Below, piece by piece: positions 1 to 64,000 of a DNA stretch of 64,000 nt; positions within the stretch are counted from its first letter, which is position 1; every line of letters begins with the position of its first letter. Both the position numbers and the translations under genes were made by a program. The stretch is from Pseudomonadota bacterium (GTDB lineage Bacteria; Pseudomonadota; Gammaproteobacteria; Xanthomonadales; SZUA-38). Location: assembly GCA_039033415.1 (NCBI GenBank), contig JBCCCR010000003.1, forward strand, positions 124,001 to 188,000, read 5' to 3'. The notes under the pieces were generated by a model. It made no database searches. It was not told the origin of the DNA and worked only from the letters and a program-made list of their open reading frames with translations.

Positions 1-1
1 G

Positions 2-1051
2 CAGGCAGCCAACGACGGCCAGCTAACGATCATTTATGACGGCGACGGTGCCGGCGCGTACCTGCCGACTCTCGCCAGCAACACCAGCAACCCAAGAATT
101 GTGCTCACCAGTGCAGACGCAGACGAGCAGGCGGTGTTCCGTCGAAGCGGCCGGCTGTCGTATTCGCAGTTCTTCTGGCGATCGATCCTGAACGGCGCAC
201 CCGTGCGGACAGCCCACTTACTAGCACGCCGGGCCATCCAGTTTTCAGCGGGCTCGGTTACGCCGCTTATCGAAGATCAGGGCAACTCGGTTCCGAACGA
301 AATCTTCGACGGCATTGTCGCCAGGTTTTATTCCGTCGGCCGCGGCATCCTGCTCGCCGGCGACGAGCCGGTTGTTGGCAGTATTTCGTTGCCCAATCAG
401 GCTGTCGCCGATTTCGAATCGATCACGGCAAGCGGCGTCACCTCAACCGGCACAATCGAAGAAGTGTTTGCCGTTATTACCCGGCCCGATGGCCAGACCA
501 TCGTTGAATCCCTCTCCGAGCAGGCGCCGGACTATGAGGTCAGCAGCGTCGGGCTGTGCGCCGGCAGCGGCACCTACGAAGTATCGGTCTACGCGGCTGA
601 TACCGACGGTGCGGTTTCCCAGCCTGTCTCCGCCGTTTTAACCCGAGCCGCGCCCTGCGCCGATACCAGTTTCGACCTGGCGGTCACCTCGGTGGAGGCG
701 CCCCGCTTTGTTCCGTTGTCAGATGGATCCACATCCATCACCATCAACGCGACCAATATCGGCCCTGCCACCGTCGCTTCCGCCGTTGTCACGGCCTACG
801 TTTCGAACAATGGTGTCATCGACGCAAGCGACACGGCGGTCGGTATGGTTACGCTTAGCGACGTTTTCTCGCTGAAAGAAAACCTGACCGATTTTGAGGT
901 TCCCCTGCCGTTAAGTGAGTCGACAGTCTATGTCGGCGCCTGCGTCAGCGTGGTTGACGGTGAAGCCAACGCCGGCAATAACTGTTCGACAGGCCGCGCC
1001 GTTCGCGTGGTAAGCGAGGATTTCATCTTCGGTACGGGTTTCGAAGATTAG
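2..1051 (+). CDS. Secreted protein, C13-peptidase-like domain plus CARDB-like domain (5' end outside window)
   Basis: The reading frame is open from base 2, so only the C-terminal part is present. The first ~110 residues resemble the caspase/legumain-like (C13) domain of large bacterial exoproteins: a YDGDGAGAYLP strand, then RIVLTSADADEQA, then an FFW...NG helix and a TPLIEDQGNSVPNE segment. Where related domains have the catalytic cysteine (Y-D-A-C-Q-S-G), this protein reads Y-D-G-D-G-A-G by eye, so it may be inactive. A CARDB/Ig-like domain follows (about residues 230-335), with paired cysteines typical of exported proteins. The last residues, FIFGTGFED, carry the aliphatic-F-x-[DST]-[GS]-F-E ending seen on six other proteins here. 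The C13 assignment is by memory of the fold's motifs and is moderate; coding status is certain. Confidence 0.72.
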   Translation, partial: QAANDGQLTIIYDGDGAGAYLPTLASNTSNPRIVLTSADADEQAVFRRSGRLSYSQFFWRSILNGAPVRTAHLLARRAIQFSAGSVTPLIEDQGNSVPNEIFDGIVARFYSVGRGILLAGDEPVVGSISLPNQAVADFESITASGVTSTGTIEEVFAVITRPDGQTIVESLSEQAPDYEVSSVGLCAGSGTYEVSVYAADTDGAVSQPVSAVLTRAAPCADTSFDLAVTSVEAPRFVPLSDGSTSITINATNIGPATVASAVVTAYVSNNGVIDASDTAVGMVTLSDVFSLKENLTDFEVPLPLSESTVYVGACVSVVDGEANAGNNCSTGRAVRVVSEDFIFGTGFED

Positions 1052-1223
1052 CGTTACAACGCGCACCTAGTTTTCATCCAACCCCGTAACGCGATCCAAA
1101 CGTCAGAGCGCTGCGCCGCCTGGCGGTGCACTTTTCGCTGCAATAGCGACGCATCAAGCTCTTGGTTGACGTTTTCCACCCTGGTCTGCGTAGAACTAGC
1201 TAGGTACAGACCAAGGACTCCCC
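1052..1223. other. Intergenic spacer between two exported-protein genes
   Basis: The 172 bases hold no convincing gene. AAGGA lies seven bases before the ATG at 1224 and is the likely ribosome binding site of the beta-helix gene. I see no clear terminator or promoter hexamers. Confidence 0.5.
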
Positions 1224-3743
1224 ATGCGATTCTTCTTTTTCCTCGTCTGGCTGGCTGCATATGGAGAGGCTGGCGCGGACTCTAAGGGCCTGGTGATCTT
1301 GAATCCGATCGCCGGCATCAACGGCGGCGCCTGTGTCTACACCTCGGTGGCTCAAGCCGTGGCGGACGCCGCGAACGGCGATACGATCATCATCGAAGCC
1401 GGTCAGCACGCGGGCCTGATCGGGGAGATCGATAAGGACCTGACCTTTGTACCCGGGCGCCCCGGGCCACCCGGCGCCACCGGGTGCGAACTGGAAAATG
1501 TTGGGGCCGACTTTTCCACCGTAAGGCTGAGCGGCGATGGCGCAAGCGACGACCCGGTCGGCGGCTTGGTCGAGGTGCTGGATGGCGCCCGGGTTACCTT
1601 CCGGAATCTCTCACTGCAGTCGGCCACAGCGACCAACGGGGGAATCCTGGCTGTCACCAGCGGCGCCCAGGTGGTGCTGGACGGCGTGCAGGTATTCGAC
1701 GGCACAGCGACCCTCAGCGGCGGTTTGGTTTACGTGGCCGGTGGTGCGGCGCAGTCCAGACTCCAGATCCGCGGAAACAGCAATCTTGCCGGCGGCAGCG
1801 TCACGCCGGGCGACGGTGGAGGCATTGCACTGTTCGACGCCAGCCTCAGAGTGGAAGACTCAACCATCGGACTGCTGGGAATGTCGTTGTCCAGCAGCAG
1901 CAACAGCGCCGAGCCGTTTGGCGGTAGCCCGGCGGGAGGTAACCAGGCGGCTGGCGATGGCGGCGGTATCTATGCAAGCGGGTCGACGCTGAGCTTTTTG
2001 GCCGGTAGCCGCTTCACGGAGAACCAAGCCGGCAATGACGGCGGGGGGATCTTTGCAATCAATTCCACAATCTCCGGTGTTGAAAGCACCGTTCGCGGCA
2101 ATACCGCAGCCAACCGCGGTGGCGGGCTGGCGCTCCGCGGCGGCTCAGCGGTGTTTACCGACAGCCTCTACCTCGAAAACGCTACGACCGAATCAGGATT
2201 TGGCTTCGGTGGCGGTGGCCTATTCGGAGCCGATGATGCCGAGCTTCAGCTTACAAGCGTCACGCTGGAACAGAACACCAGCGAAGCTCAGGGTGGCGCG
2301 ATCTGGCTTTCCGAGGCGCAGCTGACCAGCAACGTGAGTAACTTCACCGGCAACAACGCTCCGTTTGGCGGAGCAATCGCCGCCGCGACCGGAGCAATGA
2401 CCATCGAGGGCGGAATGTTTAGCAGCAACGTCGCTCTCGGCTTCGGTGGGGCCATCGCCAGCACGGGATCGACCATAGCGGTCGGGGGAGCAGCCACCTT
2501 TGCCATGAATTCAGCAGCGGACGGCGGAGCGATTTACCAAAACACCACCGATGGGTCTGATCAACTGACCATCGACGAAGCCGTGTTTGTTGATAACGAA
2601 GCTTCAAATCCCGTTGGCCTCACCGGTCGAGGCGGCGCCATCTTTTCAGGGCCTGGAACGGTGGAAATCCATCGATCGCAGTTCGAATCGAACACGGCCG
2701 CCGACGCTGGCGGCGCCGTGTTCCTGCGAGACTCGAACCAAAGCGGCCTAGCGGCGACAATCACCAACTCGGCGTTCGAGTTGAACCGAGCCTCAGACGG
2801 TGCCATGACAGGCACCGGGGGCGGGATTGCGGCGTCTGACGTAAGTTCGCTGGTGATTGCCGATACACGGTTTGTCTTCAACCAGACCGGTCTGGCCGGA
2901 GGCGCGCTCTGGATGGAGAACGTGCCAGCGGGTCTGCTGACCAACGTTCGCTTTGAAACCAACGTAGCGCCCCGTGGCGCCGCCATCTACAGCCGCGACA
3001 GCAGCTACACGGTGGCCACGCAGTTTTCCACCTGCGACCCGTTTGTGCTGGCAGCCAACGAGTACTGCTCTTTGTTTATCACCAACAACGCCCTTGAGTC
3101 TGGTGGCGGAATCTTTATTGACGATGTTGCAAACACGAGCACCATCAGCCTGGACCGCGTGGCGATGATCCGCAACAACTCCAACAGCTCCAGCGCCAGC
3201 GTTGGTACCGCCATCGACGGACAAAGCATGGTGCCATCCTTAGTCACCCTGCAAAACGTGCTGGTGGCGGACAACGGCGCTGACAACACCCAGGACTCGG
3301 CCATTTCGGTGAGCAACAGCCAGCGGCTCCACCTGCGACACGTAACGATGGCCGGAAACGTGGCGAGACCGCTCTGGGCCATAGACCCTCAGGTGGAGGT
3401 GGAGATCACCGAGTCGATCATTTACGTGAATGGCCAGGGACCGCGAATCTCAAATGACGTTGCCTCGTTTGTCCGTAGCTGCAACAACTCGCAGACGCCC
3501 GATTCCGGCGGCCAGTCGATGGGCGGCAATCTGGGAAACCCCAACTTTACGATCACCGCACGGGGTAACTACCGACTCTCAGCCGCGTCGGTGAGCGCAG
3601 ACCAGTGCGCCATCTCCAGCCCGCGAGACCTTGATGGGCTGTTTCGCGCCGGGCCAGATCTAGCCGACCAGGGTGCCTTCGAGCGGGATGGTCAGACGAT
3701 GGGGCCCGATCCGCTTTTCTCGGACGGTTTTGAAATCCCATAG
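1224..3743 (+). CDS. Exported right-handed beta-helix protein with Pmp-like repeats
   Basis: An 839-residue protein with a short signal peptide (MRFFFFLVWLAAYGEAGA) and a start supported by AAGGA seven bases upstream. The body is a long run of GG[AGI][IL] and FxxN/NxA motifs (for example GGGIFAINST, FTGNNAPFGGAIAA, NTAADAGGAVFL), the repeat pattern of polymorphic-membrane-protein and parallel beta-helix proteins. The N-terminal segment VYTSVAQAVADAANGDTI matches the usual cap before such helices. No autotransporter barrel is visible. The protein ends PLFSDGFEIP, a member of the shared C-terminal motif group. The likely role is a surface or secreted adhesin or polysaccharide-binding protein, but no catalytic site is recognisable. 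It follows another motif-bearing gene on the same strand after 172 bases. Confidence 0.85.
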   Translation: MRFFFFLVWLAAYGEAGADSKGLVILNPIAGINGGACVYTSVAQAVADAANGDTIIIEAGQHAGLIGEIDKDLTFVPGRPGPPGATGCELENVGADFSTVRLSGDGASDDPVGGLVEVLDGARVTFRNLSLQSATATNGGILAVTSGAQVVLDGVQVFDGTATLSGGLVYVAGGAAQSRLQIRGNSNLAGGSVTPGDGGGIALFDASLRVEDSTIGLLGMSLSSSSNSAEPFGGSPAGGNQAAGDGGGIYASGSTLSFLAGSRFTENQAGNDGGGIFAINSTISGVESTVRGNTAANRGGGLALRGGSAVFTDSLYLENATTESGFGFGGGGLFGADDAELQLTSVTLEQNTSEAQGGAIWLSEAQLTSNVSNFTGNNAPFGGAIAAATGAMTIEGGMFSSNVALGFGGAIASTGSTIAVGGAATFAMNSAADGGAIYQNTTDGSDQLTIDEAVFVDNEASNPVGLTGRGGAIFSGPGTVEIHRSQFESNTAADAGGAVFLRDSNQSGLAATITNSAFELNRASDGAMTGTGGGIAASDVSSLVIADTRFVFNQTGLAGGALWMENVPAGLLTNVRFETNVAPRGAAIYSRDSSYTVATQFSTCDPFVLAANEYCSLFITNNALESGGGIFIDDVANTSTISLDRVAMIRNNSNSSSASVGTAIDGQSMVPSLVTLQNVLVADNGADNTQDSAISVSNSQRLHLRHVTMAGNVARPLWAIDPQVEVEITESIIYVNGQGPRISNDVASFVRSCNNSQTPDSGGQSMGGNLGNPNFTITARGNYRLSAASVSADQCAISSPRDLDGLFRAGPDLADQGAFERDGQTMGPDPLFSDGFEIP

Positions 3744-3931
3744 GTAAGTCTGACAGGAAAAGGCCCACCGAAATCCGGTGCCTCTGCTACAACTCGTCGA
3801 CCGTCAGTGTAAACATGGACTGGAATCCCTCTGCGTATTCGTACTTGCTACCTCCGGCCTGGCCACCGGAGTTGCGCCGAAAAGGGTTGGCCCGGTTTTC
3901 GGCGACAGGTCTTGCACAGCGTGCCCAAACT
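3744..3931. other. Convergent intergenic region with hairpin and possible gene remnant
   Basis: A hairpin at 3761-3783 (AGG..CACCG / CGGTG..CCT with a small bulge) may end transcription of the beta-helix gene; it lacks a T-tract. On the minus strand an open frame continues past the cyclase stop and reads NPFRRNSGGQAGGSKYEYA then GFQSMFTLTVDEL before a stop near 3787. It looks protein-like, so it may be the remnant of a lost gene. I could not identify it. Confidence 0.3.
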
Positions 3932-4987
3932 TCAGTTTGGATTTGCAGAGGCGCCTGAATCCGACAGATTTCTCGCTCGGCGTTTCGCTTGATACATCGC
4001 ATTGTCCGCGCGGTCGATGAAGGAATCGACGTCATCGCCCGGTCTAGCCAACGTGCCTCCGACCGATGCCGAGAGCGGCGTTGCGTTTTCCGTTTTGTCC
4101 GCAAGAGCGCTCTCAATTGACCCGATCGTCTCTTGAAGCAGCGCCTGATCAGCGTTGTTCATCACAAGCAGGAACTCATCTCCGCCCCAGCGAATGGCCA
4201 TATCGCCAGGCCGGGCAATCAGTTTCAACACGTTGGCCAGGGTCCGCAGCGCATGGTCACCTGCTTCATGGCCGTGGAGGTCGTTAATGGGCTTGAGGTT
4301 GTCCAGATCGACAAACAGCGCGCCAAGCGTCTCAGTGCCCATCGCCTGATCGACAAGCTCGCGTCCAGCGCGGCGTTGATAGAGTCCCGTCAGACCGTCA
4401 TAGCGCGCCTCTGTGCGGTATTTGATCAACTGTGCCCACAGGTCAGCGATGAACGTGGCGATGCCGGTGGTCGCGAGAATCAGCGGACCAAACGCGAGAA
4501 AGAGGTCGATGCCGCGAGGGGTGATGAGCTGGTCGATATTCGCCAGCAGATAGATGGCTGGCGGCATCGCCAGCGGAATGAACAGTCGAAAATTGAGGCG
4601 CGTTGCCTTGTCAGGCGGTAGAAACAGGAAGACGCTGAGAGCCGTCAACGCCAGCATGCCGGTCACTGGTGGCATCCCCTCAATCAAGGGCGGACCATCG
4701 AATAACACGGCCTGGACCAGGGGAATATAGACGCCGATAACGAGGCTTGAGATCAGAACAATCAACGAGATCCGCGCCACAGGACGCAACAGCGACGAAT
4801 TGAAGTAAATCATCAGCGCGGTGACGCAGAAGTACGTCCCAACCAACGGAGGGAGGATCAAGTGGATAGCCGGCTCGTCAGGCCTCGCGTAGTGGTAGAC
4901 CGTTGCGCAAGCAAAGCCGGCGGTTGCGCATAGATGAAGCATAATCATTACGCCGCGACGCGGCGCAAAATCATTGTCTGGGTACAT
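3932..4987 (-). CDS. Membrane-bound GGDEF diguanylate cyclase
   Basis: Makes cyclic di-GMP from two GTP. The N-terminal ~180 residues contain about six hydrophobic helices with no recognised sensor domain, and the C-terminal half is a GGDEF domain. The signature WGGDEF lies near residue 270, and RPGD five residues before it fits the RxxD inhibitory site, so product inhibition is expected. FVDLDNLKPINDLHGHEAGD is the usual substrate-binding segment. A start at 4987 (MYPDND) is preferred over the GTG at 4999 because AGG lies just upstream, although both sites are weak. The gene is divergent from the DUF6090-like gene and stands alone. A link between its c-di-GMP and the surrounding surface-protein genes is plausible but not shown by the sequence. 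Confidence 0.93.
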   Translation of the reverse strand: MYPDNDFAPRRGVMIMLHLCATAGFACATVYHYARPDEPAIHLILPPLVGTYFCVTALMIYFNSSLLRPVARISLIVLISSLVIGVYIPLVQAVLFDGPPLIEGMPPVTGMLALTALSVFLFLPPDKATRLNFRLFIPLAMPPAIYLLANIDQLITPRGIDLFLAFGPLILATTGIATFIADLWAQLIKYRTEARYDGLTGLYQRRAGRELVDQAMGTETLGALFVDLDNLKPINDLHGHEAGDHALRTLANVLKLIARPGDMAIRWGGDEFLLVMNNADQALLQETIGSIESALADKTENATPLSASVGGTLARPGDDVDSFIDRADNAMYQAKRRARNLSDSGASANPN

Positions 4988-5251
4988 GGGCCTGCTCACG
5001 ATTTTGGATACGGCGATCGATTTTGGTTGCTAGTCTGTTCATGGCGACAGGCGCCCCTATGAGAGTTAGGCACAAGACAGGGCTTGAGTATGCGGAGCCC
5101 CTCATTGGCTTTACGTGAAAATTTACCGAAACTCGAATTGTACGGCCTCCGTTCATCAGATTTTCCGCGGGCAGATCGCGGATTAGCAAAAAAGGACCCT
5201 CGGTGGGCACTGTGCTAAGTTCCACAAGCCTTCATTGTCCAAGGTGACTGA

Positions 5252-5992
5252 GTGTTCCTGTCACGCCTCCTTCGTATTCGCCCGCTTCTGGAAAACCAGA
5301 CGGGTCGCTACCTGCTCTATGCAGCTGGTGAGACGATTCTGATCGTGCTGGGCATTCTGATCGCCCTGCAAATCGACAGCTGGAATCAGGACCGGCAGGA
5401 TCAAAAGGCGGAACTGAGTTACATGCAATCGCTGATTGAAGACCTGGAGATCGACATCGAAGAGGCCGACGGCGTATTGGCTGCGCTTCGAAACCACATC
5501 GACGCGACTCAGGATCTCGCAGAAATGCTGGCAGACCCAGAGGTTGTTTCAAACTCCAATGAGGCTTACGCGCTGTGGACCAACAATATGGGTTTCCCAG
5601 ACTTTTTGAGCAACGACCGAACGCTGCGACAACTCAAGAGCGACGGCGGTTTTTCGCTCATCCAAACCCAAAGAGTGACGGTTTCCATCATCGAGTATGA
5701 GCGACTGCTAAAAGAGTTCTACGGGCAGCAGGAAATCTGCAACCAGCTTCTCATTCAGCAAGGGCCCTACCTTCAGCTTTTCGATACGGTTGCCATGGCT
5801 CAGACGCCCACCTCTCCCGTGCCGCTCACCGAGGCCGGAAAGCGCGGCTTGAGCCAGGCCTACACAGACCGCAAACTCTGGATGCTTGCGCTGGTTGGTC
5901 TTGTTCGGCGGCTGGAAGCGGTTCGCTCTGCCAGTGCCGAGCTTGCGACGCTCATCCAGACCGAATATGCGCTCTTACACCCTGGGCTCTGA
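5252..5992 (+). CDS. DUF6090-like single-pass membrane protein
   Basis: A 246-residue protein starting with GTG, with AAGGTG six bases upstream. The N-terminal pattern (LLENQTGRYLLYAAGETI, a hydrophobic helix of about 20 residues ending in ALQIDSWNQ) matches the conserved start of DUF6090 family proteins, which have one N-terminal membrane helix followed by a soluble helical domain with coiled-coil character. The function of the family is unknown. Charged heptad-like segments follow (SLIEDLEIDIEEADGVLAAL). The CpeT-like gene lies downstream on the same strand, about 130 bases from its likely start, so co-transcription is possible. Confidence 0.75.
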   Translation: MFLSRLLRIRPLLENQTGRYLLYAAGETILIVLGILIALQIDSWNQDRQDQKAELSYMQSLIEDLEIDIEEADGVLAALRNHIDATQDLAEMLADPEVVSNSNEAYALWTNNMGFPDFLSNDRTLRQLKSDGGFSLIQTQRVTVSIIEYERLLKEFYGQQEICNQLLIQQGPYLQLFDTVAMAQTPTSPVPLTEAGKRGLSQAYTDRKLWMLALVGLVRRLEAVRSASAELATLIQTEYALLHPGL

Positions 5993-6120
5993 TGACTCGT
6001 TCTTCGGCAGCTAAGGATCGACCGCAGCTTTTGCTGGTCTACGATGTCGCTGTGCGCAGCTCCAGGAGAGCATCAGGCAATGACGGATTCAGAGGCAAGC
6101 AGGACCGGGAGGTAAGAATC

Positions 6121-7155
6121 ATGGGAACGTGCATTGCAACGACAACGAGAAGGGCTAAACGCTGGCTGACGCTGATTGTCCTGACAGCACTCTGCGCCTC
6201 AGCGACGGCCCAGGAACGCAGCTATACGCTGCTCGAACGCGAGCTGGAATACCTGATGGAGCTCTGGCCAGGTGACTACGACAATCGGGAACAGGTGCAG
6301 TTCGACTTTAACGTCGGCAAGCGGTCACCTGCTCAGGGCGGACATAAGCGGGTGCACAGCCAAATTCGCCGGGTCGACCTGCCGACGTTCGGTGAACACG
6401 TCCTTTATGCAAAGACTTTTGGTGACAACAATTCAGACAACGTTATTCGGCATCATCTCTATGAACTAAAAGCCGACGAAACAGCTAAAGCGATCCGGAT
6501 CCGGGTCCACCAATTCAAGAACGGTGGGCGGTATTCCGGCGCTGCCGCGAATCCCGCGATTCTTGACAGCATGACGCGTGACGACACAACCGTTGCAGCG
6601 GGCTGCGATCTACTGTTGACCCGAGATGTCGATGCGATCGTCGGCGGCACCGCGCCGGGCGCATGCGCAGCGGCAAGCGAAAACGGCGGTGAGAGCCTTG
6701 ACTACCAGGTGCGGATTTCGGAGACCGGCTACTGGTTTCACGATCGTAAGATCACCAATGACTCGTCGGCGGAACCACAACTTCCCTGGTACCAGCTGGA
6801 GCGAGTTCGCTGGTTTCAGTGCATGCTCGATTTCCCGCGCGAGGACGGCGGCCGACCCGTGAACACCGTCTCGTACGTCCGCATTCACGATCAAGGAGGG
6901 ACTTATCCCTTTACCTATCGAGATGGGCGCGACATGGTTTTTACCTTTCGCAACACCTGGTCGTACGGCATGCAACGGGAGACGCTGGTCATCGTCATCC
7001 AGGAAGGTGATGAGACCGGCAAAACCCTCGTCTACGGCTGGGCGGAGCCTGGCTCTGATCGGATCGGCGTTAACCCAGGCTGGATAAGACTGCAGTGCGA
7101 CCTGGATACACCGAAGAAGCGAAAATTCCAGCAGTGGCTGCGGCCAGACAGCTGA
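6121..7155 (+). CDS. Secreted CpcT/CpeT-like protein
   Basis: The frame is open from 5992, but the ATG at 6121 is the likely start: GGGAGGT lies just upstream and the new N-terminus is a clear signal peptide (basic MGTCIATTTRRAKR, hydrophobic TLIVLTALCASA, cleavage near TAQ). The mature ~315 residues follow the CpcT/CpeT chromophore-lyase fold: LMELWPGDYDNREQV at the start, RIRVHQFKN, then a GCDLLLTRD segment and the GGTAPGACAA/SLDYQVRIS block near the usual PGxxC region. In cyanobacteria this family attaches bilins to phycobiliproteins. No phycobiliprotein is expected here, so another hydrophobic ligand is likely (inference). The 3' end has a degraded second copy at 10296-10394. Confidence 0.72.
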   Translation: MGTCIATTTRRAKRWLTLIVLTALCASATAQERSYTLLERELEYLMELWPGDYDNREQVQFDFNVGKRSPAQGGHKRVHSQIRRVDLPTFGEHVLYAKTFGDNNSDNVIRHHLYELKADETAKAIRIRVHQFKNGGRYSGAAANPAILDSMTRDDTTVAAGCDLLLTRDVDAIVGGTAPGACAAASENGGESLDYQVRISETGYWFHDRKITNDSSAEPQLPWYQLERVRWFQCMLDFPREDGGRPVNTVSYVRIHDQGGTYPFTYRDGRDMVFTFRNTWSYGMQRETLVIVIQEGDETGKTLVYGWAEPGSDRIGVNPGWIRLQCDLDTPKKRKFQQWLRPDS

Positions 7156-7184
7156 CCGTCACGACGGGTTGCGCCAAAGAGTCA

Positions 7185-7472
7185 CGCGCGTGTGAACGCG
7201 CACATAGTCCTGCAGCCCTGCACGTAGACAATCTCGAATAGCCCCAGGCGGATATCCTTGCGGTTTGCCCGGATGAAGATCGACGCCTGAGCTGCCTCCC
7301 CAGATTCACCTGCCGCCGGATCTCCTCCCTGAACGCTGGCCTGGAACCGCTGGGGCGCTCGAAAGAAACGATCAAACGTGATTGGCTTCAGCAGGTAGTC
7401 GACGGCCTCCAGCTCGAAGCCCTCCAGGGCGTAGTCCCGATAGGCGGTGGTAAAGATAACCAGCGGCCGCTG
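7185..7472 (-). pseudogene. Fragment of a LytTR-type response regulator gene
   Basis: Read on the minus strand from 7472, this gives RPLVIFTTAYRDYALEGFEL, then EAVDYLLKPITFDRFFRAPQ, and later ASIFIRANRKDIRLGL and EIVYVQG. It aligns with the middle of the intact LytTR regulator at 14920-15642 (IFTTAYRDYALEGFELEAVD, RVNRKDVRLALADVVYVQG). The first ~75 codons (phosphoacceptor region) and the end of the DNA-binding domain are missing. A one-base deletion after the VYVQG codons shifts the frame, after which the DNA still reads as LQDYVRVHT in another frame. The fragment lies directly against the stop codon of the FG-GAP gene, so the breakpoint is at about 7472. It is non-functional as a regulator. 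Confidence 0.88.
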
Positions 7473-10169
7473 CTACTCAAAGCTATCGGAAAACAGTAGG
7501 TCCGCCCGGATGCTGATCGTAAAGATCTGAGGTTGCGAGGTGTCCTGTCCGCCATTGGCGACGCCACCGTTGTCGCTGGCGACCACGGTAAAACTGGAGC
7601 TACCGCTCTCGCCGGGTGCTGGTGTGTAAGTAAGGGTGCCCGCGGCATCGACCGTGGGAGGAACGGTGAACAGCGTTGGGTTGGCCACGCCGGCAACTAG
7701 GACGGTCACTTGTTGGCCCGCCTCGTTAGGTGCACCGGGGTCTAGGCTGGCCCAGTTGCTGACCGTCTGCGGACCGGCGTCTTCGCCGACTGGCGGCGGG
7801 TCGTCAGCGTTCAGTACCGGCGGATCGTTAACCGAATTAACCGTGATGGTAAAAGTCTGGAAGCCCGACACGTTGACCCCGCCGTTGGCCATGCCGCCGG
7901 AGTCTACGACCCGCACATTAAAGGTACTCGTGCCGCTGACGTCCTGGCGCGGGTCATAGATCAGATTCCCCAAGGTGTCGATCGTAGGCAGCACAGAAAA
8001 CATGCCAGGATTAGAGACCGCTGCAACCTGATAGGTAAGCGCAAACTGGTTGCTCTCGTTTGGGCCGGGATCGAAAGCTGACCATCCGGAAACCGTTACG
8101 CCGCTCGGGTCCTCGTTGACCGCAGGCGGATCGGCAGCAACAAAACTCGGCGCGTCATTGACCGGCATGATGTCCAGCGTTACGTTCAGCAGGTTTTCGT
8201 CGCTAGCGAACCCCCCGAGAGCGCCGACCGCGCTGGAGATGTCCACGCTATCACCAGGCACTCGCCAGCGCCCGTCCCACATACGCACCGCTAGGCCGCC
8301 GGGCTGTCCGGAGTAGTTTAACGCCGGCACAAAACGCAGCCAGGCGTCGTTGCCGAGGACAAGTGCAGAAGTGTCGCTGAGGGCGCTCGGCAGGTCCTGC
8401 CAGTCGACGCCGTTGAGGGCATACTGCCATTGGCCCTGACCGGGCGTAGAGGAATCGCCGATGACGCCGACGCCGCCAAACGCATCAACGTCGAGGTAGT
8501 TGAGCGCTACGGTGACGTCTAGTCGGCTGCCGCTGGCGTTGGCATCGTCCTCGAGTTCGTCGAGCAGAAATGAGGTTGCTCCACCGACCCGCAGCGGTGC
8601 CGCGTTGCCGAACACCACGTAAGTCTCGCCTTCATCATCCGCGCTTGGATCAGCGCTATCGGCGCCAATGATCACATCGTCGATGCCGTCGCCGTTAACG
8701 TCGCCGGCGCGGCTGACCGAGCGTCCCGAGCGATCATCAGCGTCGACGCCGTTGAGCACGAAACCATTGCTGCCATCCAGGTCTGCCAGATTGAGGCTGG
8801 CAGGAAAGCCCGAATCGCTGCCAAACACCACGTAGGTCTCGCCTCCATTATTGACACCCGGATTTGCGAGATAGGCGCCAATGATCACATCATCAATGCC
8901 GTCGCCGTTGACGTCGCCAGCGCCATTGACCGAGCGGCCCGACAAGTCATTGGCGTCGATGCCGGTGAGTACAAAGCCGCTGCTGCCGTCCAGATCGGCC
9001 AGATTGAAACTGGCGGGGAAACCCAAATCGGTGCCAAACACCACGTAAGTCTCGCCCTCATTTAGGGCGTTCGAATTCGCGAAGTAGGCGCCAATGATCA
9101 CGTCGTCAATGCCGTCGCCGTTGATGTCGCCAGCGCCGCTAACCGAGCGGCCCGAGCGATCATTAGCCCCAATGCCGTTAAGCAAAAAGCCACTGCTGCC
9201 GTCCAGATCAGCCAGATTGAGGCTTGCAGGAAAACCCGTTGCGCGGCCGAACACGATATAGGTCTCGCCTTCAGAGGTGCCCATCAGATCGGCGAGATAG
9301 GCACCAAGGATCACATCGTCAATGCCGTCGCCGTTGACGTCGCCGGCCCCGCTGACCGAGCGGCCCGAGAAATCACCAGCGTCGATGCCGTTGAGTACAA
9401 AGCCGTCGCTGCCGTCCAGGTCAGCAAGATTCAGGCTGGCGGGGAAACCCGAATCGCTGCCAAATACCACGTAGGTCTCGCCCTCATAGTTAGTGCCGGA
9501 ACCGGCGTAGGGGGCACCAATGATCACATCGTCAATGCCATCCCCGTTGACGTCCCCCGCGCCGCTAACCGAGCGGCCCGAGCGGTCATAGTTGTCAATG
9601 CCGTTGAGGACAAAGCCGCTGCTGCCGTCGAGGCTTGCCAAATTGAGACTGGCGGGAAAACCCGTTGTACGGCCGAACACCACGTAGGTCTCGCCTTCAT
9701 AGTCGGCGCTCTGATCAGCCCCGTAGGCGCCAATAATCAAATCGTCGATGCCGTCACCATTGACGTCACCGGCGCCACTGACGGCGTCGCCAGAGAAGTC
9801 ACTGGCGTCGATGCCTTCGAGCAAAAAACCAGTGCTGCCGTCCAGATCAGCCAGATTCAGACTCGCAGGAAATCCGGTTGCACGGCCAAACACCACGTAG
9901 GTCTCACCCTCATTGCTGGTGCCGGGATCGGCGAGATCTGCGCCAATGATCACATCGTCGATGCCGTCGCCGTTGACGTCCCCCGCGCCGCTGACGGAGC
10001 GGCCGGAAAAATCATTGGCATCAATGCCGAAGAGCACAAAGCCGTTACTGCCGTCCAGCTGACTCAGTTCAATGCTTTCCTGCACGAACGCCGAGCCAGG
10101 AGAAAGTACGGCGGCTATGGCGATAGCCAATGGCCCCTTCCTAAGCTTCTGGCTGCGTGCTCGATTCAT
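7473..10169 (-). CDS. Exported seven-bladed FG-GAP beta-propeller protein
   Basis: The start at 10169 (MNRARSQKL) gives a good signal peptide (LAIAIAAVLSPGSAFVQ); the upstream ATG at 10202 has no binding site. Seven tandem 71-residue repeats follow, each with the calcium-loop motif DVNGDGIDDVIIGA and the strand GETYVVFG, as in integrin-alpha FG-GAP blades, so one closed seven-bladed propeller is predicted. Then come an Ig-like segment (SSTPGQGQWQYALNGVDW) and two cadherin-like repeats (PPAVNEDPSGVTVSGW; PPPVGEDAGPQTVSNW). The protein ends LLFSDSFE. A paralogue with the same architecture is at 28071-30764. A secreted calcium-binding surface protein is likely; no enzyme site is seen. It sits between two gene fragments left by a rearrangement. 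Confidence 0.93.
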   Translation of the reverse strand: MNRARSQKLRKGPLAIAIAAVLSPGSAFVQESIELSQLDGSNGFVLFGIDANDFSGRSVSGAGDVNGDGIDDVIIGADLADPGTSNEGETYVVFGRATGFPASLNLADLDGSTGFLLEGIDASDFSGDAVSGAGDVNGDGIDDLIIGAYGADQSADYEGETYVVFGRTTGFPASLNLASLDGSSGFVLNGIDNYDRSGRSVSGAGDVNGDGIDDVIIGAPYAGSGTNYEGETYVVFGSDSGFPASLNLADLDGSDGFVLNGIDAGDFSGRSVSGAGDVNGDGIDDVILGAYLADLMGTSEGETYIVFGRATGFPASLNLADLDGSSGFLLNGIGANDRSGRSVSGAGDINGDGIDDVIIGAYFANSNALNEGETYVVFGTDLGFPASFNLADLDGSSGFVLTGIDANDLSGRSVNGAGDVNGDGIDDVIIGAYLANPGVNNGGETYVVFGSDSGFPASLNLADLDGSNGFVLNGVDADDRSGRSVSRAGDVNGDGIDDVIIGADSADPSADDEGETYVVFGNAAPLRVGGATSFLLDELEDDANASGSRLDVTVALNYLDVDAFGGVGVIGDSSTPGQGQWQYALNGVDWQDLPSALSDTSALVLGNDAWLRFVPALNYSGQPGGLAVRMWDGRWRVPGDSVDISSAVGALGGFASDENLLNVTLDIMPVNDAPSFVAADPPAVNEDPSGVTVSGWSAFDPGPNESNQFALTYQVAAVSNPGMFSVLPTIDTLGNLIYDPRQDVSGTSTFNVRVVDSGGMANGGVNVSGFQTFTITVNSVNDPPVLNADDPPPVGEDAGPQTVSNWASLDPGAPNEAGQQVTVLVAGVANPTLFTVPPTVDAAGTLTYTPAPGESGSSSFTVVASDNGGVANGGQDTSQPQIFTISIRADLLFSDSFE
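8577..10067 (-). repeat. Seven tandem 213-bp units inside the FG-GAP gene
   Basis: Seven in-frame units of 71 codons (10067 down to 8577) are strongly similar at DNA level. The calcium-loop segment near each GATCACATCGTC recurs about every 213 bases (about 8668, 8881, 9094, 9305, 9519, 9732, 9947). The seventh unit diverges over its last ten codons. In the paralogous gene the repeats differ in length and sequence, so this copy appears recently homogenised or expanded. Confidence 0.9.
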
Positions 10170-10295
10170 TGTTTTCGTCTCTACGCGTGTTGCAAGCATC
10201 ATACGAAGCTCGTGGCCAGAATTCTGTGACGAGTATGTAACGGTTTTTCAGCGATGGATAGCCAGGTCGATACTGAGGCGCAATCCGCCTGGGCG
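10170..10295. other. Upstream region of the FG-GAP gene
   Basis: Contains the likely leader of the minus-strand FG-GAP gene. A weak purine run (AGAGACG) lies about eight bases before its ATG. No clear promoter hexamers or hairpins stand out. Similarity to the cpeT-like gene begins at about 10296. Confidence 0.4.
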
Positions 10296-10394
10296 CTGAC
10301 TGCGTTGGCCTTGAACCCGGGCTGGATCCGGCTTCAGTGCGTCCTGGACACGCCAAAGACGCGGAAATTCCAGCAGTGGCTGCGGGCCGGATAG
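10296..10394 (+). pseudogene. 3' remnant of a second cpeT-like gene
   Basis: The plus strand reads LNPGWIRLQCVLDTPKTRKF then QQWLRAG and a TAG stop at 10392-10394. This closely matches the last 27 codons of the intact CpeT-like gene (VNPGWIRLQCDLDTPKKRKF, QQWLRPDS). The rest of the gene is absent and there is no start, so it is a truncated copy. In the intact copy the LytTR fragment follows about 30 bases after the stop; here the 10464-14711 gene follows instead. Confidence 0.87.
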
Positions 10395-10463
10395 CTAATC
10401 CAACCCTGCGACACCTGCAAGTCGTCGCACCGACACCATCTGCGGGTCCCGCCCCTTGGCGAG

Positions 10464-13400
10464 TTAGAGCTCCTCGAAACCGCTCAGGAATATCGTCTCT
10501 GGTGCAAAGCTCACCGAAAAGGTTTGAGTCATCGAGCTGTCCTGACCACCATCAGCTGTTCCACCGTCGTCCACAAGCTGCGCTGCGACCGTGGCGCTTC
10601 CCTGGTTGCCGCTGAGCGTGAAACTCAGCGTCCCGTCATTGCTGATCGCAACTGAATCGATTACGCCGGCAGGATCGGCCTGGACGTTGAGCTGGAAGGT
10701 CAAATTCTGGCTGACTTCGTCAGGACCGCCGGCACTGATGCCAGTTGCCCAAGCAGGCAGGGTCTGAGTCAGGGGTTGACCGTCAACGATGGTGACATCC
10801 GGGCCCGCAGCAAAACTTGGCGCGTCATTTACGGGCTGAACGGTGATTGTCACCGTACCCGTTGCGGTGATGAAGCCGTCAGTGATGTCGTAAGTAAAGC
10901 TCGCAACGCCGACCGCGTCGGCCGCAGGCTGGAAGTCAAAGTCGCCATTGGCGCTCAAGGTCACCTGCCCGCCTACGCCAGACGCGGCAAAGGTCCCAAC
11001 AGTAGTCACCGTGATCACCTCGTTACCCTCGTCTCCGGCGTCAGCACCGTTACCGTTGTCGTTCAGCACGTTGCCAACCACGCCGGAATCCTCAAGCGTC
11101 GAAAAGTCGTCTGGCAACGCTGCGAGGCTGTCGGTCGAGCCGGTAACGGTGATTTCCACCGTCTGGGTGGCAGACGTCGAAGAGTTTTCAGCGGTGTAGC
11201 TGAAGGATACGACCGCGTTTTGCCCAGCGTTTAAGTTCTCGAACGTGCTTCCCGGATCATAGGTAAAGCTGCCGTCGGCGGCGACGTTCAGCGTTCCTCC
11301 GGCCATTGGCGCCGTATCACTACCTACCGCGGGCTGCCCATCGATTGCGGTGATGGTCAGGGCGCCGACCACCGCAACGTCGTTCTGGAGCAGGCCCGTT
11401 GCGGCATCGACGGTAAGGGTTGCGTCCTCATCCACGGTATAGGTGTCTTGGGTCAGCTGCGGCGCGACAAACAGCTGAGTCACGGTAGCGTCGCCAACGG
11501 CGGGCGTATCGGGATCGTCCGACACGGTCGTGGGAAGATTGGTGGCGGTCAGCATGACCTGCGCGCTCGTTTGCGTGACCCCCATGCCCAAGGGATCGGT
11601 GACGTTCGCATCCCAGGTGATGGTGACGGTTCTACCGGGGTCAACCTGCCCAAGATCTACACCGACATCGGTATCGCCGGGGCGGTTACCCAGCAGCACC
11701 ATGCCAAAATCTGAGGTAACCGACCCGAGAACCAAAGTCGTCTCCGCGCCGCCCAGAGATACCAGGGTGCCGCATAGTTCCGGCGTATTGCCGTTGTTGC
11801 TCAATACCGCCGTGTAGCGAATGGTGTCTCCACCGCCGGCGACCCCGTCGCCATTGTCGACGGCGATTGCGTCCGTGAGCGTCAAACTGACGTCTCTCAG
11901 TATGACCGAGGTCACCGTCGGATCGCTAAAGCTTGTGGCGTCTAACGGGTCGTCGAAACTGCTTGTAAACTCCGCTGTCGTGAGCAGGCCGGTTGTGCTG
12001 ACCTCGGTAACGGCGCCGGGCGCTGCGGTGATCGTACCCTGGAACGTGATCGTGGTTGTTGCTCCCTCAAACACGGTACCAAGGGCGACTTCGACTCGGC
12101 TGTCCCCAGCCGTATTGCCAGTGAGAATGGTACCCTGACCGGCGGTTACCGAACCGACATCAAGATCGATTCCGGCCCCGAGATCAAAGGCCGCGAGCGT
12201 GCTGGTCAGGTCACCGACGCCCGATCCTACACGCGCCGTGTACTGCAAGATATCGCCGGAGCTCACGACCAGGTCGTTGTCGACATCGGTAAGCAGCACC
12301 CCCTCGAGTGTTGCGGTCCGGCTGGAGTCAACTTCGACCCAGGCGAGGGCCGTGTCGGAGCCCGTCAACGTGAGGGTAAGCGCGCCGATGTTGGTGAAGT
12401 CCGCCCCGCTTCCGGCAGTTGGCGTAAAGTCTCGGAAGTCTACTGTGGTGATGCCGCCGGCGAGGCTGGGGAAAATAACCACCGCCGCCCCACTAAAGGA
12501 CGAGACATTGGAGTCGTCGGTGAAAGCATTCAGCTCAAAATCAACCGCGCCATCGAAGGCGATCTCCAGACGATCGAGCAGGCCGCCGCTGGTCAGATCA
12601 ACCCCGCCGAGGCCATCTCCATCCACCGTACCAAAATCTCCATCGGGTCCGTCCCATACCAGCGATACCGAATCGGTGGCGTCCTGACCCGTAACGACAA
12701 TCCGACCACCCGTGAGATCGACATTCGTGATGTTGGCAAGGTTTGCGGCGGTGATGTCGATCTCGCCTCCAAGCGCGGCGCCGTTCACCAACGTCACGCC
12801 AGCGTTCGCGCCGTTGGCGGACAAAGAAGCCGAAATCTCGAACTGATCGACCGGCAATCCCCGGTGAGGCACCTGGTATAGCTGCACGTCATCAAAATCG
12901 ACGCCGTCGTTAGGGAGCAATTCATCGTCGTGCTGCTGCAGTTTTAGCTGACTGAGGGAGGACAAATCCTGCGCCGGTGAAGCGGTCCGCAAGACCTGGG
13001 AAACATCCACGGGCCCGGTGGATCGCCAGGTGCCAAACGTGCCATCGTTCCAGTCGAACAGCAGCTGATAGGCGTCAGTATCCTTACCCCGCACGAAGAC
13101 ACCGTCCTCGGGATTGTCTTCATCCCCAACGTTAAAGTAGTTGGTTTCGAAAAAGAGCTTGTCCCGTGAGGGTCTAATCGCTAAACCATCAAAGGTCAGC
13201 ACCAGCTGGTTTTCATCCAGATTTCCGGCGTCAAGGGAGGCGGCCTGAACGCCGCTACTGGCGTTACCGCGGGCAAACTGCACCCTTTCATCCAGCGTCG
13301 CCACGTGCGACCAGCCGATAATGCCGCCGATTGGCGCGAAAGACTCATTTTGGTAGATCAGCTGCGGCCCTACGCTCTCGAAGTCTTCGTTCACGGGCAG

Positions 13401-14711
13401 GCTGGCGACCTCTGCCGTGTCGATCATCAGGACAGCGGTGTCGTTGCCGGGATTCGGGTCACCAGAAAGGCCGGATCGTGCGCTCAGCGTGTATTCGCCA
13501 AACTTGAACCCGGGATTGATCGTTTGCAGCAAATCGTAGGTGGTCTCGCCCACGCCTTGGGTATAAGCCCCATCCGGTTGAAATGGATCCAGCGGCACGC
13601 CGGCAGCAACCGAGGGCACCACATCGTCAATAAACACCGGGAGCCCGTTCGGCAGATCAATGCGCACCTGGATCGGGATGTTAGTTAAGGGCACCGTCGT
13701 GAAGTTTTTGAGCAAGATGCGTATGGTTTCATCCACTCTAGGGTTGTAAGGATCGAGTCCCGGGATCTCGACGCTGATGATGCCCACGTCGTCCTCCTTT
13801 GGCGCAATCCGAATGTCGTCAACGCTGATGCCGTCGGTATTGACGGGAAAATTATCGTTCTGGGAGAACCTGATCTGGGCCTGATCGGTGAGCGTCTGCG
13901 CGTTCACACGCATAAATTCACTGAGGTTGATAGAAGTTACGTCGGTCCAGTTTCCGTCGTTCGAGTTAGCACCAAAGCTATAGACCTCTATCCACGGATC
14001 CAGTGGGCTGCCTCGCAACTCGACGATGTCAGTCGCATCGCTTTCATCGTCATGGTCATACCAGTTGAAATCAAGCAACAGCTCCCGGCCATCAGCAACG
14101 GTCACCGCCTGCTGCCCGGTCCAGGTGAGGATCAGCCGATTGGTGCTTCTCCCATCTGGGTTGTCCATGGTTGCGATGCCCATGCCGTCAGGGTCGAAAT
14201 CTGTCCGATGGCTAAGTCGACCGTCGCCTGTGACTTCGAGCAGATAGGAAAAACCGTCGAAGCCGCTGAATACGGCGTCCGCGCGGTAGCTGGTCACGGC
14301 GGGGCGAATCTCAAAGTCCTGGAAAAAAGGGATCGGTTGGGCGGTAACCGTAATAAAGTTGTTGTCCGTTAGGTCCATGTCCGTGACCAGCGTGCTCTCG
14401 GCGCGAAGCACCTCGTAACCGGCCGAAAGATCGAAGACCGTTGGGGTCGTGAAAACGATCGTGGAAGTCGCCGGGATACTGGCGATAGTCTCCAGCGAAA
14501 CAATTTCGGTGCCCCCCTGCGGAGTCACAAATATGGTCAGGGGCACATTGGTGACTTCCGAGGCCGTGTTGTTGCTGACCAGCACGCTGATCGTGGCGTT
14601 CGCGCTCAGGCTGTCAGCCTGAACGCCCTGAACCGTGACGATGTTTTGCGAGTACGCTGCGCCCGCCCACAGGGCAACAACAGCGACCAAGTCCCTGAAT
14701 TTCATCCGCAT
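10464..14711 (-). CDS. Large secreted multidomain adhesin-like protein
   Basis: A 1415-residue protein with a signal peptide (LVAVVALWAGAAYSQ) and GGGGA before the ATG at 14711. By eye the order is: a CARDB-like domain (~25-125), a jelly-roll-like segment (FFQDFEIRPAV, ~130-305), a second CARDB-like domain (DDVGIISVEIPGLDPYNPRV), a second jelly-roll (VNEDFESVGPQLIY), an Ig/beta segment, two DUF11-like repeats (SSGDILQYTARV; GGGDTIRYTAVLSNNGNTPE), then VCBS/cadherin-like repeats (DTYTVDEDATLTVD; LPDDFSTLEDSGVVGNVLND). The last domain (DDGGTADGGQDSS) resembles the last domain of both FG-GAP proteins, and the end IFLSGFEEL is the shared motif. No catalytic domain is visible. It lies between the cpeT-like remnant and the LytTR regulator, probably as an insertion. 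Confidence 0.9.
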   Translation of the reverse strand: MRMKFRDLVAVVALWAGAAYSQNIVTVQGVQADSLSANATISVLVSNNTASEVTNVPLTIFVTPQGGTEIVSLETIASIPATSTIVFTTPTVFDLSAGYEVLRAESTLVTDMDLTDNNFITVTAQPIPFFQDFEIRPAVTSYRADAVFSGFDGFSYLLEVTGDGRLSHRTDFDPDGMGIATMDNPDGRSTNRLILTWTGQQAVTVADGRELLLDFNWYDHDDESDATDIVELRGSPLDPWIEVYSFGANSNDGNWTDVTSINLSEFMRVNAQTLTDQAQIRFSQNDNFPVNTDGISVDDIRIAPKEDDVGIISVEIPGLDPYNPRVDETIRILLKNFTTVPLTNIPIQVRIDLPNGLPVFIDDVVPSVAAGVPLDPFQPDGAYTQGVGETTYDLLQTINPGFKFGEYTLSARSGLSGDPNPGNDTAVLMIDTAEVASLPVNEDFESVGPQLIYQNESFAPIGGIIGWSHVATLDERVQFARGNASSGVQAASLDAGNLDENQLVLTFDGLAIRPSRDKLFFETNYFNVGDEDNPEDGVFVRGKDTDAYQLLFDWNDGTFGTWRSTGPVDVSQVLRTASPAQDLSSLSQLKLQQHDDELLPNDGVDFDDVQLYQVPHRGLPVDQFEISASLSANGANAGVTLVNGAALGGEIDITAANLANITNVDLTGGRIVVTGQDATDSVSLVWDGPDGDFGTVDGDGLGGVDLTSGGLLDRLEIAFDGAVDFELNAFTDDSNVSSFSGAAVVIFPSLAGGITTVDFRDFTPTAGSGADFTNIGALTLTLTGSDTALAWVEVDSSRTATLEGVLLTDVDNDLVVSSGDILQYTARVGSGVGDLTSTLAAFDLGAGIDLDVGSVTAGQGTILTGNTAGDSRVEVALGTVFEGATTTITFQGTITAAPGAVTEVSTTGLLTTAEFTSSFDDPLDATSFSDPTVTSVILRDVSLTLTDAIAVDNGDGVAGGGDTIRYTAVLSNNGNTPELCGTLVSLGGAETTLVLGSVTSDFGMVLLGNRPGDTDVGVDLGQVDPGRTVTITWDANVTDPLGMGVTQTSAQVMLTATNLPTTVSDDPDTPAVGDATVTQLFVAPQLTQDTYTVDEDATLTVDAATGLLQNDVAVVGALTITAIDGQPAVGSDTAPMAGGTLNVAADGSFTYDPGSTFENLNAGQNAVVSFSYTAENSSTSATQTVEITVTGSTDSLAALPDDFSTLEDSGVVGNVLNDNGNGADAGDEGNEVITVTTVGTFAASGVGGQVTLSANGDFDFQPAADAVGVASFTYDITDGFITATGTVTITVQPVNDAPSFAAGPDVTIVDGQPLTQTLPAWATGISAGGPDEVSQNLTFQLNVQADPAGVIDSVAISNDGTLSFTLSGNQGSATVAAQLVDDGGTADGGQDSSMTQTFSVSFAPETIFLSGFEEL

Positions 14712-14919
14712 CTCAATTCCCCAGAATCTTGTACAACACTAACACAGCGGTCGAGTTGTAGAAGACGTCGCGGTCAGGGAGTTTTGTGACCGTTTTCTCA
14801 TTGGCCACTAACAACTGATACGTACGGTCAAATAATGATTCTAACGACAGGATTGGCCGTAAGAATGGCGGGGCTCCGCGGGCGTACTTATGATCGGAAA
14901 CGAGCGTTGACCCGATGCA

Positions 14920-15642
14920 TTAGGCGCTTGAATGAGTTTTCAGGATTTCGGCAACGCCTGCTCGGTAGGTGTCACCGATAGGGATCTCGAGGTCACCAAG
15001 CTCCACGTCGTGGCGGGCTATGGCCGTAACTTTGCTGAGGTTAACCAAATACGAGCGATGCACCCGGAGAAACCCTTCTCCCAGCCTTTGCGACAGGGAA
15101 GTCATAGTCTCTTTCACGGTAAATACGCTGTTCTGCGTGTGAACTCGCACGTAGTCCTTCAGCCCCTGGACGTAGACGACGTCCGCGAGCGCCAGGCGGA
15201 CGTCTTTGCGGTTGACTCGGATGAAGAATGAGGCCTGGGCGGCCTCTCCCGAGTCCTCTTGCTTCAGCCTGCCCGCCTGGGCAATTGCGAGAAATCGCTG
15301 GGTCGCCCGAAAGAAACGCGCAAAGGTAATCGGTTTTAACAGGTAATCGACCGCCTCGAGCTCAAAACCCTCCAGCGCGTAGTCTCGATAGGCCGTGGTA
15401 AAGATCACTCGGGGACGATGCACTAGTCCCTGGTAAAAATCTGTGCCCTTCAGCATCGGCATCTCGATATCGAGAAACAGCAGATCCACCGGTTGAGTGG
15501 ATAGCAGCTCACTGGCCTCCACAGCGCTGGCGCATGATGCAACGAGCTCAAAACTTGGAAGCTGCTTTAGGTGAGTTTCGATGAGCTCTCGGCCCAATGC
15601 CTCGTCATCCACCACCAAACAGCGGTATCGGCGCTGGGTCAT
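14920..15642 (-). CDS. LytTR-family response regulator
   Basis: A 240-residue regulator with an N-terminal receiver domain and a C-terminal LytTR DNA-binding domain. Visible receiver residues are D12/D13 (VVDDEALG), the phosphoacceptor D58 (LLFLDIEMP) and the conserved lysine in DYLLKPI. The LytTR part runs from about residue 140 (FFIRVNRKDVRLALADVVYV through GFLRVHRSYLVNLSKVTAI). The gene overlaps the 3' end of the kinase gene by four bases, so the two are translationally coupled and form a two-component pair. The target genes are unknown; an earlier association with the CpeT-like gene is suggested by the broken duplicate at 7185-7472. Confidence 0.95.
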   Translation of the reverse strand: MTQRRYRCLVVDDEALGRELIETHLKQLPSFELVASCASAVEASELLSTQPVDLLFLDIEMPMLKGTDFYQGLVHRPRVIFTTAYRDYALEGFELEAVDYLLKPITFARFFRATQRFLAIAQAGRLKQEDSGEAAQASFFIRVNRKDVRLALADVVYVQGLKDYVRVHTQNSVFTVKETMTSLSQRLGEGFLRVHRSYLVNLSKVTAIARHDVELGDLEIPIGDTYRAGVAEILKTHSSA

Positions 15643-16712
15643 GCGGCCGTGGGGACCAGTTCGAGGCGAGCCTGATAGCGGCGATCAGATTCGTTGACGA
15701 CCAGCTCGTGCGTAGCTGGATACAGCAGGTCGAGCTGGCGGTGCAGATTGGCCAGGCCAATGCCGGCCCTCACGTCCTTTTTATCCGAAGACTGTCCCGG
15801 TTTGCTGTTGCTGACTTCAAAAACTACATGATGCCTATCTGCCTTGAGCGATACGTCAACCGTCGCCTGATTCAGTTCCTGGCTAGCCGAGTGTTTAAAG
15901 GCGTTCTCCAGGAGCGTCAGGAACAGCAGCGGCGCAATTCTGGCACCCTCGTCGACACGATGTTCGAAGGTAACCATTATTCTGTCACCAAACCTGAGTC
16001 GCTCAAGGTCGATGTAATCTTCGATCATCTGGATCTCTTTGTGCAGCGAAACGTCGGGGCTGTTGCATTGATACAGGACGTAGTCGAGGATGCCCGCGAG
16101 TTTCGCCACCGCCTCGGGAGTCTGGTCGGAGCGCTTAATCGCCAGCGCGTAAATATTGTTGAGCGTATTGAATATAAAGTGTGGGTTGAGCTGGTTTTTC
16201 AACGCCTCGAGCTCAGCCGCCCGCTTTTGATCACGCAGCGCCAGCACGCTCTGCTGTCGGCGATAGTAGCTGACCGCAAGAAGGACAGCGGCGGGAAAGA
16301 AAAGCACCGGCAGCTTGGACAAGACGATATATCTGATGACCCATGAGAAGCCGAGCCGCTCGATCAGAGTGAGGTCGCTGATCGCCTGATACATCGTGGC
16401 GTAGGTGTCTGGGTACGCTGGCTCCAGATAGAGGTAGCTCAGCAGGATGTTGAGTTCTGCCGCCAGCACCAGTACCGCGATCAGGAGCAGAGAAAAGGTC
16501 TTGACCTGACCCCGGTCCAGCCAGCGGGGGACCAGATACTTAAGCGCAATCAGCGCCACCATCGCCTGCAGTAGGGTGATGGTTCCGACCACTTCCACCA
16601 CCTCCCTTGGCGATGAGTAGCGATACCACGCAGGCCCGACGTTCAGCAAGAATACGACGGCCCAGAACCCCAGCTGGAAAAGGGAAGCGCTGGACAAAAA
16701 ACGGACGGTCAC
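15639..16712 (-). CDS. LytS/YehU-type sensor histidine kinase
   Basis: Membrane sensor that should phosphorylate the adjacent LytTR regulator. The N-terminal half has four or more hydrophobic helices (FQLGFWAVVFLLNVGPAW; TLLQAMVALIALKYLVP; FSLLLIAVLVLAAEL; LSKLPVLFFPAAVLLAV). The C-terminal half carries the His_kinase signature with the phospho-histidine in LNPHFIFNTLNN, the N box TLLENAFKHS and the G box AGIGLANLHRQL. I place the start at the GTG at 16712 (VTVRFLSS) because AAGGAG lies about nine bases upstream; the longer frame to 16826 has no binding site and no membrane character. The signal sensed is unknown. The gene diverges from the SDR gene across ~260 bases with no obvious operator. 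Confidence 0.93.
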   Translation of the reverse strand: MTVRFLSSASLFQLGFWAVVFLLNVGPAWYRYSSPREVVEVVGTITLLQAMVALIALKYLVPRWLDRGQVKTFSLLLIAVLVLAAELNILLSYLYLEPAYPDTYATMYQAISDLTLIERLGFSWVIRYIVLSKLPVLFFPAAVLLAVSYYRRQQSVLALRDQKRAAELEALKNQLNPHFIFNTLNNIYALAIKRSDQTPEAVAKLAGILDYVLYQCNSPDVSLHKEIQMIEDYIDLERLRFGDRIMVTFEHRVDEGARIAPLLFLTLLENAFKHSASQELNQATVDVSLKADRHHVVFEVSNSKPGQSSDKKDVRAGIGLANLHRQLDLLYPATHELVVNESDRRYQARLELVPTAA

Positions 16713-16971
16713 CGGGCGGCAACTCCTTCGTCGGACGGGTGGGAGAGACTCGCAATGTATCGAAATTTGCGGGCGCCGCCCAAGCAATGCTTGCGGACCG
16801 GGAAATTTAGTCGACGAAACACCCATTGGGATCGACGAACGGAGGCGCCTCCCAATGGCCAGAACTTCTTAACGATTGGTCGAGAAATGCCGCCAGCCGG
16901 TCGACGAGCGCATAGTTCCGACGTTTGTCCGAGACACGATTTCAGCCATGTTTCAGATCCGGAGCTTTTTG

Positions 16972-17961
16972 ATGCACCGACTCAACATCGGCTTTATTTT
17001 TACAACGTGTCTCGCCTGCCTGCTGATCAGCGATTCCTGGGCAGCTGATGTTTCCTCAACCGGCAGAAAAACCGTACTGGTTACGGGCGCCAGCTCCGGT
17101 ATCGGGAGACAAATTGCGCTGACGCTCGCCGAAAACGGCTTTTTTGTGTTCGCGGGCGCCCGGAAGGCCGGGGACATCGCCGAGCTGAGCGAGCTTGAGA
17201 ACATCCAGGGAGTTCGCCTGGACGTCACAATCCAGTCGGACATCGATGCTGCCGTTGAAACCGTTCAGCAGCATGGACAGGGTCTGTTTGGCCTAGTGAA
17301 TAACGCCGGGGTGTTTATCTACGATCCGCTCATTGAAGTCAGCGAGAAGGACATGCGTTTTGTCCTGGATGTAAACGTACTCGGACCATACCGGGTGACC
17401 AAAGCCTTTGCCCCGCTTTTGATGGAAAGCAAAGGCCGGATCAGCACCATCGGCTCAATTTCTGGTGTCACTTCCGGGCGTCTGATGGGCCCCTACGGCA
17501 TGAGCAAGCACGCGATTGAAAGCTTCACCGACTCGCTGGCTGCCGAAATGGCGAAACTTGACGTTGCCGTCAGCGTCATTGAGCCAGGCAACTTTCGCTC
17601 CGACATCATGAAAAACATGAAGCAGCGAAGCGACGATCAGAGCAGCGACGCGCCCGAATCACTTTTTGATGCGGAGATCTCTCGCTTCGCCGGGTTTACC
17701 CAGACCGATCGGTCACGACACCTGGCACCGACTCCCGTCGCGCTGGCCACCCTGGACTTCCTTTCTGCCGAGCAACCCAAACGCCGCTACCTCGTCGCAC
17801 CCAACGCTCGCGAGGCGGAGTTTGCCATTCGAAGCGCCCTCAAGCGGGTCGCTGAACTCAATCATGACCAGCCCTATTCGCAGTCACGTGAGGCTTTGAT
17901 CACCACGCTGGATGAGCTCATGACCGAGCTGTCCAGCAACAGCCACGCGGAAAAACAGTAA
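16972..17961 (+). CDS. Short-chain dehydrogenase with N-terminal signal or anchor
   Basis: A classical SDR of 329 residues. The NAD(P) motif GASSGIG follows KTVLVT, NNAGV marks strand beta-4, the catalytic serine is in STIGSISG, and Y-G-M-S-K supplies tyrosine and lysine. The start at 16972 has GGAG seven bases upstream and yields a signal-like N-terminus (LNIGFIFTTCLACLLISDSWA). SDRs need cytoplasmic cofactor and are rarely exported, so this segment may be an uncleaved membrane anchor. Substrate unknown. The NTF2-like gene follows 100 bases downstream on the same strand. Confidence 0.88.
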   Translation: MHRLNIGFIFTTCLACLLISDSWAADVSSTGRKTVLVTGASSGIGRQIALTLAENGFFVFAGARKAGDIAELSELENIQGVRLDVTIQSDIDAAVETVQQHGQGLFGLVNNAGVFIYDPLIEVSEKDMRFVLDVNVLGPYRVTKAFAPLLMESKGRISTIGSISGVTSGRLMGPYGMSKHAIESFTDSLAAEMAKLDVAVSVIEPGNFRSDIMKNMKQRSDDQSSDAPESLFDAEISRFAGFTQTDRSRHLAPTPVALATLDFLSAEQPKRRYLVAPNAREAEFAIRSALKRVAELNHDQPYSQSREALITTLDELMTELSSNSHAEKQ

Positions 17962-18063
17962 ACGGAACCTCAGAGGCGCCTCGGCCCTGCGCCCGCGCGG
18001 CCTCCACGCTTCAAAGCATTCCGACCACTCGAACCAACGCTCTAACACCACGAGGAACGATTG

Positions 18064-18588
18064 ATGAAAACCACCAAAATCCTGATCATGGCCACGATGC
18101 TGCTGGTATGCAGCACTTCCAATGCGGACCCAGAAAACAGCAACGCCCCACAATACGAGCGTGAGGCCGTCGCGTTCTTTGACGCGTACCTCGGGGTATA
18201 CAACCGCCGCTTTGGCAGGCCAGAACTCAGCGAAACGTTCCGTCAGGAGTTAAGCGAAATTGTTTATTTTCCGGTGCTTCAGTCACCGGCCTCAGGCCAA
18301 CCTCGCGTGCCGGCTTCTATGGAAAAGTTTACTCGAGGCTTTGAAGGTTTTGTCACGATGCTAGAGCGTAAGGGCGTGCATCGGCTGGCCTGGGAGTCGC
18401 AGGAATTTCATCAGCTATCGGAGAACAAGCTGCTGGCCAACAATGTCGGCGTTGGTTACTCCGTTGAAGGTGAACCGGTCTACCACACCGCATCGCTCTA
18501 TCTGGTCTACCAGACGGATGCGGGCTGGAAAATTACCCTGTTCAGCCCCTATGACGTCGACAAGCCTCTGCACCTCAGCAGCGAATAG
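18064..18588 (+). CDS. Small secreted NTF2-like (DUF6841-type) protein
   Basis: A 174-residue protein with a clear signal peptide (MKTTKILIMATMLLVCSTSNA) and AGGAA just before the ATG. The mature part (FFDAYLGVYNRRFG; VYFPVL; EKFTRGFEGFVTMLERKG; HTASLYLVYQTDAGWKITLF) follows the helix-helix-sheet order of SnoaL/NTF2-like proteins, closest to the DUF6841 pattern as I recall it. Such domains bind or convert small hydrophobic molecules; no catalytic residue can be assigned. Its position downstream of the SDR suggests a shared pathway, which is inference. Confidence 0.7.
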   Translation: MKTTKILIMATMLLVCSTSNADPENSNAPQYEREAVAFFDAYLGVYNRRFGRPELSETFRQELSEIVYFPVLQSPASGQPRVPASMEKFTRGFEGFVTMLERKGVHRLAWESQEFHQLSENKLLANNVGVGYSVEGEPVYHTASLYLVYQTDAGWKITLFSPYDVDKPLHLSSE

Positions 18589-18626
18589 CTACCGATTGCG
18601 GAGGGCCGGCTGAGTTGGCGGCACCA

Positions 18627-18661
18627 CGGCAGATCGATGCGTAAGACCCATCGATCTGCCG
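18627..18661. terminator. Perfect 13-bp hairpin between convergent genes
   Basis: GGCAGATCGATG (18628-18639) and its exact complement CATCGATCTGCC (18649-18660) form a 12-bp stem with a 9-base loop; the flanking C and G add a 13th pair. It lies between the stop of the NTF2-like gene and the stop of the convergent VOC gene, so it can act on both strands. There is no strong T-tract, only GGTCTTGTTC on the plus strand. Confidence 0.65.
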
Positions 18662-18683
18662 GTCTTGTTCAGATTGAACAGCG

Positions 18684-19058
18684 TCAGGACGGCGAGCAGA
18701 AGAAGTTCAGCTTGTTACCGTCCGGATCTCGAAAATAGCCGGCGTAAAAACCCTCCCCGCGGGGCCCCGGCGCCCCTTCGTCAGCACCACCCAACTCAAG
18801 CGCCTTCTGATGCAGCGTGTCGACCTGCTCGGTCGAATCCACCATCAGCGCCACCATCACTCCGTTGCCAACCGTTGCGGCGTTTCCATCAAAAGGTTTG
18901 GTCAGCGCCACTCCTGGCTTGGCGGGATCGACGGCCCAGGCCACAAACACACCCTCGTGTTCCATAAAGCGTTTGCCGCCCATCGCGCCGATCAGCGCGT
19001 CATAAAATGTTGCGGCCCGTGCCATGTCGTTTGTTCCCAGCGTTACATAACCAATCAT
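18684..19058 (-). CDS. VOC-superfamily (glyoxalase-like) protein
   Basis: A 124-residue protein starting at 19058, with GGAGGAA just upstream. The fold is visible as two beta-alpha-beta-beta-beta units: MIGYVTLGTNDMARAATFYD then GVMVALMVDSTEQVDTLHQ and GYFRDPDGNKLNFF. The FRDPDGN turn and the terminal strand are typical of this superfamily. Substrate and metal use cannot be read from the sequence; members include lactoylglutathione lyase-like and dioxygenase-like enzymes. A LexA-type box 45-64 bases upstream of the start could place it under SOS control. Confidence 0.88.
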   Translation of the reverse strand: MIGYVTLGTNDMARAATFYDALIGAMGGKRFMEHEGVFVAWAVDPAKPGVALTKPFDGNAATVGNGVMVALMVDSTEQVDTLHQKALELGGADEGAPGPRGEGFYAGYFRDPDGNKLNFFCSPS

Positions 19059-19102
19059 GCCGTTCCTCCAGCCTGCACTTACGCAGAAGATCATAGTCAA
19101 TA

Positions 19103-19122
19103 TACTGTACAAATAAACAGTA
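19103..19122. promoter_or_regulatory. LexA (SOS) box, E. coli type
   Basis: The 20 bases read TACTGT-N8-ACAGTA with an AT-rich centre (acaaataa), a full match to the palindromic ends of the E. coli LexA operator (CTGT-N8-ACAG). It lies between the divergent VOC gene (start 45 bases away) and the glycosyltransferase gene (start 107 bases away). No lexA gene is in the window, so regulation is inferred from sequence only. Confidence 0.65.
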
Positions 19123-19228
19123 TTCTGTTGCAACTCCAACCTGGGGGTGCGACGCCCTAGGCGCAAGTCACGTGACGGTCACCACACTGTAATGTGGCTT
19201 TCACAATGCGGCATGAGGATGTGACAAC

Positions 19229-20248
19229 ATGCGAATCGCTATCGCCACTGATGCGTGGTCTCCCCAGGTCAATGGGGTGGTCACGACGCTGAGCCAAACG
19301 CGCGACGTGCTGGAGAGCGAGGGTCACGAAGTGCGGATGGTCACCCCCGAAGGCCGCAAAACCTGGCCGCTGCCAACGTATCCTGAAATCCGCCTGGCCC
19401 TCTTCCAGGGCGGCGCAGTTCAGCGCGAGCTTGATACGTTTGATCCCGATTGTGTGCATATCGCGACCGAGGGGTCGCTGGGGCTGGCGGTTCGACGCTA
19501 CTGCCTGCGGCGCAAGATTCCGTTCACAACCGCCTATCACACCCAGTTTCCCGAGTACGTTCGAGCGCGGTTCCCCATCCCGATTTCATGGACTACGCGG
19601 CTACTGAAATGGTTTCACGGCCCGGCTACTCGCACGATGGTGCCCACCGAGAGCATGCGCCAGACGCTCCAACGGAGCGGCTTCGATGAGGTAGTGATAT
19701 GGACACGAGGTGTCCTCACCGACGTGTTTAAACCGGACAACCCTTTTCCCTACGAGCTACCCAAACCGATCTGGGTTTACGTTGGCCGGGTCGCCGTGGA
19801 GAAAAACATCGAGGCCTTCCTGGATCTTTCGCTGCCTGGGAGCAAGGTCATCATTGGCGACGGCCCGGACCGCGAAAGCCTGACGAACGCGCACTCCGAT
19901 TGCCACTTTTTCGGTTACAAGTTTGGGGAAGAGCTCGTCAGCTTGATCGCCGGCGCGGACGTATTCGTCTTTCCCAGTCGGACCGACACCTTCGGCATTG
20001 TCATGCTGGAAGCGATGGCCTGCGGTCTACCGGTGGCGGCCTATCCGGTGACCGGTCCGGTCGACGTGATTAAGCCCGGCATCACCGGAATCCTTGATGA
20101 CGATCTGGCTGCCGCCTGCACCCAAGCTCTGGAGCTCAATCGCACCGATTGCCGCAGCTTTGCCGAGAGCCGAAGCTGGTTGCGATCGACCCACCAGTTT
20201 GTCGCCAACCTTGCACCCAGGCGGCCGGTCGCCGTCGTAGAGAGCTGA
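19229..20248 (+). CDS. GT4-type glycosyltransferase
   Basis: A retaining GT-B glycosyltransferase of 339 residues. The N-terminal domain begins RIAIATDAWSPQVNGVVTTL, the usual acceptor-side glycine-rich start. The C-terminal donor domain has VYVGRVAVEKNIEAFLDL, IIGDGPDRESL and DTFGIVMLEAMACGLPVAA, the nucleotide-sugar EX7E motif with aspartate in the first position. GAGGATG precedes the ATG. The phosphatidylserine decarboxylase gene starts 14 bases after its stop, so an operon making or decorating a membrane lipid is likely. Donor sugar and acceptor are not determinable; glycolipid synthesis is inference from the neighbour. Confidence 0.9.
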   Translation: MRIAIATDAWSPQVNGVVTTLSQTRDVLESEGHEVRMVTPEGRKTWPLPTYPEIRLALFQGGAVQRELDTFDPDCVHIATEGSLGLAVRRYCLRRKIPFTTAYHTQFPEYVRARFPIPISWTTRLLKWFHGPATRTMVPTESMRQTLQRSGFDEVVIWTRGVLTDVFKPDNPFPYELPKPIWVYVGRVAVEKNIEAFLDLSLPGSKVIIGDGPDRESLTNAHSDCHFFGYKFGEELVSLIAGADVFVFPSRTDTFGIVMLEAMACGLPVAAYPVTGPVDVIKPGITGILDDDLAAACTQALELNRTDCRSFAESRSWLRSTHQFVANLAPRRPVAVVES

Positions 20249-20262
20249 GATTAATCCTCGCG

Positions 20263-21150
20263 ATGGGCGCAAAATCCGTTGCCGAGCTTACACCAGCGGA
20301 GAAGCTCAACTTTCTGCTGACCAACCGGCTGCCGCGGCGTTGGCTCACACTCTTTATGGGTCGATTCTCCAAGATCGAAAACCCGCTCGTGCGGACGCTG
20401 TCTATTCGCATCTGGCAAATGTTTGTCGATGACCTTCGCCTCCATGAGGCGAAAAAGACGCAGTTTTCCAGTTTGCACGACTGCTTTATTCGCGAACTCA
20501 AACCGGACGCTCGGGTAATTGATCAGAATGCGGCGGTCCTGACCAGCCCGTGTGACGCGGTGGTGGGCGAACACGGCCGAGTTTCCTCCGGGCGGGTGCT
20601 GCAGGCCAAAGGTTTTCCCTATTCGGTCGGAGAGCTTCTTGGCAATCCCGCGGCAGCAGAGGCGCTTGAGGGCGCCCGCTTTGTAACGCTGCGACTCAAG
20701 TCGAGTATGTATCACCGGTTTCATGCACCGTGTGACGGGAGGATCACGGGCCTCCGCTACATTTCTGGCGACACCTGGAACGTTAATCCAATTGCGCTCA
20801 AAAAAGTTGAGCGATTGTTTTGCCGAAACGAGCGGCTGATTCTTGCGCTGGAGGGGAGTCGATCGGACACGCCAACAATGATAGTCGCTGTTGCGGCGAT
20901 CCTCGTTGCCAGCATGCGCATTCATGGCCTTGACGAAAGGCTCAACCTCGAATATGCGGGCGCCAATGAGATCCCCTTCGAACGAGAGGTCCGAAAGGGC
21001 GACGAATTGGGTTACTTCGAACATGGGTCGACGATCGTGATGTTTGCAGACGCCCGTTGGTCCCTGGCCGACCAGGTTAGCCGCGGCAATATCATCCGTA
21101 TGGGCCAGCCGCTGCTGAGGCGCCGCGTTGGCGATGAATTGCAGGCGTGA
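20263..21150 (+). CDS. psd: Phosphatidylserine decarboxylase proenzyme
   Basis: Converts phosphatidylserine to phosphatidylethanolamine at the membrane, using a pyruvoyl group made by self-cleavage. The cleavage motif GST is present near the C-terminus (GYFEHGSTIVMF), and the substrate region MYHRFHAPCDGRITG and the SPCDAVVGEHGRV segment are diagnostic. I start at the ATG at 20263, giving 295 residues, close to the usual size; the longer frame from 20149 overlaps the glycosyltransferase. The binding site is weak. It sits 14 bases after the glycosyltransferase and 57 bases before the Mpo1-like gene, suggesting a lipid operon. Confidence 0.95.
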   Translation: MGAKSVAELTPAEKLNFLLTNRLPRRWLTLFMGRFSKIENPLVRTLSIRIWQMFVDDLRLHEAKKTQFSSLHDCFIRELKPDARVIDQNAAVLTSPCDAVVGEHGRVSSGRVLQAKGFPYSVGELLGNPAAAEALEGARFVTLRLKSSMYHRFHAPCDGRITGLRYISGDTWNVNPIALKKVERLFCRNERLILALEGSRSDTPTMIVAVAAILVASMRIHGLDERLNLEYAGANEIPFEREVRKGDELGYFEHGSTIVMFADARWSLADQVSRGNIIRMGQPLLRRRVGDELQA

Positions 21151-21207
21151 AATCCAAGGTCCTCAACGGGCCGTCGTTCTCTACTCAGACAAAGGTGCAT
21201 TTCCAAC

Positions 21208-21894
21208 ATGAGCAGTGCAGCAACCGATCATTTGACCAAAGAAAAGCTCAGCTTTCGTGAGGAACTCCATCTTCAGCGTTGGGATGATCACCGCTTTTAC
21301 CACCACAGCCGTATCAACCAATCGCTGCACCTCCTCAGCGCGATCTGTTTCCTCGCCTGCTATGTCCTGCTGTTTTTCAATCCGGGTGCCGCGGCGATGC
21401 TGGGATGGATCGTTGCCATGTGGTCCAGGCAGATTGGGCATTTCTTTTTTGAGCCCAAAACCTACGACGACGTCAACCAAGCGAGCCACGAACACAAAGA
21501 AGAAATTAAGGTGGGTTACAACTTGTTCCGAAAGCGGGTCTTACAGACCCTTTGGGCCGTATCGCCGATAGTGCTTTGGTGGAAACCAGAGCTGTTCGGG
21601 CTCTTCGAGGCGCACACCAACTGGGATGAATTCTTCGCCAACCTGGCGGTACTGTGGCTTCTGCTGGGGGTCGGCGCTCTGATATTCCGCACCGTGCACC
21701 TGTTTTTCCTGCAGGATGTGCAGACCGGTCTGGTCTGGGCGACCAAGATCCTCACCGACCCGTTTCACGACTTCAAGCTCTATTGCCGCTCACCAATTTA
21801 TCTGCTCCGCGGCGAACTCATCGACCCGATGATCCACATCCAGCACACGATTGAAGCGGAAAATGCCGAACCGGCAGAGCCGGTCTCGCGCTGA
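21208..21894 (+). CDS. Multi-pass membrane protein, possibly Mpo1/DUF962-like
   Basis: A 228-residue protein with at least three hydrophobic segments (LHLLSAICFLACYVLLFF; AAMLGWIVAMWSRQIGHFFF; LAVLWLLLGVGALIF). The arrangement H-H-S-R-x-N-x-S-L-H followed by HFFFEP resembles Mpo1/DUF962 proteins, where conserved histidines bind iron for alpha-oxidation of 2-hydroxy fatty acids. The match is partial and judged by eye. Its place after psd supports a role in lipid metabolism. The ATG at 21208 is the first in frame, with no strong ribosome site. Confidence 0.6.
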   Translation: MSSAATDHLTKEKLSFREELHLQRWDDHRFYHHSRINQSLHLLSAICFLACYVLLFFNPGAAAMLGWIVAMWSRQIGHFFFEPKTYDDVNQASHEHKEEIKVGYNLFRKRVLQTLWAVSPIVLWWKPELFGLFEAHTNWDEFFANLAVLWLLLGVGALIFRTVHLFFLQDVQTGLVWATKILTDPFHDFKLYCRSPIYLLRGELIDPMIHIQHTIEAENAEPAEPVSR

Positions 21895-21915
21895 CGGTGA
21901 GCAGCGCGAGGCGGG

Positions 21916-23574
21916 TTAACCGGTGGCGCGGGACCAGCGTCTGCTGACGATTTCGCGCAATACCTGGCGGCTGATGTCCTTGTCCGTCAGGCCGTCGGGT
22001 TTTGCCCACCAGCCGTCTTCACGCATCCGGGAGGCCGCGGCGACAATACGGCGTCCGACCTCGGCCACATCTTCATCCGTATAGTTATGGCTGAAAATGA
22101 ATCGACCGGTTCCAACCCAGCTCAGTGCCAGCCCCTCAGCTCGAAGATAATATTGCAGCAGCCAATGAAATCGACTGGGCATTGCATAGGTGAGCATCCA
22201 GATCGACGCAAGGTTTTGAACGCGGACGGGAACATCGGCCGCCTGCAGTGACGCATTGACGGCCGCCGCGCGCTGATCCCACAGCGCCAGCTGATCGCGG
22301 GCTTCATCGGCCCACCCAGGGGCGGTAACGTGGCGCAGAAACTCATACATGCTTCCCATCACGTAAGGATGCGAGTTAAAGGTACCGCGGGCGAAGCATA
22401 GGTCGGTGGGTCGATCTTCCCGATGGCGGCTCATGAGCTCCGCCTTGCCGGCCAGCACGCCAACCGGCAACCCACCCCCCAACGTTTTCCCGTAGGTCAC
22501 CAGATCCGCTCTTACTCCGAAGTATTCCTGCGCGCCGCCGAGACCCAGGCGGAAACCCACAAAAACCTCGTCAAAGATCAGCACGATACCCCGAGCCGTG
22601 CAGACCTCTCGCAGCTCTGCGAGCCAGCGCGCGTACGCCTCGTGATCCGCCTCGCCGTGCCGACGGCCATTGACCAGCATCGCGTCACTCGAAGCGCCTT
22701 GATTCGGATGAAGGGCCTGGAGGGGATTAACGAGGACGCATGCAATGTCCTTACGGGTTCTCAGGACCTTGAGCGTTGCCTCACTCATATCGGTCAGCAT
22801 GTACATATCGTTGACCGACCGATGATGGCCCAGGCCCTGCACGCCATCCCACCAGCCATGATAGGCCCCGCAAAAGGTAACCAGCTGTGAGCGCCGGGTG
22901 TGGAACCTCGCCAACCGGGCGGCCTGCATGACGGCCTCGGTGCCGGACATGTGAAACGAGACCTCGTCGAGACCCGAAATCTCCCGGATCATTTTGACGT
23001 TGTTGCCGATGAGCGGGTGATAGGGGCCAAGCACCGGCCCCAGGTCCCGGACCCGGTTTGCACCGTTTTCGATGCACTTCTTGTAGAAATCGTAACCCAG
23101 CAAATTGACGCCATATGATCCGCCGAGATCATAGGACCAGTTGCCGTCAAGGTCGCGGATCCTCACGCCCTCGGTTGCGTCACTGACCGCACCAACAGGC
23201 AGGTTTTCGCGGACCAGGCTGCGAAACTGAAACGGGACGCGGTTGGCGTTGGTGAACTGGAGATCGGATATGGCCGGCTCGAGCTCCCGGGTCGCTTCGC
23301 GACTGCGCGGGGACTTGGCAGCCAGGCGTTCTTTCAGCTGATGGAAACCTGCCTCACGGCGCGCGACGACTTCTTTTTCCGCGCCGTCGCACCCGAAAGC
23401 CGCATCCCGCTCATACTCATAAAAGGGTACGAGTCTGGCCAACCGGCGCGAGATTCGAATATGCCCCCGAAGAAACGGATGTTTCGCGCGCGACAAACGG
23501 AGCCTAATCACGGCCTTGCGACCAAGCCAGGCCGCAAAAACAGCGGCCGTAATCCACACCAGAGTCGGGTTCAT
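21916..23574 (-). CDS. Membrane-anchored class III (GSAM-like) aminotransferase
   Basis: A 552-residue PLP enzyme. Fold-type I class III motifs are clear: the phosphate loop in MSGTEAVMQAARLAR, FCGAYHGWWDG, IVLIFDEVFVGFRLG with the cofactor aspartate, and the Schiff-base lysine in TYGKTLGGGLPVG. The nearest pattern is glutamate-1-semialdehyde aminomutase, but those have ~430 residues; here ~120 extra N-terminal residues begin with a membrane helix (LVWITAAVFAAWLGRK) and a basic stretch. Substrate is unknown; a role in heme synthesis is unlikely given the anchor. It converges on the lipid genes. The ATG at 23574 lacks a good binding site, so the start is uncertain. Confidence 0.85.
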   Translation of the reverse strand: MNPTLVWITAAVFAAWLGRKAVIRLRLSRAKHPFLRGHIRISRRLARLVPFYEYERDAAFGCDGAEKEVVARREAGFHQLKERLAAKSPRSREATRELEPAISDLQFTNANRVPFQFRSLVRENLPVGAVSDATEGVRIRDLDGNWSYDLGGSYGVNLLGYDFYKKCIENGANRVRDLGPVLGPYHPLIGNNVKMIREISGLDEVSFHMSGTEAVMQAARLARFHTRRSQLVTFCGAYHGWWDGVQGLGHHRSVNDMYMLTDMSEATLKVLRTRKDIACVLVNPLQALHPNQGASSDAMLVNGRRHGEADHEAYARWLAELREVCTARGIVLIFDEVFVGFRLGLGGAQEYFGVRADLVTYGKTLGGGLPVGVLAGKAELMSRHREDRPTDLCFARGTFNSHPYVMGSMYEFLRHVTAPGWADEARDQLALWDQRAAAVNASLQAADVPVRVQNLASIWMLTYAMPSRFHWLLQYYLRAEGLALSWVGTGRFIFSHNYTDEDVAEVGRRIVAAASRMREDGWWAKPDGLTDKDISRQVLREIVSRRWSRATG

Positions 23575-23633
23575 GATTACCGAGAGGAATTGAGCGTTCT
23601 GAAGAGCACATTGAAGCGTAGTGAGGGCGTGTT

Positions 23634-23653
23634 ACAGCCCGGTGAAAGGCTGT
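23634..23653. terminator. Weak hairpin between kinase and aminotransferase genes
   Basis: ACAGCC (23634-23639) and GGCTGT (23648-23653) pair perfectly around an 8-base loop. It lies downstream of the kinase stop at 23732 on the minus strand. The stem is short and no T-tract follows, so function is uncertain. Confidence 0.3.
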
Positions 23654-23731
23654 GGTGCTAGCCCGATACAAATTTCGACTTAATCCATTGTGATGCTGGA
23701 CAGCCCGGTGATAGAGCCAGTGGTTCGGAGA

Positions 23732-26593
23732 TCAGCGGCCTTTGAGTCTCGGCTCGAGCAGCTCGATAAAGTTGTCGGTCGCCTCGATCGCCAGCACCCG
23801 CTCTCGCTGGTCCGCAATGTCCTGCCCCAACTGCGCCATCAGCGCGGTGAACGTGGGCTGATCTGCCAGCGGCTCTACTCGTGGGTCGAAAAGCATCTGC
23901 TGATAGTGCCGGAAACCGGCGGCGTAGGCGTCCTGAAACAGGGCCAGTGCCGCTTCGTTGTGGCCGAGGAGCACCTGGTTCATTGCGCGCACCGACAGCA
24001 TCTCCGGGTTACCGCCAAGTCCAAGCTGCTGCAGCTTATCCAAGGCCTGTTCGATCTCGGCCAGCAGCTGATCCGCGCGGTCATGGTTTCCGGCCTGCTG
24101 CTGGGCGAAAGCCAGGATTTGAACCAGGTCGATCATGACCAGATCCTGAGTCTTTGGTATCGGCCAACGGATCGCTTTTTCCAGGTACTCAACGCCCGAC
24201 TCATAGTCTTCGTTGACAATTCGAATGGCGCCCACTACCGCCGCAAAAAAGGGCGGCGCGCGATCCAGGTCGAAGCCCTGCTCCGCCATCATTTGTGTCA
24301 GCGGTCCTTCCATCCGCTCGGGTAGTCCCTGCAGGCGATAGATGAAGACCCGGCGCATCCAGGTGCCGGGCGCCACGGGTGGCATCGATTCTGCAAGGTC
24401 TTGCCAATAATGAGCCTGTTCAAAAAGGGCCAGCCGCGCGTAGCCATAGGCAATGAAGGAGCAGAAGAAATAGGGGTCAGCATCGTTCTCCGCCTCAGCA
24501 AGGATCCACGACTTGCCCGCCGCAATGAGCTTGTCGAAGCGGCCGTAGCGGTCATAGAGCTGAAACAGCTCAGAGTAGGCTGGCTGGGGCGGATTGGGCA
24601 GATCAAGCAGCCGCAACAGCATCGCTTCGGCCGCCTCGAAATTCCCGGTGTTGCTGTGTCGGGTAGCCACGTTGGTCGCGAGACGAGGATCCAACGGGTT
24701 TCGCTTCAGGGCGGCGCTGAGCACCTCCCGCGACTCGTCTTCCTTCCCTTGGTCAATCAGCGCGTTGCTCAACCAGGTTGGCGCACCGGCGATATCGCGG
24801 TCCAGGCTCAACGCTCTTCGAAGCGGCTCAACGGCTGCCTCAACCTGGCCACTGTTCGACAGCACCAGGCCCTGCGCCGCGAGCACAAACGCTTCATCAG
24901 GGTTGAGCGCAAGAGCCGCGGCAACGTCCTTGGCGGCCTCGCCGCGCGGGTCGTCGCTGAGGCCGCTGCGCACCGGCGCCAACAGGAGCGTTAACGCGCG
25001 CCCGGCGAGCGGTGACGCGTATTCCGGGTCAGCAGCAATAGCGGCATTGAAATGACCAAGCGCCGCCCTGGCGAACCCTGGAGTTCTCGCCCGCAGGTAT
25101 TCGCGTCCGAGCAGAAACTCCTGGTAGGCGGCCGGCTTCGGTTCGTAGGTTGAAGGTGAGTCATCGGCAGCGAGGGTTGCTGAGAGCTGCGCCGCGACCG
25201 CCGACGCAACATCGCTCTGCAATGAAAAAACATCCGCCATCGAACGGTCGTAGGTCTCACTCCAGATACTTTGTCCGCGATGATCAGTCAGAAACGTGGT
25301 GATGCGGAGCTGGTCATCGACCTGGCGGACGCTGCCCGTTAACAGATAGCGAACCCTGAGGCGGCTGGCCAATTCCTGGGGTTCCAGCTCTGCCCCACGA
25401 AAAGCGAAGGAAGAGGCTCGAGCAACCACGTTTAGATCCGGAAACCGCGTCAGCTGATGCAGTATTTCTTCACTCAGGCCGTCACTAAATCGGCGACCGT
25501 CCTCGCCATCACCGAGATCCTCCAGCGGCAGGATCGCAATCGAGTTGGGTGGCCGGTCCGTTAGCTCGCCTCCAGTCGGCACGCTATCGGAGAGAAACTT
25601 GGCACCAGCCGCCAGTGCCAACACAACAAGACCGGCTGTCAGCAACTTTTTTAGCTGGGCCGGGCGATGAGCTGCGCTGGCCAACGCGTCCGAAACCTCA
25701 GCCACGGTTGGTCGTGTGGCCGGGTCGGACGCGAGGCAGCGCAGGGTAAGCGCTCGAAGGCGCCGGGGCAGCGCTCGGCCATCGATCGACCGGCGGCCGC
25801 TTTGCTCACCGAGCTCCTCCAGCGACAAGGGTTTCAAGGGATAAGTGCCGGTGAGCAGGTAATATAAAACGACACCGAACGCGTAGATGTCGGTCTCGGG
25901 CGATAGGGGCATACCGCTGAGGAGTTCCGGCGCCATCGCTACCGGAGAACCCGTGAAGGCGGGTGTACCTGGCTCTCCCCCGGAGCCAAAATCCATCAGG
26001 ATCGGCGTCTGATCCGACTGGAGCATGATGTTGCCAGGCTTGATATCCCCATGCACCAGACCCGCTTCGTGAATCGCTGCCAGCGCTTCGCTGAGTGGCC
26101 GCGCCACGGCTAGGGTGTGCTCGATGCCGAGAGGCCCGTCCCGATTGATCCGCTGTTTTAGCGTGTCACCCTCTATCAACTCTGACCAGATGCCTGCCTG
26201 ACCGTCATCGATTTCAGCACCATGGATTGTCAGCACGTTGGGGTGACGCACCCGCGCCAGGCGCCGGGCTTCTTCGACGAGGTCCGCGGGGTTTGGGCCC
26301 TCGCCTTCCCTATCGCGGTGCGCCAGCTTGAGGGCTACATCCCGCTTTAAGGTGGAATCATACGCGCGGTAGACCTTGCCAAAACCACCCTCGCCAATTT
26401 CCTCACGAGCGCTCAAGTGTCGCCAGTGGAAAACAAAGTCCCCGTCGGTATTCCCGCCCGTCTCACCCAATTTGAATGCCTGCACGACGCGGCTCAGCTG
26501 GTACAAACCGGGGGAGACCCGCTCCGCGTCGTCCCCAACCGGCTCCCCGTCAGCGATCGCTTTCAGCAGGCGGTCTTTGTCTTGCCTATCCAT
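23732..26593 (-). CDS. Ser/Thr protein kinase with TolB-like and TPR domains
   Basis: A 953-residue transmembrane kinase. The kinase domain (~65-310) has IGEGGFGKVYRA, VALKLAH, the catalytic loop VHGDIKPGN, DFG in LMDFGSGG and the APELL segment. The catalytic loop is HGD instead of HRD, so activation-loop phosphorylation may not be needed. A single helix (LLTAGLVVLALAAGAKFL, ~320-340) follows, then a TolB/FlgO-type domain (SIAILPLEDLGDGEDGRRFS to IWSETYDR) and at least eight TPR-like repeats to the end, presumably extracytoplasmic. The signal is unknown. The gene starts 67 bases after the stop of the DUF1838 gene on the same strand, so it may be the second gene of that operon. Confidence 0.93.
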   Translation of the reverse strand: MDRQDKDRLLKAIADGEPVGDDAERVSPGLYQLSRVVQAFKLGETGGNTDGDFVFHWRHLSAREEIGEGGFGKVYRAYDSTLKRDVALKLAHRDREGEGPNPADLVEEARRLARVRHPNVLTIHGAEIDDGQAGIWSELIEGDTLKQRINRDGPLGIEHTLAVARPLSEALAAIHEAGLVHGDIKPGNIMLQSDQTPILMDFGSGGEPGTPAFTGSPVAMAPELLSGMPLSPETDIYAFGVVLYYLLTGTYPLKPLSLEELGEQSGRRSIDGRALPRRLRALTLRCLASDPATRPTVAEVSDALASAAHRPAQLKKLLTAGLVVLALAAGAKFLSDSVPTGGELTDRPPNSIAILPLEDLGDGEDGRRFSDGLSEEILHQLTRFPDLNVVARASSFAFRGAELEPQELASRLRVRYLLTGSVRQVDDQLRITTFLTDHRGQSIWSETYDRSMADVFSLQSDVASAVAAQLSATLAADDSPSTYEPKPAAYQEFLLGREYLRARTPGFARAALGHFNAAIAADPEYASPLAGRALTLLLAPVRSGLSDDPRGEAAKDVAAALALNPDEAFVLAAQGLVLSNSGQVEAAVEPLRRALSLDRDIAGAPTWLSNALIDQGKEDESREVLSAALKRNPLDPRLATNVATRHSNTGNFEAAEAMLLRLLDLPNPPQPAYSELFQLYDRYGRFDKLIAAGKSWILAEAENDADPYFFCSFIAYGYARLALFEQAHYWQDLAESMPPVAPGTWMRRVFIYRLQGLPERMEGPLTQMMAEQGFDLDRAPPFFAAVVGAIRIVNEDYESGVEYLEKAIRWPIPKTQDLVMIDLVQILAFAQQQAGNHDRADQLLAEIEQALDKLQQLGLGGNPEMLSVRAMNQVLLGHNEAALALFQDAYAAGFRHYQQMLFDPRVEPLADQPTFTALMAQLGQDIADQRERVLAIEATDNFIELLEPRLKGR

Positions 26594-26660
26594 GGATCAT
26601 GGCGCCGAGTGCCGGGGTGTCCATCGCACAAGCCGACGTTGCATGGAGCAATCTCCCGGG

Positions 26661-27749
26661 TCAGCCGCGTTTGAGGGCGCCCTTCCCTGTGGGCGGCCTG
26701 ATTTCGTCTGCTGCTGGCTTCCAGGGATGTCCCTCGGTTTCCGGCGCAACGTCCTGGGAATAGGCGGTCCAGGTGTCGAGCCGCGGCGAGGAGCGGGGCC
26801 AACCTTCAACCGGCTCCAGATACTGGGGAGCTCGGCGCTCCAGATAATCGAGCACCTTGCGGGGCACGTCGTCATAACCTGACAGCCCGTTGTGGCTATG
26901 CATCCGTCCGCTGAGCACGCCGGATTCAAGCCCACTGCCGCCCATGCCCATCCAGGGCCACCACTGGGACGAGCGGGAGAACCCGGCATACATCCGAACA
27001 GTGGGAAGGTCACGGTCCTCCAGCTCTCGGCGCGAGACCTTGAAGGTGAAGTGCTCGGCTGGGCTGACGATCGGCCCGGTCGACGACACGGGCCAACCTT
27101 CTGGCGTTACCGGATTCTTGTGGTAATGGGTGTAGTCCCAGGCGAGCAGCAGGTCGTCGCCGTACTGCTCAAATGGCATCAGAAACGGATAGCGTCCGTT
27201 TTCGTCCGGAAAGATCGACCCCTCGTTCATCAGCGTCGGCGTATCCGGGTTGCCTGGCACAACAAACTTGGGCATCTCCACGCCCAGCGTTCCGCCACCG
27301 CCGGGATTGTAAAAGTGGTAGACCTCGACTTTCTTGCCGGTGTAGGGGTTGTCCCAAACCTCGAGCACCTCGCGAGTACGCAGGTCGGTGAACAGCCCAA
27401 CTTCCCGGGTTTTGATCTTCAGATCGCGATTTTCGTCGATCTCAGCCTGGAGAACCCCAATTCCTTCAAAGTTGAAGAGCGGCCGCATCCGATCGGTGCC
27501 CACTCGACCGTACATCAGTCCGTGAAAGGCACCGATGACCGGTTCACTATAGCCGGCCCAGATTTTGCCGAAGGCGTAGAGATTGTCGCGAGGGTCGCTG
27601 TAGTCCAGGCCGCCGGGGAGCGACTCGACCTTGCCGTGCCGAGCCAGGGCCGGCCCGGTTGAACCCAGCATTAGTCCAGCACCCGCAACACCCGCCATGC
27701 GCAGCGCCTCGCGCCGGCTGACCAGATGATCTATCAGGAATGACTGCAT
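26661..27749 (-). CDS. Tat-exported DUF1838 family protein
   Basis: The start at 27749 has GGGAGG about eight bases upstream and gives a twin-arginine signal (SRREALRMAGVAGAGLMLG), so the protein is exported folded. The mature ~330 residues match DUF1838 as I know it: YAFGKIWAGYSEPVIGAFHG, VYHFYNPGGGG and a GGSGLESGVLSGRMHSHNG block near the C-terminus. The family's function is not established. The longer frame to 27875 lacks a binding site and buries the Tat motif. The kinase gene is 67 bases downstream. Confidence 0.88.
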   Translation of the reverse strand: MQSFLIDHLVSRREALRMAGVAGAGLMLGSTGPALARHGKVESLPGGLDYSDPRDNLYAFGKIWAGYSEPVIGAFHGLMYGRVGTDRMRPLFNFEGIGVLQAEIDENRDLKIKTREVGLFTDLRTREVLEVWDNPYTGKKVEVYHFYNPGGGGTLGVEMPKFVVPGNPDTPTLMNEGSIFPDENGRYPFLMPFEQYGDDLLLAWDYTHYHKNPVTPEGWPVSSTGPIVSPAEHFTFKVSRRELEDRDLPTVRMYAGFSRSSQWWPWMGMGGSGLESGVLSGRMHSHNGLSGYDDVPRKVLDYLERRAPQYLEPVEGWPRSSPRLDTWTAYSQDVAPETEGHPWKPAADEIRPPTGKGALKRG

Positions 27750-28070
27750 TTCACACCCTCCCAGCCCGATGCAACACCACTTCGGACTGCCACAACCATA
27801 GGCAATTCCTTTTGCGTGGGCAATGGAACGAATTAGACCGTTCGAACGCACATCCGAATAGCAAGGAGCCGCCAAGCGGCGGGCCAGGACCGTGATCTAC
27901 GCCATTCTTCTATTGGTTGTTCACTTTGAGACGCATCGTCGTTGTGTTCTTTAGAAAGGCCCTATTTGGTCCCACAACGCACCGTGCGAGGCAGGACCGT
28001 CCACGGGTTTTGTTGGTGAACAGACCAGGGCCATTCCAGGCTGCTCGCCCAGCGAACAAAGGGAATTCGC
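27750..28070. other. Divergent intergenic region (321 bases)
   Basis: Separates the DUF1838 gene (minus) from the FG-GAP gene (plus) and must hold both promoters. TTGTGT near 27946 and TATTTG about 17 bases further on could be a weak promoter for the FG-GAP gene. AAGGGA precedes the ATG at 28071. I see no gene, inverted repeat or riboswitch. Confidence 0.4.
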
Positions 28071-30764
28071 ATGACAAAACGACATCATCGTCGCCGACTC
28101 GCGCTAACTGTTTCGGCAGCTCTCGCCACAAGCGCTCCGCTTCCTGCGCAGGAGCTTGTTGAGCTTGGCCAACTTAATGGCACAAACGGTTTCGCAATCA
28201 ACGGAGAGGGTACCGATCACTTTTCTGGCCGCGCGATCAGTGGCATCGGAGACATCAACGGCGACGGATTTGATGACCTCGTCATCGGCGCACCGCGGGG
28301 AGATAACGGCAGCAACGACTATCGAGGTATTTCCTACGTGGTTTTCGGCAGCGACTCCGGCTTCCCTGCCAATCTGGAGCTTGCGACGCTCAACGGCACC
28401 AATGGATTCGCTCTGCTCGGGTTGAATCCCGACGACGAATTCGGCCATACGGTCGGCGGCGCCGGGGACGTCAACGGGGATGGTCTGAATGATCTGTTGA
28501 TCGGTACTGAGTTCGCTAACCTCAGCTTCGTGTTGTTCGGGAGAGAGACACCTTTCTCTCCACGCAGTTTCCTATCCGAAATCACTGCGAATGAGGGTTT
28601 CCGCATCACGGGCGCCGGCTCTGGCGATGCCGCAGGTGGCGCAGTCAGCATTGCTGGTGACGTTAACGGTGATGGCTTTGACGACATACTAATCGGCGCC
28701 GCTTTTGCCGACCCCAATGGAAGTATCAACGCTGGCGCGAGCTACATCGTGTTCGGCACCGACGCGGGTTTTCCGTCCAATCTCGACCTTGGCACACTCA
28801 ACGGATCTAACGGCTTTGTGATGAACGGAGAGGCAGCTGGAGATTTTGCTGGCCTCGCCGTTAGCGGTGCCGGCGACATCAATGCCGATGGTTTTGATGA
28901 TCTGCTGATCGGCGCACAAAACGCGTCGCCGACAAACGGGACGGCTGCCGGCATAACCTACGTTATCTTTGGTTTTGATGATTTTGCGATCGATCTCATC
29001 AGTCTCGCCAACGTTGGCCGTGGCGGTGGCACCAGCAGTGTCGGTCTTACTATTGACGGGCTTGCGCCCTTTGACCTTCTTGGAATCGCCGTGAGTGACG
29101 CGGGAGATATCAACGGCGACGGCTTTGGAGATGTGTTGCTCGGCGCTGACCCGGCTGGCGGATCGGGCCCTGGCACCAGCTATGTCGTGCTGGGCTCCGA
29201 CCAGCAGTTTCCATCAAGCCTGGATCTTAGCTCGCTCGACGGTTCCAACGGGTTTACGATCAACGGCGTCGCCTCTGAAGACGGCGCTGGGCTTTCCGTC
29301 AGCAGCGCAGGTGATGTCAATGGAGATGGCCTCGACGATTTTCTGGTCGGTGCCCGACGAGCAGATCCGGTTGGCAAGACGAATGCTGGCATCACTTACC
29401 TAATCTATGGCACCACTGCCGGCTATCCCGCCACGCTGGATTTGGCTTCCGTCGACGGCGGAAACGGTTTCGCGATCAACGGCGTCGCCGGCGCTGATTA
29501 TGCAGGCCGTGCGGTAAGCGGTGGGGGCGACATCAACGGCGATGGCCTTGACGACCTTTTCATCGGCGCACCCTACGCCGATTCGAGCGGAGTCAATCGC
29601 AACGGAAGCAGCTACGTGTTGTTTGGCAACAGCGCTCCGCTAACCCGAGCCGACTCAGCAACACTGTTCTCTCAGCTGGAGGACGAAACCGCACCACAGG
29701 GAAGTCCGCTGGAAAGCACCATCATAAACGCCTACCTCGACGCCGATCCATTTGCCGGGATGGCGGTGATTGCCGATTCCAGCACCCCAGGCCAAGGCAT
29801 CTGGCAGTACAGCGCTGACGGCAGCAGCTGGAGCAGTGTCCCCGGTACCGTGAGTGATCAGACGGCGCTGGTTCTCTCGGCAACTGACCTGCTGCGTTTC
29901 GTTCCAGAACCCGACTTTGAGGGCGTGCCCGGACCACTGAGCGTGCGCCTGTGGGACGGACGCTGGCGACAGCCCGGTACCGATGTGGATATCACGCTGG
30001 CGACCGGAGCTTTCGGCGGGTTCTCCCGCGACGAGGAGCTGCTCGACGTCTCGGTCGAGATCATTGGGATCAACGATGCCCCATCCTTCAGCGCCAGCAA
30101 CCCACCGGCGGTCAATGAAGACCCGGGGGGCGTCACCGTATCCGGATGGGCCAACTTTGATCCGGGCGCGCCCGGCGAAAGCGGCCAGTTCCCGCTGGTT
30201 TACCAGGTTGAAAACATCTCTAGCCCGGGCCTCTTCTCGGTGCTGCCCACTATCGGCACGCTGGGCAATCTGGTCTATAACGCCGCCCCGGACGTCAGCG
30301 GAACAAGCACCTTCGATGTCCGCGTGGTCGACAATGGCGGTATCGCCAACGGCGGTGTCGACGTGTCCGGTTTTCAAACCTTCACGATCACCGTCAATCC
30401 GGTCAACGATCCACCGGGCTTCAGCGCGGAAGATCCGCCGGTGGTTGCGATCGATGCCGGACCACAGACGGTTGCTGGCTGGGCCACCTTTGACCCTGGT
30501 GCGCCGGACGAGCAAGGTCAGCAGGCGAGCTATCAGGTGCTGGGGGTTGAAGATGCTGGCTTGTTTGCGACTCCGCCCTCGGTGGACAGCAGCGGCAATC
30601 TCACCTATACCGCTACGCCCGGTGTCGAAGGCTCCACTGAGTTCACGGTCCAAGTGAACGACAGCGGCGGCACCGCCAACGGGGGAACCGATACCTCCAG
30701 CGCACAGACGTTTGTGATCCGCATCGGTGCCGAAACCCTCTTTGCCGATAGTTTCGAGGACTAA
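28071..30764 (+). CDS. Exported seven-bladed FG-GAP protein, paralogue
   Basis: An 897-residue protein with a signal peptide (LALTVSAALATSAPLPAQ) and AAGGGA before the start. It has the same plan as the protein at 7473-10169: seven FG-GAP blades with calcium loops such as GDINGDGFDDLVIGAP and GDVNGDGFDDILIGAA, an Ig-like segment (STPGQGIWQYSADGSSW), then two cadherin-like repeats (PPAVNEDPGGVTVSGW; PPVVAIDAGPQTVAGW). The end TLFADSFED carries the shared C-terminal motif. The blades are more diverged and vary in length (the second is shortened, the fourth lengthened). One loop reads DINADGFDD and another DINGDGFGD, so calcium binding may be weaker there. Likely a secreted or surface protein of unknown partner. 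Confidence 0.93.
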   Translation: MTKRHHRRRLALTVSAALATSAPLPAQELVELGQLNGTNGFAINGEGTDHFSGRAISGIGDINGDGFDDLVIGAPRGDNGSNDYRGISYVVFGSDSGFPANLELATLNGTNGFALLGLNPDDEFGHTVGGAGDVNGDGLNDLLIGTEFANLSFVLFGRETPFSPRSFLSEITANEGFRITGAGSGDAAGGAVSIAGDVNGDGFDDILIGAAFADPNGSINAGASYIVFGTDAGFPSNLDLGTLNGSNGFVMNGEAAGDFAGLAVSGAGDINADGFDDLLIGAQNASPTNGTAAGITYVIFGFDDFAIDLISLANVGRGGGTSSVGLTIDGLAPFDLLGIAVSDAGDINGDGFGDVLLGADPAGGSGPGTSYVVLGSDQQFPSSLDLSSLDGSNGFTINGVASEDGAGLSVSSAGDVNGDGLDDFLVGARRADPVGKTNAGITYLIYGTTAGYPATLDLASVDGGNGFAINGVAGADYAGRAVSGGGDINGDGLDDLFIGAPYADSSGVNRNGSSYVLFGNSAPLTRADSATLFSQLEDETAPQGSPLESTIINAYLDADPFAGMAVIADSSTPGQGIWQYSADGSSWSSVPGTVSDQTALVLSATDLLRFVPEPDFEGVPGPLSVRLWDGRWRQPGTDVDITLATGAFGGFSRDEELLDVSVEIIGINDAPSFSASNPPAVNEDPGGVTVSGWANFDPGAPGESGQFPLVYQVENISSPGLFSVLPTIGTLGNLVYNAAPDVSGTSTFDVRVVDNGGIANGGVDVSGFQTFTITVNPVNDPPGFSAEDPPVVAIDAGPQTVAGWATFDPGAPDEQGQQASYQVLGVEDAGLFATPPSVDSSGNLTYTATPGVEGSTEFTVQVNDSGGTANGGTDTSSAQTFVIRIGAETLFADSFED

Positions 30765-30902
30765 GCTCGCCGCAGAGCTTTTCTCCAGCGCGACCCACTA
30801 CAAGAATCGGGTCGTGGGGTTCCGGCCTCCGGTCGCCGCTGGCGCGGATTACGCCGCAATCTCGCATGAACAGTCAGGATCAAGGAATAAGGATGTCGAG
30901 CT
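30765..30902. other. Spacer before the YD-repeat gene pair
   Basis: A possible imperfect hairpin (GACCC...GGGTC around 30790-30814) follows the FG-GAP stop and may attenuate read-through. AAGGAATAAGG lies about 10-20 bases before the ATG at 30903. Nothing else is seen. Confidence 0.35.
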
Positions 30903-31142
30903 ATGACGGAGAAAACGCGCGAGGTGCGCCGTTTGGCGCTGCTGGTCGGTTGCGCTGTCGGGGCGGTCGCTCTAGCTGAAACGTACACCTACGATGACGC
31001 TGGCCGATTGACCGGTATCGTCTACGACGATCCGGACCGGACCTTGATTCGGCTGGAGCTGGATGATGCGGGCAACCTGGTCAGCCAGTCGCGGTCGACG
31101 GAGTTTGTTTTTATCGACAGCTTTGAGGAGTCGTCACCATGA
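30903..31142 (+). CDS. Minimal YD-repeat exported protein (79 residues)
   Basis: A very short protein with an N-terminal signal (LALLVGCAVGAVALA, cleavage before ETYTY), one YD/RHS repeat (TYDDAGRLTGIVYDD, then LDDAGNLVSQS) and the shared ending FVFIDSFEESSP. Its stop codon overlaps the start of the giant YD protein (ATGA at 31139-31142), so the two are translationally coupled. It may be a reduced relative of a long YD protein or a small partner of the next one. Its real coding status is supported by signal peptide, repeat, motif and overlap together. Confidence 0.8.
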   Translation: MTEKTREVRRLALLVGCAVGAVALAETYTYDDAGRLTGIVYDDPDRTLIRLELDDAGNLVSQSRSTEFVFIDSFEESSP

Positions 31143-34100
31143 GGGGCGCTCCGGCAATTTTGGCTTCGCGAGTTCTTGTGGTCGCACTGCTGGTTCTTTG
31201 TCAGATACCGATAGCTTCGGCGCAGGACGCCTATCGCGTCAGGGACCTTCGGCCCGGTCCGAACAGCTCGACGCCGGGTGGACCATTCGAGGTCTCAAAC
31301 GGGCTCCTATACTTCTCAGCGAACACCGGGACCGACGGCAGCATTGTCGTCGATCTTTGGCAAAGTGACGGGACAGCGCTGGGTACGCGCATCGCGATGG
31401 ATTCCGTGGGTAGTCAAAACCCCAAATTTCTGACGGATGTCGATGGTGAGCTCTACTATGTGGCCACCGAATCCAATACCGGACGCGAACTGTGGCGACT
31501 GGTCGGCGGCAATCCACAGCGCGTGACCGATATCCGCAGCGGCACCCTGTCTTCCAACCCCGAGGGTATCGTTAACGTCAACGGTACCGTCTACTTCACC
31601 GCCATCAGCGACGCGTTTGGACGGGAGCTCTATCGCACCGATGGCGTAGGCGCGGTCCAGGTCGTCGACCTGACGCCCGGGGATGAAGACACCGAATTTG
31701 CAAACATCGGGACTGTCCCTAATTTTGTCGCTTTGGGTGACCAGCTGCTGTTCGTTGCTGACGACGGAGTAAGTGGACGTGAACTGTGGCGCACCCAGGG
31801 AACGGCAGCGACCACGGTGCGTTTGACCGATTTCGCTCCGGGCAGCGAATCGACATTGTCTTACCGAAACGACCCGGATGCCGGGGACAGGTTTGAAAAC
31901 CTGTTGACCGTCGGTAATCAGGTTTTTTTTTCGGGCACCCTGGCTCCTAATAACCACTTTCTCGGTGTCACCGACGGAACGGAAGCTGGAACACGCGTGC
32001 TCCGGGAGTTTGGCAGAGCACGCCCCAACGATTTCGCCGAACTCAACGGCCGGCTGCTTTTTTCGGCAGACGAGCTCTGGCAGAGCGACGGTACCATCGC
32101 CGGCACGACGGAATTAGCCGACATCAGTCTTTTCGGTCCGTCTTTTCCAACCTTTCTCACCACCGTCGGCAACTTTACCTATTTCACAGTTCTCGGCGAC
32201 AGCGGTGACGAATTTTGGCGCACTGACGGAACCAGCGCTGGCACGATTCTGCTGGCGCCCATAGGCACCGGTAAGCCCATTGGACTTGACGGCGTCGCGT
32301 ACTTTTCGGCCGCGGATGACCAATTCGGCCAGGAGCTTTGGGCCAGCAACGGCATGCCTTTAGGTACCATTGGCCTGACCGATATTAACCCCGGTCCTGG
32401 CAGCGCCGTGTTTAACCAGCTAGGTGCCGTGAACGGTCGGGTGTTCATGGCTGCTGACGACGGAGTCAGCGGGGAGGAGCTTTGGGCCATCCGGGTGGGT
32501 GAAGTCACCGAAACCGACAGCGCGGCAAATTTCGAGCTGAGCGGCAGCACGGGCGACCCAATCAATACGTTCACCGGCGAGCTTTTTGAGAGTCCCGCGC
32601 CGGACATCGATCTCGGCGGACCGCTGCCGATCATCTTCAGCCGTTACTACGCCTCGGGCCTCAACGCGGACAGCGTCGTTGGCTCAATGGGCCGGAACTG
32701 GCGTCACTACTATGAATGGAATCTGATCCGCAGCCCGGGTACGGCGGAGATCATCACGCCCCGCGGCCGACGACTTCAATTTCTCGACGAAAATGGCACC
32801 TGGAATCTGGTGGGCGTCTCGGTCGACCAACCCTGGCAGCTGGTCACCGAAGGTAACCGCCTGGTGCTGGGCGATCCCGCCACTCAGTTGCTGTACGTTT
32901 TCGACGCCAACGATCGTCTCACCCAGATCCAGAATGTTAGCGGCAACACCCTCACGCTCACCTACAGTGGTGCAGGATTGCTAACCAACGTCGCCGACGG
33001 CCTCGGCCGCAGCCTGACGTTTTCCCAGCAGCCTGGCGGGCTGCTGACTCAGCTTGAAGATGACAACAGCAGAGTCGTCGCGTTCGGTCATACAGGCGAG
33101 GATCTGACCACGTTGACGGACGTGAGGGGCGGACAGACCCGCTACAGCTATACCGGTGCGGGGCTGCTCACCAGCATGGAACTGCCCGAGGGCAACGTTC
33201 GTTTCAGGCAAACCTGGGATGACCAGCAGCGGGTGTCGACGCAAAGCGACGACGACGGCAACGTGATGAGCCTGACGTACGAAGGCGCGCAAACGCGCAT
33301 CGTTGATCCGTTGCTGAACGAGCAGGTGCATGAGCATAACGGCGGCGGCCAGCTCACCGGGATCACCGACGCGGAAGGCGAAACCACGGGCTACGTGAGC
33401 GACGGCGACGGGCGCAGGGCCGGCGTGGTAGATCGTCTCGGCGGCACGTCCTCGTTCCAATACAGCCCTGACAGCGGCCTGTTGGAGCAGCTCACGCGCG
33501 CTGACGGCCAGTCCATCAACTATCAGGAGGCCGACTATGTTGTGCGCGGCATCACGTTCCGCAACTACACGTCCATCACCTACCCCGACGGCACCAGTAT
33601 TGGCTTTGGCCGAGACGGCGCCGGGCGCCTGACTTCGCTGACGGACCAGGCGGGTGGCGTCTGGACATTCTCAAGAAACGCCGCCGGCCAGCTGCTCAGC
33701 TCGACCAATCCGCTCGGCGGGACCACCATCCAGACCTTCAACCCAGACGGGACCCTTGCAACACGCACGGATCCTGCGGGCGATACGACCTCGTTCTCCT
33801 ACGATTCCCTGCGTCGGCTCACCGGGATCACTTATCCGGGCGCTGACTCGGTCACGCTGACGCTTAACGACGCTGATCAGCTTACGGCCGTTACCGACGC
33901 ACGCGGAAATACAACCAGCCTCAGCTATGACGCCAACGGCCGCCTGACGGGTTTTATCGATCGCGCCGGCGAAGCCCGTTTGTATGGCTATGACAGCAGC
34001 GGACGCCTGACCAGCGTCCAGCGTCCAGAGGGTCACGTTGTCAGTCTGGACTATGACAGCCGAGGACTCCTCGCGGAACTCGAGGACAATCTCGGTGAGC

Positions 34101-36322
34101 GCATGAGCTTGGACTACAACGCGTTAGGTCAGCTCACGGGCATCTCCGACAGCGCCGCAAACCGCACGAGCCTCAGCTATGACGAGGAAGGCGGACTGAC
34201 CGAGATTCGAGACCCAGATAGTGCGCACGCGCAGCTCGGCCTCAACGCCACGGGCGGGCTCAGCAGCATAGCAACGGGCGCGAATGCACCCACGTCGGTG
34301 AGTTTCGACAGCAACGCACGTCCGATCGGAGAGCAGCTGCCGAGCGGCAGATCAACTTCCCGGACCTTTGACGCCCAGGGGCGGGAAAATCAGGTCCAGA
34401 CCGGCCCGCTGCAGACCAGCCGAGACGTCGACGCGCTGGGGCGCGCCACCAGCGTCACGAATTCAGCAGGCATCAGCGCGACGGCGCAATACGACAATCA
34501 GGGCCGCCTGACGTCATCAACCGACCGGCTGGGCCAGACCACCAGCTACAGCTATGACAGCCGCAGCAGAGTCTCCGGCGCGACCTTTCCCGGCGGCGCT
34601 GGCTCGGTCAGCTACACCTACGACGCCAACGGCAACCTGACGCGCGCACTGTATTCCGACGGTACAGACATCAGCGCCACGTTTGATGCCGAAGATCGAT
34701 TGGTTTCTGGTTCTGGGCTTTCGCTTGCCTACGACGGAAACGGCGAGGTCATTGAATCGAACGGCCTTCAGATGACCCGGCGCTCCGACGGCCGACTGCT
34801 CACCGTTGGCTACCCCGGCGGCATGACCGTCAGTTATACCTACAACGGTCGAGGCCTACTCGACACCGTCAGCGACAGCATGGGCAACAGCGCCAGCTTC
34901 AGCTACACCCCGGCGGGACGTCGCAGCGCAATCACCCGATCGAACGGCGTCACGACCAGCTACGAATACGACGCCTCCGGACGTCTTACGCGACTCCGGG
35001 TCGCTAGCAGCGGGACACAAAAAGGCGACACCACAAAGGGTGGCGGAAGCTTCCTCGATCGACGGCTGGCATACGACGCCGACGCGCGACTGTCCCGCGT
35101 GACAGGGCTTGAGCCACTGGCTCCTAACTTCGATTCCCTGCCTGATTTGGATTTCTCGTTTAATGCCGCGGGACAAATCGCCGGCAAAGTTTTTAACCCC
35201 CTTGGCCAGGTCACCGAAGCTGACGAAACGCAGTACGGCTGGGATTTGGCAGGGCGCGTGCGGCAAATCTCAGATGCAGCCCAAACGGTCGATCTGGACT
35301 ACGACGCTACGAACCGGATGATCGGCATGAGCCAGGGGGGACAGCAGAACGGATTCCGCTGGAACTACGCGACCGGCAGGCCAAGCCTGGCGGTTCAGTC
35401 TGTTGACGGGCAGGACTGGTTTAACTGGACCAGCACCCCAGAGGGTGAGCCGCTGTGGCGCAGCAACGCCGACGGATCAGGTGTCTGGTTTCCACATTAT
35501 GATGAATTGGGGAACGCGGTGCTTGCCACCGACGAAAACGGCACCGCGGGCAGTCAGGCGAAATTCGACGCTTTCGGAAAAGTGCTGGCCGGCGCACCCT
35601 TGTGGCCGCTGGGTCCGCGCGCTCGGCAGGGCGGCCTGTCGCTCACCGGCGACATCTACAGCGACGCGCCCGGCGAATACGTCCACAGCGGCGCCCGGAG
35701 CCGCATCAAGCCACGGCAAGGCGGAGACTTTGACCCGACGGACCAGAACGCATACAGCATCGGCCGCTTCGGTTCGCCGCTGCCGGAAATCACCGACGAC
35801 AGCAGCAGGTCAATCAGCTTGAGCGAAATTGTATTTGGTGAGAACCAGCTGATAAACAGTCTCGATCGAAGTTTTGAGTTAGGCCTATCGAGGGACCTGC
35901 TGTTCGGCGACGATCCCACACTCAAGCTTACCAGCAGCTTCGGCCTGGCCGACGATCCCTTTCTCATTGCAAACAGGATCACGCCGGAGATCTGCACCCC
36001 AAACAGTCGTGCTAGCATCGAAAAGGAAATTAAGCGCCTTGAAGCCCGTCAGGCGACGCTTGATCAGCTCGGCCGAGATGTTGCAGAGGAAGCTGTCCGC
36101 AACCTAATTCGGATGAATCTCTCCGACACGCAGGTTCTCTTCCCGCTCACCCCGGAAGCCGTCCTTGTAGAGGTACTCTCGGACCCGCTGGGTATTCTCA
36201 GAACCTACCTCATTCTGCAGGAATCAACTCGCGTGCAGAATTTGCTCAACGAACTGAACCTGGAGCTGAAACAGCTCGATTCCATCGTGCCGGAGTTGCC
36301 GGCAATCGTCATCATTTGCTGA
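31139..36322 (+). CDS. Giant secreted YD-repeat (RHS-like) protein
   Basis: A 1727-residue protein with a signal peptide (VLVVALLVLCQIPIASAQ). The first ~450 residues are ELWxSDGT-type propeller repeats (GRELWRTQGTAATTVRLTDF; DEFWRTDGTSAGTILL). A DUF6531-like entry domain follows (DPINTFTGELFESPAPDIDL; IIFSRYYASG), then about 25 YD repeats (SYDSLRRLTGITYPGADS; SYDSRSRVSGATFPGG). The usual RHS core end (YDPxxGRFLSxDP) is degraded to SGARSRIKPRQGGDFDP. The C-terminal ~190 residues are unique, with a helical, charged region (SIEKEIKRLEARQATLDQL). No known toxin motif and no immunity gene downstream are seen, so a polymorphic toxin role is unproven. Unlike its neighbours it lacks the FE-type ending. 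Confidence 0.92.
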   Translation: MRGAPAILASRVLVVALLVLCQIPIASAQDAYRVRDLRPGPNSSTPGGPFEVSNGLLYFSANTGTDGSIVVDLWQSDGTALGTRIAMDSVGSQNPKFLTDVDGELYYVATESNTGRELWRLVGGNPQRVTDIRSGTLSSNPEGIVNVNGTVYFTAISDAFGRELYRTDGVGAVQVVDLTPGDEDTEFANIGTVPNFVALGDQLLFVADDGVSGRELWRTQGTAATTVRLTDFAPGSESTLSYRNDPDAGDRFENLLTVGNQVFFSGTLAPNNHFLGVTDGTEAGTRVLREFGRARPNDFAELNGRLLFSADELWQSDGTIAGTTELADISLFGPSFPTFLTTVGNFTYFTVLGDSGDEFWRTDGTSAGTILLAPIGTGKPIGLDGVAYFSAADDQFGQELWASNGMPLGTIGLTDINPGPGSAVFNQLGAVNGRVFMAADDGVSGEELWAIRVGEVTETDSAANFELSGSTGDPINTFTGELFESPAPDIDLGGPLPIIFSRYYASGLNADSVVGSMGRNWRHYYEWNLIRSPGTAEIITPRGRRLQFLDENGTWNLVGVSVDQPWQLVTEGNRLVLGDPATQLLYVFDANDRLTQIQNVSGNTLTLTYSGAGLLTNVADGLGRSLTFSQQPGGLLTQLEDDNSRVVAFGHTGEDLTTLTDVRGGQTRYSYTGAGLLTSMELPEGNVRFRQTWDDQQRVSTQSDDDGNVMSLTYEGAQTRIVDPLLNEQVHEHNGGGQLTGITDAEGETTGYVSDGDGRRAGVVDRLGGTSSFQYSPDSGLLEQLTRADGQSINYQEADYVVRGITFRNYTSITYPDGTSIGFGRDGAGRLTSLTDQAGGVWTFSRNAAGQLLSSTNPLGGTTIQTFNPDGTLATRTDPAGDTTSFSYDSLRRLTGITYPGADSVTLTLNDADQLTAVTDARGNTTSLSYDANGRLTGFIDRAGEARLYGYDSSGRLTSVQRPEGHVVSLDYDSRGLLAELEDNLGERMSLDYNALGQLTGISDSAANRTSLSYDEEGGLTEIRDPDSAHAQLGLNATGGLSSIATGANAPTSVSFDSNARPIGEQLPSGRSTSRTFDAQGRENQVQTGPLQTSRDVDALGRATSVTNSAGISATAQYDNQGRLTSSTDRLGQTTSYSYDSRSRVSGATFPGGAGSVSYTYDANGNLTRALYSDGTDISATFDAEDRLVSGSGLSLAYDGNGEVIESNGLQMTRRSDGRLLTVGYPGGMTVSYTYNGRGLLDTVSDSMGNSASFSYTPAGRRSAITRSNGVTTSYEYDASGRLTRLRVASSGTQKGDTTKGGGSFLDRRLAYDADARLSRVTGLEPLAPNFDSLPDLDFSFNAAGQIAGKVFNPLGQVTEADETQYGWDLAGRVRQISDAAQTVDLDYDATNRMIGMSQGGQQNGFRWNYATGRPSLAVQSVDGQDWFNWTSTPEGEPLWRSNADGSGVWFPHYDELGNAVLATDENGTAGSQAKFDAFGKVLAGAPLWPLGPRARQGGLSLTGDIYSDAPGEYVHSGARSRIKPRQGGDFDPTDQNAYSIGRFGSPLPEITDDSSRSISLSEIVFGENQLINSLDRSFELGLSRDLLFGDDPTLKLTSSFGLADDPFLIANRITPEICTPNSRASIEKEIKRLEARQATLDQLGRDVAEEAVRNLIRMNLSDTQVLFPLTPEAVLVEVLSDPLGILRTYLILQESTRVQNLLNELNLELKQLDSIVPELPAIVIIC

Positions 36323-36492
36323 AAGCCTTCGCTGTTCAAAATACTGCGCAAGATGACGCCAATAGGTGCTGGCGCTTGATCCGCTAGCTATCACGCGCAT
36401 TCGACGGCTGGGCCATGCTCCGCACGGAATATCCCGCGCAGGAAAGCTTGCAGGTAAACTGCGAAACTTTCGCCAAAGAGACAGGCTTCCCC

Positions 36493-37659
36493 ATGGGACC
36501 ACTCAACGGATTTAAGATTATCGAAATCGCCGGGATCGGCCCGAGCCAGCTTTGCGGCATGCTGTTGGCCGACATGGGTGCGCAGGTGCTGCGCATCGAT
36601 CGTCCCGGGGAACTCGATCCCGGCATTGCGATGCCGGCGAAGTTCAACCTGATGAACCGCAGCCGACCGACGGTGGAGGTGGATCTAAAGCAGCCCGAAG
36701 GGGTTTCGCTCGTGCTGCAACTATGCGCTGATGCGGATGCGCTGTTTGAGGGCTTCAGGCCCGGGGTGATGGAGAAGCTGGGTTTAGGGCCTGACGCCTG
36801 CCAGGCGAAGAATCCTCGCCTGGTCTACGGCAGAATCACCGGGTGGGGACAGGAAGGTCCACTTGCCGACGCTGCTGGCCACGACACCAACTTCATCGCG
36901 CTTTCTGGCGCCCTGCACAGTATCGGCGACGCGGACCGCCCGCCGCCGCTGCCGCTGAATCTGATCGGCGACTTTGGCGGCGGGGCGTTGTATCTGGCTA
37001 TGGGGATGCTGGCGGCGATGCTGGAGGCCAGCCGCTCCGGCCAGGGGCAAGTGGTCGACGCAGCGATGGTGGACGGCGTGGCGTCCATGATGACGCTCTT
37101 CTACGGCCTGCTTGCCGGAGGGCGTTGGCAGGACAGGCGGCAGAGCAACCTGCTGGACGGCGCCGCGCCTTTTGCCCGCAGCTATCAAACTTCGGACGGT
37201 GGGTTCATCGCCCTGTGCGCGCTCGAGAACCGCTTTTTCCGTAATCTGCTCGAGGCTTTGGAGATCGACGATATCGATCCTGCCGACCAGTACCGCTTTC
37301 AGGACTGGCCCCGGCATACCGCGCTCTTCACTGAGGCCATCGCCGCCAAAACCCGGCAGCAGTGGGCAGAAACTCTGGAAACACGCGACTGCTGCGCCGC
37401 ACCGGTACTCTCTCTGAGCGAAGCGCCAGAACACCCGCACCTCAAGGCGCGCGGCACGTACGTCACGGTGGACAACATTGTGCAGCCGGCACCGGCGCCG
37501 CGCTTTTCTCGTACGCCGTCATCAACGCCAAGCGCTCCGCAGGAGCCCGGGGTAGATGCACAGCAGGCCCTAATGGATTGGGGACTCAGCGAGCCGGAAC
37601 TAGATGACCTGGCGCAAGAAGGCGTACTCGGTTCAGGCCCAGCGGCCGCGGCAAGCTAA
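36493..37659 (+). CDS. CaiB/BaiF family III CoA transferase (racemase-like)
   Basis: A 388-residue enzyme starting at 36493 (MGPLNGFKIIEIAG); the longer frame to 36415 adds a poorly supported leader. Typical features are FKIIEIAGIGPSQLCGMLLA, DMGAQVLRIDRPG, VEVDLKQPEG, the GHDTNFIALSGALHSIG segment and GDFGGGALYLAMGML. H and D in the GHD segment match the catalytic pair of alpha-methylacyl-CoA racemase, which this sequence resembles more than formyl- or carnitine-CoA transferases; the assignment between them is uncertain. It would act on branched acyl-CoA in the cytoplasm. It is the last plus-strand gene after the YD pair and converges on the next exported protein. Confidence 0.9.
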   Translation: MGPLNGFKIIEIAGIGPSQLCGMLLADMGAQVLRIDRPGELDPGIAMPAKFNLMNRSRPTVEVDLKQPEGVSLVLQLCADADALFEGFRPGVMEKLGLGPDACQAKNPRLVYGRITGWGQEGPLADAAGHDTNFIALSGALHSIGDADRPPPLPLNLIGDFGGGALYLAMGMLAAMLEASRSGQGQVVDAAMVDGVASMMTLFYGLLAGGRWQDRRQSNLLDGAAPFARSYQTSDGGFIALCALENRFFRNLLEALEIDDIDPADQYRFQDWPRHTALFTEAIAAKTRQQWAETLETRDCCAAPVLSLSEAPEHPHLKARGTYVTVDNIVQPAPAPRFSRTPSSTPSAPQEPGVDAQQALMDWGLSEPELDDLAQEGVLGSGPAAAAS

Positions 37660-37675
37660 CCAGATTTCGGTGACC

Positions 37676-39094
37676 CTACTCGAATCCTGAAGCAAAAATC
37701 AGTCCGTCGACGTCCACAGCCCCGTCGCTCTGGATCTGAATAAATTTCACCGAATAGCCATCCCACCAGTCGTCGCGCCCAGCGGCGCAGGTGGGTCGCT
37801 CGCCCACCCGCCAGGTCAGCGTGTTGTTGCCGGCCACCAGCCAGGCCGGATCGAGCGGAAGGCGGAAACTTTTCCAGTCGCGCCACTGGCCGCTGACGCA
37901 GTTTTGCTCAGCGTATTCATACGGATTCACCTCCAGCTCCGGGCCACCGTTGATGCTCAGACGCACCTGTCCTCGCAGCGGCTGGGCCAGCTGGCCAAAC
38001 AACACCGGGCTGTTGATTTCAGCGGGGAGGTTAACGTTGACCGTGACCGTATCCCCAATCGGTCGATTGCCGTTGGCCTGCAGATAAACCACGTCGTCAG
38101 CGGTGTATGCCTGATAGTTGCCCACTACCGGTCCGTCAAATCGAATGTTGTCCCAGTGGAACGTGTACGTATCGGTGTTGCCGTGTCCCACCGGGGTATA
38201 TGCATGGGTCTTGAACAACACCAGCCCACGCGTGAAAGGAAGGCCATCCGGCAGGTTGACCATTAAGTCGTCGAAGCCACCGTCAGCGGTTTCAATACCC
38301 CACACAATCCGATCGTTCTCCAGCCGGATCCGCATCGTTCGTCGGATACGACGGTCGGAGGTAGCCGGATCTGTGGGATGCAGTGCGTTCCAATAGGCCC
38401 AGTCATATTCAAAGAACTGACGCTCGTCCACCTGCCAACCGTAGGGATCAAGATCGCCGCTACCCACCCGCACGTGGCGCACCAGCTCGCTGAAGTTGAG
38501 CACGATCCGGTCCAGCGGATAGCGCTCGTCGATGGCGGACTGCGGTGAGGCTGCTCCCACCCGAAGCTGGTCCCGCGGCGTGATCAGCACCTCCCACCAG
38601 ACACGCTGGCCGTGGCCGAGGTTGATATTGACGTCAAATTCCAGCGTACCGCCGTCGCTGAAATCGAACTCCTGGCGCGGCCAGAAGGCGCTGTTGGAGT
38701 AGGCCGTCACCTCACCCAGCGCCGACATCATGTGGTTCTTGCAGAGGAAGAAACTCTCGTCCGGCCGATCGCCGTTTGAGGTCTGGCTGGTGTTGACCAG
38801 ATGCTGCGGCAGCGGGGACACGGCCGGGTTGGGCCCATCACAATTCATGTTGTGGTCTGCAAGAAAACCGACAAAGTTTTTGCTGAACTGCTCCTGCGGA
38901 TGATTCCGGTGGGTCACCACGTAGTCGAAGGTTCGAGGCAACAGATCCTGTGAGGGAGCCGGTGGATCGCCGTCGAAGGTCTCTTCAAGCGCCCACTGGA
39001 CTGGCTGGGCAAAGGCACTGAACGTTGCGGCGAAAAAAAGCAGGACCAGCGACCGGTAGACGCGGGCCCGTTGACCATGAGTGGAAATGGACAC
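37676..39094 (-). CDS. Exported protein with jelly-roll-like domains
   Basis: A 472-residue protein with a signal peptide (SLVLLFFAATFSAFAQ). Residues ~35-290 look like a concanavalin/laminarinase-type jelly roll (EETFDGDPPAP; GGTLEFDVNINLGHGQRVWW; TYTFHWDNIRFDGP), and a second beta domain follows (~300-450, AGNNTLTWRVGERP). No ExDxE glycosidase signature is visible, so binding rather than catalysis is likely. The end VDVDGLIFASGFE carries the shared C-terminal motif. Cysteines are paired, as expected outside the cytoplasm. Function unknown; glycan binding is inference. Confidence 0.85.
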   Translation of the reverse strand: MSISTHGQRARVYRSLVLLFFAATFSAFAQPVQWALEETFDGDPPAPSQDLLPRTFDYVVTHRNHPQEQFSKNFVGFLADHNMNCDGPNPAVSPLPQHLVNTSQTSNGDRPDESFFLCKNHMMSALGEVTAYSNSAFWPRQEFDFSDGGTLEFDVNINLGHGQRVWWEVLITPRDQLRVGAASPQSAIDERYPLDRIVLNFSELVRHVRVGSGDLDPYGWQVDERQFFEYDWAYWNALHPTDPATSDRRIRRTMRIRLENDRIVWGIETADGGFDDLMVNLPDGLPFTRGLVLFKTHAYTPVGHGNTDTYTFHWDNIRFDGPVVGNYQAYTADDVVYLQANGNRPIGDTVTVNVNLPAEINSPVLFGQLAQPLRGQVRLSINGGPELEVNPYEYAEQNCVSGQWRDWKSFRLPLDPAWLVAGNNTLTWRVGERPTCAAGRDDWWDGYSVKFIQIQSDGAVDVDGLIFASGFE

Positions 39095-39408
39095 GGGGCT
39101 CTCCTTGATCAGTCAAATTGTCGGGTCGGATGAAGCGGGCCGACGCGATCAAGGTAGCGACGGCAGAGAGGAATAAATGAGACCGTCATCGCAGATTCTG
39201 TGCAGCTTTCTGAGAGGCAACAAAAACTTAAGCCTTCTCTAACGCTAATTTCACTGACGTTACGCGCCGGCGATCTCACCGAGCGGTGCCTTGAGCGAAA
39301 GCGCCTCCTTGGTTGGGGGTCCGGACCACAGTGAGGTGCTGGAAGACACGGGCTGCCGATGGCCGCACGCGGATATAATTGAACCGACGGCAACGTGTGG
39401 GGTTCGCA
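39095..39408. other. Divergent intergenic region (314 bases)
   Basis: Lies between the exported protein (minus) and the TIR gene (plus). A perfect TATAAT occurs at 39374-39379. No gene, repeat or operator is recognisable in the rest. Confidence 0.45.
39374..39379 (+). promoter_or_regulatory. Likely -10 box of the TIR gene
   Basis: The hexamer is an exact TATAAT. The matching -35 position (about 39351) does not resemble TTGACA, so an activator may be needed. A transcript from here would start at about 39386, after the TTG at 39379, which argues for the later start at 39409. Confidence 0.45.
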
Positions 39409-41658
39409 TTGACCGACCTATTCATCTCCTACGCTCGCGGCGACCATAAGGAGGCGGGACGCCTTGCTGCGGCTATGGAAGCCGCGGGCTACTCCGTATG
39501 GTGGGACCGCCAGCTCCTGAGCGGCGACGAGTTTTCCGCCCAGATCGAAGAGGCACTCAAGGCCGCTGGCGCGGTCATTGTGTGCTGGTCTGCGGAAGCC
39601 TCGAAATCTCGCTGGGTACGCGACGAAGCCTCGGTCGCTGCAGACAGCGGCAAGCTGGTGGCGATCGGCCTCGACGCCACCGACCCGCCGATGGGATTTC
39701 GCCAGTTTCACTGCGAGGATCTCTCAGGTTGGCGCGATGGAGCGGACAATCACGCCCTTCAACAGCTGCTGCGGGCTATCAGCGCCAAGCTCAGCCCAAC
39801 TGCTCCGACGCCAGTCGTTGAAACTGTCGACCGACCCAAACCAGCAGGCCCCGGCTTACCCCTGGCTGGGGCGCTCATGCTGACTGCGATGCTGGCGATC
39901 GGCGCCTTTTTTATGACGAGCGATCAGGGCGACCCCGCTGAAGTTATGGATTCATCGGCACCAAGGCTCAAAGAAGGTACCGCCGACGAGCCCCTCGACG
40001 TCAGGCGTTACGACATCTTGCTGCCGGAGGACGCGCCGATCGATTTCATCGGCGCATCGCCGCTCCGCCTGCCGGTGCCTGCGCTGGCGATCACCCCGGA
40101 TGGACAGCAGCTGATTTACACCGGCCCGTCCCAAACCGATCAATCTCAGCTATTTCTCAGAGATCTAGGTCAATTTGGCGTGCGGCCAATCCAAGGTACC
40201 GGAGGCGCCTATCTGCCCTTTGTTTCGCCTGATGGCGAGAAGGTCGCCTTTTTCGCCGCTGATGAGCTGAGGATTGCACCGCTCGACGGCGGAGCAGTGC
40301 GGACGGTGCTCGCAACACCAAATCCGCGCGGGGGTGCCTGGTGGGGCAATGACCGGATCATTTACTCCGATCGGGAGGGCCGGTCGACCTGGTGGATAAA
40401 TATCAACAGCACAACGCCACAGCCGTTTACGCTGGCCGAAACTACCGCACCAGACGGTACGCCTATTGTGTACAACCGGGTGATGACGCCGATGCCAGGT
40501 GGCGAAACGGTACTCACCGTGGCCTACCCGGGTACCGAATCGTTTGGTCGTCTAGTGGCCTTGGACCCCGCCCGCGGGACGCTGGAAACGATCATCGATC
40601 TCCCCGTTGCGGGTTGGGCCAGCAACGATTCATTGGTCTATGTGATGGGCAACGAGCTGTTTGCCGTGGATTTTGAGAATGCCACCAATCAGGTGTCAGG
40701 CGAGCCCCGTTTGCTAGGCGGCGAGCTTCGGCGCGACGACTCGCTGCCACAGTTTGTGCTTTCAGATCGCACGCTGATTTACGCCACCGGCGGCGCCTAT
40801 CTGGAGCTGCAGATAGCGAGAGTCGGCGTCGACGGCAGCATCAGCGAAACGGCGATTGCCGACGCGAGATTTGGCAACCTTGCCGTATCGCCGGATGGTC
40901 AGCAGATCGCCGCCACCGTCAACGGCAGCCAATCGGACATTTATCTATACAACCTCGCCAGCGGGCAGTCGCGCCGCCTGACTCGGGGTGGCAACAATCA
41001 CCACCCCGAGTGGTCGGATGATGGCGACACGTTGTACTTTGCGCATGACAGCAGCGGTGAGCCTCAGGGCGTTTACCAGACTTCAACATCCTCAGCCAGC
41101 TTTGAAAAGTCGCTTATCCTGGAGACCCAGAGCTTCCTGGTAAGGATGAGCGCCAATAACCTCGCTACCATGCCGGTTGTCGGCGAAGGCGGGTTCGACT
41201 ACGCAATCGTTGACCTCCAAACCGGTAAGCAGACAGTGGTCGCACAGCAGCCGGATGTGGAAGAAGACCTGGGTCACGTCTCGCCTGATCACCGTTGGCT
41301 GGCGTTGACGGTCGACGCCTCGGGCCGCTACGAGGTGGTCATCATGCCGCTGCTTCGCGATGGTCCTACGCTCCCGGTCTCAACCGAAGGCGGCGAAGAA
41401 CCCACGTGGTCGGAGGACATGTCCAGCCTCTACTATCGCTATGGCACCCGCCTGTATCGGGTGCCCGTCAGCCAGCAAGACGGGGCGGTTAAGCTTGGCG
41501 AGCCGGAGACCATATTGGACGACCCCATGTGGGTCAATGTACCGGGGTATTCTTATTGGCCTGACCCCGGAACTGGCGGCTTTCTGATTCTCCGAGATAA
41601 CCAGCCTCCCACTACACGCGAGCTAAGGGTGATTGAAGGTTGGCGCAGCATACGCTAG
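39409..41658 (+). CDS. TIR-domain membrane protein with C-terminal beta-propeller
   Basis: Start chosen at TTG 39409 (LTDLFISYAR): GGGG lies just upstream and a TATAAT at 39374 rules against the TTG at 39379. An N-terminal TIR domain (~1-120) shows FISYARGDHKEAGRLAAAM, WWDRQLLSGDEFSAQIEEAL and SRWVRDEAS, with the glutamate four residues after tryptophan where NADase TIRs carry their catalytic residue. One transmembrane helix (LPLAGALMLTAMLAIGAFFM) follows. The C-terminal ~560 residues are TolB/PD40-type propeller repeats (VSPDGEKVAFFAADELRIAP; SPDGQQIAATV; WSDDGDTLYFAHDSSG), presumably outside the membrane. This plan suggests a sensor linked to TIR signalling, not a Thoeris-type defence pair; no defence neighbours are present. 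Confidence 0.9.
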   Translation: MTDLFISYARGDHKEAGRLAAAMEAAGYSVWWDRQLLSGDEFSAQIEEALKAAGAVIVCWSAEASKSRWVRDEASVAADSGKLVAIGLDATDPPMGFRQFHCEDLSGWRDGADNHALQQLLRAISAKLSPTAPTPVVETVDRPKPAGPGLPLAGALMLTAMLAIGAFFMTSDQGDPAEVMDSSAPRLKEGTADEPLDVRRYDILLPEDAPIDFIGASPLRLPVPALAITPDGQQLIYTGPSQTDQSQLFLRDLGQFGVRPIQGTGGAYLPFVSPDGEKVAFFAADELRIAPLDGGAVRTVLATPNPRGGAWWGNDRIIYSDREGRSTWWININSTTPQPFTLAETTAPDGTPIVYNRVMTPMPGGETVLTVAYPGTESFGRLVALDPARGTLETIIDLPVAGWASNDSLVYVMGNELFAVDFENATNQVSGEPRLLGGELRRDDSLPQFVLSDRTLIYATGGAYLELQIARVGVDGSISETAIADARFGNLAVSPDGQQIAATVNGSQSDIYLYNLASGQSRRLTRGGNNHHPEWSDDGDTLYFAHDSSGEPQGVYQTSTSSASFEKSLILETQSFLVRMSANNLATMPVVGEGGFDYAIVDLQTGKQTVVAQQPDVEEDLGHVSPDHRWLALTVDASGRYEVVIMPLLRDGPTLPVSTEGGEEPTWSEDMSSLYYRYGTRLYRVPVSQQDGAVKLGEPETILDDPMWVNVPGYSYWPDPGTGGFLILRDNQPPTTRELRVIEGWRSIR

Positions 41659-41675
41659 CCCGAGGAATGAACTCA

Positions 41676-43136
41676 CTAACGACGCCGACGGCTGCCGTGT
41701 CGGCGGAAGATGTCTTTACTCTCTCGAAACGCTTCCTCTGGGGCGCGAATCTTTGCCATGCGACGGCGGGCAGTCCTGGCCGCGGCGATATGATCCACAA
41801 TCGGTGCGGGGTAGTTGCCGGGAATACGGCAACCCTGCGCCACCTGCATAGACGCCGGCATGCGCCAGGGTTCGTGAATCCACTGGGCCGAGACACCTTC
41901 GAGTTCAGGGACCCAGCGGCGGATGAAGTCGCCGTTCGGATCATGCTCCATGGATTGCTTCACCGGGTTATAGATCCGAACGGAGTTGATCCCGGTAGTG
42001 CCAGACTGCATCTGCATTTGGCTGAAATGGATTCCGGCTTCATAGTCGGTGAAACACCGGGCCAGATGCAGCGCGGGCTGTCGCCAGTGCTGCCAGAGGT
42101 GGTAGGCGGAGAACGCAGCGAGCATAGCCCGCATCCGAAAGTTCAGCCACCCCGTTGCGTTGAGATACCGCATGCACGCATCGACAAACGGATAGCCGGT
42201 CAGACCTTGGCGCCAGGCCTCGAAGCGATCCGGATCGAACGCGTCTTCCCGTAGACCGTCGGTGCTGCGGGCCAGGTTCTCGAACTCGATTCGCGGCTCG
42301 CTCTCAAATTTCTGGATGAAGTGGCAGTGCCAGTGGAGGCGGCCCTCAAAGGCCTTGAGCGCCCTGGGCCAGGTCCCGCTGCGCCCCCGTGCACCCTGCT
42401 GGGCCCGCCAGGTGCGCTGCGCAAGCTCGCGCAGCGACAGACTGCCCATCGCCAGATGGGCGCTGAGCCGCGAGCAGCTGTCCTCGGCGGTTTCGGGACT
42501 GGATAGCTCCCGGTGATAGCTTTCGCCCCGCGATTCCAAAAAGCTGCGCATGAGCCTGCGTCCGTGATCGGTACCGCCGGGCTGAACTGCACAATCCTCG
42601 AGCTCGAGCTCCGGCGACCAGTCTTCCCAGCCGGCGGTCGCCTGTTCCTGCTGCCACTCAAAGTGCTCTGGCAGCGTGACCAGCGGCTGCAACATCTGTC
42701 GCTTCCAGTGCCCGGCCCAGCCATTGCGGTCTTTCAGCGGCCGAAACACCCCGAACTGGCGGTGTTCGATCAGCGGCACCTGTTGCTCGCGGCACCAGCG
42801 TCGCAGCGCGATGTCGCGCAGATCAGTCCAGCGGGTGCCGGTTTCCTCGTGCGCGTGAATCCGCAGGCTGCCGTAGCGTTGCCTCAGTGATTCGAAGACC
42901 TCAAGGGCACCTCCCACTCGCACGCAAAGCTCGCCGCCCTGCTCGCGCAGGTCAGCATCCAGCGACTTCAGGCAGCCCTTGAGGAACTCCCACTGTCGCC
43001 AAGACCGATCGGGCTGCGTCCACAGCTCCGGCTCGATGATGTAGAGGGCCAGCGTCGGGCCACGATCCAGCGCGCCGGCAAGCGCTGCATGGTCGTGTGT
43101 GCGAAGGTCCCGCTTGAACCAGACTACCTCGATCAT
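41676..43136 (-). CDS. Cryptochrome/photolyase family FAD protein
   Basis: A 486-residue protein with an N-terminal photolyase domain (VVWFKRDLRTHDHAAL) and a C-terminal FAD domain (EAWRQGLTGYPFVDACMRYL, NATGWLNFRMRAML, TTGINSVRIYNPVKQ). Light-driven repair of pyrimidine dimers is the family role. By eye, the E. coli PhrB segment NNGGWQW aligns with GIHFSQM, so the flavin-N5 asparagine and two nearby tryptophans appear replaced; this may mark a separate subgroup with a different electron path. The C-terminus is strongly basic. It is the last gene of a minus-strand set, 48 bases after the FAD oxidoreductase. Confidence 0.88.
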   Translation of the reverse strand: MIEVVWFKRDLRTHDHAALAGALDRGPTLALYIIEPELWTQPDRSWRQWEFLKGCLKSLDADLREQGGELCVRVGGALEVFESLRQRYGSLRIHAHEETGTRWTDLRDIALRRWCREQQVPLIEHRQFGVFRPLKDRNGWAGHWKRQMLQPLVTLPEHFEWQQEQATAGWEDWSPELELEDCAVQPGGTDHGRRLMRSFLESRGESYHRELSSPETAEDSCSRLSAHLAMGSLSLRELAQRTWRAQQGARGRSGTWPRALKAFEGRLHWHCHFIQKFESEPRIEFENLARSTDGLREDAFDPDRFEAWRQGLTGYPFVDACMRYLNATGWLNFRMRAMLAAFSAYHLWQHWRQPALHLARCFTDYEAGIHFSQMQMQSGTTGINSVRIYNPVKQSMEHDPNGDFIRRWVPELEGVSAQWIHEPWRMPASMQVAQGCRIPGNYPAPIVDHIAAARTARRRMAKIRAPEEAFRESKDIFRRHGSRRRR

Positions 43137-43184
43137 GGTCCGTAGCGTGCGACAGCCGCCGTCAATCGGCGGTGAACGGCGTTA

Positions 43185-44429
43185 TCAGCCGAGCATAATC
43201 CGGCTGCCCTTAGCGCCGGCGACAATCGATTCGAGATTGAGCTGCGGCAGCAGGAGGCCAAAGGTGGCACGGCTGGCGCGGCTCGCCAGCCGGGCCGCGT
43301 AGCCAACCGGCCGCCAGGGTGAATCCAGCTGAGCCATCGTGGCGAGATACACCGCCTCTTTGCCTGCCGCCAGCAGCGGGCTGGCGGCCGCTGAATTGCC
43401 TGCCACGAGCCACGTGGTGACGTCGCCAAAAGCGATCAGGGTTGGCGTACGCGATGGCCTGAAGTCTTTGAGCCGCCTGCCGCGGAGAAATCGATCCACG
43501 TTGCCGCCGGCCAGCTCCCCCATATCCATCGCGTGGTACGCCTGCTTGGCGATAGGCTCTCGCAGGGCAGCGCTGTCGCCGGCCACAAATAGTGCGTCAC
43601 TGGCCTGGCTCTGGAGCGTGTCTCGAACCGGCAGCCACCGATCGTCAGAGGTGTTCAGGGCGGCGTCACGGAGAAAGGCGGGCAGCGCGAGCCCTGCCGT
43701 CCAGATGCACAGGTCGGACTTGAGGCGCTGGCCGTTGTCGAGGACAACGGTCTTCGCATGCACCGACTCCACCGCCACGCCGTGGAGGACATCCACGCCG
43801 AAAGCCTCGCAGCGCTCGGCGGCATCATCACCAACCTGTCGAGGCTGTTGGGACAGCAGCCGATGCTCTTGCTCCAGCAGTCGAACCTTAAAGCGTTCGT
43901 TGCGGTGACGTCGCCGCAGGATCTCCCCGACAGTCTCGACGCCCGTGATGCCGCCGCCGACCACAACCACCGAGGCTGGACGTTTCCGGCGGCCCAGCCG
44001 GTCCAGAGCTGTGGCGATACGCTCCGCGTCTGCCACTCGGCGCAGTTTCATGGCGTGTTCCTCAACGCCCGGGACCCCAAAGCTGGCACCCTCACTGCCG
44101 GCGGCCACAATACAGGCGTCATAATCCCAGCACCGGCCTTCCGCGCTGATCACCTGTTGTGCATCGCTGTCGATTTGACTGACCCGCGCCTGCACAAATT
44201 CGTGGCCGTAGCGGGCAACGGCGGCACCGAAGGGCAGCTTGACGCCATCCGCGCGTTTAACGCCCGAGAGAATCTCATGGATGTTAGGGGTCCACTCAAA
44301 CTCCCCCATCGCGTCCAGCATCGTCACCCGGTAGCGGCAGGAAAGCTGGGCTGCTGCCCGCAGCCCGGCGAAATTGGCACCGACAATGACGATGCGGGGT
44401 TTGCTGGAATGGTTCTTGGAAGATGGCAT
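43185..44429 (-). CDS. NDH-2-like NAD(P)/FAD oxidoreductase
   Basis: A 414-residue flavoprotein. The FAD motif is IVIVGANFAGLRAAAQL, the NAD(P) motif VVVVGGGITGVETVGEI, and the C-terminal FAD contact LFVAGDSAAL. The pattern is that of type II NADH dehydrogenases and related ferredoxin/quinone reductases, with no disulfide active site. I start at 44429 (MPSSKNHSS) because the longer frame to 44573 is an unlikely leader overlapping the upstream gene. No strong binding site precedes it. It could supply reduced flavin or electrons to the photolyase encoded 48 bases downstream, which is inference from order only. Confidence 0.88.
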   Translation of the reverse strand: MPSSKNHSSKPRIVIVGANFAGLRAAAQLSCRYRVTMLDAMGEFEWTPNIHEILSGVKRADGVKLPFGAAVARYGHEFVQARVSQIDSDAQQVISAEGRCWDYDACIVAAGSEGASFGVPGVEEHAMKLRRVADAERIATALDRLGRRKRPASVVVVGGGITGVETVGEILRRRHRNERFKVRLLEQEHRLLSQQPRQVGDDAAERCEAFGVDVLHGVAVESVHAKTVVLDNGQRLKSDLCIWTAGLALPAFLRDAALNTSDDRWLPVRDTLQSQASDALFVAGDSAALREPIAKQAYHAMDMGELAGGNVDRFLRGRRLKDFRPSRTPTLIAFGDVTTWLVAGNSAAASPLLAAGKEAVYLATMAQLDSPWRPVGYAARLASRASRATFGLLLPQLNLESIVAGAKGSRIMLG

Positions 44430-44532
44430 GACGCGTATTTCTAACGGGTAATCCGCAAGCTTAGAACGCGGTTCTAGAGCACACACACCAAAGTGCGGCC
44501 AGTCCAAACCGCTTAGCCCAACCTTTAGAGAC

Positions 44533-45990
44533 TCAGTCTGGGAACTCGGCGCTGAGTATCGCCTCAGCCTCAATTTCGACCAGGTAAGGATCGCCGATCA
44601 GGCGCGCCTCGACCAGCGTGTTGGCGGGGCGGATCTCAGCAAAACGTTCGCCGTGAGCTCGGGCCACCGGCTCCCATTGCTCCGCGTCCGCGACAAAGAC
44701 GCGGGTGCGCACCACGTCTTCCAGCCGACCGCCCAGCGACTCGATTGCGGCCTCGATCTTATCGATGACAAAGTGGGCCTGGGCGGCAGGGTCGCCCTCG
44801 CCGATCACCTGATCACCGTGGGTGGCCGTTGTGCCCGATACCAGTATCCGATCCCCGACTCGAACCGCGCGACAGTACCCCGCCAATGGCTCCCAGGACG
44901 TGCCGCTGAAGACGCGCTGCCGGCCGGCAGCGTCCACCTCCGACGCAAAGACCTTGGGCACTTCCTCCAGGTGATCGCTCAGATCTCCCGCAGCGGTCAA
45001 AAAAGGCGGCTTGCGGTATTCGTCACCACAATTGCCCGGAATCGGTCCGAAGTGTTCCACCGCCTGCGCCAGCGCCGCCCGATCTGCGTCCGTCAGCGAG
45101 AGGGTAAAGATCTGTCGGTTTTCCGCCAGGTGATCGCCGTGGCCGAGACGCGCGCCGAGAATAACGCCGGCGACGGCCGACTGGTCGAGCATGTACCGGC
45201 TGGCCAACACCGGAACACTGACCTGATGACGTTGCGCCACGGCAACCGCGGTGCGCAGCAGATCCTGGAACGCCTGCCAACCGCCCCCGGCGTCGATAAA
45301 CCGCTTGTATTTCATCTGCGACCAGGTCGTCGGATTGGCAGGTTCCGGCTGATCCAGCCAGCGTTCGGATAGAAACCCGCCCGCCAGGGTGCCGTAGGCC
45401 AGCAGGCCCACCCCGAATTCGCTGCACACTTCGCTCATTGCGCCGGCTGCCCGCTGATCGATCAGAGAGAAACTCAGCTGATTGCTGACAATCGGCAGAC
45501 CGCTCGCCAAGGCGATGCGTAGATGCGCCGCATCAAAGTTTGTCACGCCCAGCGCACCAATGAGTCCTTCTTCCTGCAACTCTGCCAGGTAGGACAGCGC
45601 GTCGAGCCACGAGGGGTCTGGGTAATGCCAGGCGTGATACTGCAGAAGATCGAGGCGCTCGGTCTTTAGCCGCGTCAACGAACGCTCGACGGCGCGGCGC
45701 ACCTCTTCCCGGGATGTGGCGCCAGGCTTGGGTACCCATTTTGTGAGCAGCTGGGAGGCGTTACCCAACGGGTGTGTCGCGCGGAAATGCCCGGCGATGA
45801 TTTCGGCAGAACCATAATGGTCGGCCATATCAAACGTACTGAACCCGCTTTCGACGAACGGGGCCATATGATTGGCTGCCGCCTCCGGGTCGAGCGTCTG
45901 ACCGTCACGCTCAAGATCGGCGATCTGCCAAAGCCCATTGAGGACCCGCGAAATAACGAGACCCGGCGCCAGTTCGGTGGTCTCAACCAC
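44533..45990 (-). CDS. Aldo/keto reductase fused to a Rid (YjgF) domain
   Basis: A 485-residue fusion. The first ~310 residues are an aldo/keto reductase barrel with the tetrad in FDMADHYGSAE (Asp, Tyr), LLTKW (Lys) and LQYHAW (His). Residues ~360-485 are a Rid domain (ILVSGTTATHGDQVIGEGDP; IEAAIESLGGRLEDVVRTRV; YLVEIEAEAIL). Rid enzymes hydrolyse reactive imines using an arginine after the P-A motif; here it reads PANTLVEARL, with asparagine at that place, so deaminase activity is doubtful and the domain may only bind ligand. Starts with GTG, GAGG nine bases upstream. It follows the APC permease by 39 bases, so uptake and reduction of an amino-acid-derived compound is a reasonable guess. Confidence 0.92.
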   Translation of the reverse strand: MVETTELAPGLVISRVLNGLWQIADLERDGQTLDPEAAANHMAPFVESGFSTFDMADHYGSAEIIAGHFRATHPLGNASQLLTKWVPKPGATSREEVRRAVERSLTRLKTERLDLLQYHAWHYPDPSWLDALSYLAELQEEGLIGALGVTNFDAAHLRIALASGLPIVSNQLSFSLIDQRAAGAMSEVCSEFGVGLLAYGTLAGGFLSERWLDQPEPANPTTWSQMKYKRFIDAGGGWQAFQDLLRTAVAVAQRHQVSVPVLASRYMLDQSAVAGVILGARLGHGDHLAENRQIFTLSLTDADRAALAQAVEHFGPIPGNCGDEYRKPPFLTAAGDLSDHLEEVPKVFASEVDAAGRQRVFSGTSWEPLAGYCRAVRVGDRILVSGTTATHGDQVIGEGDPAAQAHFVIDKIEAAIESLGGRLEDVVRTRVFVADAEQWEPVARAHGERFAEIRPANTLVEARLIGDPYLVEIEAEAILSAEFPD

Positions 45991-46029
45991 GCTGGCTGCC
46001 CTCGAAGCTGCGATGCTCGGAAGCCATAA

Positions 46030-47544
46030 TCAGTCGGGCAGCTGCGAGAACCGGGCTCGCCAATCATCGCCGGCACGGATCTGGAGGGCTCGGCGGAAAA
46101 CGAAGACTGTGGTGCCCAGCCCCATCACCAGCAGCCAAACCCAAGTTGAGTGGAAGTACCAGACGCTTACCTCACCGCTCAGGTCCTTCCACACGTGGAT
46201 CACCAGAAAGCCGGTCAGCAGCACCGATCCGCCGATACCCACAACCTGCTGAGACAGGCGGGAGGTCAGTGCGGTGATCTCACCGGCGAGCCGGGCGTTG
46301 ACCCGGGGCAGTGTCAGCACCGTCACGCACATCAGCAGGAAGTTCACCAGCATCGCCGTCACCATGATGTCGATACCCAGGAAGAAATCGCCGGCGAAGT
46401 GGCTGCCAAGGACACCAACGCTCGCAATGACGCCGCTCAGCGCCAGAGCAACGTGCGGGGTATGAAATCGGGAATGCACCTTCGCGACGCCGCTGGGAAA
46501 GATTCCGTCCTCCGCCCAGGCGAACATGAGGCGCGACACTGCGAGCAGCATGGCCGGCAGGTCGTTGATCAGTGCGACCGCCGCGCCGGCCAGGATCGCG
46601 GCACCGAGGCCGGTTGGCAGCAGATAGGCCAGCAGGCCGGGCGCTGAAATATCGCGGGCCTGGGCCTGCTCAGCAACATACCACCAGGGGACCGCGTGAT
46701 ATACCGCGGCGGCAAACAGGAAATAAAAGGCGCCGACCGCGGTGATAGCCAGCAGGATAGCCAGCGGCAGATTGCGAGACGGCTTGCGAGCCTCGCCGCC
46801 CGCCTGAGCGATCGCGTCGAAGCCAATGAAGCTGGAAAACATCAGCGCTGCTGCCGAAAGGAAGGTCATCCAGCGCCAGGGCGCATCCGGCTCATCGCTC
46901 ATCGCCTGTCCTTCCCGCGCCAAGGCTGCGACGGAGAAGTCGCCGTGGTTAAACCAGAAACCCGCAACGATCACGATCATGCCGAGCCCGAACATGAGGA
47001 ACATCATCGGGACCAGCGTGCGCGCATAAAGCTTTACGCCCAGCACGTTGATCAACACAAAAATCCAGATAAGGCCCAGTGCGAGGCTTACTCGAACCGA
47101 GCCAAGCTGCAGCTCAGCCGCAAGGTCCGACCAGCCGAGGGCCGCGGCGATGTCCCACAAGAACGGCACAATGACATACGCGATGACGCCGATCACGATA
47201 GAAAGCCCAAACCACTGGGAGAAGCTGGCGATAAAGCCCAGATACGGACTCAAGCCGCGGCTTGCGTAGAGGTAACTGCCGCCGGGCCGCGGCATGGCGG
47301 ACGCGAGCGTGGCGTATGCAAATGCCGCAAACACCGCAGGAATGGCGGCAAAGACAAACGCTGGCAAAACGTATTGACCGATCCCCGGAACGCTGCGGTG
47401 CACCATAAACGGAACAACGTTGATCGACGCTCCCAGCATCGCGCAAATACCGGTGGCGGTCAGTCCCAGCAGACCGAGGTGTCTTTTGAGTTGGGGCATT
47501 GGGCTTCCAGCGAGGGCCGCATCAATATGCCCACTGCAAACCAT
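46030..47544 (-). CDS. APC-family amino acid permease
   Basis: A 504-residue transporter with about twelve hydrophobic helices. The APC start pattern is GLTATGICAMLGASINVVPF, then ASAMPRPGGSYLYASRGLSP and FIGFDAIAQAGGEARKPSRN, typical of the amino acid/polyamine/organocation superfamily. I place the start at 47544 (MVCSGHIDA), which has GGGAGG eight bases upstream; the ATG at 47499 is closer to the first helix but has a poorer site. Substrate not determinable. It heads a minus-strand operon with the AKR-Rid fusion (39 bases downstream), the FAD oxidoreductase and the photolyase, and diverges from the MFS gene. Confidence 0.92.
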   Translation of the reverse strand: MVCSGHIDAALAGSPMPQLKRHLGLLGLTATGICAMLGASINVVPFMVHRSVPGIGQYVLPAFVFAAIPAVFAAFAYATLASAMPRPGGSYLYASRGLSPYLGFIASFSQWFGLSIVIGVIAYVIVPFLWDIAAALGWSDLAAELQLGSVRVSLALGLIWIFVLINVLGVKLYARTLVPMMFLMFGLGMIVIVAGFWFNHGDFSVAALAREGQAMSDEPDAPWRWMTFLSAAALMFSSFIGFDAIAQAGGEARKPSRNLPLAILLAITAVGAFYFLFAAAVYHAVPWWYVAEQAQARDISAPGLLAYLLPTGLGAAILAGAAVALINDLPAMLLAVSRLMFAWAEDGIFPSGVAKVHSRFHTPHVALALSGVIASVGVLGSHFAGDFFLGIDIMVTAMLVNFLLMCVTVLTLPRVNARLAGEITALTSRLSQQVVGIGGSVLLTGFLVIHVWKDLSGEVSVWYFHSTWVWLLVMGLGTTVFVFRRALQIRAGDDWRARFSQLPD

Positions 47545-47675
47545 GAGCGCAACCTCCCGAACGGCACTATCACAAGGGCATAAGTCCCCATTGTCCCTTA
47601 CCTTTCTTGCCGGCGGCCTTCGCGAAAGATATTCGCTACTATCGACGCTGGCCTGAATAACCAAACCAAAAAATT

Positions 47676-49475
47676 ATGGCCGTCAGCCTCGTTCTGTCAG
47701 ACAGCGCCCGGATTCGTTACGTCACCGGCGCGGTCATGTATTTCGCCCAGGGGATTCCCCAGGGACTTCTTGCGATTGCCTTGCCGGCCTGGATGGCCAG
47801 CCAGGGAGCCACCGCAGCGGATGTCGGTTCCTACCTGGCGGTCATCGTGCTCCCCTGGGCGTTCAAGCTGCTGTCCGGCCCGCTGATGGATCGCTATCAG
47901 CTGCCCAGCATGGGGCGACGAAAGCCCTGGGTGCTGGCCGCGCAGCTCGGCTTGACGGTTTCGCTGCTCGGACTGATGCTCATCGAGAATCCTGCGGAGC
48001 AGGTTGGACTGCTGATGGTGCTCGGTGTTCTGATCAACACGTTTGCCGCCACTCAAGACGTCGCCGTCGACGGCATGTGCATCGACCTGACGCCGGTGCG
48101 CGAGCAGGGCCGGCTCAACGCGTTTATGAGTTTCGGGAAGGCCGCCGGCTGGAGCGCGACTGCTGCGGTGAGCGGCGTTCTGCTGGCAACTTTCGGGATG
48201 AAAGTGACGGCCATCGCGGCGGCTTCCCTGGCCGGCCTGCTGGCGCTCGCGTTTGTGCTGGTGACCGAGCGCCCCGGGGAACGCAGGCTGCCGTGGTCCC
48301 GGGGCAAGGCCGCGACCGGTCAGCCGCCGGAAGGCTCGTTTGGCACCGTTTTCAAAGCCCTCAACCAGGTGCTCTGGAGCCGAGCCAGTCTGGTGGTCAT
48401 GGTCATCATGTTCGTTGACGGGCTGGTGACCGGCTACGGCCAGGCGCTGATGCCTTTTGCGGCGGTCAACCTTTTTGGATACACGACGCCCGAGTGGTCT
48501 CAGCTGGTGGCGATGATGGGGCTGGTCGGCGCTGCGATTGCGCTGACGCTCGGTCCGCTCGTCGATCGATTCGGCGCCAAGCGAATGCTGATTCTGACGG
48601 TGTCGCTGGTTGCCATCCACGCATTTTTGATCGCCCAGACTCAGCAATTGTGGGAGGACAGCACCTACGTCCGGGTGATGCTGTCGCTCTGGATCATCTT
48701 GATTCCCGTAGTCATGGTCTGCGTTATCGCGCTCGCGATGGCGCTCTGCTCCAGCAGCATCTCAGCAACGCAGTTTGCAATCTATATGTCGGTGGCCAAC
48801 CTGGGACACTCGGCCGGCTCAAAGGTGTACGGCATGCTGGCGGAGAGGGCAAGCTACGTTGAGAGCTATACCTTTTTGGGCGCGTTTGTGGTCCTGATGA
48901 TCATTACTCTGCTCTTTCATCGCGCGCCATCGCTGGAGGCGGAAAGCGAAGATCAGCCGATCCGCAGATCAACGGGATCCCGCTACACGGTTGGCTTAGG
49001 AGGGAGTGAGGCCGGCCTGTTTCTCTCCGGAGCCATGCGCTGTCCCAAATGCCGGGCCGACATGGACGCCCTGCTGGTCAACGGCGTCGAGATCGATCGC
49101 TGCAGTCAATGTCAGGGGCTTTGGTTTGACGCGGGTGAGGTAGAGCGGCTGCGCGACGCAGGCGTCGCGGACGCCATCGATCTAGGCGAGGCCGACCAAG
49201 GTCGAAAAACCAATGTTATCGACCGCTATGACTGCCCCCGCTGTAGTGGCGAGATGATTCGGATGGTGGACCCCGACCAGCGTCACATCTGGTTTGAGCA
49301 GTGCAGCGTCTGCACCGGATCCTTTTTTGACGCGGGTGAGTTTCGCGACCTGGCGACCTGGCGACAAAAAACCTCTCCGACCTGGTTAAGGGGCTCTTTG
49401 CGCCCGAGCGCAAATAGCTGGCCGTCTCTACCGCTCTGCGCGCCGGTACGCCCGGCGGAATGGTCTTTTGCTTGA
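47676..49475 (+). CDS. AmpG-like MFS transporter fused to twin zf-TFIIB domains, C-terminus frameshifted
   Basis: Residues ~1-430 form a 12-helix MFS permease of the AmpG type (YFAQGIPQGLLAIALPAW; DVAVDGMCIDL). After a polar linker, residues ~454-565 hold two zf-TFIIB zinc ribbons (MRCPKCRADMDALL...DRCSQC; YDCPRCSGEMIRM...EQCSVC, each followed by G-x-[WF]-F-D-A-G-E). The last ~30 residues are out of frame: an exact 8-base duplication at 49347-49362 shifts reading. Removing one copy gives FRDLATKNLSDLVKGLFAP then ERK and a TAG at 49415, the usual ending of such domains. An internal ATG at 49035 has GGAG close by, so the ribbon part may once have been a separate gene. Cargo unknown. Confidence 0.85.
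   Translation: MAVSLVLSDSARIRYVTGAVMYFAQGIPQGLLAIALPAWMASQGATAADVGSYLAVIVLPWAFKLLSGPLMDRYQLPSMGRRKPWVLAAQLGLTVSLLGLMLIENPAEQVGLLMVLGVLINTFAATQDVAVDGMCIDLTPVREQGRLNAFMSFGKAAGWSATAAVSGVLLATFGMKVTAIAAASLAGLLALAFVLVTERPGERRLPWSRGKAATGQPPEGSFGTVFKALNQVLWSRASLVVMVIMFVDGLVTGYGQALMPFAAVNLFGYTTPEWSQLVAMMGLVGAAIALTLGPLVDRFGAKRMLILTVSLVAIHAFLIAQTQQLWEDSTYVRVMLSLWIILIPVVMVCVIALAMALCSSSISATQFAIYMSVANLGHSAGSKVYGMLAERASYVESYTFLGAFVVLMIITLLFHRAPSLEAESEDQPIRRSTGSRYTVGLGGSEAGLFLSGAMRCPKCRADMDALLVNGVEIDRCSQCQGLWFDAGEVERLRDAGVADAIDLGEADQGRKTNVIDRYDCPRCSGEMIRMVDPDQRHIWFEQCSVCTGSFFDAGEFRDLATWRQKTSPTWLRGSLRPSANSWPSLPLCAPVRPAEWSFA
49347..49362. repeat. 8-bp tandem duplication causing a frameshift
   Basis: GACCTGGC is present twice in direct succession, followed by GAC. 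The extra 8 bases shift the frame of the zinc-ribbon end and move the stop from 49415-49417 to 49473-49475. It could be a real slippage mutation or an assembly error. Confidence 0.85.
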
Positions 49476-49481
49476 GCAGAG

Positions 49482-51296
49482 TTAGCTGCCGGTAAACTGC
49501 TCCGGCAGCACCTGAATGCAGGTATCGTCCAGACTGGCCACGGTGCGCAGCGCCAGCTGAGCTTTTGGCAGTTCGTAGCGGAAAAAAAATCGGCACGCCG
49601 CCAGCTTGCCTTCGTAAAAACGGCTGTCATGGTCGGAACCCTCATCTTTCGCCGCCGCGTCCAGCGCACTCTGTGCCGCAAGCGCCTGCCGCAACCACAG
49701 CCACGCCACAACAACGTGCCCAAAAGCATCCAGGAACAGCGTGGCGTTGGCCATGCTCAGCTCCGGATCGCTGCAGGTGACGACCGTCTGAACCGTTTCG
49801 TCCACCTGAGCCAACGCCGATTCGAGCTCTTGCGCTAGACCCGCTAGGCCAACGCTGGCCGCTGCCAAGTCAAGGTCCGACTGTATCTCGCTACGCAGGA
49901 CCTGCAGCGCGATGCCCTCGCCCATCCGAACCTTACGCCCCAAGATGTCCAACCCATGAATCGCGTGGGCCCCTTCGTGGATGGCGTTGAGACGATTGTC
50001 GCGGTACAGCCGCTCCACCGGGTAGTCGCGCGTGTAGCCATAGCCGCCCAGCACCTGAATCGCCAGCTTGTTAGCCTCCAGGCAATATTCGGATGGCCAC
50101 GATTTGGCCACCGGCGTCAGCAGCTCCAGCAGGGCCGCCAGCCGCTGGTATTCCTGGCGTTCCTCGGTCAGCTTCTGTCGATCCAGCAGGCTGGCGCAGT
50201 AAAAGATCAGCGCTTGCCCACCCTCCACAAACACCTTCTGTGTCATCAGCAGCCGTCTGACGTCAGCGTGCTCAATCAGCTTGACCTGCGGGGTCGTCGG
50301 ATCTTTGCTCCCCAGCCGCCGACCCTGGGCTCGCTCCCGGGCATAGTCGAGGGCATAAAGGTAGCCACCCAGCGCTGCGGCCACCGAACCAAGCCCAACG
50401 CCGATCCTTGCCTCGTTCATCATGTGGAACATGTTGGCCAGCCCTTCGTTCTCGCGGCCGACAAGAAAACCCTCGCAGTCTCCTGACTCGCCAAAGTTGA
50501 GCAGGCAGTTGCTGGTCCCCCGCTGGCCCATCTTGTGGTTCAGCCCGGCCACGACCACGTTGTTGAATTCACCCAGGGTGCCATCGTCGTTGACACGGAT
50601 CTTCGGGACCAGAAACAGCGAGATGCCACGAACGCCCGGCGGCGCGTCGGGCGTACGCGCCAGCACCATGTGCACAATGTTCTCGCTGAGGTTGTGGTCG
50701 CCGCCGGATATCCACATTTTCGAACCGCTCAGGCGATAGCTGCCGTCTTCCGCCGGCGTCGCGGTCGTTCGGATATCTCCCAGCGAAGAGCCGGCCTGCG
50801 TCTCGGACAGGCACATCGTGCCAAACCAGCGTCCTTCCAGCAGGGGACCCAGGAATCGTTCCTTCAGGGCGTCGTTGCCGCAGGTCTTCAGCAGGTTGGC
50901 GTTGGCGGCCGTCAGAAAGGCGTAGTTGGCCACGCCCGTGTTGGCACACATAAAGATACCGCTGATGGCCTGAGTGACCAGCCAGGGAAGCTGCATCCCG
51001 CCGATGTCGCTGTCGAAACCCGCCGCCATAAAACCCGACTCGCGAAACGCGTCGAGCGCCTCGATCGCTTCGGGTATGACTTCGACCTCACCGTCGACAA
51101 ACGCCGGCTCGCTCGCGTCGGCGGCGGCGGCTACCGGCTGGAACTTCTCTTCGGCGAGCGCCTGGGCGGCGTCCAGCACCGCAGTGATCGTGTCGCGATC
51201 GTATTCAGCGTAGCGCTCAGCTTCGAGCAGGGTTGGAAGCCGGTACAGCTCGTCCAGATAGAAATCCAGATCACGGCGATTAACGATCAGCGACAT
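49482..51296 (-). CDS. Acyl-CoA dehydrogenase, 600-residue DmdC-like class
   Basis: A 604-residue FAD enzyme that introduces a 2,3-double bond in acyl-CoA. It has the extra N-terminal helix block (MSLIVNRRDLDFYLDELYRL) and C-terminal extension found in the long class that includes 3-methylmercaptopropionyl-CoA dehydrogenase. Core motifs are MCLSETQAGSSLGDIRT, KMWISGGDHN, and NAIHEGAHAIHGLDILGRK, with the likely catalytic glutamate in H-E-G. The chain substrate cannot be named. It is the last gene of a minus-strand run and starts 11 bases after the serine hydrolase. Its stop is 6 bases from the convergent MFS fusion. Confidence 0.93.
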   Translation of the reverse strand: MSLIVNRRDLDFYLDELYRLPTLLEAERYAEYDRDTITAVLDAAQALAEEKFQPVAAAADASEPAFVDGEVEVIPEAIEALDAFRESGFMAAGFDSDIGGMQLPWLVTQAISGIFMCANTGVANYAFLTAANANLLKTCGNDALKERFLGPLLEGRWFGTMCLSETQAGSSLGDIRTTATPAEDGSYRLSGSKMWISGGDHNLSENIVHMVLARTPDAPPGVRGISLFLVPKIRVNDDGTLGEFNNVVVAGLNHKMGQRGTSNCLLNFGESGDCEGFLVGRENEGLANMFHMMNEARIGVGLGSVAAALGGYLYALDYARERAQGRRLGSKDPTTPQVKLIEHADVRRLLMTQKVFVEGGQALIFYCASLLDRQKLTEERQEYQRLAALLELLTPVAKSWPSEYCLEANKLAIQVLGGYGYTRDYPVERLYRDNRLNAIHEGAHAIHGLDILGRKVRMGEGIALQVLRSEIQSDLDLAAASVGLAGLAQELESALAQVDETVQTVVTCSDPELSMANATLFLDAFGHVVVAWLWLRQALAAQSALDAAAKDEGSDHDSRFYEGKLAACRFFFRYELPKAQLALRTVASLDDTCIQVLPEQFTGS

Positions 51297-51307
51297 AGAG
51301 AAACCTT

Positions 51308-52822
51308 TTATTGATCCGGGTGCGATGCGAGCCAGCTTTGAGCTTCTCGCGTATACCAGTGGGTCGAGAAATTTTCGGCGTCAACAATAGCGCGAAAATG
51401 GCGCGCGGCTCGAGCGCGATCATCGGCACCGGCAAAGAGCTCGCCGAGGTAATAGTGGACGTAGGGATTGTGGGGATCCGTTTGCAGCAGCTTTTTACCC
51501 AGGGACGCCAGCTCAGGGTCCCAGTCGGCGCGAAGCTGAAGCTCGCGATGAAACGCCACCGTTTTCAGAAACATCACGGCGTGCATGACGTTCAGATCAG
51601 CTCGCTGCACCCAGTGCTCCGGGCTGGGCAACAGCCGTTCCAACGCGTTTTGAGCGTTCTCGAACTGACTCTCGTCATAGCGCGCCAGGAAAGCGCTGGT
51701 CATGAGATCCGCTTTGGCGCGCTGCTCGGCGGTAGGGAAGCTCTGACCTTCGTCGGTCAGAAAGCCCTCAACAAACGCCAACATCAGCGGTGAGGTCATC
51801 ACGTCGCCGTTGATCAGTCGCGCCGCGTCACTGAACAGATTGTTGTTCGCCAGCGCCACCATCTGGAGCTCCTTTGCCGGCACGATTACCCAAAGACCGG
51901 CAAAGCCATCGTATTGCCCGTAAGCCCAAAACACCTGCTGGCCGGCCACCTGCTGCACAAAAATCCCGTGCCCGTACGGAAGATCCGGGCCGAAAGGCGT
52001 GGTGAGCTGCCGCCAGGATCCGTCGCTCAGCAGATCCTTACGCAGCAGCGCCTGCCCCATGCGGATCACGTCGCGGGGCGTTGCGATCAAGCCGGCTGAC
52101 GCGGATACGCCAAACTCGTGATCTAAGGCAAGGCTTTGGCCTTCATAGCCGTGAGGTGTGGCCAGTCGTTCGCGGGCGGCTGCGGACAGCGTCTCTATTT
52201 CGTAGAGGTGGGTATCGGACAGCGCCAGCGGCTGCAACACCCGTTCCTGCAGCAGCTCACCAAACGGTTTGCCGCCAACCTTTTGCGCGATCGCCGTAAG
52301 CAGGCCAAAGCGAAAGCTGTAGTTGAACTGCTCGCCAGGATCGCCCTGCGAGGTGTGGGACAGCAGGTGCTGTAGCTGAACGTTTCTGGTGAGGCCACTT
52401 TCAGGCAGCCAGCGAGTCACCGGGTCCATGAACGACAGCGCACCATCTTCTGCGAGATCCGCCAGCAGCACGGCGCTGTAAACCTTGGTCAGGGACGCGA
52501 GGGGAAAGAGGGTGTTGGGCGTTACGGCCTGCTTGCTCGCCAGGTCTCGATCGCCCAGGTAATCCTGAAATAGCACCGTGCTGCTTTCCGAATCCACGCC
52601 GACCACAATCTCAACCGCCAGACCGGGGACGTAGAACGCGCGTTTCAACGCTTCAAGGCGTTGGGAAAAGGCGGCGACCGAGTCTTTTGCCAGCGACTCG
52701 TTGGCCCACAAGAGTGGCGCGATAAGAATCCAGAGAACGCCGAGCAACCGCTTTCCGAGAGCCACAGGTCGACGCGCGATCGGAGCCGACCTGCTGCTAC
52801 CGCGCCTGCTGCGCTTGGGCAA
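51308..52822 (-). CDS. Serine hydrolase of the class C beta-lactamase family
   Basis: A 504-residue exported protein. A signal peptide is visible (LLGVLWILIAPLLWANESLA). The active-site S-x-x-K is in PLASLTKVYSA; the usual second motif Y-x-N reads Y-S-F in NYSFRFGLL, so the base site is atypical. The last ~150 residues are a helical, TPR-like extension. These enzymes include esterases and peptidases besides beta-lactamases; the substrate is unknown. The TTG at 52822 has GGAG seven bases upstream and lies within the end of the RND pump gene, so it is translationally coupled to it. A GTG at 52765 is an alternative start. Confidence 0.87.
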   Translation of the reverse strand: MPKRSRRGSSRSAPIARRPVALGKRLLGVLWILIAPLLWANESLAKDSVAAFSQRLEALKRAFYVPGLAVEIVVGVDSESSTVLFQDYLGDRDLASKQAVTPNTLFPLASLTKVYSAVLLADLAEDGALSFMDPVTRWLPESGLTRNVQLQHLLSHTSQGDPGEQFNYSFRFGLLTAIAQKVGGKPFGELLQERVLQPLALSDTHLYEIETLSAAARERLATPHGYEGQSLALDHEFGVSASAGLIATPRDVIRMGQALLRKDLLSDGSWRQLTTPFGPDLPYGHGIFVQQVAGQQVFWAYGQYDGFAGLWVIVPAKELQMVALANNNLFSDAARLINGDVMTSPLMLAFVEGFLTDEGQSFPTAEQRAKADLMTSAFLARYDESQFENAQNALERLLPSPEHWVQRADLNVMHAVMFLKTVAFHRELQLRADWDPELASLGKKLLQTDPHNPYVHYYLGELFAGADDRARAARHFRAIVDAENFSTHWYTREAQSWLASHPDQ

Positions 52823-55800
52823 TTTCGGTCTCCAGCTTGCGAACCTCCTCGGAACGGACGCGGCCGAAGCGCCCGAGGAGCAGGTAGATGACCGGGGTCA
52901 CATACAGCGTAAACAATGCGGCAAAACCCAACCCGCCGAATATGACCCAGCCGATGGCAGCCCGCGCTTCCGCGCCAGCGCCGCTCGCCAGAATCAGCGG
53001 CAGCGCGCCCAGCACGGTAGATACGATGGTCATGGCGACAGGGCGCATGCGTACCTCGGCGCTCAACGTGATGGCTTCCTTGACCGCCATGCCTCGATCG
53101 CGGAGCTGGTCGGCAAACTCCACCACCAAAATGCCGTTTTTGGCCATGAGCCCGATCAGCAGAATCAGGCCCACCTGAGAATAGATATTGATGGATGTGC
53201 CGGTCAGGAAAAGCGCCGCCAGCGCGGCGGCCACACCAAGCGGCACGGTCAGCGTCACGACAGTGGCGCTCATAAACCCCTCAAATTGCGCGCAGAGCAC
53301 CAGGAACACCACCAGCAGCGCAACGCCGTAAATCACCGCGACCCCGCGCGTCGACTCTTCTAAAGTGGCGGCCTCTCCACGGAACATCAGGTTGAGGCCC
53401 GCCGGCAACGTCTGCGCCGCAAGTCGTTCGATATCGGCCACCGCGTCGGCGAGCGGCACACCCGCCGCCAAATCAACGTCTACTTCGATCGCCCGACGCT
53501 GGCCGTGCCGATCGAGCTGGGTGGCGACGCCGGTCTCGGTAACCGTTACCAGATTCGTCAGCGGCACTAGCTGACCATCACCCGTGCTGACGTGCAGGCT
53601 CATCAGATCTGTTGGATCGTTGATCTGATTGATTGAGGCCTCGAGCAGAAGCGGCACCGCTTCGTCGTCGATGTTCAGATCAACCACCTCAACGCCATCA
53701 ATCGCGGCCGTCAGCGTGCTGGCCAGACCGGCCAGCTCTACGCCCAGTTCGCTGGCGCGTTGGCGGTCGATCAGGATGGCCAGCTGCGGTTGGGTCGGCG
53801 CGAAGCCGATGTCGGGGTTACTCACAAGCGTCGACTGTTCAGTGATCGCGGCGGCGAGCAGCTTGGCACCCTCAAAGATCTCTTCATAGTCACTGCCGGT
53901 CACGGCGAACTCAAGTCCACCGCCCTGGCCTCGAAGATTGAGGCTATTGTCGCCATAAACCGAGACCCGCGCACCGGGCAGGTTGTCGAGTTTGCCACGG
54001 AGCTCCCGGATGATTTCCCCCTGGCTGCGTTCACGTCGACTCCAGTCGGCCAGCGGCAGCGTCACGCCGCTGCGATGAGGGTCCCAGGTACCCACGACGG
54101 TGAAGATGTCCGTGACCTCGCCGCTGTCGCGATAGGGTTCCAGGATTCGCTCGATCAGCTGGGTTTGACCTTCGATGTAGCCGAGGCCAACGCCGTCTGG
54201 ACCGCTGGCCCTTACCCGAACCAAGCCGCGGTCCTCGTTCGGCAGCAGCTCCTTATCGAGCAGCGGGTACAAAGCCGCGGCACCCGCGGCGGTGCCCAGG
54301 GCCAGCAGCAGCGCCAGCAGCGGCCGCGCCAACGCCGCGGACAATGTCCCTAGATAAAACGTCTTCAGCAGCGAGCCGACGGACAGCAGCAGCTCGCCGC
54401 GCTTCCTGGAATTATCCGTAGTATCCGGGGATGAGGATCGAGTCGAGGCCAGCCGGGACGCCATGGCAGGCACGAGTGACAGCGCCACAAAGCTCGAGAT
54501 AGCCACCGCCACGGCAAGCACGAAGCCGAACTCGCGGAACAAGCCGCCGGCGGTGCCGGGCAGAAAGGCGATGGGGATGAAGACCGATATCAGCACGGCA
54601 CTGGTGGCGATCACGGCAAAATAGACCTGCCGGGTGCCGATCACCGCCGCGGCGCGCGCACCCATGCCCTGACTGGCCTTCCGCTGAATGTTCTCCAGCA
54701 CCACAATCGCATCGTCGACGACTAGCCCCGTAGCGAGCAGCAACGCCAGCAGCGTCAGGTTGTTCACGGAAAAACCGCCGAGCCAGATCGCCGCGAGGGT
54801 GCCGATCAAGGCAACCGGTATCGTGACGGCGGGCACCAGGGTGGCCCGAGCCGAGCCGAGGAAGATCCAGATTGTGGAGATCACAATCGACACGGTCAGC
54901 GCCATGGAGATCAGCAGTTCGCGAATCGACTTCACGATAAAGGTCGAACTGTCGTCCGTCACCGCCAGCGACAAATCTTTGAACTGGCGTTCGAGCTGCG
55001 CGCTTCGGCTGCGCACCGCCTCGGCGATGCTGATGGTATTAGAGCCCGCCTGTCGAATGACGCCGAGGCCGATGACCGACAGGCCGTTCAGGCGAGAGAA
55101 CTGATTGGCGTCCGCCGGTCCAAAATACACGTTAGCCACGTCGTCGAGCCTCACCTGGGGCGTGAGCATCAGCTCCCGGACCTGCTGAGCCGTCGTTACC
55201 GAGGCATTAGCCCGGACCAGCAATTCCTGGACATCCGAACGGAGGCTCCCCGCCGGCACGTCAAACGGCGCTTCGCGCAGCACCGCCTCCACGTCATTCA
55301 TCGAGAGGTTAAAGCTGGTCAGGCGGAGCGGGTCGACCACCACACGAAGCTGGCGCCGGCGACTGCCTGACACCGTGACGTCAGCCACGCCGTCGATGGA
55401 AATCAGTTCGGGAATCACATCCTGCTCAACGACTCGAGCCAGCGCGTCGTCGGTGAGCGTCTCGCTGGTTGCGGCGACCGTAATCACCGGCTGAGCGTCC
55501 TGGTCAGCCTTCACGACAAAGACGTTTTCCACGCGATCCGGCAGCTGGCGACTGACCCGGCTGACCGCTTCGCGCACTTCGGCGGCGGCCGCGTCGAGGT
55601 CCACACCCGGGTTGAATTCCGCAAAGATCCGGGCGGAGTTTTCCTCGGAGGCCGATCGAAGCCGATACAGACCTGATACCCGCGCCACGGCGCCTTCGAG
55701 AATTCGGGTCACCTCGGCATCCATCGTCTCCGGGGATGCCCCAGGAAACTCGGCGCGGACGCTGACCACGGGCCGATCGACGTTAGGAAGCTCGCGAATC

Positions 55801-55922
55801 TCAACCGCTCCGAGCGCCGCCAGGCCGGCGATGACAATCAGCAGGTTCGCGACCAGCACCAGCACCGGTCGCCTGATTGCCAGGCTGGGCAGATCGCCTG
55901 TGGTGCTCTTAAGATCGACCAT
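52797..55922 (-). CDS. RND (HAE1-type) efflux pump
   Basis: A 1041-residue inner-membrane pump, the normal length for the family. The first helix begins SLAIRRPVLVLVANLLIVIA, the porter domain has VSVRAEFPGASPETMDAEV, and the proton relay aspartates are in LVVDDAIVVLENIQR. The second half repeats the plan (LLIGLMAKNGILVVEFADQL). The start at 55922 is one base after the adaptor's stop (TGAgATG), so the two are coupled. It works with the upstream adaptor; no outer-membrane factor is encoded nearby. The substrate is unknown, possibly an organic acid or aromatic compound given PaaN, thiolase and acyl-CoA dehydrogenase in the same run. Confidence 0.95.
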   Translation of the reverse strand: MVDLKSTTGDLPSLAIRRPVLVLVANLLIVIAGLAALGAVEIRELPNVDRPVVSVRAEFPGASPETMDAEVTRILEGAVARVSGLYRLRSASEENSARIFAEFNPGVDLDAAAAEVREAVSRVSRQLPDRVENVFVVKADQDAQPVITVAATSETLTDDALARVVEQDVIPELISIDGVADVTVSGSRRRQLRVVVDPLRLTSFNLSMNDVEAVLREAPFDVPAGSLRSDVQELLVRANASVTTAQQVRELMLTPQVRLDDVANVYFGPADANQFSRLNGLSVIGLGVIRQAGSNTISIAEAVRSRSAQLERQFKDLSLAVTDDSSTFIVKSIRELLISMALTVSIVISTIWIFLGSARATLVPAVTIPVALIGTLAAIWLGGFSVNNLTLLALLLATGLVVDDAIVVLENIQRKASQGMGARAAAVIGTRQVYFAVIATSAVLISVFIPIAFLPGTAGGLFREFGFVLAVAVAISSFVALSLVPAMASRLASTRSSSPDTTDNSRKRGELLLSVGSLLKTFYLGTLSAALARPLLALLLALGTAAGAAALYPLLDKELLPNEDRGLVRVRASGPDGVGLGYIEGQTQLIERILEPYRDSGEVTDIFTVVGTWDPHRSGVTLPLADWSRRERSQGEIIRELRGKLDNLPGARVSVYGDNSLNLRGQGGGLEFAVTGSDYEEIFEGAKLLAAAITEQSTLVSNPDIGFAPTQPQLAILIDRQRASELGVELAGLASTLTAAIDGVEVVDLNIDDEAVPLLLEASINQINDPTDLMSLHVSTGDGQLVPLTNLVTVTETGVATQLDRHGQRRAIEVDVDLAAGVPLADAVADIERLAAQTLPAGLNLMFRGEAATLEESTRGVAVIYGVALLVVFLVLCAQFEGFMSATVVTLTVPLGVAAALAALFLTGTSINIYSQVGLILLIGLMAKNGILVVEFADQLRDRGMAVKEAITLSAEVRMRPVAMTIVSTVLGALPLILASGAGAEARAAIGWVIFGGLGFAALFTLYVTPVIYLLLGRFGRVRSEEVRKLETEIAQAQQAR

Positions 55923-55923
55923 C

Positions 55924-57015
55924 TCAGCTGGCCGGTGCGCCGGAACCGGGGCCAGCGAGCTTGCTACCCTCTCGTACCCGCTGTACCCCTTCAACGATGA
56001 TCTGATCGGTACCGCGGAGCGGTGCATCAACCAACACCCAGCCTTCTTCGCGCTGAATGACCTGCGCTTCGACGCGCTCAGCCAGCCCCCCGCTGTCGCG
56101 CCAGACGTAGGCACCTTCCGCACCCCACCGAAGCGCGACCTCCGGGATTCGCGCGTAGCGTCCCTCAGCGGACTCGACCGCCACACTAAAACTCATGCCG
56201 GGACGCAGCAGATCAGCGCTGTTGTCGAGCCTGGCCTGGACGCTGAGCGATCGCGTGACCTCGTTGACCCGGCTCCCTAGCTCCACCACTCTGGCCGTGA
56301 GCTCCGACGCGCCGTTGAATGTGCGAACCTTCACCGGATCGCCGGTGGCAAGCTGACCGACCAGCTGTTCGGGTACGTCGAAGCGAACCAGCAGCGTGCT
56401 TCGATCATCGAGTGTGGTGACCAGGGTATCTGGATTGACCCGGTCGCCAGACTCGACGTCCGTCAAGCTGACCACGCCGGCAAATGGGGCGCGAATGACA
56501 CGGCGCCGCAGCGCAACTTCCGCTCGTTCGAGCGCAATCTCTGCTGCGGTGACCGCGGTTTGTGCGGCGTCGAAGGTGGTCGGTAGCACCGCCCCCGAAT
56601 CCTGGGCACCCTGGTAACGCTCGAGCAGCCTTGTCGCATCTTTAAGCGTTACCCGGGCCAGTTCGACGGCCAGCTGTTCATCGCGCTGCTCGAGCTGCAC
56701 AAGCAGCTGGCCTGCGCTGACGCGCTCTCCGGGCGCGAAGTCCAGGGTCTCGACCGCACCCGCCGCTTCCGGGTAGATGTCGACCGAGCGAGCGGCCCGC
56801 GACGTCCCGACCACATCCAGGCGCGTTCGTCGCGGCTGAAACTGCACCGGCTCCAGGCGGACTGGGACACTGCGTTCGCGCCGATCGGCGGCGGTTGTTG
56901 CATCGATGTCCGGATCCGAACATCCCGCAAGCAGGCATAGCGCAGCTGCGGCAACCAGCAAACGGCTGGCGGTCCGAAACCTACGTGCGGATTGGCGGGA
57001 TGGCATCCTTAACAT
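55924..57015 (-). CDS. RND periplasmic adaptor lipoprotein
   Basis: A 363-residue membrane fusion protein. The N-terminus is a lipoprotein signal with the lipobox LLAGC (SRLLVAAAALCLLAGC). The hairpin/lipoyl/barrel order is visible: DVVGTSRAARSVDIYPEAAG, LDFAPGERVSAGQLLVQLEQ, a coiled coil (~120-185), VIRAPFAGVVSLTDVESGDR and LLVRFDVPEQLV. Start at 57015 (MLRMPSRQ); no strong binding site. It joins the RND pump to an outer-membrane channel. The HxlR-type gene lies 114 bases upstream on the same strand, a plausible regulator. Confidence 0.94.
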   Translation of the reverse strand: MLRMPSRQSARRFRTASRLLVAAAALCLLAGCSDPDIDATTAADRRERSVPVRLEPVQFQPRRTRLDVVGTSRAARSVDIYPEAAGAVETLDFAPGERVSAGQLLVQLEQRDEQLAVELARVTLKDATRLLERYQGAQDSGAVLPTTFDAAQTAVTAAEIALERAEVALRRRVIRAPFAGVVSLTDVESGDRVNPDTLVTTLDDRSTLLVRFDVPEQLVGQLATGDPVKVRTFNGASELTARVVELGSRVNEVTRSLSVQARLDNSADLLRPGMSFSVAVESAEGRYARIPEVALRWGAEGAYVWRDSGGLAERVEAQVIQREEGWVLVDAPLRGTDQIIVEGVQRVREGSKLAGPGSGAPAS

Positions 57016-57128
57016 GGCGCACACTATATACGACGCGGCGGCGAAACATACCGACCAACATGCGAAGGGCGCGTCTAGATCTCTGGCGTTATTACCGTTT
57101 CTCGACTCGACGGCCGGCATGGCGACCG

Positions 57129-58103
57129 TTAAGTGATGGCCGATGCGGGCAGCACGCGGGCCAAAGACACGGACCTGGCTTCAACCTGCGAATCAATGTC
57201 GCCAAGCGCGAGCGGCTGTCGACAGGCGGAGCAGACAAAAGCCAGCTTCAGCGGCTCACCGCAAGTCCGATGCGACAACAGGATTGGCGGCCCCTCCGCC
57301 GCCGGGTACCAGCGGTTGCCCCAGGTGAGCAGCGCAACCAGTATCGGGTACAGCTCTCGGCCCCTGTCGGAAAGTCGATAGGCGAACCGAGCCGGTGCGT
57401 TCTGGTAAGCCAGCCGACGGAGGATCTTCGCCTGGCAGAGCCACTTCAGTCGGTCCGAGAGAATGTTGCTGGCCGCCCGGGTTGCCCCGAGCAGATCGTC
57501 GTAGCGATTGATGCCGCAGAAAACGCTGTGCAGAATCAGGCCCGACCAACGGTCGCCGATGGTCTGGAAGCAGGTATCCAGCAGGCCGCTGCGAACCGGC
57601 GTCTGGTCGCTGCGGCGGCGGCGGCGAGCATAACCTGCGTGGATCAGATCAGCGCTCGGCCCCGCCGTCCACGCACAGTCTCTGGCGCTCAGATCCTGAT
57701 GGCAATGCCCACAGACCGTTAACGGAACCATCGTCTCTCCGCACATTTTGTGCGTGAGCGTGATCACCCATTTGCTGTCCTTGTGACCCCAGCGCTGCTC
57801 CCACTGGAACATCGCCAGCGCGGCCGGGAACAGGTCCATCAGCTTTTTGGTGCCCCGATACTCACTCCTTGGGGGCCGGACCGAATACGCGTGGCGCCGC
57901 AGCAGGTCCGCGCCAACCAGAGTTTTCAGCCGGCTGCTGAGAACGGTTTTTGGCAGCCCGGTGAGCGTCTGAAGCTCGCTAAAGCGACGCGCCCCGAGCC
58001 AGTAGCCTTCCAACGTAAGCAGCGTTGCCCAATCACCGAGTAGATCCAGGGCGCGCCAAATCGATCGGCTTTCTTTCGGGGCGGAGGTTGCCGCAACCGC
58101 CAC
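57129..58103 (-). CDS. Tandem HxlR-type regulator with two Cys clusters
   Basis: A 324-residue protein built of two copies of a HxlR winged helix plus a short cysteine module. Copy one: ALDLLGDWATLLTLEGYWLG, LPKTVLSSRLKTLVGADLL, then HKMCGETMVPLTVCGHCHQD. Copy two: FQTIGDRWSGLILHSVFCGI, AASNILSDRLKWLCQAKIL, then HRTCGEPLKLAFVCSACRQP. Ordinary HxlR regulators have ~110 residues and work as dimers, so this may be a built-in dimer. The C-x(8-10)-C-x-x-C modules could bind zinc. Its position between the thiolase and the RND genes suggests it controls this run. GTG start. Confidence 0.87.
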   Translation of the reverse strand: MAVAATSAPKESRSIWRALDLLGDWATLLTLEGYWLGARRFSELQTLTGLPKTVLSSRLKTLVGADLLRRHAYSVRPPRSEYRGTKKLMDLFPAALAMFQWEQRWGHKDSKWVITLTHKMCGETMVPLTVCGHCHQDLSARDCAWTAGPSADLIHAGYARRRRRSDQTPVRSGLLDTCFQTIGDRWSGLILHSVFCGINRYDDLLGATRAASNILSDRLKWLCQAKILRRLAYQNAPARFAYRLSDRGRELYPILVALLTWGNRWYPAAEGPPILLSHRTCGEPLKLAFVCSACRQPLALGDIDSQVEARSVSLARVLPASAIT

Positions 58104-58154
58104 TAGCCGCCCATTTCCCGGGCTACATGCTGGCAGCCTCGTCGTTCGATCACT

Positions 58155-59381
58155 TCAGGCGCGCTCAATTATCATTGCTGACCCGATGCCACCACCAGCC
58201 AGCGCCACCGCCATGCCCAGACCGGTGTCGCTTTGCTCAAGTTCGTTGAGCAGAGTGCACAGTAGGATCGCTCCGGTGGCGCCCATCGGGTGCCCCATGG
58301 CCAGATGCCCACCGTTGACGTTAATCCGCTCAGGATCGACATCGAAGCGGCGCTCAAAGCGCAGTGGCACCGCGGCAAACGCTTCCATAAACTCAATCCG
58401 ATCGAGCTGCGCCAGCTCGAGCCCCGCACTCTCCAACGCCTGCTCCATCGCGGCAAAGCCAGCGCCGAACTGCAGGACTGGATCCCCGGCGGTCTCTGCG
58501 ACCGCCAGCACCCGCGCCCTTGGGCGCAGGCCCACGCTCTGCCCGGCTTCGGCGGATCCTGTGAGGACCAGTGCGGCACCGTCCGCCATACCCGGACAGT
58601 TGGCAATCGAATGGACGTGGTCAATGGCCGACAGGTTCGGCCGATGATCCAGCACGCGCTGATCCTGCCCCGCCTGGCCAAGCTCGGCGAATGCCGGAGG
58701 CATCGACTCCAGCTGCTCAGCACTGAGGCCCGGACGGACCAGCTCGTCGTGCGCCAGCAGCGTTACGCCGTCACGGTCGCGAACCGGAATCACGCTGGCA
58801 TCATACTTGCCGGCCTCCCAGGCCGCGGCGGCCCGCTGGTGAGATCGAAGCGTCAAGCGATCCAGGTCCGCTTTTGTAAATCCTTCTTCCGTGGCGATGA
58901 GCTCAGCGCCCATGATTGGCGCCACCCAATTGAGCTGGGCGCTAGTAGCGGGATCGGCATAGTAGGCCGCTTTGTCCGCCTGAAATGGGACCTGCGAGAG
59001 CATCTCGACGCCGCCCGCCAGACTGAGCCCGGCGTCGCCGGCTCGCGACCGGAGCGCCGCTTCAATCACCGCGGTCATGCCGGAAACGCAGTAATTATTG
59101 AGGGTTTTGGGTGCAACGGTCTCAGGCAGGCTCGAGGCAATGCGAGACACCAGCGCGAGATGCCCCCCCTGCGAACCCACCTGCCCAACACACCCCAACA
59201 GCAGCTGCGCCACGCTTGCCATAGCGCCTTTGTCGTGACGCTCCGCCAGAGCATCGACCAGCTGCGAGACGAGATGCTGCGGCGGAACGCTGGCGAGCGC
59301 GCCTCCAGCTTTACCTTCCCGAGGCGCTGTGCCTTTGCCACGCGGAGTACGCAAAGCGTCATAGATATAGGTGCGGGTCAC
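58155..59381 (-). CDS. Thiolase-like acetyl-CoA acyltransferase with altered active site
   Basis: A 408-residue thiolase. The nucleophile cysteine (C98) is in LNNYCVSGM and the histidine in GGHLAMGHPMGATG. Two usual residues are changed: the N-E-A-F motif reads M-E-A-F (EFMEAFA), and the second cysteine in C-x-G-G-G is replaced, since the sequence reads VALAGGGIGSA. Both normally take part in the Claisen step, so activity may be altered, or it may cleave another acyl-CoA. GTG start with GAGG eight bases upstream. It follows PaaN by 24 bases, so the pair is an operon that fits ring-opened aromatic or fatty acyl-CoA breakdown. Confidence 0.9.
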   Translation of the reverse strand: MTRTYIYDALRTPRGKGTAPREGKAGGALASVPPQHLVSQLVDALAERHDKGAMASVAQLLLGCVGQVGSQGGHLALVSRIASSLPETVAPKTLNNYCVSGMTAVIEAALRSRAGDAGLSLAGGVEMLSQVPFQADKAAYYADPATSAQLNWVAPIMGAELIATEEGFTKADLDRLTLRSHQRAAAAWEAGKYDASVIPVRDRDGVTLLAHDELVRPGLSAEQLESMPPAFAELGQAGQDQRVLDHRPNLSAIDHVHSIANCPGMADGAALVLTGSAEAGQSVGLRPRARVLAVAETAGDPVLQFGAGFAAMEQALESAGLELAQLDRIEFMEAFAAVPLRFERRFDVDPERINVNGGHLAMGHPMGATGAILLCTLLNELEQSDTGLGMAVALAGGGIGSAMIIERA

Positions 59382-59405
59382 GGAAGGGTCCTCAATGTGG
59401 CACTC

Positions 59406-61103
59406 TCATGCCGCCGCCGGATCTACCGGCTCGCGAAACTGGATGATTCGAAAGCGGTCAGCCACAAACGCTAGATCGGTCAGGCAAGCGTTCCCCGCCG
59501 GGTTCAGCCCCGTTACGTGGTAATCGCTGTAGGCGGCGGCAAAGTTGATGGGCATCGGCGCGGTCATGTTGCACCAGAGCGACGCGCCCGCGTCTGCAAA
59601 CGCCTCCTGTGCCTGCGCGAGAAACGCCGGATTGACGCTGTACGCATAAGAGCTGATGGCACCGAACCGCTGCGCGTTGTCTGCCGCGTGTGTGAGCGCT
59701 GATTCGGCGTCCGGCTCCTTAACGAGAAACGCCACCGGCGCGAAGTGCTCCTCCTGATACAGCGCTCGCTGCGCCGGCGTCACGAGACAGACCAGCGGCG
59801 TTGCGGTGCGGGCATCGGGAAAGTCGGGGTGAACGTACGGACGGCTCGGCAGTCCGATCGCTCCTCCAGCCTGCTGTACGCCCGCCGCCACCGATTCCAG
59901 CACGGTCAGGGACTGGTCCGCCTGGATTGCAGCGCACAGCCGGGAGGCGTGAAGCGGGTCTTCGGTACGCGACCGAATCGCTGCGATCAGCCGCTGACTG
60001 AAGTCCTCAAACGTCAGGTGCCCCTGGTCGCTTTCGATTCCGGTCGCCGGCACATGGACGTTCTGCGGGCTGGTGCACATCTGGGCCGAAAACCCGCAGA
60101 ACCCGTTGGCCAGGCCGCTGATCAGCCCATCCAGGTTGTCGGTGGACTCAACGACGACGCCGTTGCAGCCCGCGGTTTCGGTGAAAACCTGCGCATGCCG
60201 GCAGTTTTCTTCAATCCAGTGCCCGAAGCGCTGCGAACCCGTGTAGTCGACGATAGCGCAAGCGGGGTGCTCCAAGAGTTCAATCGTGATCGGATCGGCG
60301 GCGGTGTCGGCCGCCATCAGCACCAGGTTCGGATCATGACCAGCTAGTGCCAGCACCTCGCGACACACCCTCACCGCCATCGCGACAGGCAGAATGCCGT
60401 TGGGGTGCGGTTTGAGGATCGCAGGATTCGCCGTCACAAGGTTCGCGAACAGCGCGGGATAGGCGTTCCACAACGGGAAGGTTGCGCAGCAGACGACAGC
60501 AGCCACGCCACGCGGCACGGTTCGATAGGTTTTGTTTAGGGTGACCTCACCGGCCCGACCGAACGGTTTGCTCCAGCGCGCGGTTGGCCTGACTTCCTGC
60601 AGGGCCTTGGCCGCGTAAGCAACGGCCTCGACGCCACGATCCAGCGCGTTGGCGCCGCTGCCGGAAAACGCCATAAGAAAACTTTGCCCCGCTGTGTGCA
60701 TCGTGGCGTGAGCGTTGACAAACGCCTGTTTCTCGAGCGCGAAAGCCATCTCCAGACAAAGGCCGGCTCGTTCCTGCCAGGGCACTTTCTTCCAGGCCTT
60801 CATCGCTGTCTGGGCCGCAGCGTAAAGTGCTTCTACGTCGCACTCTGGATAGCTGATCCCGAGAGGCTGCTGCGTATACGGAGAGATTTCGGCGCCGGTG
60901 CGCCCGGTCTCTCCGGGCTGGTCGAGCTCAAAAGGTTGGCCCAGCATGGCCTCAAAGGCGGCTTTTCCGGCCTCCGGTGCACCGTCAGGATGCAGACGCG
61001 CGCTGGGCGATTCGACAAAGGGGCTCCAGTATTCCCGACTGTCACAGGCCGCAATCGCTGCGGCCAGCGTGTGTTGGTGTTGGTCGAAATACGGTGTGGT
61101 CAC
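59406..61103 (-). CDS. paaN: PaaN-type aldehyde dehydrogenase
   Basis: A 565-residue enzyme of the aldehyde dehydrogenase superfamily. The glutamate is in VFTETAGCNGVVV and the nucleophile cysteine in SAQMCTSPQNV; the Rossmann part has VPRGVAAVVCCATFPLWNAY. Length, the N-terminal extension (~70 residues before ISPYTQQPLG) and the overall pattern match the single-domain PaaN (TIGR02288-type) that lacks the hydratase half of PaaZ. It would oxidise a ring-opened CoA semialdehyde. GTG start with GGAGAG six bases upstream. No other paa genes (ring-hydroxylating paaABCDE, paaK) are in the window, so the pathway is incomplete here. Divergent from the carotenoid oxygenase. Confidence 0.88.
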   Translation of the reverse strand: MTTPYFDQHQHTLAAAIAACDSREYWSPFVESPSARLHPDGAPEAGKAAFEAMLGQPFELDQPGETGRTGAEISPYTQQPLGISYPECDVEALYAAAQTAMKAWKKVPWQERAGLCLEMAFALEKQAFVNAHATMHTAGQSFLMAFSGSGANALDRGVEAVAYAAKALQEVRPTARWSKPFGRAGEVTLNKTYRTVPRGVAAVVCCATFPLWNAYPALFANLVTANPAILKPHPNGILPVAMAVRVCREVLALAGHDPNLVLMAADTAADPITIELLEHPACAIVDYTGSQRFGHWIEENCRHAQVFTETAGCNGVVVESTDNLDGLISGLANGFCGFSAQMCTSPQNVHVPATGIESDQGHLTFEDFSQRLIAAIRSRTEDPLHASRLCAAIQADQSLTVLESVAAGVQQAGGAIGLPSRPYVHPDFPDARTATPLVCLVTPAQRALYQEEHFAPVAFLVKEPDAESALTHAADNAQRFGAISSYAYSVNPAFLAQAQEAFADAGASLWCNMTAPMPINFAAAYSDYHVTGLNPAGNACLTDLAFVADRFRIIQFREPVDPAAA

Positions 61104-61194
61104 GCGGCTCTCCTCGCCGGGGCAGGGTCTGATCCGCAGGATGCTGCGCCGGAGCCCGACCTATTGTCCTGGATGCTAGGGGAAGTTGGTTTGT

Positions 61195-61214
61195 TTATGC
61201 AAGTTACGACATAA
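61195..61214. promoter_or_regulatory. Inverted repeat in the paaN/carotenoid oxygenase promoter region
   Basis: TTATG-N10-CATAA lies between the divergent starts at 61103 and 61253. A TTGGTT (61186-61191) and CATAAT (61210-61215) spaced by 18 bases could be the plus-strand promoter, with the repeat covering its spacer. The arms are short, so a role as operator is tentative. Confidence 0.3.
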
Positions 61215-61252
61215 TCTGGCGAAGCATCGGTCGTTATCCAGGAGTTCACCTC

Positions 61253-62680
61253 ATGGCCAGTCAGCCCGCCTTGGACCTGAACAGCTACAACCCTTACCTC
61301 CACGGACCCTACCGCCCCGTTGAGCGCGAGCTTGATATCAGCGAACTCCCCGTGACCGGGGAGCTCCCGACAGATTTTGCGGGCGCTTACTTCCGCAACG
61401 GGCCCAATCCCCTCACCATGCCCAGCGGCATGCATCACTGGTTCGATGGTGACGGAATGGTGCACGGTGTTTATCTGGAGGACGGACAGGCCCGCTACGT
61501 CAATCGCTACGTGGTGAGCGCGGACTTTGAAGCCGATCGGACTGGCCACCTGGAAAAAGGCGGGATCATGTACCCGGCCACGTCCGACGGGACACCGACT
61601 ACCTACAAGGACACGGCCAACACCGACATCCTCGTTCACAACGGCGAACTGATGGCGCTCTGGTACGTGAGCGGTCAGCCGGTGCGCCTGAACGCCCGCA
61701 CCCTGGACACCATCCGCACCGAAACCTTCGCCGGCAAACTACCAAAAAACGTGTCGGCCCACTCGAAGGTGGACCCCGCCACGGGCGAGTTTTTGTTTTT
61801 CGACTACCAGCTTTTTGAACCCCGCTACAGCTTTGGCGTGGTCTCGAGCGACAACCGGCTGACCCACTTCACGGATATCGAGCTGCCCGGCCCCCGCCTG
61901 CCCCACGACATGGCGATCACCGAGAACTACGCGGTGCTGATGGATCTGCCGGTGGTCCTTACCGACAAGGCCCTGAAAGCCAAACGATGGAACATTCATT
62001 TTGATCCGAAGCTCAACACCCGCTTCGGCGTGCTGCCGCGAAACGGCAGCGGCAGCAAAATTCGTTGGTTTGAGTTCGACTCCTGCTACATCTACCACGT
62101 GATCAACGCCTGGGAAGAAGGCGACGAGGTGGTCATGACCGCCTGCCGGTTTCTCGACAACGGTCGGCCACTGGACAACCGGTTTGGCCCGTATGCCGGG
62201 ATGGTAGACGTGCTCGCTCTCCGCGCACACGTCTACATGTGGCGCATGAACATGAAGACCGGCGAGACCCGCGAAATCCAGCTCGACGATACGGTCAGTG
62301 AGTTTCCGGTCATTAACTTAGGGCACACCGGCAAGGCTAGCCGCTATAGCTATCTGGCAACCATCCCCGACACCAGCACCCAGATTTTCGACGGCGTGAT
62401 GAAGTTTGATTTTGAAACCAAGACCAGTGAGACCTACCGTTTTCCGCTGAATTGCTACGGCTCAGAGCCTGCCTTCGCACCGCGAAAAAATGCTGGCACC
62501 GAAGACGACGGCTATGTGGTCAGCATCGTGACCAACACGGTGGATGACACCTCAGCGCTGCTCGTCCTGGATGCCAAAGACATGGCGGCTGGACCGGTGG
62601 CCCAAGTGCATCTGCCGCAGCGGGTGCCCCTGGGATTTCACGGCACCTGGGCAAACAGCCACGAGATGGCCGTCAGCTAG
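61253..62680 (+). CDS. Carotenoid cleavage oxygenase
   Basis: A 475-residue seven-bladed iron oxygenase of the RPE65/CCD family. The four iron-binding histidines are visible in NVSAHSKVDP, RLPHDMAITENY, YIYHVINAWEEG and GFHGTWAN; the second-shell glutamate fits SEFPVIN. The start has AGGAG eight bases upstream. It cleaves double bonds in carotenoids or stilbene-like phenolics; which cannot be told. Placement opposite paaN, which handles aromatic breakdown, leaves lignostilbene-type activity open (inference). Confidence 0.95.
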   Translation: MASQPALDLNSYNPYLHGPYRPVERELDISELPVTGELPTDFAGAYFRNGPNPLTMPSGMHHWFDGDGMVHGVYLEDGQARYVNRYVVSADFEADRTGHLEKGGIMYPATSDGTPTTYKDTANTDILVHNGELMALWYVSGQPVRLNARTLDTIRTETFAGKLPKNVSAHSKVDPATGEFLFFDYQLFEPRYSFGVVSSDNRLTHFTDIELPGPRLPHDMAITENYAVLMDLPVVLTDKALKAKRWNIHFDPKLNTRFGVLPRNGSGSKIRWFEFDSCYIYHVINAWEEGDEVVMTACRFLDNGRPLDNRFGPYAGMVDVLALRAHVYMWRMNMKTGETREIQLDDTVSEFPVINLGHTGKASRYSYLATIPDTSTQIFDGVMKFDFETKTSETYRFPLNCYGSEPAFAPRKNAGTEDDGYVVSIVTNTVDDTSALLVLDAKDMAAGPVAQVHLPQRVPLGFHGTWANSHEMAVS

Positions 62681-62686
62681 CCGGCT

Positions 62687-63607
62687 TCAGGGGACGGCGC
62701 GAGCTTCGTCATACTGTTGCCGCAGCTCGGTCACAATCTCCGCGGCCGACTGACGCCGGTGAATCGAACCTACCCCGTGGCCTGCCGACCAGACGTGCTT
62801 CCAGGCTTTGATCTGGCCCTGAGAGTCTGACAGGTCCATGCCAGACCGCTGCCCCGGATTGTTCGGATCCATGCCCATCTTTTCGAGGCTAGCGCGCAGA
62901 TAGTAGGCGGGCGCGCCGGTGAGCTTATCGCTGAGCACCAGGTCCTCCGCGGTCGCGGCGACCACCATGTCACGATATTCGTCGCTGGCCAGACTCTCTT
63001 GAGCCACGATAAATCGAGTCCCCATGTAGCAGAGGTCAGCTCCGAGCGCCTGAGCGGCCCGGATCGCCTGGCCGGTGCCAATGCCTCCCGCCAGCACAAC
63101 CAGCCCGTCGAAAAACCGCCGAACCTCGCCGACAAAAGAAAACCCGGTCAGAAACCCGGTATGCCCCCCGGCGCCGGCCGACACCAGCGCCAGGCCGTCG
63201 GCACCTTTGGCGACGGCCTTGCGGGCCAGCGCTACCGAGTTGACGTCAGCAATCACCGTTCCGCCGTAGCTATGAACCGTATCGATCACCGGCTCCGGAC
63301 TGCCTAGCGCGGTAATGACAATCGGCGGCTGATGTCGTTTGATCAGATCGATTTCAGCTTCCAGCCGGTCGTAGGAGCGATGGGTGGTCAGGTTTGCCGC
63401 AAAAGGTGCGGCATTCGGCTGGCGGGAAAGCGCGTGGCTGAGACGACCCAGCCACTCGTCAAGCGTATCGATGGTGCGGGCGTTGGGAAACGGAAACGCC
63501 CCGATCACACCGGCCTGGCAGGTCGCCTGAACCAGCTCAGGTCCAGAGACCAGAAACATCGGCGCCGCTATCGCCGGCACCGTCAGACGCTCAATCACCT
63601 CCCTCAT
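62687..63607 (-). CDS. Nitronate monooxygenase family FMN enzyme
   Basis: A 306-residue TIM-barrel flavoprotein. It begins MREVIERLTVPAIAAPMFLV, has the catalytic-histidine segment SAGAGGHTGF, and the FMN phosphate region VLAGGIGTGQAIRAAQALGA followed by YMGTRFI. It oxidises nitronates to the carbonyl and nitrite; some family members are enoyl reductases. I start at the ATG at 63607 (AGAGG about ten bases upstream); the longer frame to 63763 begins with an unlikely basic leader and would overlap the divergent gene. The stop is 6 bases from the convergent carotenoid oxygenase stop. Confidence 0.92.
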   Translation of the reverse strand: MREVIERLTVPAIAAPMFLVSGPELVQATCQAGVIGAFPFPNARTIDTLDEWLGRLSHALSRQPNAAPFAANLTTHRSYDRLEAEIDLIKRHQPPIVITALGSPEPVIDTVHSYGGTVIADVNSVALARKAVAKGADGLALVSAGAGGHTGFLTGFSFVGEVRRFFDGLVVLAGGIGTGQAIRAAQALGADLCYMGTRFIVAQESLASDEYRDMVVAATAEDLVLSDKLTGAPAYYLRASLEKMGMDPNNPGQRSGMDLSDSQGQIKAWKHVWSAGHGVGSIHRRQSAAEIVTELRQQYDEARAVP

Positions 63608-63732
63608 GACCCTATAACCTCTTTTCCCGGCCGGTCCCGGGGTTCCGTGAGATGCCGCGAGTATCGCAAGCGATCCTAAAGGACGCCACCTCGAGGTCGA
63701 TATACGGTCTGGTGATTTAACGAGGCCAGCTC

Positions 63733-64000
63733 GTGAGGATTTTTGCTTTGAGATGCCAACCACTGATAGCAGCGCTGGTGGGGACGCTGATGTGTACGGG
63801 TATCCAAGCGCAGGGGACGGAAGACTTTTTGAATCTCTCGCTCGAGGATCTGCCGTCGATCGAAGTCTATTCGGTGTCGCGAAAAGAGGAGGCGGGGCAA
63901 GGCGTCGATGGGGACTACGTCGGACGGATCAACGCTACACAGCAGGCGATCAGTTTCCGCGGCCCTTGGGAAACGCTCCGGGACTCCAACGCGGTCAACA
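63733..64000 (+). CDS. N-terminus of an exported, TonB-receptor-like protein (cut by window end)
   Basis: A frame from the GTG at 63733 stays open to the window end (89 codons). GAGG lies seven bases upstream. The start is a signal peptide (basic VRIFALRCQPL, hydrophobic IAALVGTLMCTGIQA, cleavage before QGTED). The mature end begins FLNLSLEDLPSIEVYSVSRK, the S-L-E-[DE]-L-x-x-[IV]-x-V-x-S-V-S pattern that opens many TonB-dependent receptors and related outer-membrane proteins. The following QQAISFRGPW may belong to a plug-like domain, but too little is present to decide. It diverges from the nitronate monooxygenase gene. Confidence 0.7.
   Translation, partial: MRIFALRCQPLIAALVGTLMCTGIQAQGTEDFLNLSLEDLPSIEVYSVSRKEEAGQGVDGDYVGRINATQQAISFRGPWETLRDSNAVN

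Follow-up and report, generated by a model that had tools for sequence, protein, structure and literature searches.

It is not settled how a type II secretion system (T2SS) chooses its substrates. A linear signal common to them has been considered absent, the known signals being described as structural or composite (PMC7949064). In PelI, a specific signal is provided by a 9-residue loop, which interacts with both GspC and GspD (PMC7949064). Some T2SS substrates depend on the PDZ domain of GspC, and VesB needs the PDZ domain of EpsC, its own Ig fold carrying the information (PMC12369372). Our study revealed a short ending, [LIV]-F-x-[DNS]-[GS]-F-[ED], on exported proteins of one bacterial order, and we give a probability of roughly one half to the reading that it is a linear export or sorting tag read by a second T2SS of these bacteria, here called T2SS-A. 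Literature searches turned up neither the motif nor a linear T2SS signal. A seven-residue tail that is carried by >100 proteins of one genome, and is nearly confined to genomes with a T2SS whose GspC bears a PDZ domain, offers a portable and testable peptide. Even with another reader it would be an unnamed sorting tag from which surface or secreted proteins could be annotated throughout an order, for which PEP-CTERM and T9SS domains provide the precedent elsewhere.

The window, that is the whole stretch of 64 000 nt that was analysed (C3:124001–188000 of a 6.42 Mb assembly), carries seven such endings, all of which had been listed in the initial annotation and were recovered in place by translation and six-frame searching. 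A pattern of [LIVMFT]F, one or two residues and [DSTN][GSR]F[ED], run over the window in six frames, gave 7 matches, which were the same seven endings and none besides. On the forward strand, IFGTGFE (1025–1045) is followed by D and a stop codon (1049–1051) at the end of ORF 2–1051; LFSDGFE (3714–3734) is followed by IP and the stop of protein 1224–3743, which has Beta_helix and POMP repeat matches; LFADSFE (30738–30758) is followed by D and the stop of the FG-GAP/cadherin-like protein 28071–30764; and VFIDSFE (31107–31127) is followed by ESSP and the stop of a 79-aa YD-repeat ORF (30903–31142, RHS_repeat). On the reverse strand, LFSDSFE (7476–7496) directly precedes the stop of protein 7473–10202 (FG-GAP, Big_9 and cadherin-like), IFLSGFE (10473–10493) is followed by EL and the stop of a 1415-aa Big_9/Cadherin_4 protein (10464–14711), and IFASGFE (37679–37699) directly precedes the stop of a 472-aa exported protein (37676–39094) that has no Pfam family.

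All seven endings lie in real ORFs and close to the stop, at a distance of 0–4 residues instead of the 0–5 first given. Every complete member has a signal peptide, as had been claimed, ORF 2–1051 being cut by the window edge. For the ORF first described as 7473–10169 the tag was confirmed and the start can be 10202 instead of 10169. The C13-like label of ORF 2–1051 was not recovered, as that piece had no Pfam family above cut-off; the same tag ends C13-peptidase/NHL proteins elsewhere in the genome (L031:13225–17034 and L061:11555–15436). The window proteins are unrelated in kind (beta-helix, FG-GAP/cadherin-like, Big_9/Cadherin, RHS/YD and one without a Pfam family), the two FG-GAP/cadherin-like proteins being related copies. 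The view that the tail belongs to no named family was borne out in Pfam and NCBIfam, neither of which placed a model on it in the seven window proteins (NCBIfam to E = 10). The 79-aa ORF consists of a signal peptide, one YD repeat and the tag, and it overlaps by four bases the start of 31139–36322 (forward strand), which encodes a 1727-aa DUF6531/RHS protein that is itself without a tag. At 39475–41658 (forward strand) the window encodes a protein that combines a TIR domain at its N-terminus with PD40 beta-propeller repeats.

The genome sample comprised 40 stretches (~784 kb: C1, most of C2 and parts of C3) plus the window, 848 kb altogether, in which a simple codon-usage caller called 625 genes (242 151 residues). 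The strict pattern [LIVMF]F.[DNST][GS]FE matched 36 times in these genes, and 32 of the 36 matches lay ≤8 residues from the C-terminus. Within-protein shuffles gave an expectation of 0.275 matches overall and 0.005 at the C-terminus, so that the comparison with shuffled ends, which the initial annotation had proposed, came out clearly in favour of enrichment. Genome-wide, a DNA pattern gave 242 matches versus 32 for the reversed pattern, and a stricter one gave 157 versus 3 for the reversed control. Since variants such as SYED, GLE and GFD were also seen, the true number of tags is probably higher. Among 34 tails found by F..[GSR]FE, a pattern that itself prescribes F and E (the shuffles show the excess to be real), the residue ahead of F was L, I or V in 33, the positions after the first F were usually A/R/S, then D/S/N, then G (25) or S (9), and D or E stood two residues ahead of the aliphatic residue in 18. 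Every synonymous codon is in use for the F, G and E of the tag, which indicates that selection acts on the peptide. The ending is very probably a real, selected and order-specific tag on exported proteins.

The tag is abundant in one order only, the Lysobacterales/Xanthomonadales (Proteobacteria), where it reaches up to about 150 copies per genome and is patchily distributed. Elsewhere in the phylum, 389 genomes from other orders gave ≤7 matches of the strict pattern each, close to the control, and a class survey agreed. Over 299 genomes of the order the counts were strongly bimodal. Families f1, f3, f4, f5, f6, f10 and f11, most of f8, part of f9 and a few genera of f2, f7 and f12 were tag-rich, and the main parts of f2 and f12 had 0–4 matches. 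The tag-rich genomes include Dokdonella (Lysobacterales), and C-terminal tails were seen in other families of the order as well.

A search for a co-occurring system, also proposed in the initial annotation, yielded T2SS-A as the best candidate, with a link that is correlative and has exceptions. A secretin model scan of 21 tag-rich and 17 tag-poor genomes found two different GspD proteins above cut-off in all 21 tag-rich genomes; the tag-poor genomes had one kind of GspD, none (G004) or two of which one was Xcs-like (G060). From its gene order, we take this second T2SS of G060 to be the Xcs of Xanthomonas. A GspD tree, in which the misframed rows L142, L163 and L165 were disregarded, resolved a clade A drawn from tag-rich genomes only and a clade B (Xps-type) drawn from tag-rich and tag-poor genomes, with the Xcs-like secretin of G060 as a distant outgroup of clade A. 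Clade A follows the families and is therefore old and vertically inherited, having been lost and not newly acquired. The Xps-type T2SS was rejected as the sole reader, as its GspD is present in tag-rich and tag-poor genomes alike and cannot explain the tag distribution.

The T2SS-A genes run in the order gspC-gspD-gspE, often adjoining rhlB-, trxA- and rho-like genes (by eye), and gspF lies close to ftsE/ftsX-like genes in several genomes. GspD scored 532.8 bits at G000:C8 (TIGR02517, cut-off 351.35), and none of the pseudopilins GspG–K or GspL/M of T2SS-A was seen in the 20 kb around gspCDE. GspC-A has T2SSC (HR; PF11356, 93.5 bits) and PDZ domains, the PDZ_2 match being 22.4 bits in the source genome’s own GspC-A, which is under the cut-off of 27, and 43.5 bits in G149. 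A structure model of GspC-A predicted a TM helix, an HR domain and a PDZ-like fold. The genomes that encode GspC-A also have an Xps-type GspC-like protein, which gave no PDZ match. The residue after the glycine of the GspC PDZ loop is V/M in 10 of 11 tag-rich and Y/F in 6 of 6 tag-poor GspC proteins, a post hoc difference, uncontrolled for descent, that was set aside as evidence. T2SS-A has tagged genes (GFD variant) within a few kb of it in three Dokdonella genomes; as these may be one locus by descent, the tagged neighbours amount to one modest observation. At L146:595–5537 (Dokdonella) and L147:11988–17192 (G031), a tagged or near-tagged gene beside T2SS-A is followed by two genes conserved in both loci, labelled [34] (~190 aa) and [33] (~900 aa).

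GspC-A was used as the probe for T2SS-A over the 299 genomes, presence being defined as E below 1e-35 and tag-rich as at least 8 strict matches. Among genomes ≥90 % complete, 65 had both tag and GspC-A, 4 the tag only, 17 GspC-A only and 163 neither, and the same split by genus was 27, 2, 5 and 46; these counts take relatives as independent, and T2SS components were the only genes profiled against the tag. In the same order, f2 gave 2, 0, 0 and 76 and f12 gave 10, 0, 1 and 65. The large concordant loss in main f2 may go back to a single event, and so may that in main f12; Fisher P values therefore make the support look stronger than it is, and any other gene lost at the same nodes would fit just as well. 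T2SS-A is retained in genus g11 (f9; 15 genomes ≥90 % complete), where the median tag count is 3, and in G081, G175 and G229, each of which has 0–1 tags. The link between tag and T2SS-A is strong but imperfect and correlative, with shared losses among relatives. T2SS-A homologues are widespread in other Gammaproteobacteria, in which the tag is absent, and so T2SS-A alone does not bring the tag; the machine is old, and the tag would have come later.

Tags also occur without T2SS-A. G062 and G096 (f7, 97–98 % complete) have 19 and 18 matches, many of them true C-termini, and lack GspC-A and GspD-A; G121 (f7) is another genome with tags and without T2SS-A, and G047 and G117, both fragmented assemblies, lack GspC-A and GspD-A. 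The three f7 genomes favour an alternative that we regard as possible, if somewhat doubtful, in which the tag is a sorting or surface-retention signal of another machine of the order, or of the Xps-type T2SS, and T2SS-A was lost in the same lineages. It would also fit the small number of independent losses, the presence of T2SS-A in tag-poor genera, the profiling of T2SS components alone, and the kinds of protein that are tagged, which include a ScyF-like protein and one in which the NCBIfam choice-of-anchor Q domain (NF041518; 31 bits, cut-off 25) lies directly ahead of the tag. We take this domain, from its model name, to be one that precedes interchangeable anchoring tails, and both kinds of protein carry anchoring tails elsewhere. 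However, no other candidate machine was found, and in f2 and in f12 the tag and GspC-A coincide almost without exception.

If T2SS-A is the reader, Sec would export the tagged protein via its signal peptide and the protein would fold in the periplasm, after which the flexible tail would dock on T2SS-A (genes gspC-gspD-gspE and gspF); the PDZ domain of GspC-A would be the most plausible docking site. The docked protein would then pass the GspD secretin and reach the cell surface or the medium, one of which is the likely final location of tagged proteins. The assignment of the PDZ domain as the docking site is tentative. The fullest version of this reading, in which the tail is a linear T2SS substrate signal bound by the GspC PDZ domain, borne by >100 proteins per genome in one order, served by an ancestral T2SS and amounting to the first general T2SS sequence code, is better called possible than probable. 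The initial suggestion, a tag for sorting or secretion whose reader is encoded elsewhere in the genome, fits best and is partly supported: it agrees with the C-terminal enrichment, the restriction to exported proteins, the many unrelated folds, the lack of a transmembrane helix and the choice-of-anchor domain directly ahead of the tag in one protein, and its link to T2SS-A is correlative. None of the outcomes that the initial annotation had listed as refuting it was seen, for the tag was enriched at C-termini, occurred on exported proteins only and was not explained by a homologous terminal domain.

A simple heuristic found a signal peptide in 26 of 32 tagged proteins. Among the other six, three had signal peptides by eye, one had its signal peptide just upstream of the called start, one was cut by the window edge and one had a doubtful start. 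The absence of a membrane helix and of a basic tail, noted at the outset, held in 34 tagged proteins, with 0–8 residues after the motif and no predicted helix past residue 40. Their domains include NHL/C13-peptidase, G8/CEMIP-like, DUF5650 repeats, DUF5060, carboxypeptidase-regulatory-like, FG-GAP, beta-helix and trypsin-like. Three tagged proteins of 470–506 aa (L031:17930–19351, L052:6132–7544 and L061:7050–8570) have a common N-terminal NDFRIT/DDFRIT stretch, and the first, which was the one scanned, had no Pfam or NCBIfam match.

The position of the tag varies. It is sometimes placed between signal peptide and domain (L010, L209 and L231) or between domains (L054, L090 and L096), and tandem C-terminal tags occur in family f8 (L186 and L189), for example IFLDGFEGDVIFKNGYD and LIFCHGFDVVPTDLIFRDGFEDRNC. 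This indicates that the tag acts as a linear motif for which the C-terminus is preferred and not required, and it is what a linear docking motif would be expected to show. Such copies, behind the signal peptide or between domains, are difficult to reconcile with a structural tail, whether a capping strand of the last domain, as the initial annotation had offered, or a polar end guarding against tail-specific periplasmic proteases. Many of the last domains are beta-sandwiches and hydrophobic residues alternate in the tail, yet the tail also follows beta-helices, propellers, FG-GAP, DUF5650 repeats and a trypsin-like domain, with variable linkers, and its F, G/S, F and E are near-invariant beyond what charge or hydrophobicity needs. 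In an AlphaFold2 model of the 28071–30764 protein (3-row alignment, low overall confidence), the last strand is predicted at 879–885 and the tag as low-confidence coil past it, which would fit a free tail and proves little. A structural role, the fold-capping strand included, is therefore improbable. That the tail is the remnant start of a longer C-terminal domain, retained by descent and not by function, is very improbable, for although proteins elsewhere bear longer stretches of the type DGFESGD..W, no such extension was present in any tagged C-terminus examined, the proteins with the tail show no other relationship to one another, and the peptide motif is conserved while its synonymous codons vary freely.

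As with LPXTG, PEP-CTERM, GlyGly-CTERM and MYXO-CTERM, a single genome carries the same short C-terminal signature on dozens or even hundreds of exported proteins that are unrelated to each other. Unlike these, the tag lacks both a transmembrane helix and a basic tail, as a rule 0–8 residues follow it before the stop, and the tag may sit N-terminally or internally; none of their NCBIfam models matched the seven window proteins (E ≤ 10) or ten more (E ≤ 0.01). The type A signal of the T9SS (Por_Secre_tail, TIGR04183) is likewise a helix-free C-terminal signal on many unrelated exported proteins of similar kinds, but it is a folded domain (a model of 72 positions) and the tag has 7–9 residues. 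TIGR04183 was absent from 16 of 17 tagged proteins scanned, and the one borderline match (23.9 bits, cut-off 23) covered residues 619–675, ahead of the tag. The Xcs T2SS of G060 resembles T2SS-A in having the secretin nearest to clade A as an outgroup and a GspC with a weak PDZ match, but its long branch, its complete operon (L157) and the 0–2 tag matches in genus g38 mean that it is not the same tag system. OutC–PelI and EpsC–VesB share with T2SS-A exported folded substrates and a PDZ-bearing GspC, but their signals are structural or composite (PMC7949064), whereas the tag is one linear tail on >100 proteins.

Follow-up and report, generated by a model that had tools for sequence, protein, structure and literature searches.

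How did parts of a cpeT gene and of a lytTR regulator gene come to lie twice, and partly broken, around two large exoprotein genes? The window studied here is a stretch of 64,000 nucleotides of contig C3 from a genome of 6.4 Mb in 62 contigs (G000). The locus is bounded by a DUF6090 gene on the left and an SDR gene on the right. Between them lie, in order, cpeT (A), a piece of lytTR (A), an FG-GAP gene, the tail of another cpeT (B), a second exoprotein gene, lytTR (B) and a kinase gene. A sequence-only reading of the window had proposed that cpeT-lytTR was duplicated in tandem with subsequent loss, and that the two exoprotein genes, which carry a C-terminal motif, belong to a class of genes that may move or insert as cassettes.

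Organization of the locus

All the pieces named in that reading were found by alignment and Pfam analysis, namely the intact cpeT, the broken lytTR, the FG-GAP gene, the cpeT remnant, the gene at 10464-14711 and the lytTR-kinase pair; the domains detected are CpeT, FG-GAP with Big_9, Big_9/Cadherin, Response_reg with LytTR, and His_kinase. The DUF6090 gene of the left flank (5252-5992, plus strand, PF19578) is syntenic with that of G001 (81% by blastn), which is the nearest relative compared and the sole other genome of the same genus in the set. The cpeT-like gene ending at 7155 is intact, as had been said. Its called ORF (5992-7155) opens with MTRSSAAKDRPQLLLVYD, which matches the start of a DCC1-like gene of 142 amino acids in G001, and since these first 18 codons belong to such a gene, the likely start of cpeT is at 6121. 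In cpeT A (6121-7155, plus strand, PF06206) 250 of 343 residues are identical to G001 cpeT.

The lytTR A fragment lies on the minus strand. It had been described as truncated and frameshifted at 7185-7472, and both features stand; it aligns over 7188-7473, with the 5' part and about 200 bp of the 3' part of the gene absent. Its alignment to 15135-15421 has 214 identities in 287 columns, 72 mismatches and one gap, which is the one-base frameshift, and scores 139, whereas 200 shuffles gave 17 at most. The fragment's 5' break falls on the stop codon (7473-7475) of the FG-GAP/Big_9 exoprotein gene (7473-10202, minus strand; PF01839 seven times, PF17963; C-terminus LLFSDSFE). This gene belongs to a multi-copy family, with six more near full-length copies of 50-66% similarity elsewhere in G000 and others in G001 and G003. 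The cpeT B remnant (plus strand), placed earlier at 10296-10394, exists with corrected limits of 10287-10396 and represents the last ~110 bp of the gene. Its alignment with 7047-7153 (score 58, shuffle maximum 14) has 87 identities, 20 mismatches and 3 gap columns; against G001 cpeT the remnant is 85.8% identical over 106 bp. A partial cpeT-lytTR neighbourhood is thus present twice, as had been proposed.

The second exoprotein gene (10464-14711, minus strand; Big_9/Cadherin by Pfam; C-terminus IFLSGFEEL) lies between cpeT B and lytTR B, and no full-length relative of it was found in G001, G002 or G003. Both exoprotein genes had been placed exactly at the junctions; this is true of the FG-GAP gene, at the A/B join, and the second gene is situated within the B part. 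On the same strand follow lytTR B (14920-15642), an intact response regulator with Response_reg and LytTR domains, and its paired histidine kinase gene (15639-16826, PF06580). At the amino acid level the kinase is 91% identical to that of G001, and so is lytTR B over residues 1-233, its final few codons being unlike.

Arrangement in related genomes

In the suggested comparison with relatives, G001 has the uninterrupted arrangement. In its locus (L060), cpeT (15867-16988) is followed by a spacer of 26 bp, lytTR (17015-17731, minus strand) and the kinase gene, with flanks as in the window. Between two aligned blocks the window has 7789 bp and G001 has 45, and the extra DNA of the window holds both exoprotein genes and both remnants. 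The gene at 10464-14711 occupies the place of the 26-bp cpeT-lytTR spacer.

A second scar lies upstream. Homology to G001 reaches position 6044 and then skips 3001 bp of G001, comprising the remainder of the DCC1-like gene and a beta-propeller gene, up to the cpeT upstream region. The DCC1-like gene is whole in G001 (142 amino acids, PF04134, E 2.2e-10), and only its first 18 codons (5992-6045, plus strand) are left in the window, fused ahead of cpeT; the truncated gene encodes a DCC1-like thiol-disulfide oxidoreductase. This jump in homology indicates that most of the DCC1-like gene was lost from the window or replaced there, and the beta-propeller gene is either a gain of G001 or a loss of the window.

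Of 398 genomes of the order, only two, G001 and that of the window itself, have the cpeT subtype of this locus, and none of the 398 was found to carry an intact A version. A scan of genome contigs for a donor returned a single locus. LytTR was also sought in six other genomes, and none of its matches there lies close to any of the cpeT matches listed. In another family of the order, a kinase, a LytTR regulator and a CpeT-like gene are adjacent and co-directional (L027, G013:C6), with cpeT in the opposite orientation to that of the window and G001; this single occurrence hints at a functional link. G001 also has a third remnant of cpeT (L062 8889-9165, contig C35), which comprises 277 bp from the 3' end, is 78% identical to cpeT A and has no lytTR match beside it. 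When its surroundings were searched in G000, only cpeT A and a 68% match to the right-hand neighbour gene, on contig C62, were found. An MFS transporter gene is also placed differently in the two genomes (G000:C3 119009-120217, G001:C96 150598-151824; 76% amino acid identity) and adjoins a GGDEF gene in G001 only.

Relationship and age of the copies

Dating of the copies by pairwise alignment, as had been advised, was carried out for lytTR and revealed that copies A and B are not closest relatives. Over 258 sites of the lytTR core, A and B differ at 69, A and G001 at 67, and B and G001 at 25; every one of 2000 bootstraps has B and G001 as the closest pair. The corresponding counts for fourfold sites are 24/35 (A-B), 21/32 (A-G001) and 6/44 (B-G001). 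Changes on the A branch are distributed as 7.5/11/37 over the three codon positions (p 6e-7 in a binomial test against equal rates). In a drifting pseudogene the changes would be distributed evenly, so this third-position bias suggests that most of the divergence of A accrued while it was a working gene. The distances place fragment A in an old lineage predating the split of lytTR B and G001 and, together with the bias, argue that A is not a recent tandem copy. As judged from these substitutions, lytTR A represents an older, long-functional lineage.

The divergence of cpeT A from G001 at fourfold sites (0.556; 72/127 on the trimmed gene) fits this picture, being reached in 20 of 233 orthologue pairs on three contig pairs, where the median is 0.414. 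The corresponding values are 0.308 for the DUF6090 gene (104 sites), 0.298 for lytTR B and 0.191 for the kinase. Syntenic genes to the right of the kinase are as diverged as cpeT A (SDR 0.567, others 0.635 and 0.582), and high divergence alone is therefore no proof that A is foreign. The region reads as a mosaic of close and distant genes. Over G000:C3 98000-175000, fourfold divergence from G001:C96 is patchy, with 0.17-0.30 in some blocks and 0.45-0.65 in their neighbours, as if alleles had been exchanged between lineages. The cpeT tails, a short alignment of 84 columns, have 74 identities for A-G001, 75 for B-G001 and 70 for A-B, and the columns agreeing in one pair only number 7 for B and G001, 6 for A and G001 and 2 for A and B; tails of this length leave the placement of cpeT B in the tree undecided.

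Origin of the arrangement

In the coordinates of L060, the cpeT B tail corresponds to 16883-16986 and the lytTR A piece to 17223-17510, and with these positions a single join accounts for both truncations. From the coordinates we infer that the locus is probably a scar left by recombination, in which two diverged versions of a single cpeT-lytTR-kinase locus were joined out of register. Version A would account for cpeT A and the lytTR A piece on the left, and version B for the last ~110 bp of cpeT, the intact lytTR and the kinase on the right. Joining A on the left at 17510 to B on the right at 16883 would double an overlap of 628 bp, from the end of cpeT to mid-lytTR. No gene loss would be required save the ~200 bp absent inside the A remnant, and the cell still has cpeT and lytTR in one intact copy each, together with the kinase. 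The FG-GAP gene, lying exactly at the join, probably came in at that event as cargo on incoming DNA, and the homologous end of that DNA would be the cpeT-lytTR neighbourhood. The route could be either an illegitimate join next to a homologous anchor or the integration of a circularised fragment by single crossover. The gene at 10464-14711 would have been gained between cpeT B and lytTR B, at an undated time. A point against the model is that exoprotein genes in two separate places may require a gain for each. On the evidence of two genomes, version B could be the native one. Non-homologous junctions lie at 6044/6045, at 7473 and between 10203 and 10290; no clear microhomology is evident at them by eye.

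Simple tandem duplication of cpeT-lytTR followed by loss is not supported, as the lytTR copies are not sisters and one unequal join makes both remnants. A recent duplication of this kind within the lineage is very improbable and was rejected on the lytTR distances. The order of the pieces, the single frameshift and the truncations would suit it, but lytTR B is nearer to G001 than to A in every bootstrap and the changes in A are unlike those of a drifting pseudogene, so that only a later swap of B for a G001-like allele would rescue it. Duplication of a cpeT-lytTR(-kinase) unit before the species split, with different halves lost here and the array of G001 collapsed by recombination between repeats, is a possible though less probable history. 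It agrees with the order of the copies and with the age of A, which is older than the B-G001 split, and collapse between direct repeats would yield a clean site like that of G001. Against it, two independent partial losses and a complete loss in G001 are needed in place of one unequal join, a second kinase or the rest of either broken gene was not found within 5000-19000, and neither of the two genomes among 398 with this cpeT subtype has an intact array. An assembly error is unlikely. That the assembly fused two co-occurring strains would be conceivable for a genome in 62 contigs, given that two diverged alleles of one locus adjoin here and that the record matching G001 is a MAG. Such a chimera is nonetheless improbable, because the joins fall in non-homologous sequence away from the shared stretches, the FG-GAP gene is complete with its nearest paralogues just 50-66% alike, and fragment A bears decay marks typical of an old pseudogene. 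Integration into the 3' end of cpeT, as might be considered for a remnant that retains the 3' end of the gene, is not favoured, given the lack of an integrase and repeats that are 79% alike.

Mobility of the motif-bearing genes

It had also been suggested that such motif-bearing genes may be mobile or inserted as cassettes, an idea that receives no special support from our data; a stronger form, in which they are dedicated mobile cassettes which choose their sites and broke this locus, is very improbable. Clean insertions, with a short side of up to 200 bp and a long side of at least 700 bp, number 33 on three contig pairs. Seven of them hold a motif gene, three that gene alone, as a cassette would; the other 26 have none, which means that gain or loss of gene-sized segments is general in these genomes. 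ORFs were called by a simple longest-first pick with no gene finder, syntenic genes were counted once per genome, and the comparison omitted a single gap of more than 20 kb, 58.8 kb long in G000, together with those contig ends that the collinear chain did not reach. On this basis, 23 of 61 motif ORFs on the three contig pairs have no positional counterpart, compared with 170 of the 687 remaining ORFs (p 0.022). A slightly altered motif pattern gives lineage-specific counts of 25/65 and 168/683 (p 0.013), and for ORFs of 400 aa or more under that pattern 22/53 and 84/292 (p 0.048). The excess is due to the contig of the window itself and disappears when that contig is left out (11/40 vs 116/460; odds ratio 1.12, p 0.44), and dedicated cassette mobility was rejected.

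The insert codes for nothing but the two exoproteins, and no recombinase gene was found in it. When 22 motif ORFs were compared by eye, their 3' ends and the 80 bp downstream had nothing in common except the coding motif, and no shared sequence was found at the clean junctions inspected. Among 74 gaps of 300 bp to 20 kb, only two, this locus and one more, have copies of flanking DNA inside the insert, which makes this locus unusual among insertions and not typical of them. In G001:C108, an insert edge at 100013-100321 repeats the left flank (98182-98490) at 92.6% and adjoins an ORF of 741 aa that is missing from G000 at that position.

Comparison with known systems

The scar suggests a route into a regulatory locus for large accessory exoprotein genes, to which the retained, diverged target copy bears witness. 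Partial duplicate genes beside an insert are not necessarily tandem copies, and here comparison with the sister genome altered the reading. A wider view, in which cpeT-lytTR and other conserved neighbourhoods serve as homology arms and receive, by one-sided recombination, DNA fragments from diverged relatives with exoprotein genes on them, is doubtful; if true, partial diverged flank copies would be fossils revealing gains of surface proteins and their donors.

In homology-facilitated illegitimate recombination, foreign DNA is inserted beside a homologous anchor and the insertion is paired with deletion of resident DNA (PMC3240628). The window may likewise have a homologous stretch beside a non-homologous junction, and it would show a resident loss of similar size, since 4003 bp of G001 stand in the place of 6045-10286 (4242 bp) if the latter is the incoming piece. 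Unlike the events described in that report, a diverged copy of the target was kept and duplicated here; most of those events had a microhomology of 3-10 bp, whereas here none is evident by eye and no anchor boundary was located. The same report describes partial target duplications left by single crossing-over of circularised DNA, as at the end of lacZ. The window resembles this in that the cargo has, for each target gene, a complete copy on one side and a truncated one on the other, in the same order, but its repeats are 75-79% identical, implying that the arm was already diverged or that the event is old. Kirchberger et al. proposed homology-facilitated illegitimate recombination for displaced gene remnants in Vibrio (PMC5361080). 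As in the T6SS arrays of Vibrio cholerae treated there, an incoming module would have displaced part of a resident locus and left older pieces downstream; in contrast to those arrays, the window has a single scar, with no array and no effector-immunity logic. In E. coli, small variable segments ascribed to illegitimate recombination have been described as common (PMC2884548). The locus is no mobile cassette system; as a well-preserved scar it records genome reshuffling in an informative but ordinary way and adds one more example to a known process.

Follow-up and report, generated by a model that had tools for sequence, protein, structure and literature searches.

Two overlapping genes on the forward strand are the subject of this analysis, and unless a relative's locus is named coordinates refer to the window, the whole stretch of 64,000 nucleotides from a Pseudomonadota bacterium that was analyzed (assembly GCA_039033415.1, contig JBCCCR010000003.1, positions 124,001 to 188,000). 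The upstream gene (30903–31142) encodes a protein of 79 amino acids and the downstream gene (31139–36322) a giant of 1727; as the initial annotation stated, their stop and start codons overlap by ATGA (31139–31142). The composition it gave for the small protein, a signal peptide, a YD repeat and an FE ending, was likewise borne out by the sequence and by Pfam family PF05593. The hydrophobic signal peptide covers about residues 1–25 (30903–30977), with cleavage probably after ALA. Residues 26–65 (30978–31097) score above cut-off with both TIGR01643 and PF05593 (29.8 bits; cut-off 22). The wording "one YD repeat" holds in that there is a single unit; however, this unit contains two YD motifs and is modelled as four strands. 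The tag, F-x-D-S-F-E (31110–31127), lies within the last residues of the protein, FIDSFEESSP. The two Glu codons that close the tag read GAGGAG (31125–31130), which is likely the Shine-Dalgarno sequence of the giant gene. GAGGAG also occurs within the FE-tag codons in a same-genus genome (L084) and in a further Lysobacterales genome (L083), and the 4-nt ATGA overlap recurs in both of these and in a relative from the same family (L081).

In its structure model the small protein consists of a signal helix (residues 3–19) and two hairpins (strands at residues 27–30, 36–40, 48–53 and 59–65), with pLDDT values of 88–96 across most of the unit and low confidence for the tag. Rhs-core repeats were the structural matches of highest probability, none reaching an E value of 0.001; sequence-profile searches returned Rhs cores, Tse5 and teneurins. 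None of the NCBIfam CTERM models matched the small protein.

The giant begins with a putative signal peptide (residues 1–28, 31139–31222; assigned from sequence), which is followed by ELWxxDGT repeats (approximately 31226–32503; TIGR04534, 232.6 bits) and by a DUF6531 domain with a YD-repeat shell (32552–35593; PF20148). The repeat array contains 14 PF05593 stretches (266.6 bits; TIGR01643, 222.9 bits). The model of this region (1180 residues, mean pLDDT 82.5) superimposes on the Rhs core 8qjd with a Z score of 32.9 and an rmsd of 2.8 over 818 residues; all structure models are of single chains. An Rhs-type YD shell is thus a strongly supported prediction for the fold of the giant. DUF6531 has been described as the lid of the Rhs column (PMC12704120), and since the giant carries it, its shell need not be incomplete without a partner. 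The Rhs-associated core model TIGR03696 gave no match in the window giant at an E value of 0.5 and scored above cut-off in eight of nine relatives examined; a divergent form of the corresponding region is present in the window giant and its same-genus relative. The divergent C-terminal region (35594–36319) ends in a Cys residue, and, as the initial annotation had noted, the FE ending is missing from the giant (final residues IVIIC). No sorting domain was found in its last 300 residues; the same result was obtained for all ten giants searched. A hydrophobic stretch with a terminal Cys closes the giant in three genomes, as IVIIC in the window (36305–36319) and L084 (13772–13786) and as IVSLC in L081 (13859–13873).

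The pair is conserved in near relatives. The same-genus genome G001 (locus L084) has an identical layout, with small proteins 76% and giants 82% identical to those of the window. Comparison of the two small genes gave a dN of 0.18 and a dS of 0.90 (dN/dS about 0.20), with a codon-bootstrap omega of 0.09–0.39 and an omega of 0.09 for the mature part. The initial annotation had allowed that the small frame might be unconserved or free of purifying selection; neither is the case. We conclude that the small gene is genuine and conserved, and that purifying selection acts on it. The family relative G003 (locus L081) keeps the ATGA pair with a small protein 47% identical, and its giant has a beta-helix-like N-terminal region instead of ELWxxDGT repeats. 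An ATGA pair is also present at L083, where the small protein ends IFANGFEEASP. At L112 (genome G118) the giant has a divergently encoded YD protein that includes a Calx-beta-like part and ends FFADGFEG. Within the order to which the window belongs, giants of this subfamily are rare (4 of 398 genomes). In the same-genus genome (L020, 8908–9756), a 282-residue protein with a twin-arginine-like start is encoded between the FG-GAP gene and the small gene, a position at which it is absent from the window.

The FE ending is shared by many proteins of the window's genome. The window itself contains four F-x-D-x-F-E motifs, compared with 0.09 expected in shuffles, and in the whole genome the motif occurs near a stop codon 80 times, compared with two for the reversed control pattern. 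The stricter pattern F-x-D-[GS]-F-E, seen in the window at, for example, 3717–3734, 7476–7493 (reverse strand), 30741–30758 and 31110–31127, was found near stops 66 times in this genome, 37 times in G001, 58 times in G003 and 17 times in G118, all four of which have FE-ended partners; the corresponding control gave 0–1 matches in these genomes (0 in the window's genome). Two genomes whose partners have GlyGly-like tails yielded 0 and 1 matches, and among the six genomes it was only in these two that rhombosortase, the enzyme of GlyGly-CTERM, scored above cut-off. The majority of the FE-ended frames sampled from the window's genome open with a hydrophobic signal-like stretch. Known CTERM tags consist of a signature motif, a membrane helix and a basic tail at the C terminus. 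The FE ending is followed by 0–4 residues and, unlike the PEP-, GlyGly- and MYXO-CTERM tags, has neither membrane helix nor basic tail; in the proteins tested that bear it, the tag itself was matched by no NCBIfam or Pfam model. These observations make the FE ending a candidate sorting tag of Lysobacterales; for the small protein, a tag function is suggested by the position of the ending and by the other genomes. The FG-GAP/VCBS-like secreted protein encoded upstream of the pair (28071–30764, 897 residues) is FE-tagged too (FADSFED).

An outward search with the small protein alone returned only three clear relatives, together with generic YD repeats and a few small YD proteins. Use of the giant's DUF6531 region as the query solved this problem; the scan of named genomes yielded 60 loci. 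The small-large pair, which the initial annotation had proposed to look for in other genomes, was found in the same genus, in the same family, in the further Lysobacterales genome and in other phyla. A partner, meaning a secreted protein in which there is one YD unit and no more, was present at 34 of 34 evaluable loci of the giant subfamily (two of which, L088 and L093, are near-identical), as a separate gene at 32 and fused to the giant at two. Among these 34, the partner frame of L095 appears shortened. Beyond them, five loci are interrupted by contig ends (L089, L097, L100, L113 and L117) and one (L106) is partly masked; the loci lie mostly on metagenome-assembled contigs. By record title, which can be wrong for assembled metagenomes, the partners come from at least eight phyla, with Pseudomonadota, Zetaproteobacteria, Myxococcota, Rhodothermota, Verrucomicrobiota, Planctomycetota, Acidobacteriota, Hydrogenedentota and Chloroflexota among the taxa named. 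The position of the partner varies: it lies upstream of the giant, downstream (as in most lineages) or divergent to it. No partner was found at 15 loci of other DUF6531 subfamilies (within L120–L138). The possibility raised at the outset, that YD giants without a small partner carry the FE ending themselves, was not borne out, as it is present in none of the five other YD giants of the window's genome; none of these has a partner either. The partner hence belongs to this giant subfamily, not to YD giants generally.

The YD units of the partners resemble each other (consensus YxYDxxGRLTxVxYxDGxxIxYxYDxNGNLL) more than they resemble the repeats of their giants. Each locus was scored with a model from which it and its close relatives had been excluded: partners reached 33–69 bits and the best repeats of the giants 15–39 bits, with the partner ahead at 31 of 31 loci (all separate partners apart from L098). 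Consistently, at 31 of 31 loci the partner fitted a model of its own giant's repeats worse than a model of other partners. The window's small protein scored 55.0 bits with the partner-unit HMM, of whose training set it is itself a part, and the best repeat of the window giant 27.9 bits. Judged by these scores, the partner unit is an old family of its own and no piece of the neighboring giant.

The fusions, L092 (Myxococcota; 9266–13711) and L099 (a proteobacterial assembly; 6367–11136), each form one continuous frame, which shows that a single product can comprise both partner and giant. In both, a signal peptide and a YD unit are followed by VPEP with a hydrophobic stretch and RRR; the frame then continues through another signal-like stretch into the giant. 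Partner and giant thus follow one another as they do in the window. PEP-CTERM models matched the internal tail weakly, below cut-off. By its topology, such a frame could possibly be a naturally processed polyprotein.

What differs among partners is the anchor. Scores above the curated cut-offs were obtained for a T9SS type A sorting domain on the partner of Roseithermus (L094), for CFI-box-CTERM on two partners (L102 and L111), for Soli_cterm, the Solibacter C-terminal domain, on a Bryobacterales partner (L114) and for dockerin on a Hydrogenedentota partner (L115). Below cut-off were JDVT-CTERM on the partner of L091 (23.3 of 27), which also carries choice_anch_U, MYXO-CTERM on that of L105 (14.9 of 20) and IPTL-CTERM on that of L082 (15.4 of 20.5). 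GlyGly-CTERM-like tails were named by eye on two partners (L085 and L087), whose tails no NCBIfam model matched; lipoboxes (L086 and L139) and FE endings (the window, L081, L083, L084 and L112) were also judged by eye. No recognized anchor was present in the long partner tails of five Verrucomicrobia loci (L090, L096, L101, L108 and L109) or in L103 and L104. In partners with C-terminal anchors the YD unit stands at the mature N terminus, and in the two lipoproteins, which are anchored N-terminally, it stands at the C terminus. The unit is therefore always at the opposite end from the anchor. The suggestion of the initial annotation that functions are split between the two chains, the small one carrying the C-terminal tag, is supported by anchors on separate partners in several phyla, by their lack in the giants tested and by the two in-frame fusions.

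The reading that we think probable is that of an anchor adaptor: the small protein, encoded separately and exchangeable, would serve to anchor a YD giant that has no tag of its own. Coupled translation, through the ATGA overlap and the Shine-Dalgarno sequence within the tag codons, would give matched amounts of the two proteins, each of which, judging by its sequence, would be exported by its own signal peptide. In the mature small protein, the sorting tag would be preceded by a YD unit of two hairpins that is free and leaves its sheet edges open. This unit would dock on the YD sheet of the giant by strand addition, much as strands continue across two chains in TcB/TcC, and the tag would direct the pair to the cell surface or hold it there. 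The tag slot is filled by the FE ending in Lysobacterales and by the lineage's own anchor elsewhere. Docking to the YD shell is suggested by the shared fold, gene adjacency, the polarity of unit and anchor and the TcB-TcC precedent; a surface location of the pair is likewise what we infer.

Several other functions of the small gene have to be weighed. The ATGA overlap and the Shine-Dalgarno sequence inside the small frame would fit a leader that merely couples translation, or else a decayed fragment of the giant. Leader function as the sole role, and decay, are refuted by selection on the amino acids, by the downstream position of the partner in most lineages and by the unit being nearer to partners of other phyla than to the neighboring giant's repeats at 31 of 31 loci, and we give this reading next to no credence. 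A small gene adjoining a large Rhs-type gene is also the usual toxin-immunity layout, on which ground the partner could be the immunity protein of a polymorphic Rhs toxin. Immunity proteins are, however, specific to each toxin domain, unlike a YD unit conserved across phyla, and the partner is exported, bears anchor modules and may lie upstream, downstream or divergent. An immunity gene is disfavored by these features and appears highly improbable. Another precedent comes from Bdellovibrio, where the small secreted protein Bd0108 is co-transcribed with the YD-repeat protein Bd0109, binds it in vitro and was studied as a pili regulator (PMC3818213). The partner might similarly bind the YD protein as an independent regulator, at the surface or in the periplasm, and be no anchor. 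Yet Bd0108 is described as unique to Bdellovibrio, with no YD unit or anchor reported (PMC3818213), and the recognized sorting and anchor modules on the partners point to placement; we consider a regulator distinctly unlikely.

The main rival to an anchor adaptor is a cap or folding partner of the shell: acting as a chaperone or a missing turn, the YD unit would nucleate or close the spiral of the giant, and the tag would merely place the completed shell. In many phyla there is indeed a single, conserved unit next to the giant, the modelled partner sheet has free edges, and both TcB and TcC are required for a properly folded shell (PMC6425310). However, most of the giant's shell, modelled without the partner, can be matched to closed Rhs cores that consist of a single chain, and the lid is already in the giant. 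A folding cap alone would account neither for the change of anchor class from lineage to lineage nor for the flipped polarity of the lipoproteins. We regard this reading as unlikely and favor the anchor adaptor.

In the papers searched, which cover the field in part, we found no description of such an adaptor-giant pair; the open literature searched, likewise incomplete in coverage, yielded neither work on the FE ending nor any account of a YD anchor adaptor. The nearest known systems, Bd0108/Bd0109 among them, resemble the pair in part. In TcB-TcC of the Tc/ABC toxins a YD shell is built from two separately encoded chains, of which natural fusions are known (PMC6425310), and part of the giant's modelled shell matches TcB-TcC entries. 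In that system, however, both chains are large, each contributes much of the shell and TcC bears the toxin, whereas in the partner described here a signal peptide and an anchor accompany a single YD unit; Pfam detected no Tc-type SpvB or propeller domain in the window giant. The type VI Rhs effectors RhsA, RhsP, Tse5 and Tre23 have the same shell fold (Z scores of 26–33) and PF05593 repeats. Unlike them, the giant has a Sec signal peptide, N-terminal ELWxxDGT repeats and an adjacent secreted anchor partner, and no PAAR or VgrG part was found in it with Pfam and NCBIfam profiles. WapA of Streptococcus suis is, like the giant, a Sec-exported DUF6531 YD giant, and its delivery involves SrtB, a surface-sorting enzyme encoded next to it; in that case the partner is a sortase and the sortase-interacting part lies on the WapA chain (PMC12704120), whereas here the tag is on a separate YD protein. 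The choice-of-anchor families of NCBIfam (for example choice_anch_D and choice_anch_U) combine one conserved module with differing C-terminal sorting domains, as the partner does with its T9SS-A, CFI-box-CTERM, dockerin and Soli_cterm domains at different loci. What sets the partner apart from those families is that its conserved module, a YD unit, is paired with a giant that is a second protein and bears no tag.

Twenty further loci (L161–L180), intended as a control covering the order's other YD giants, are biased because they were picked by a signal-peptide-plus-YD match; within this biased set, 12 lacked a partner and eight had large proteins (1000–2600 residues) bearing one N-terminal YD unit (L161, L162, L165, L168, L170, L171, L173 and L177). 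In five of these large proteins, scanned with Pfam, TIG repeats follow the unit, accompanied by PPC repeats in three. In Lysobacterales, several of them adjoin YD giants that belong to another subfamily. In another Lysobacterales genome (L058), a 119-residue YD protein with a signal peptide and no recognized tag (9817–10176) shares 17 nt with the frame of a YD giant from a different subfamily (5613–9833, reverse strand). The adaptor-giant split may be more general than the subfamily analyzed here.

Taken as a whole, the broader proposition is that the pair represents a widely conserved, undescribed two-gene mode of surface display, in which a YD adaptor with a lineage-specific tag captures an untagged Rhs-type giant, with the FE ending as a new C-terminal sorting signal that lacks a membrane helix; we see the chances of this as evenly balanced. 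Because relatives fill the FE slot with known sorting modules, the genome-wide FE tag of Lysobacterales gains a first testable function. A separate, exchangeable anchor would explain seemingly unanchored, Sec-exported YD giants that lack a type VI apparatus. It would also predict a binding partner for each such giant, and would amount to a natural two-piece display system.
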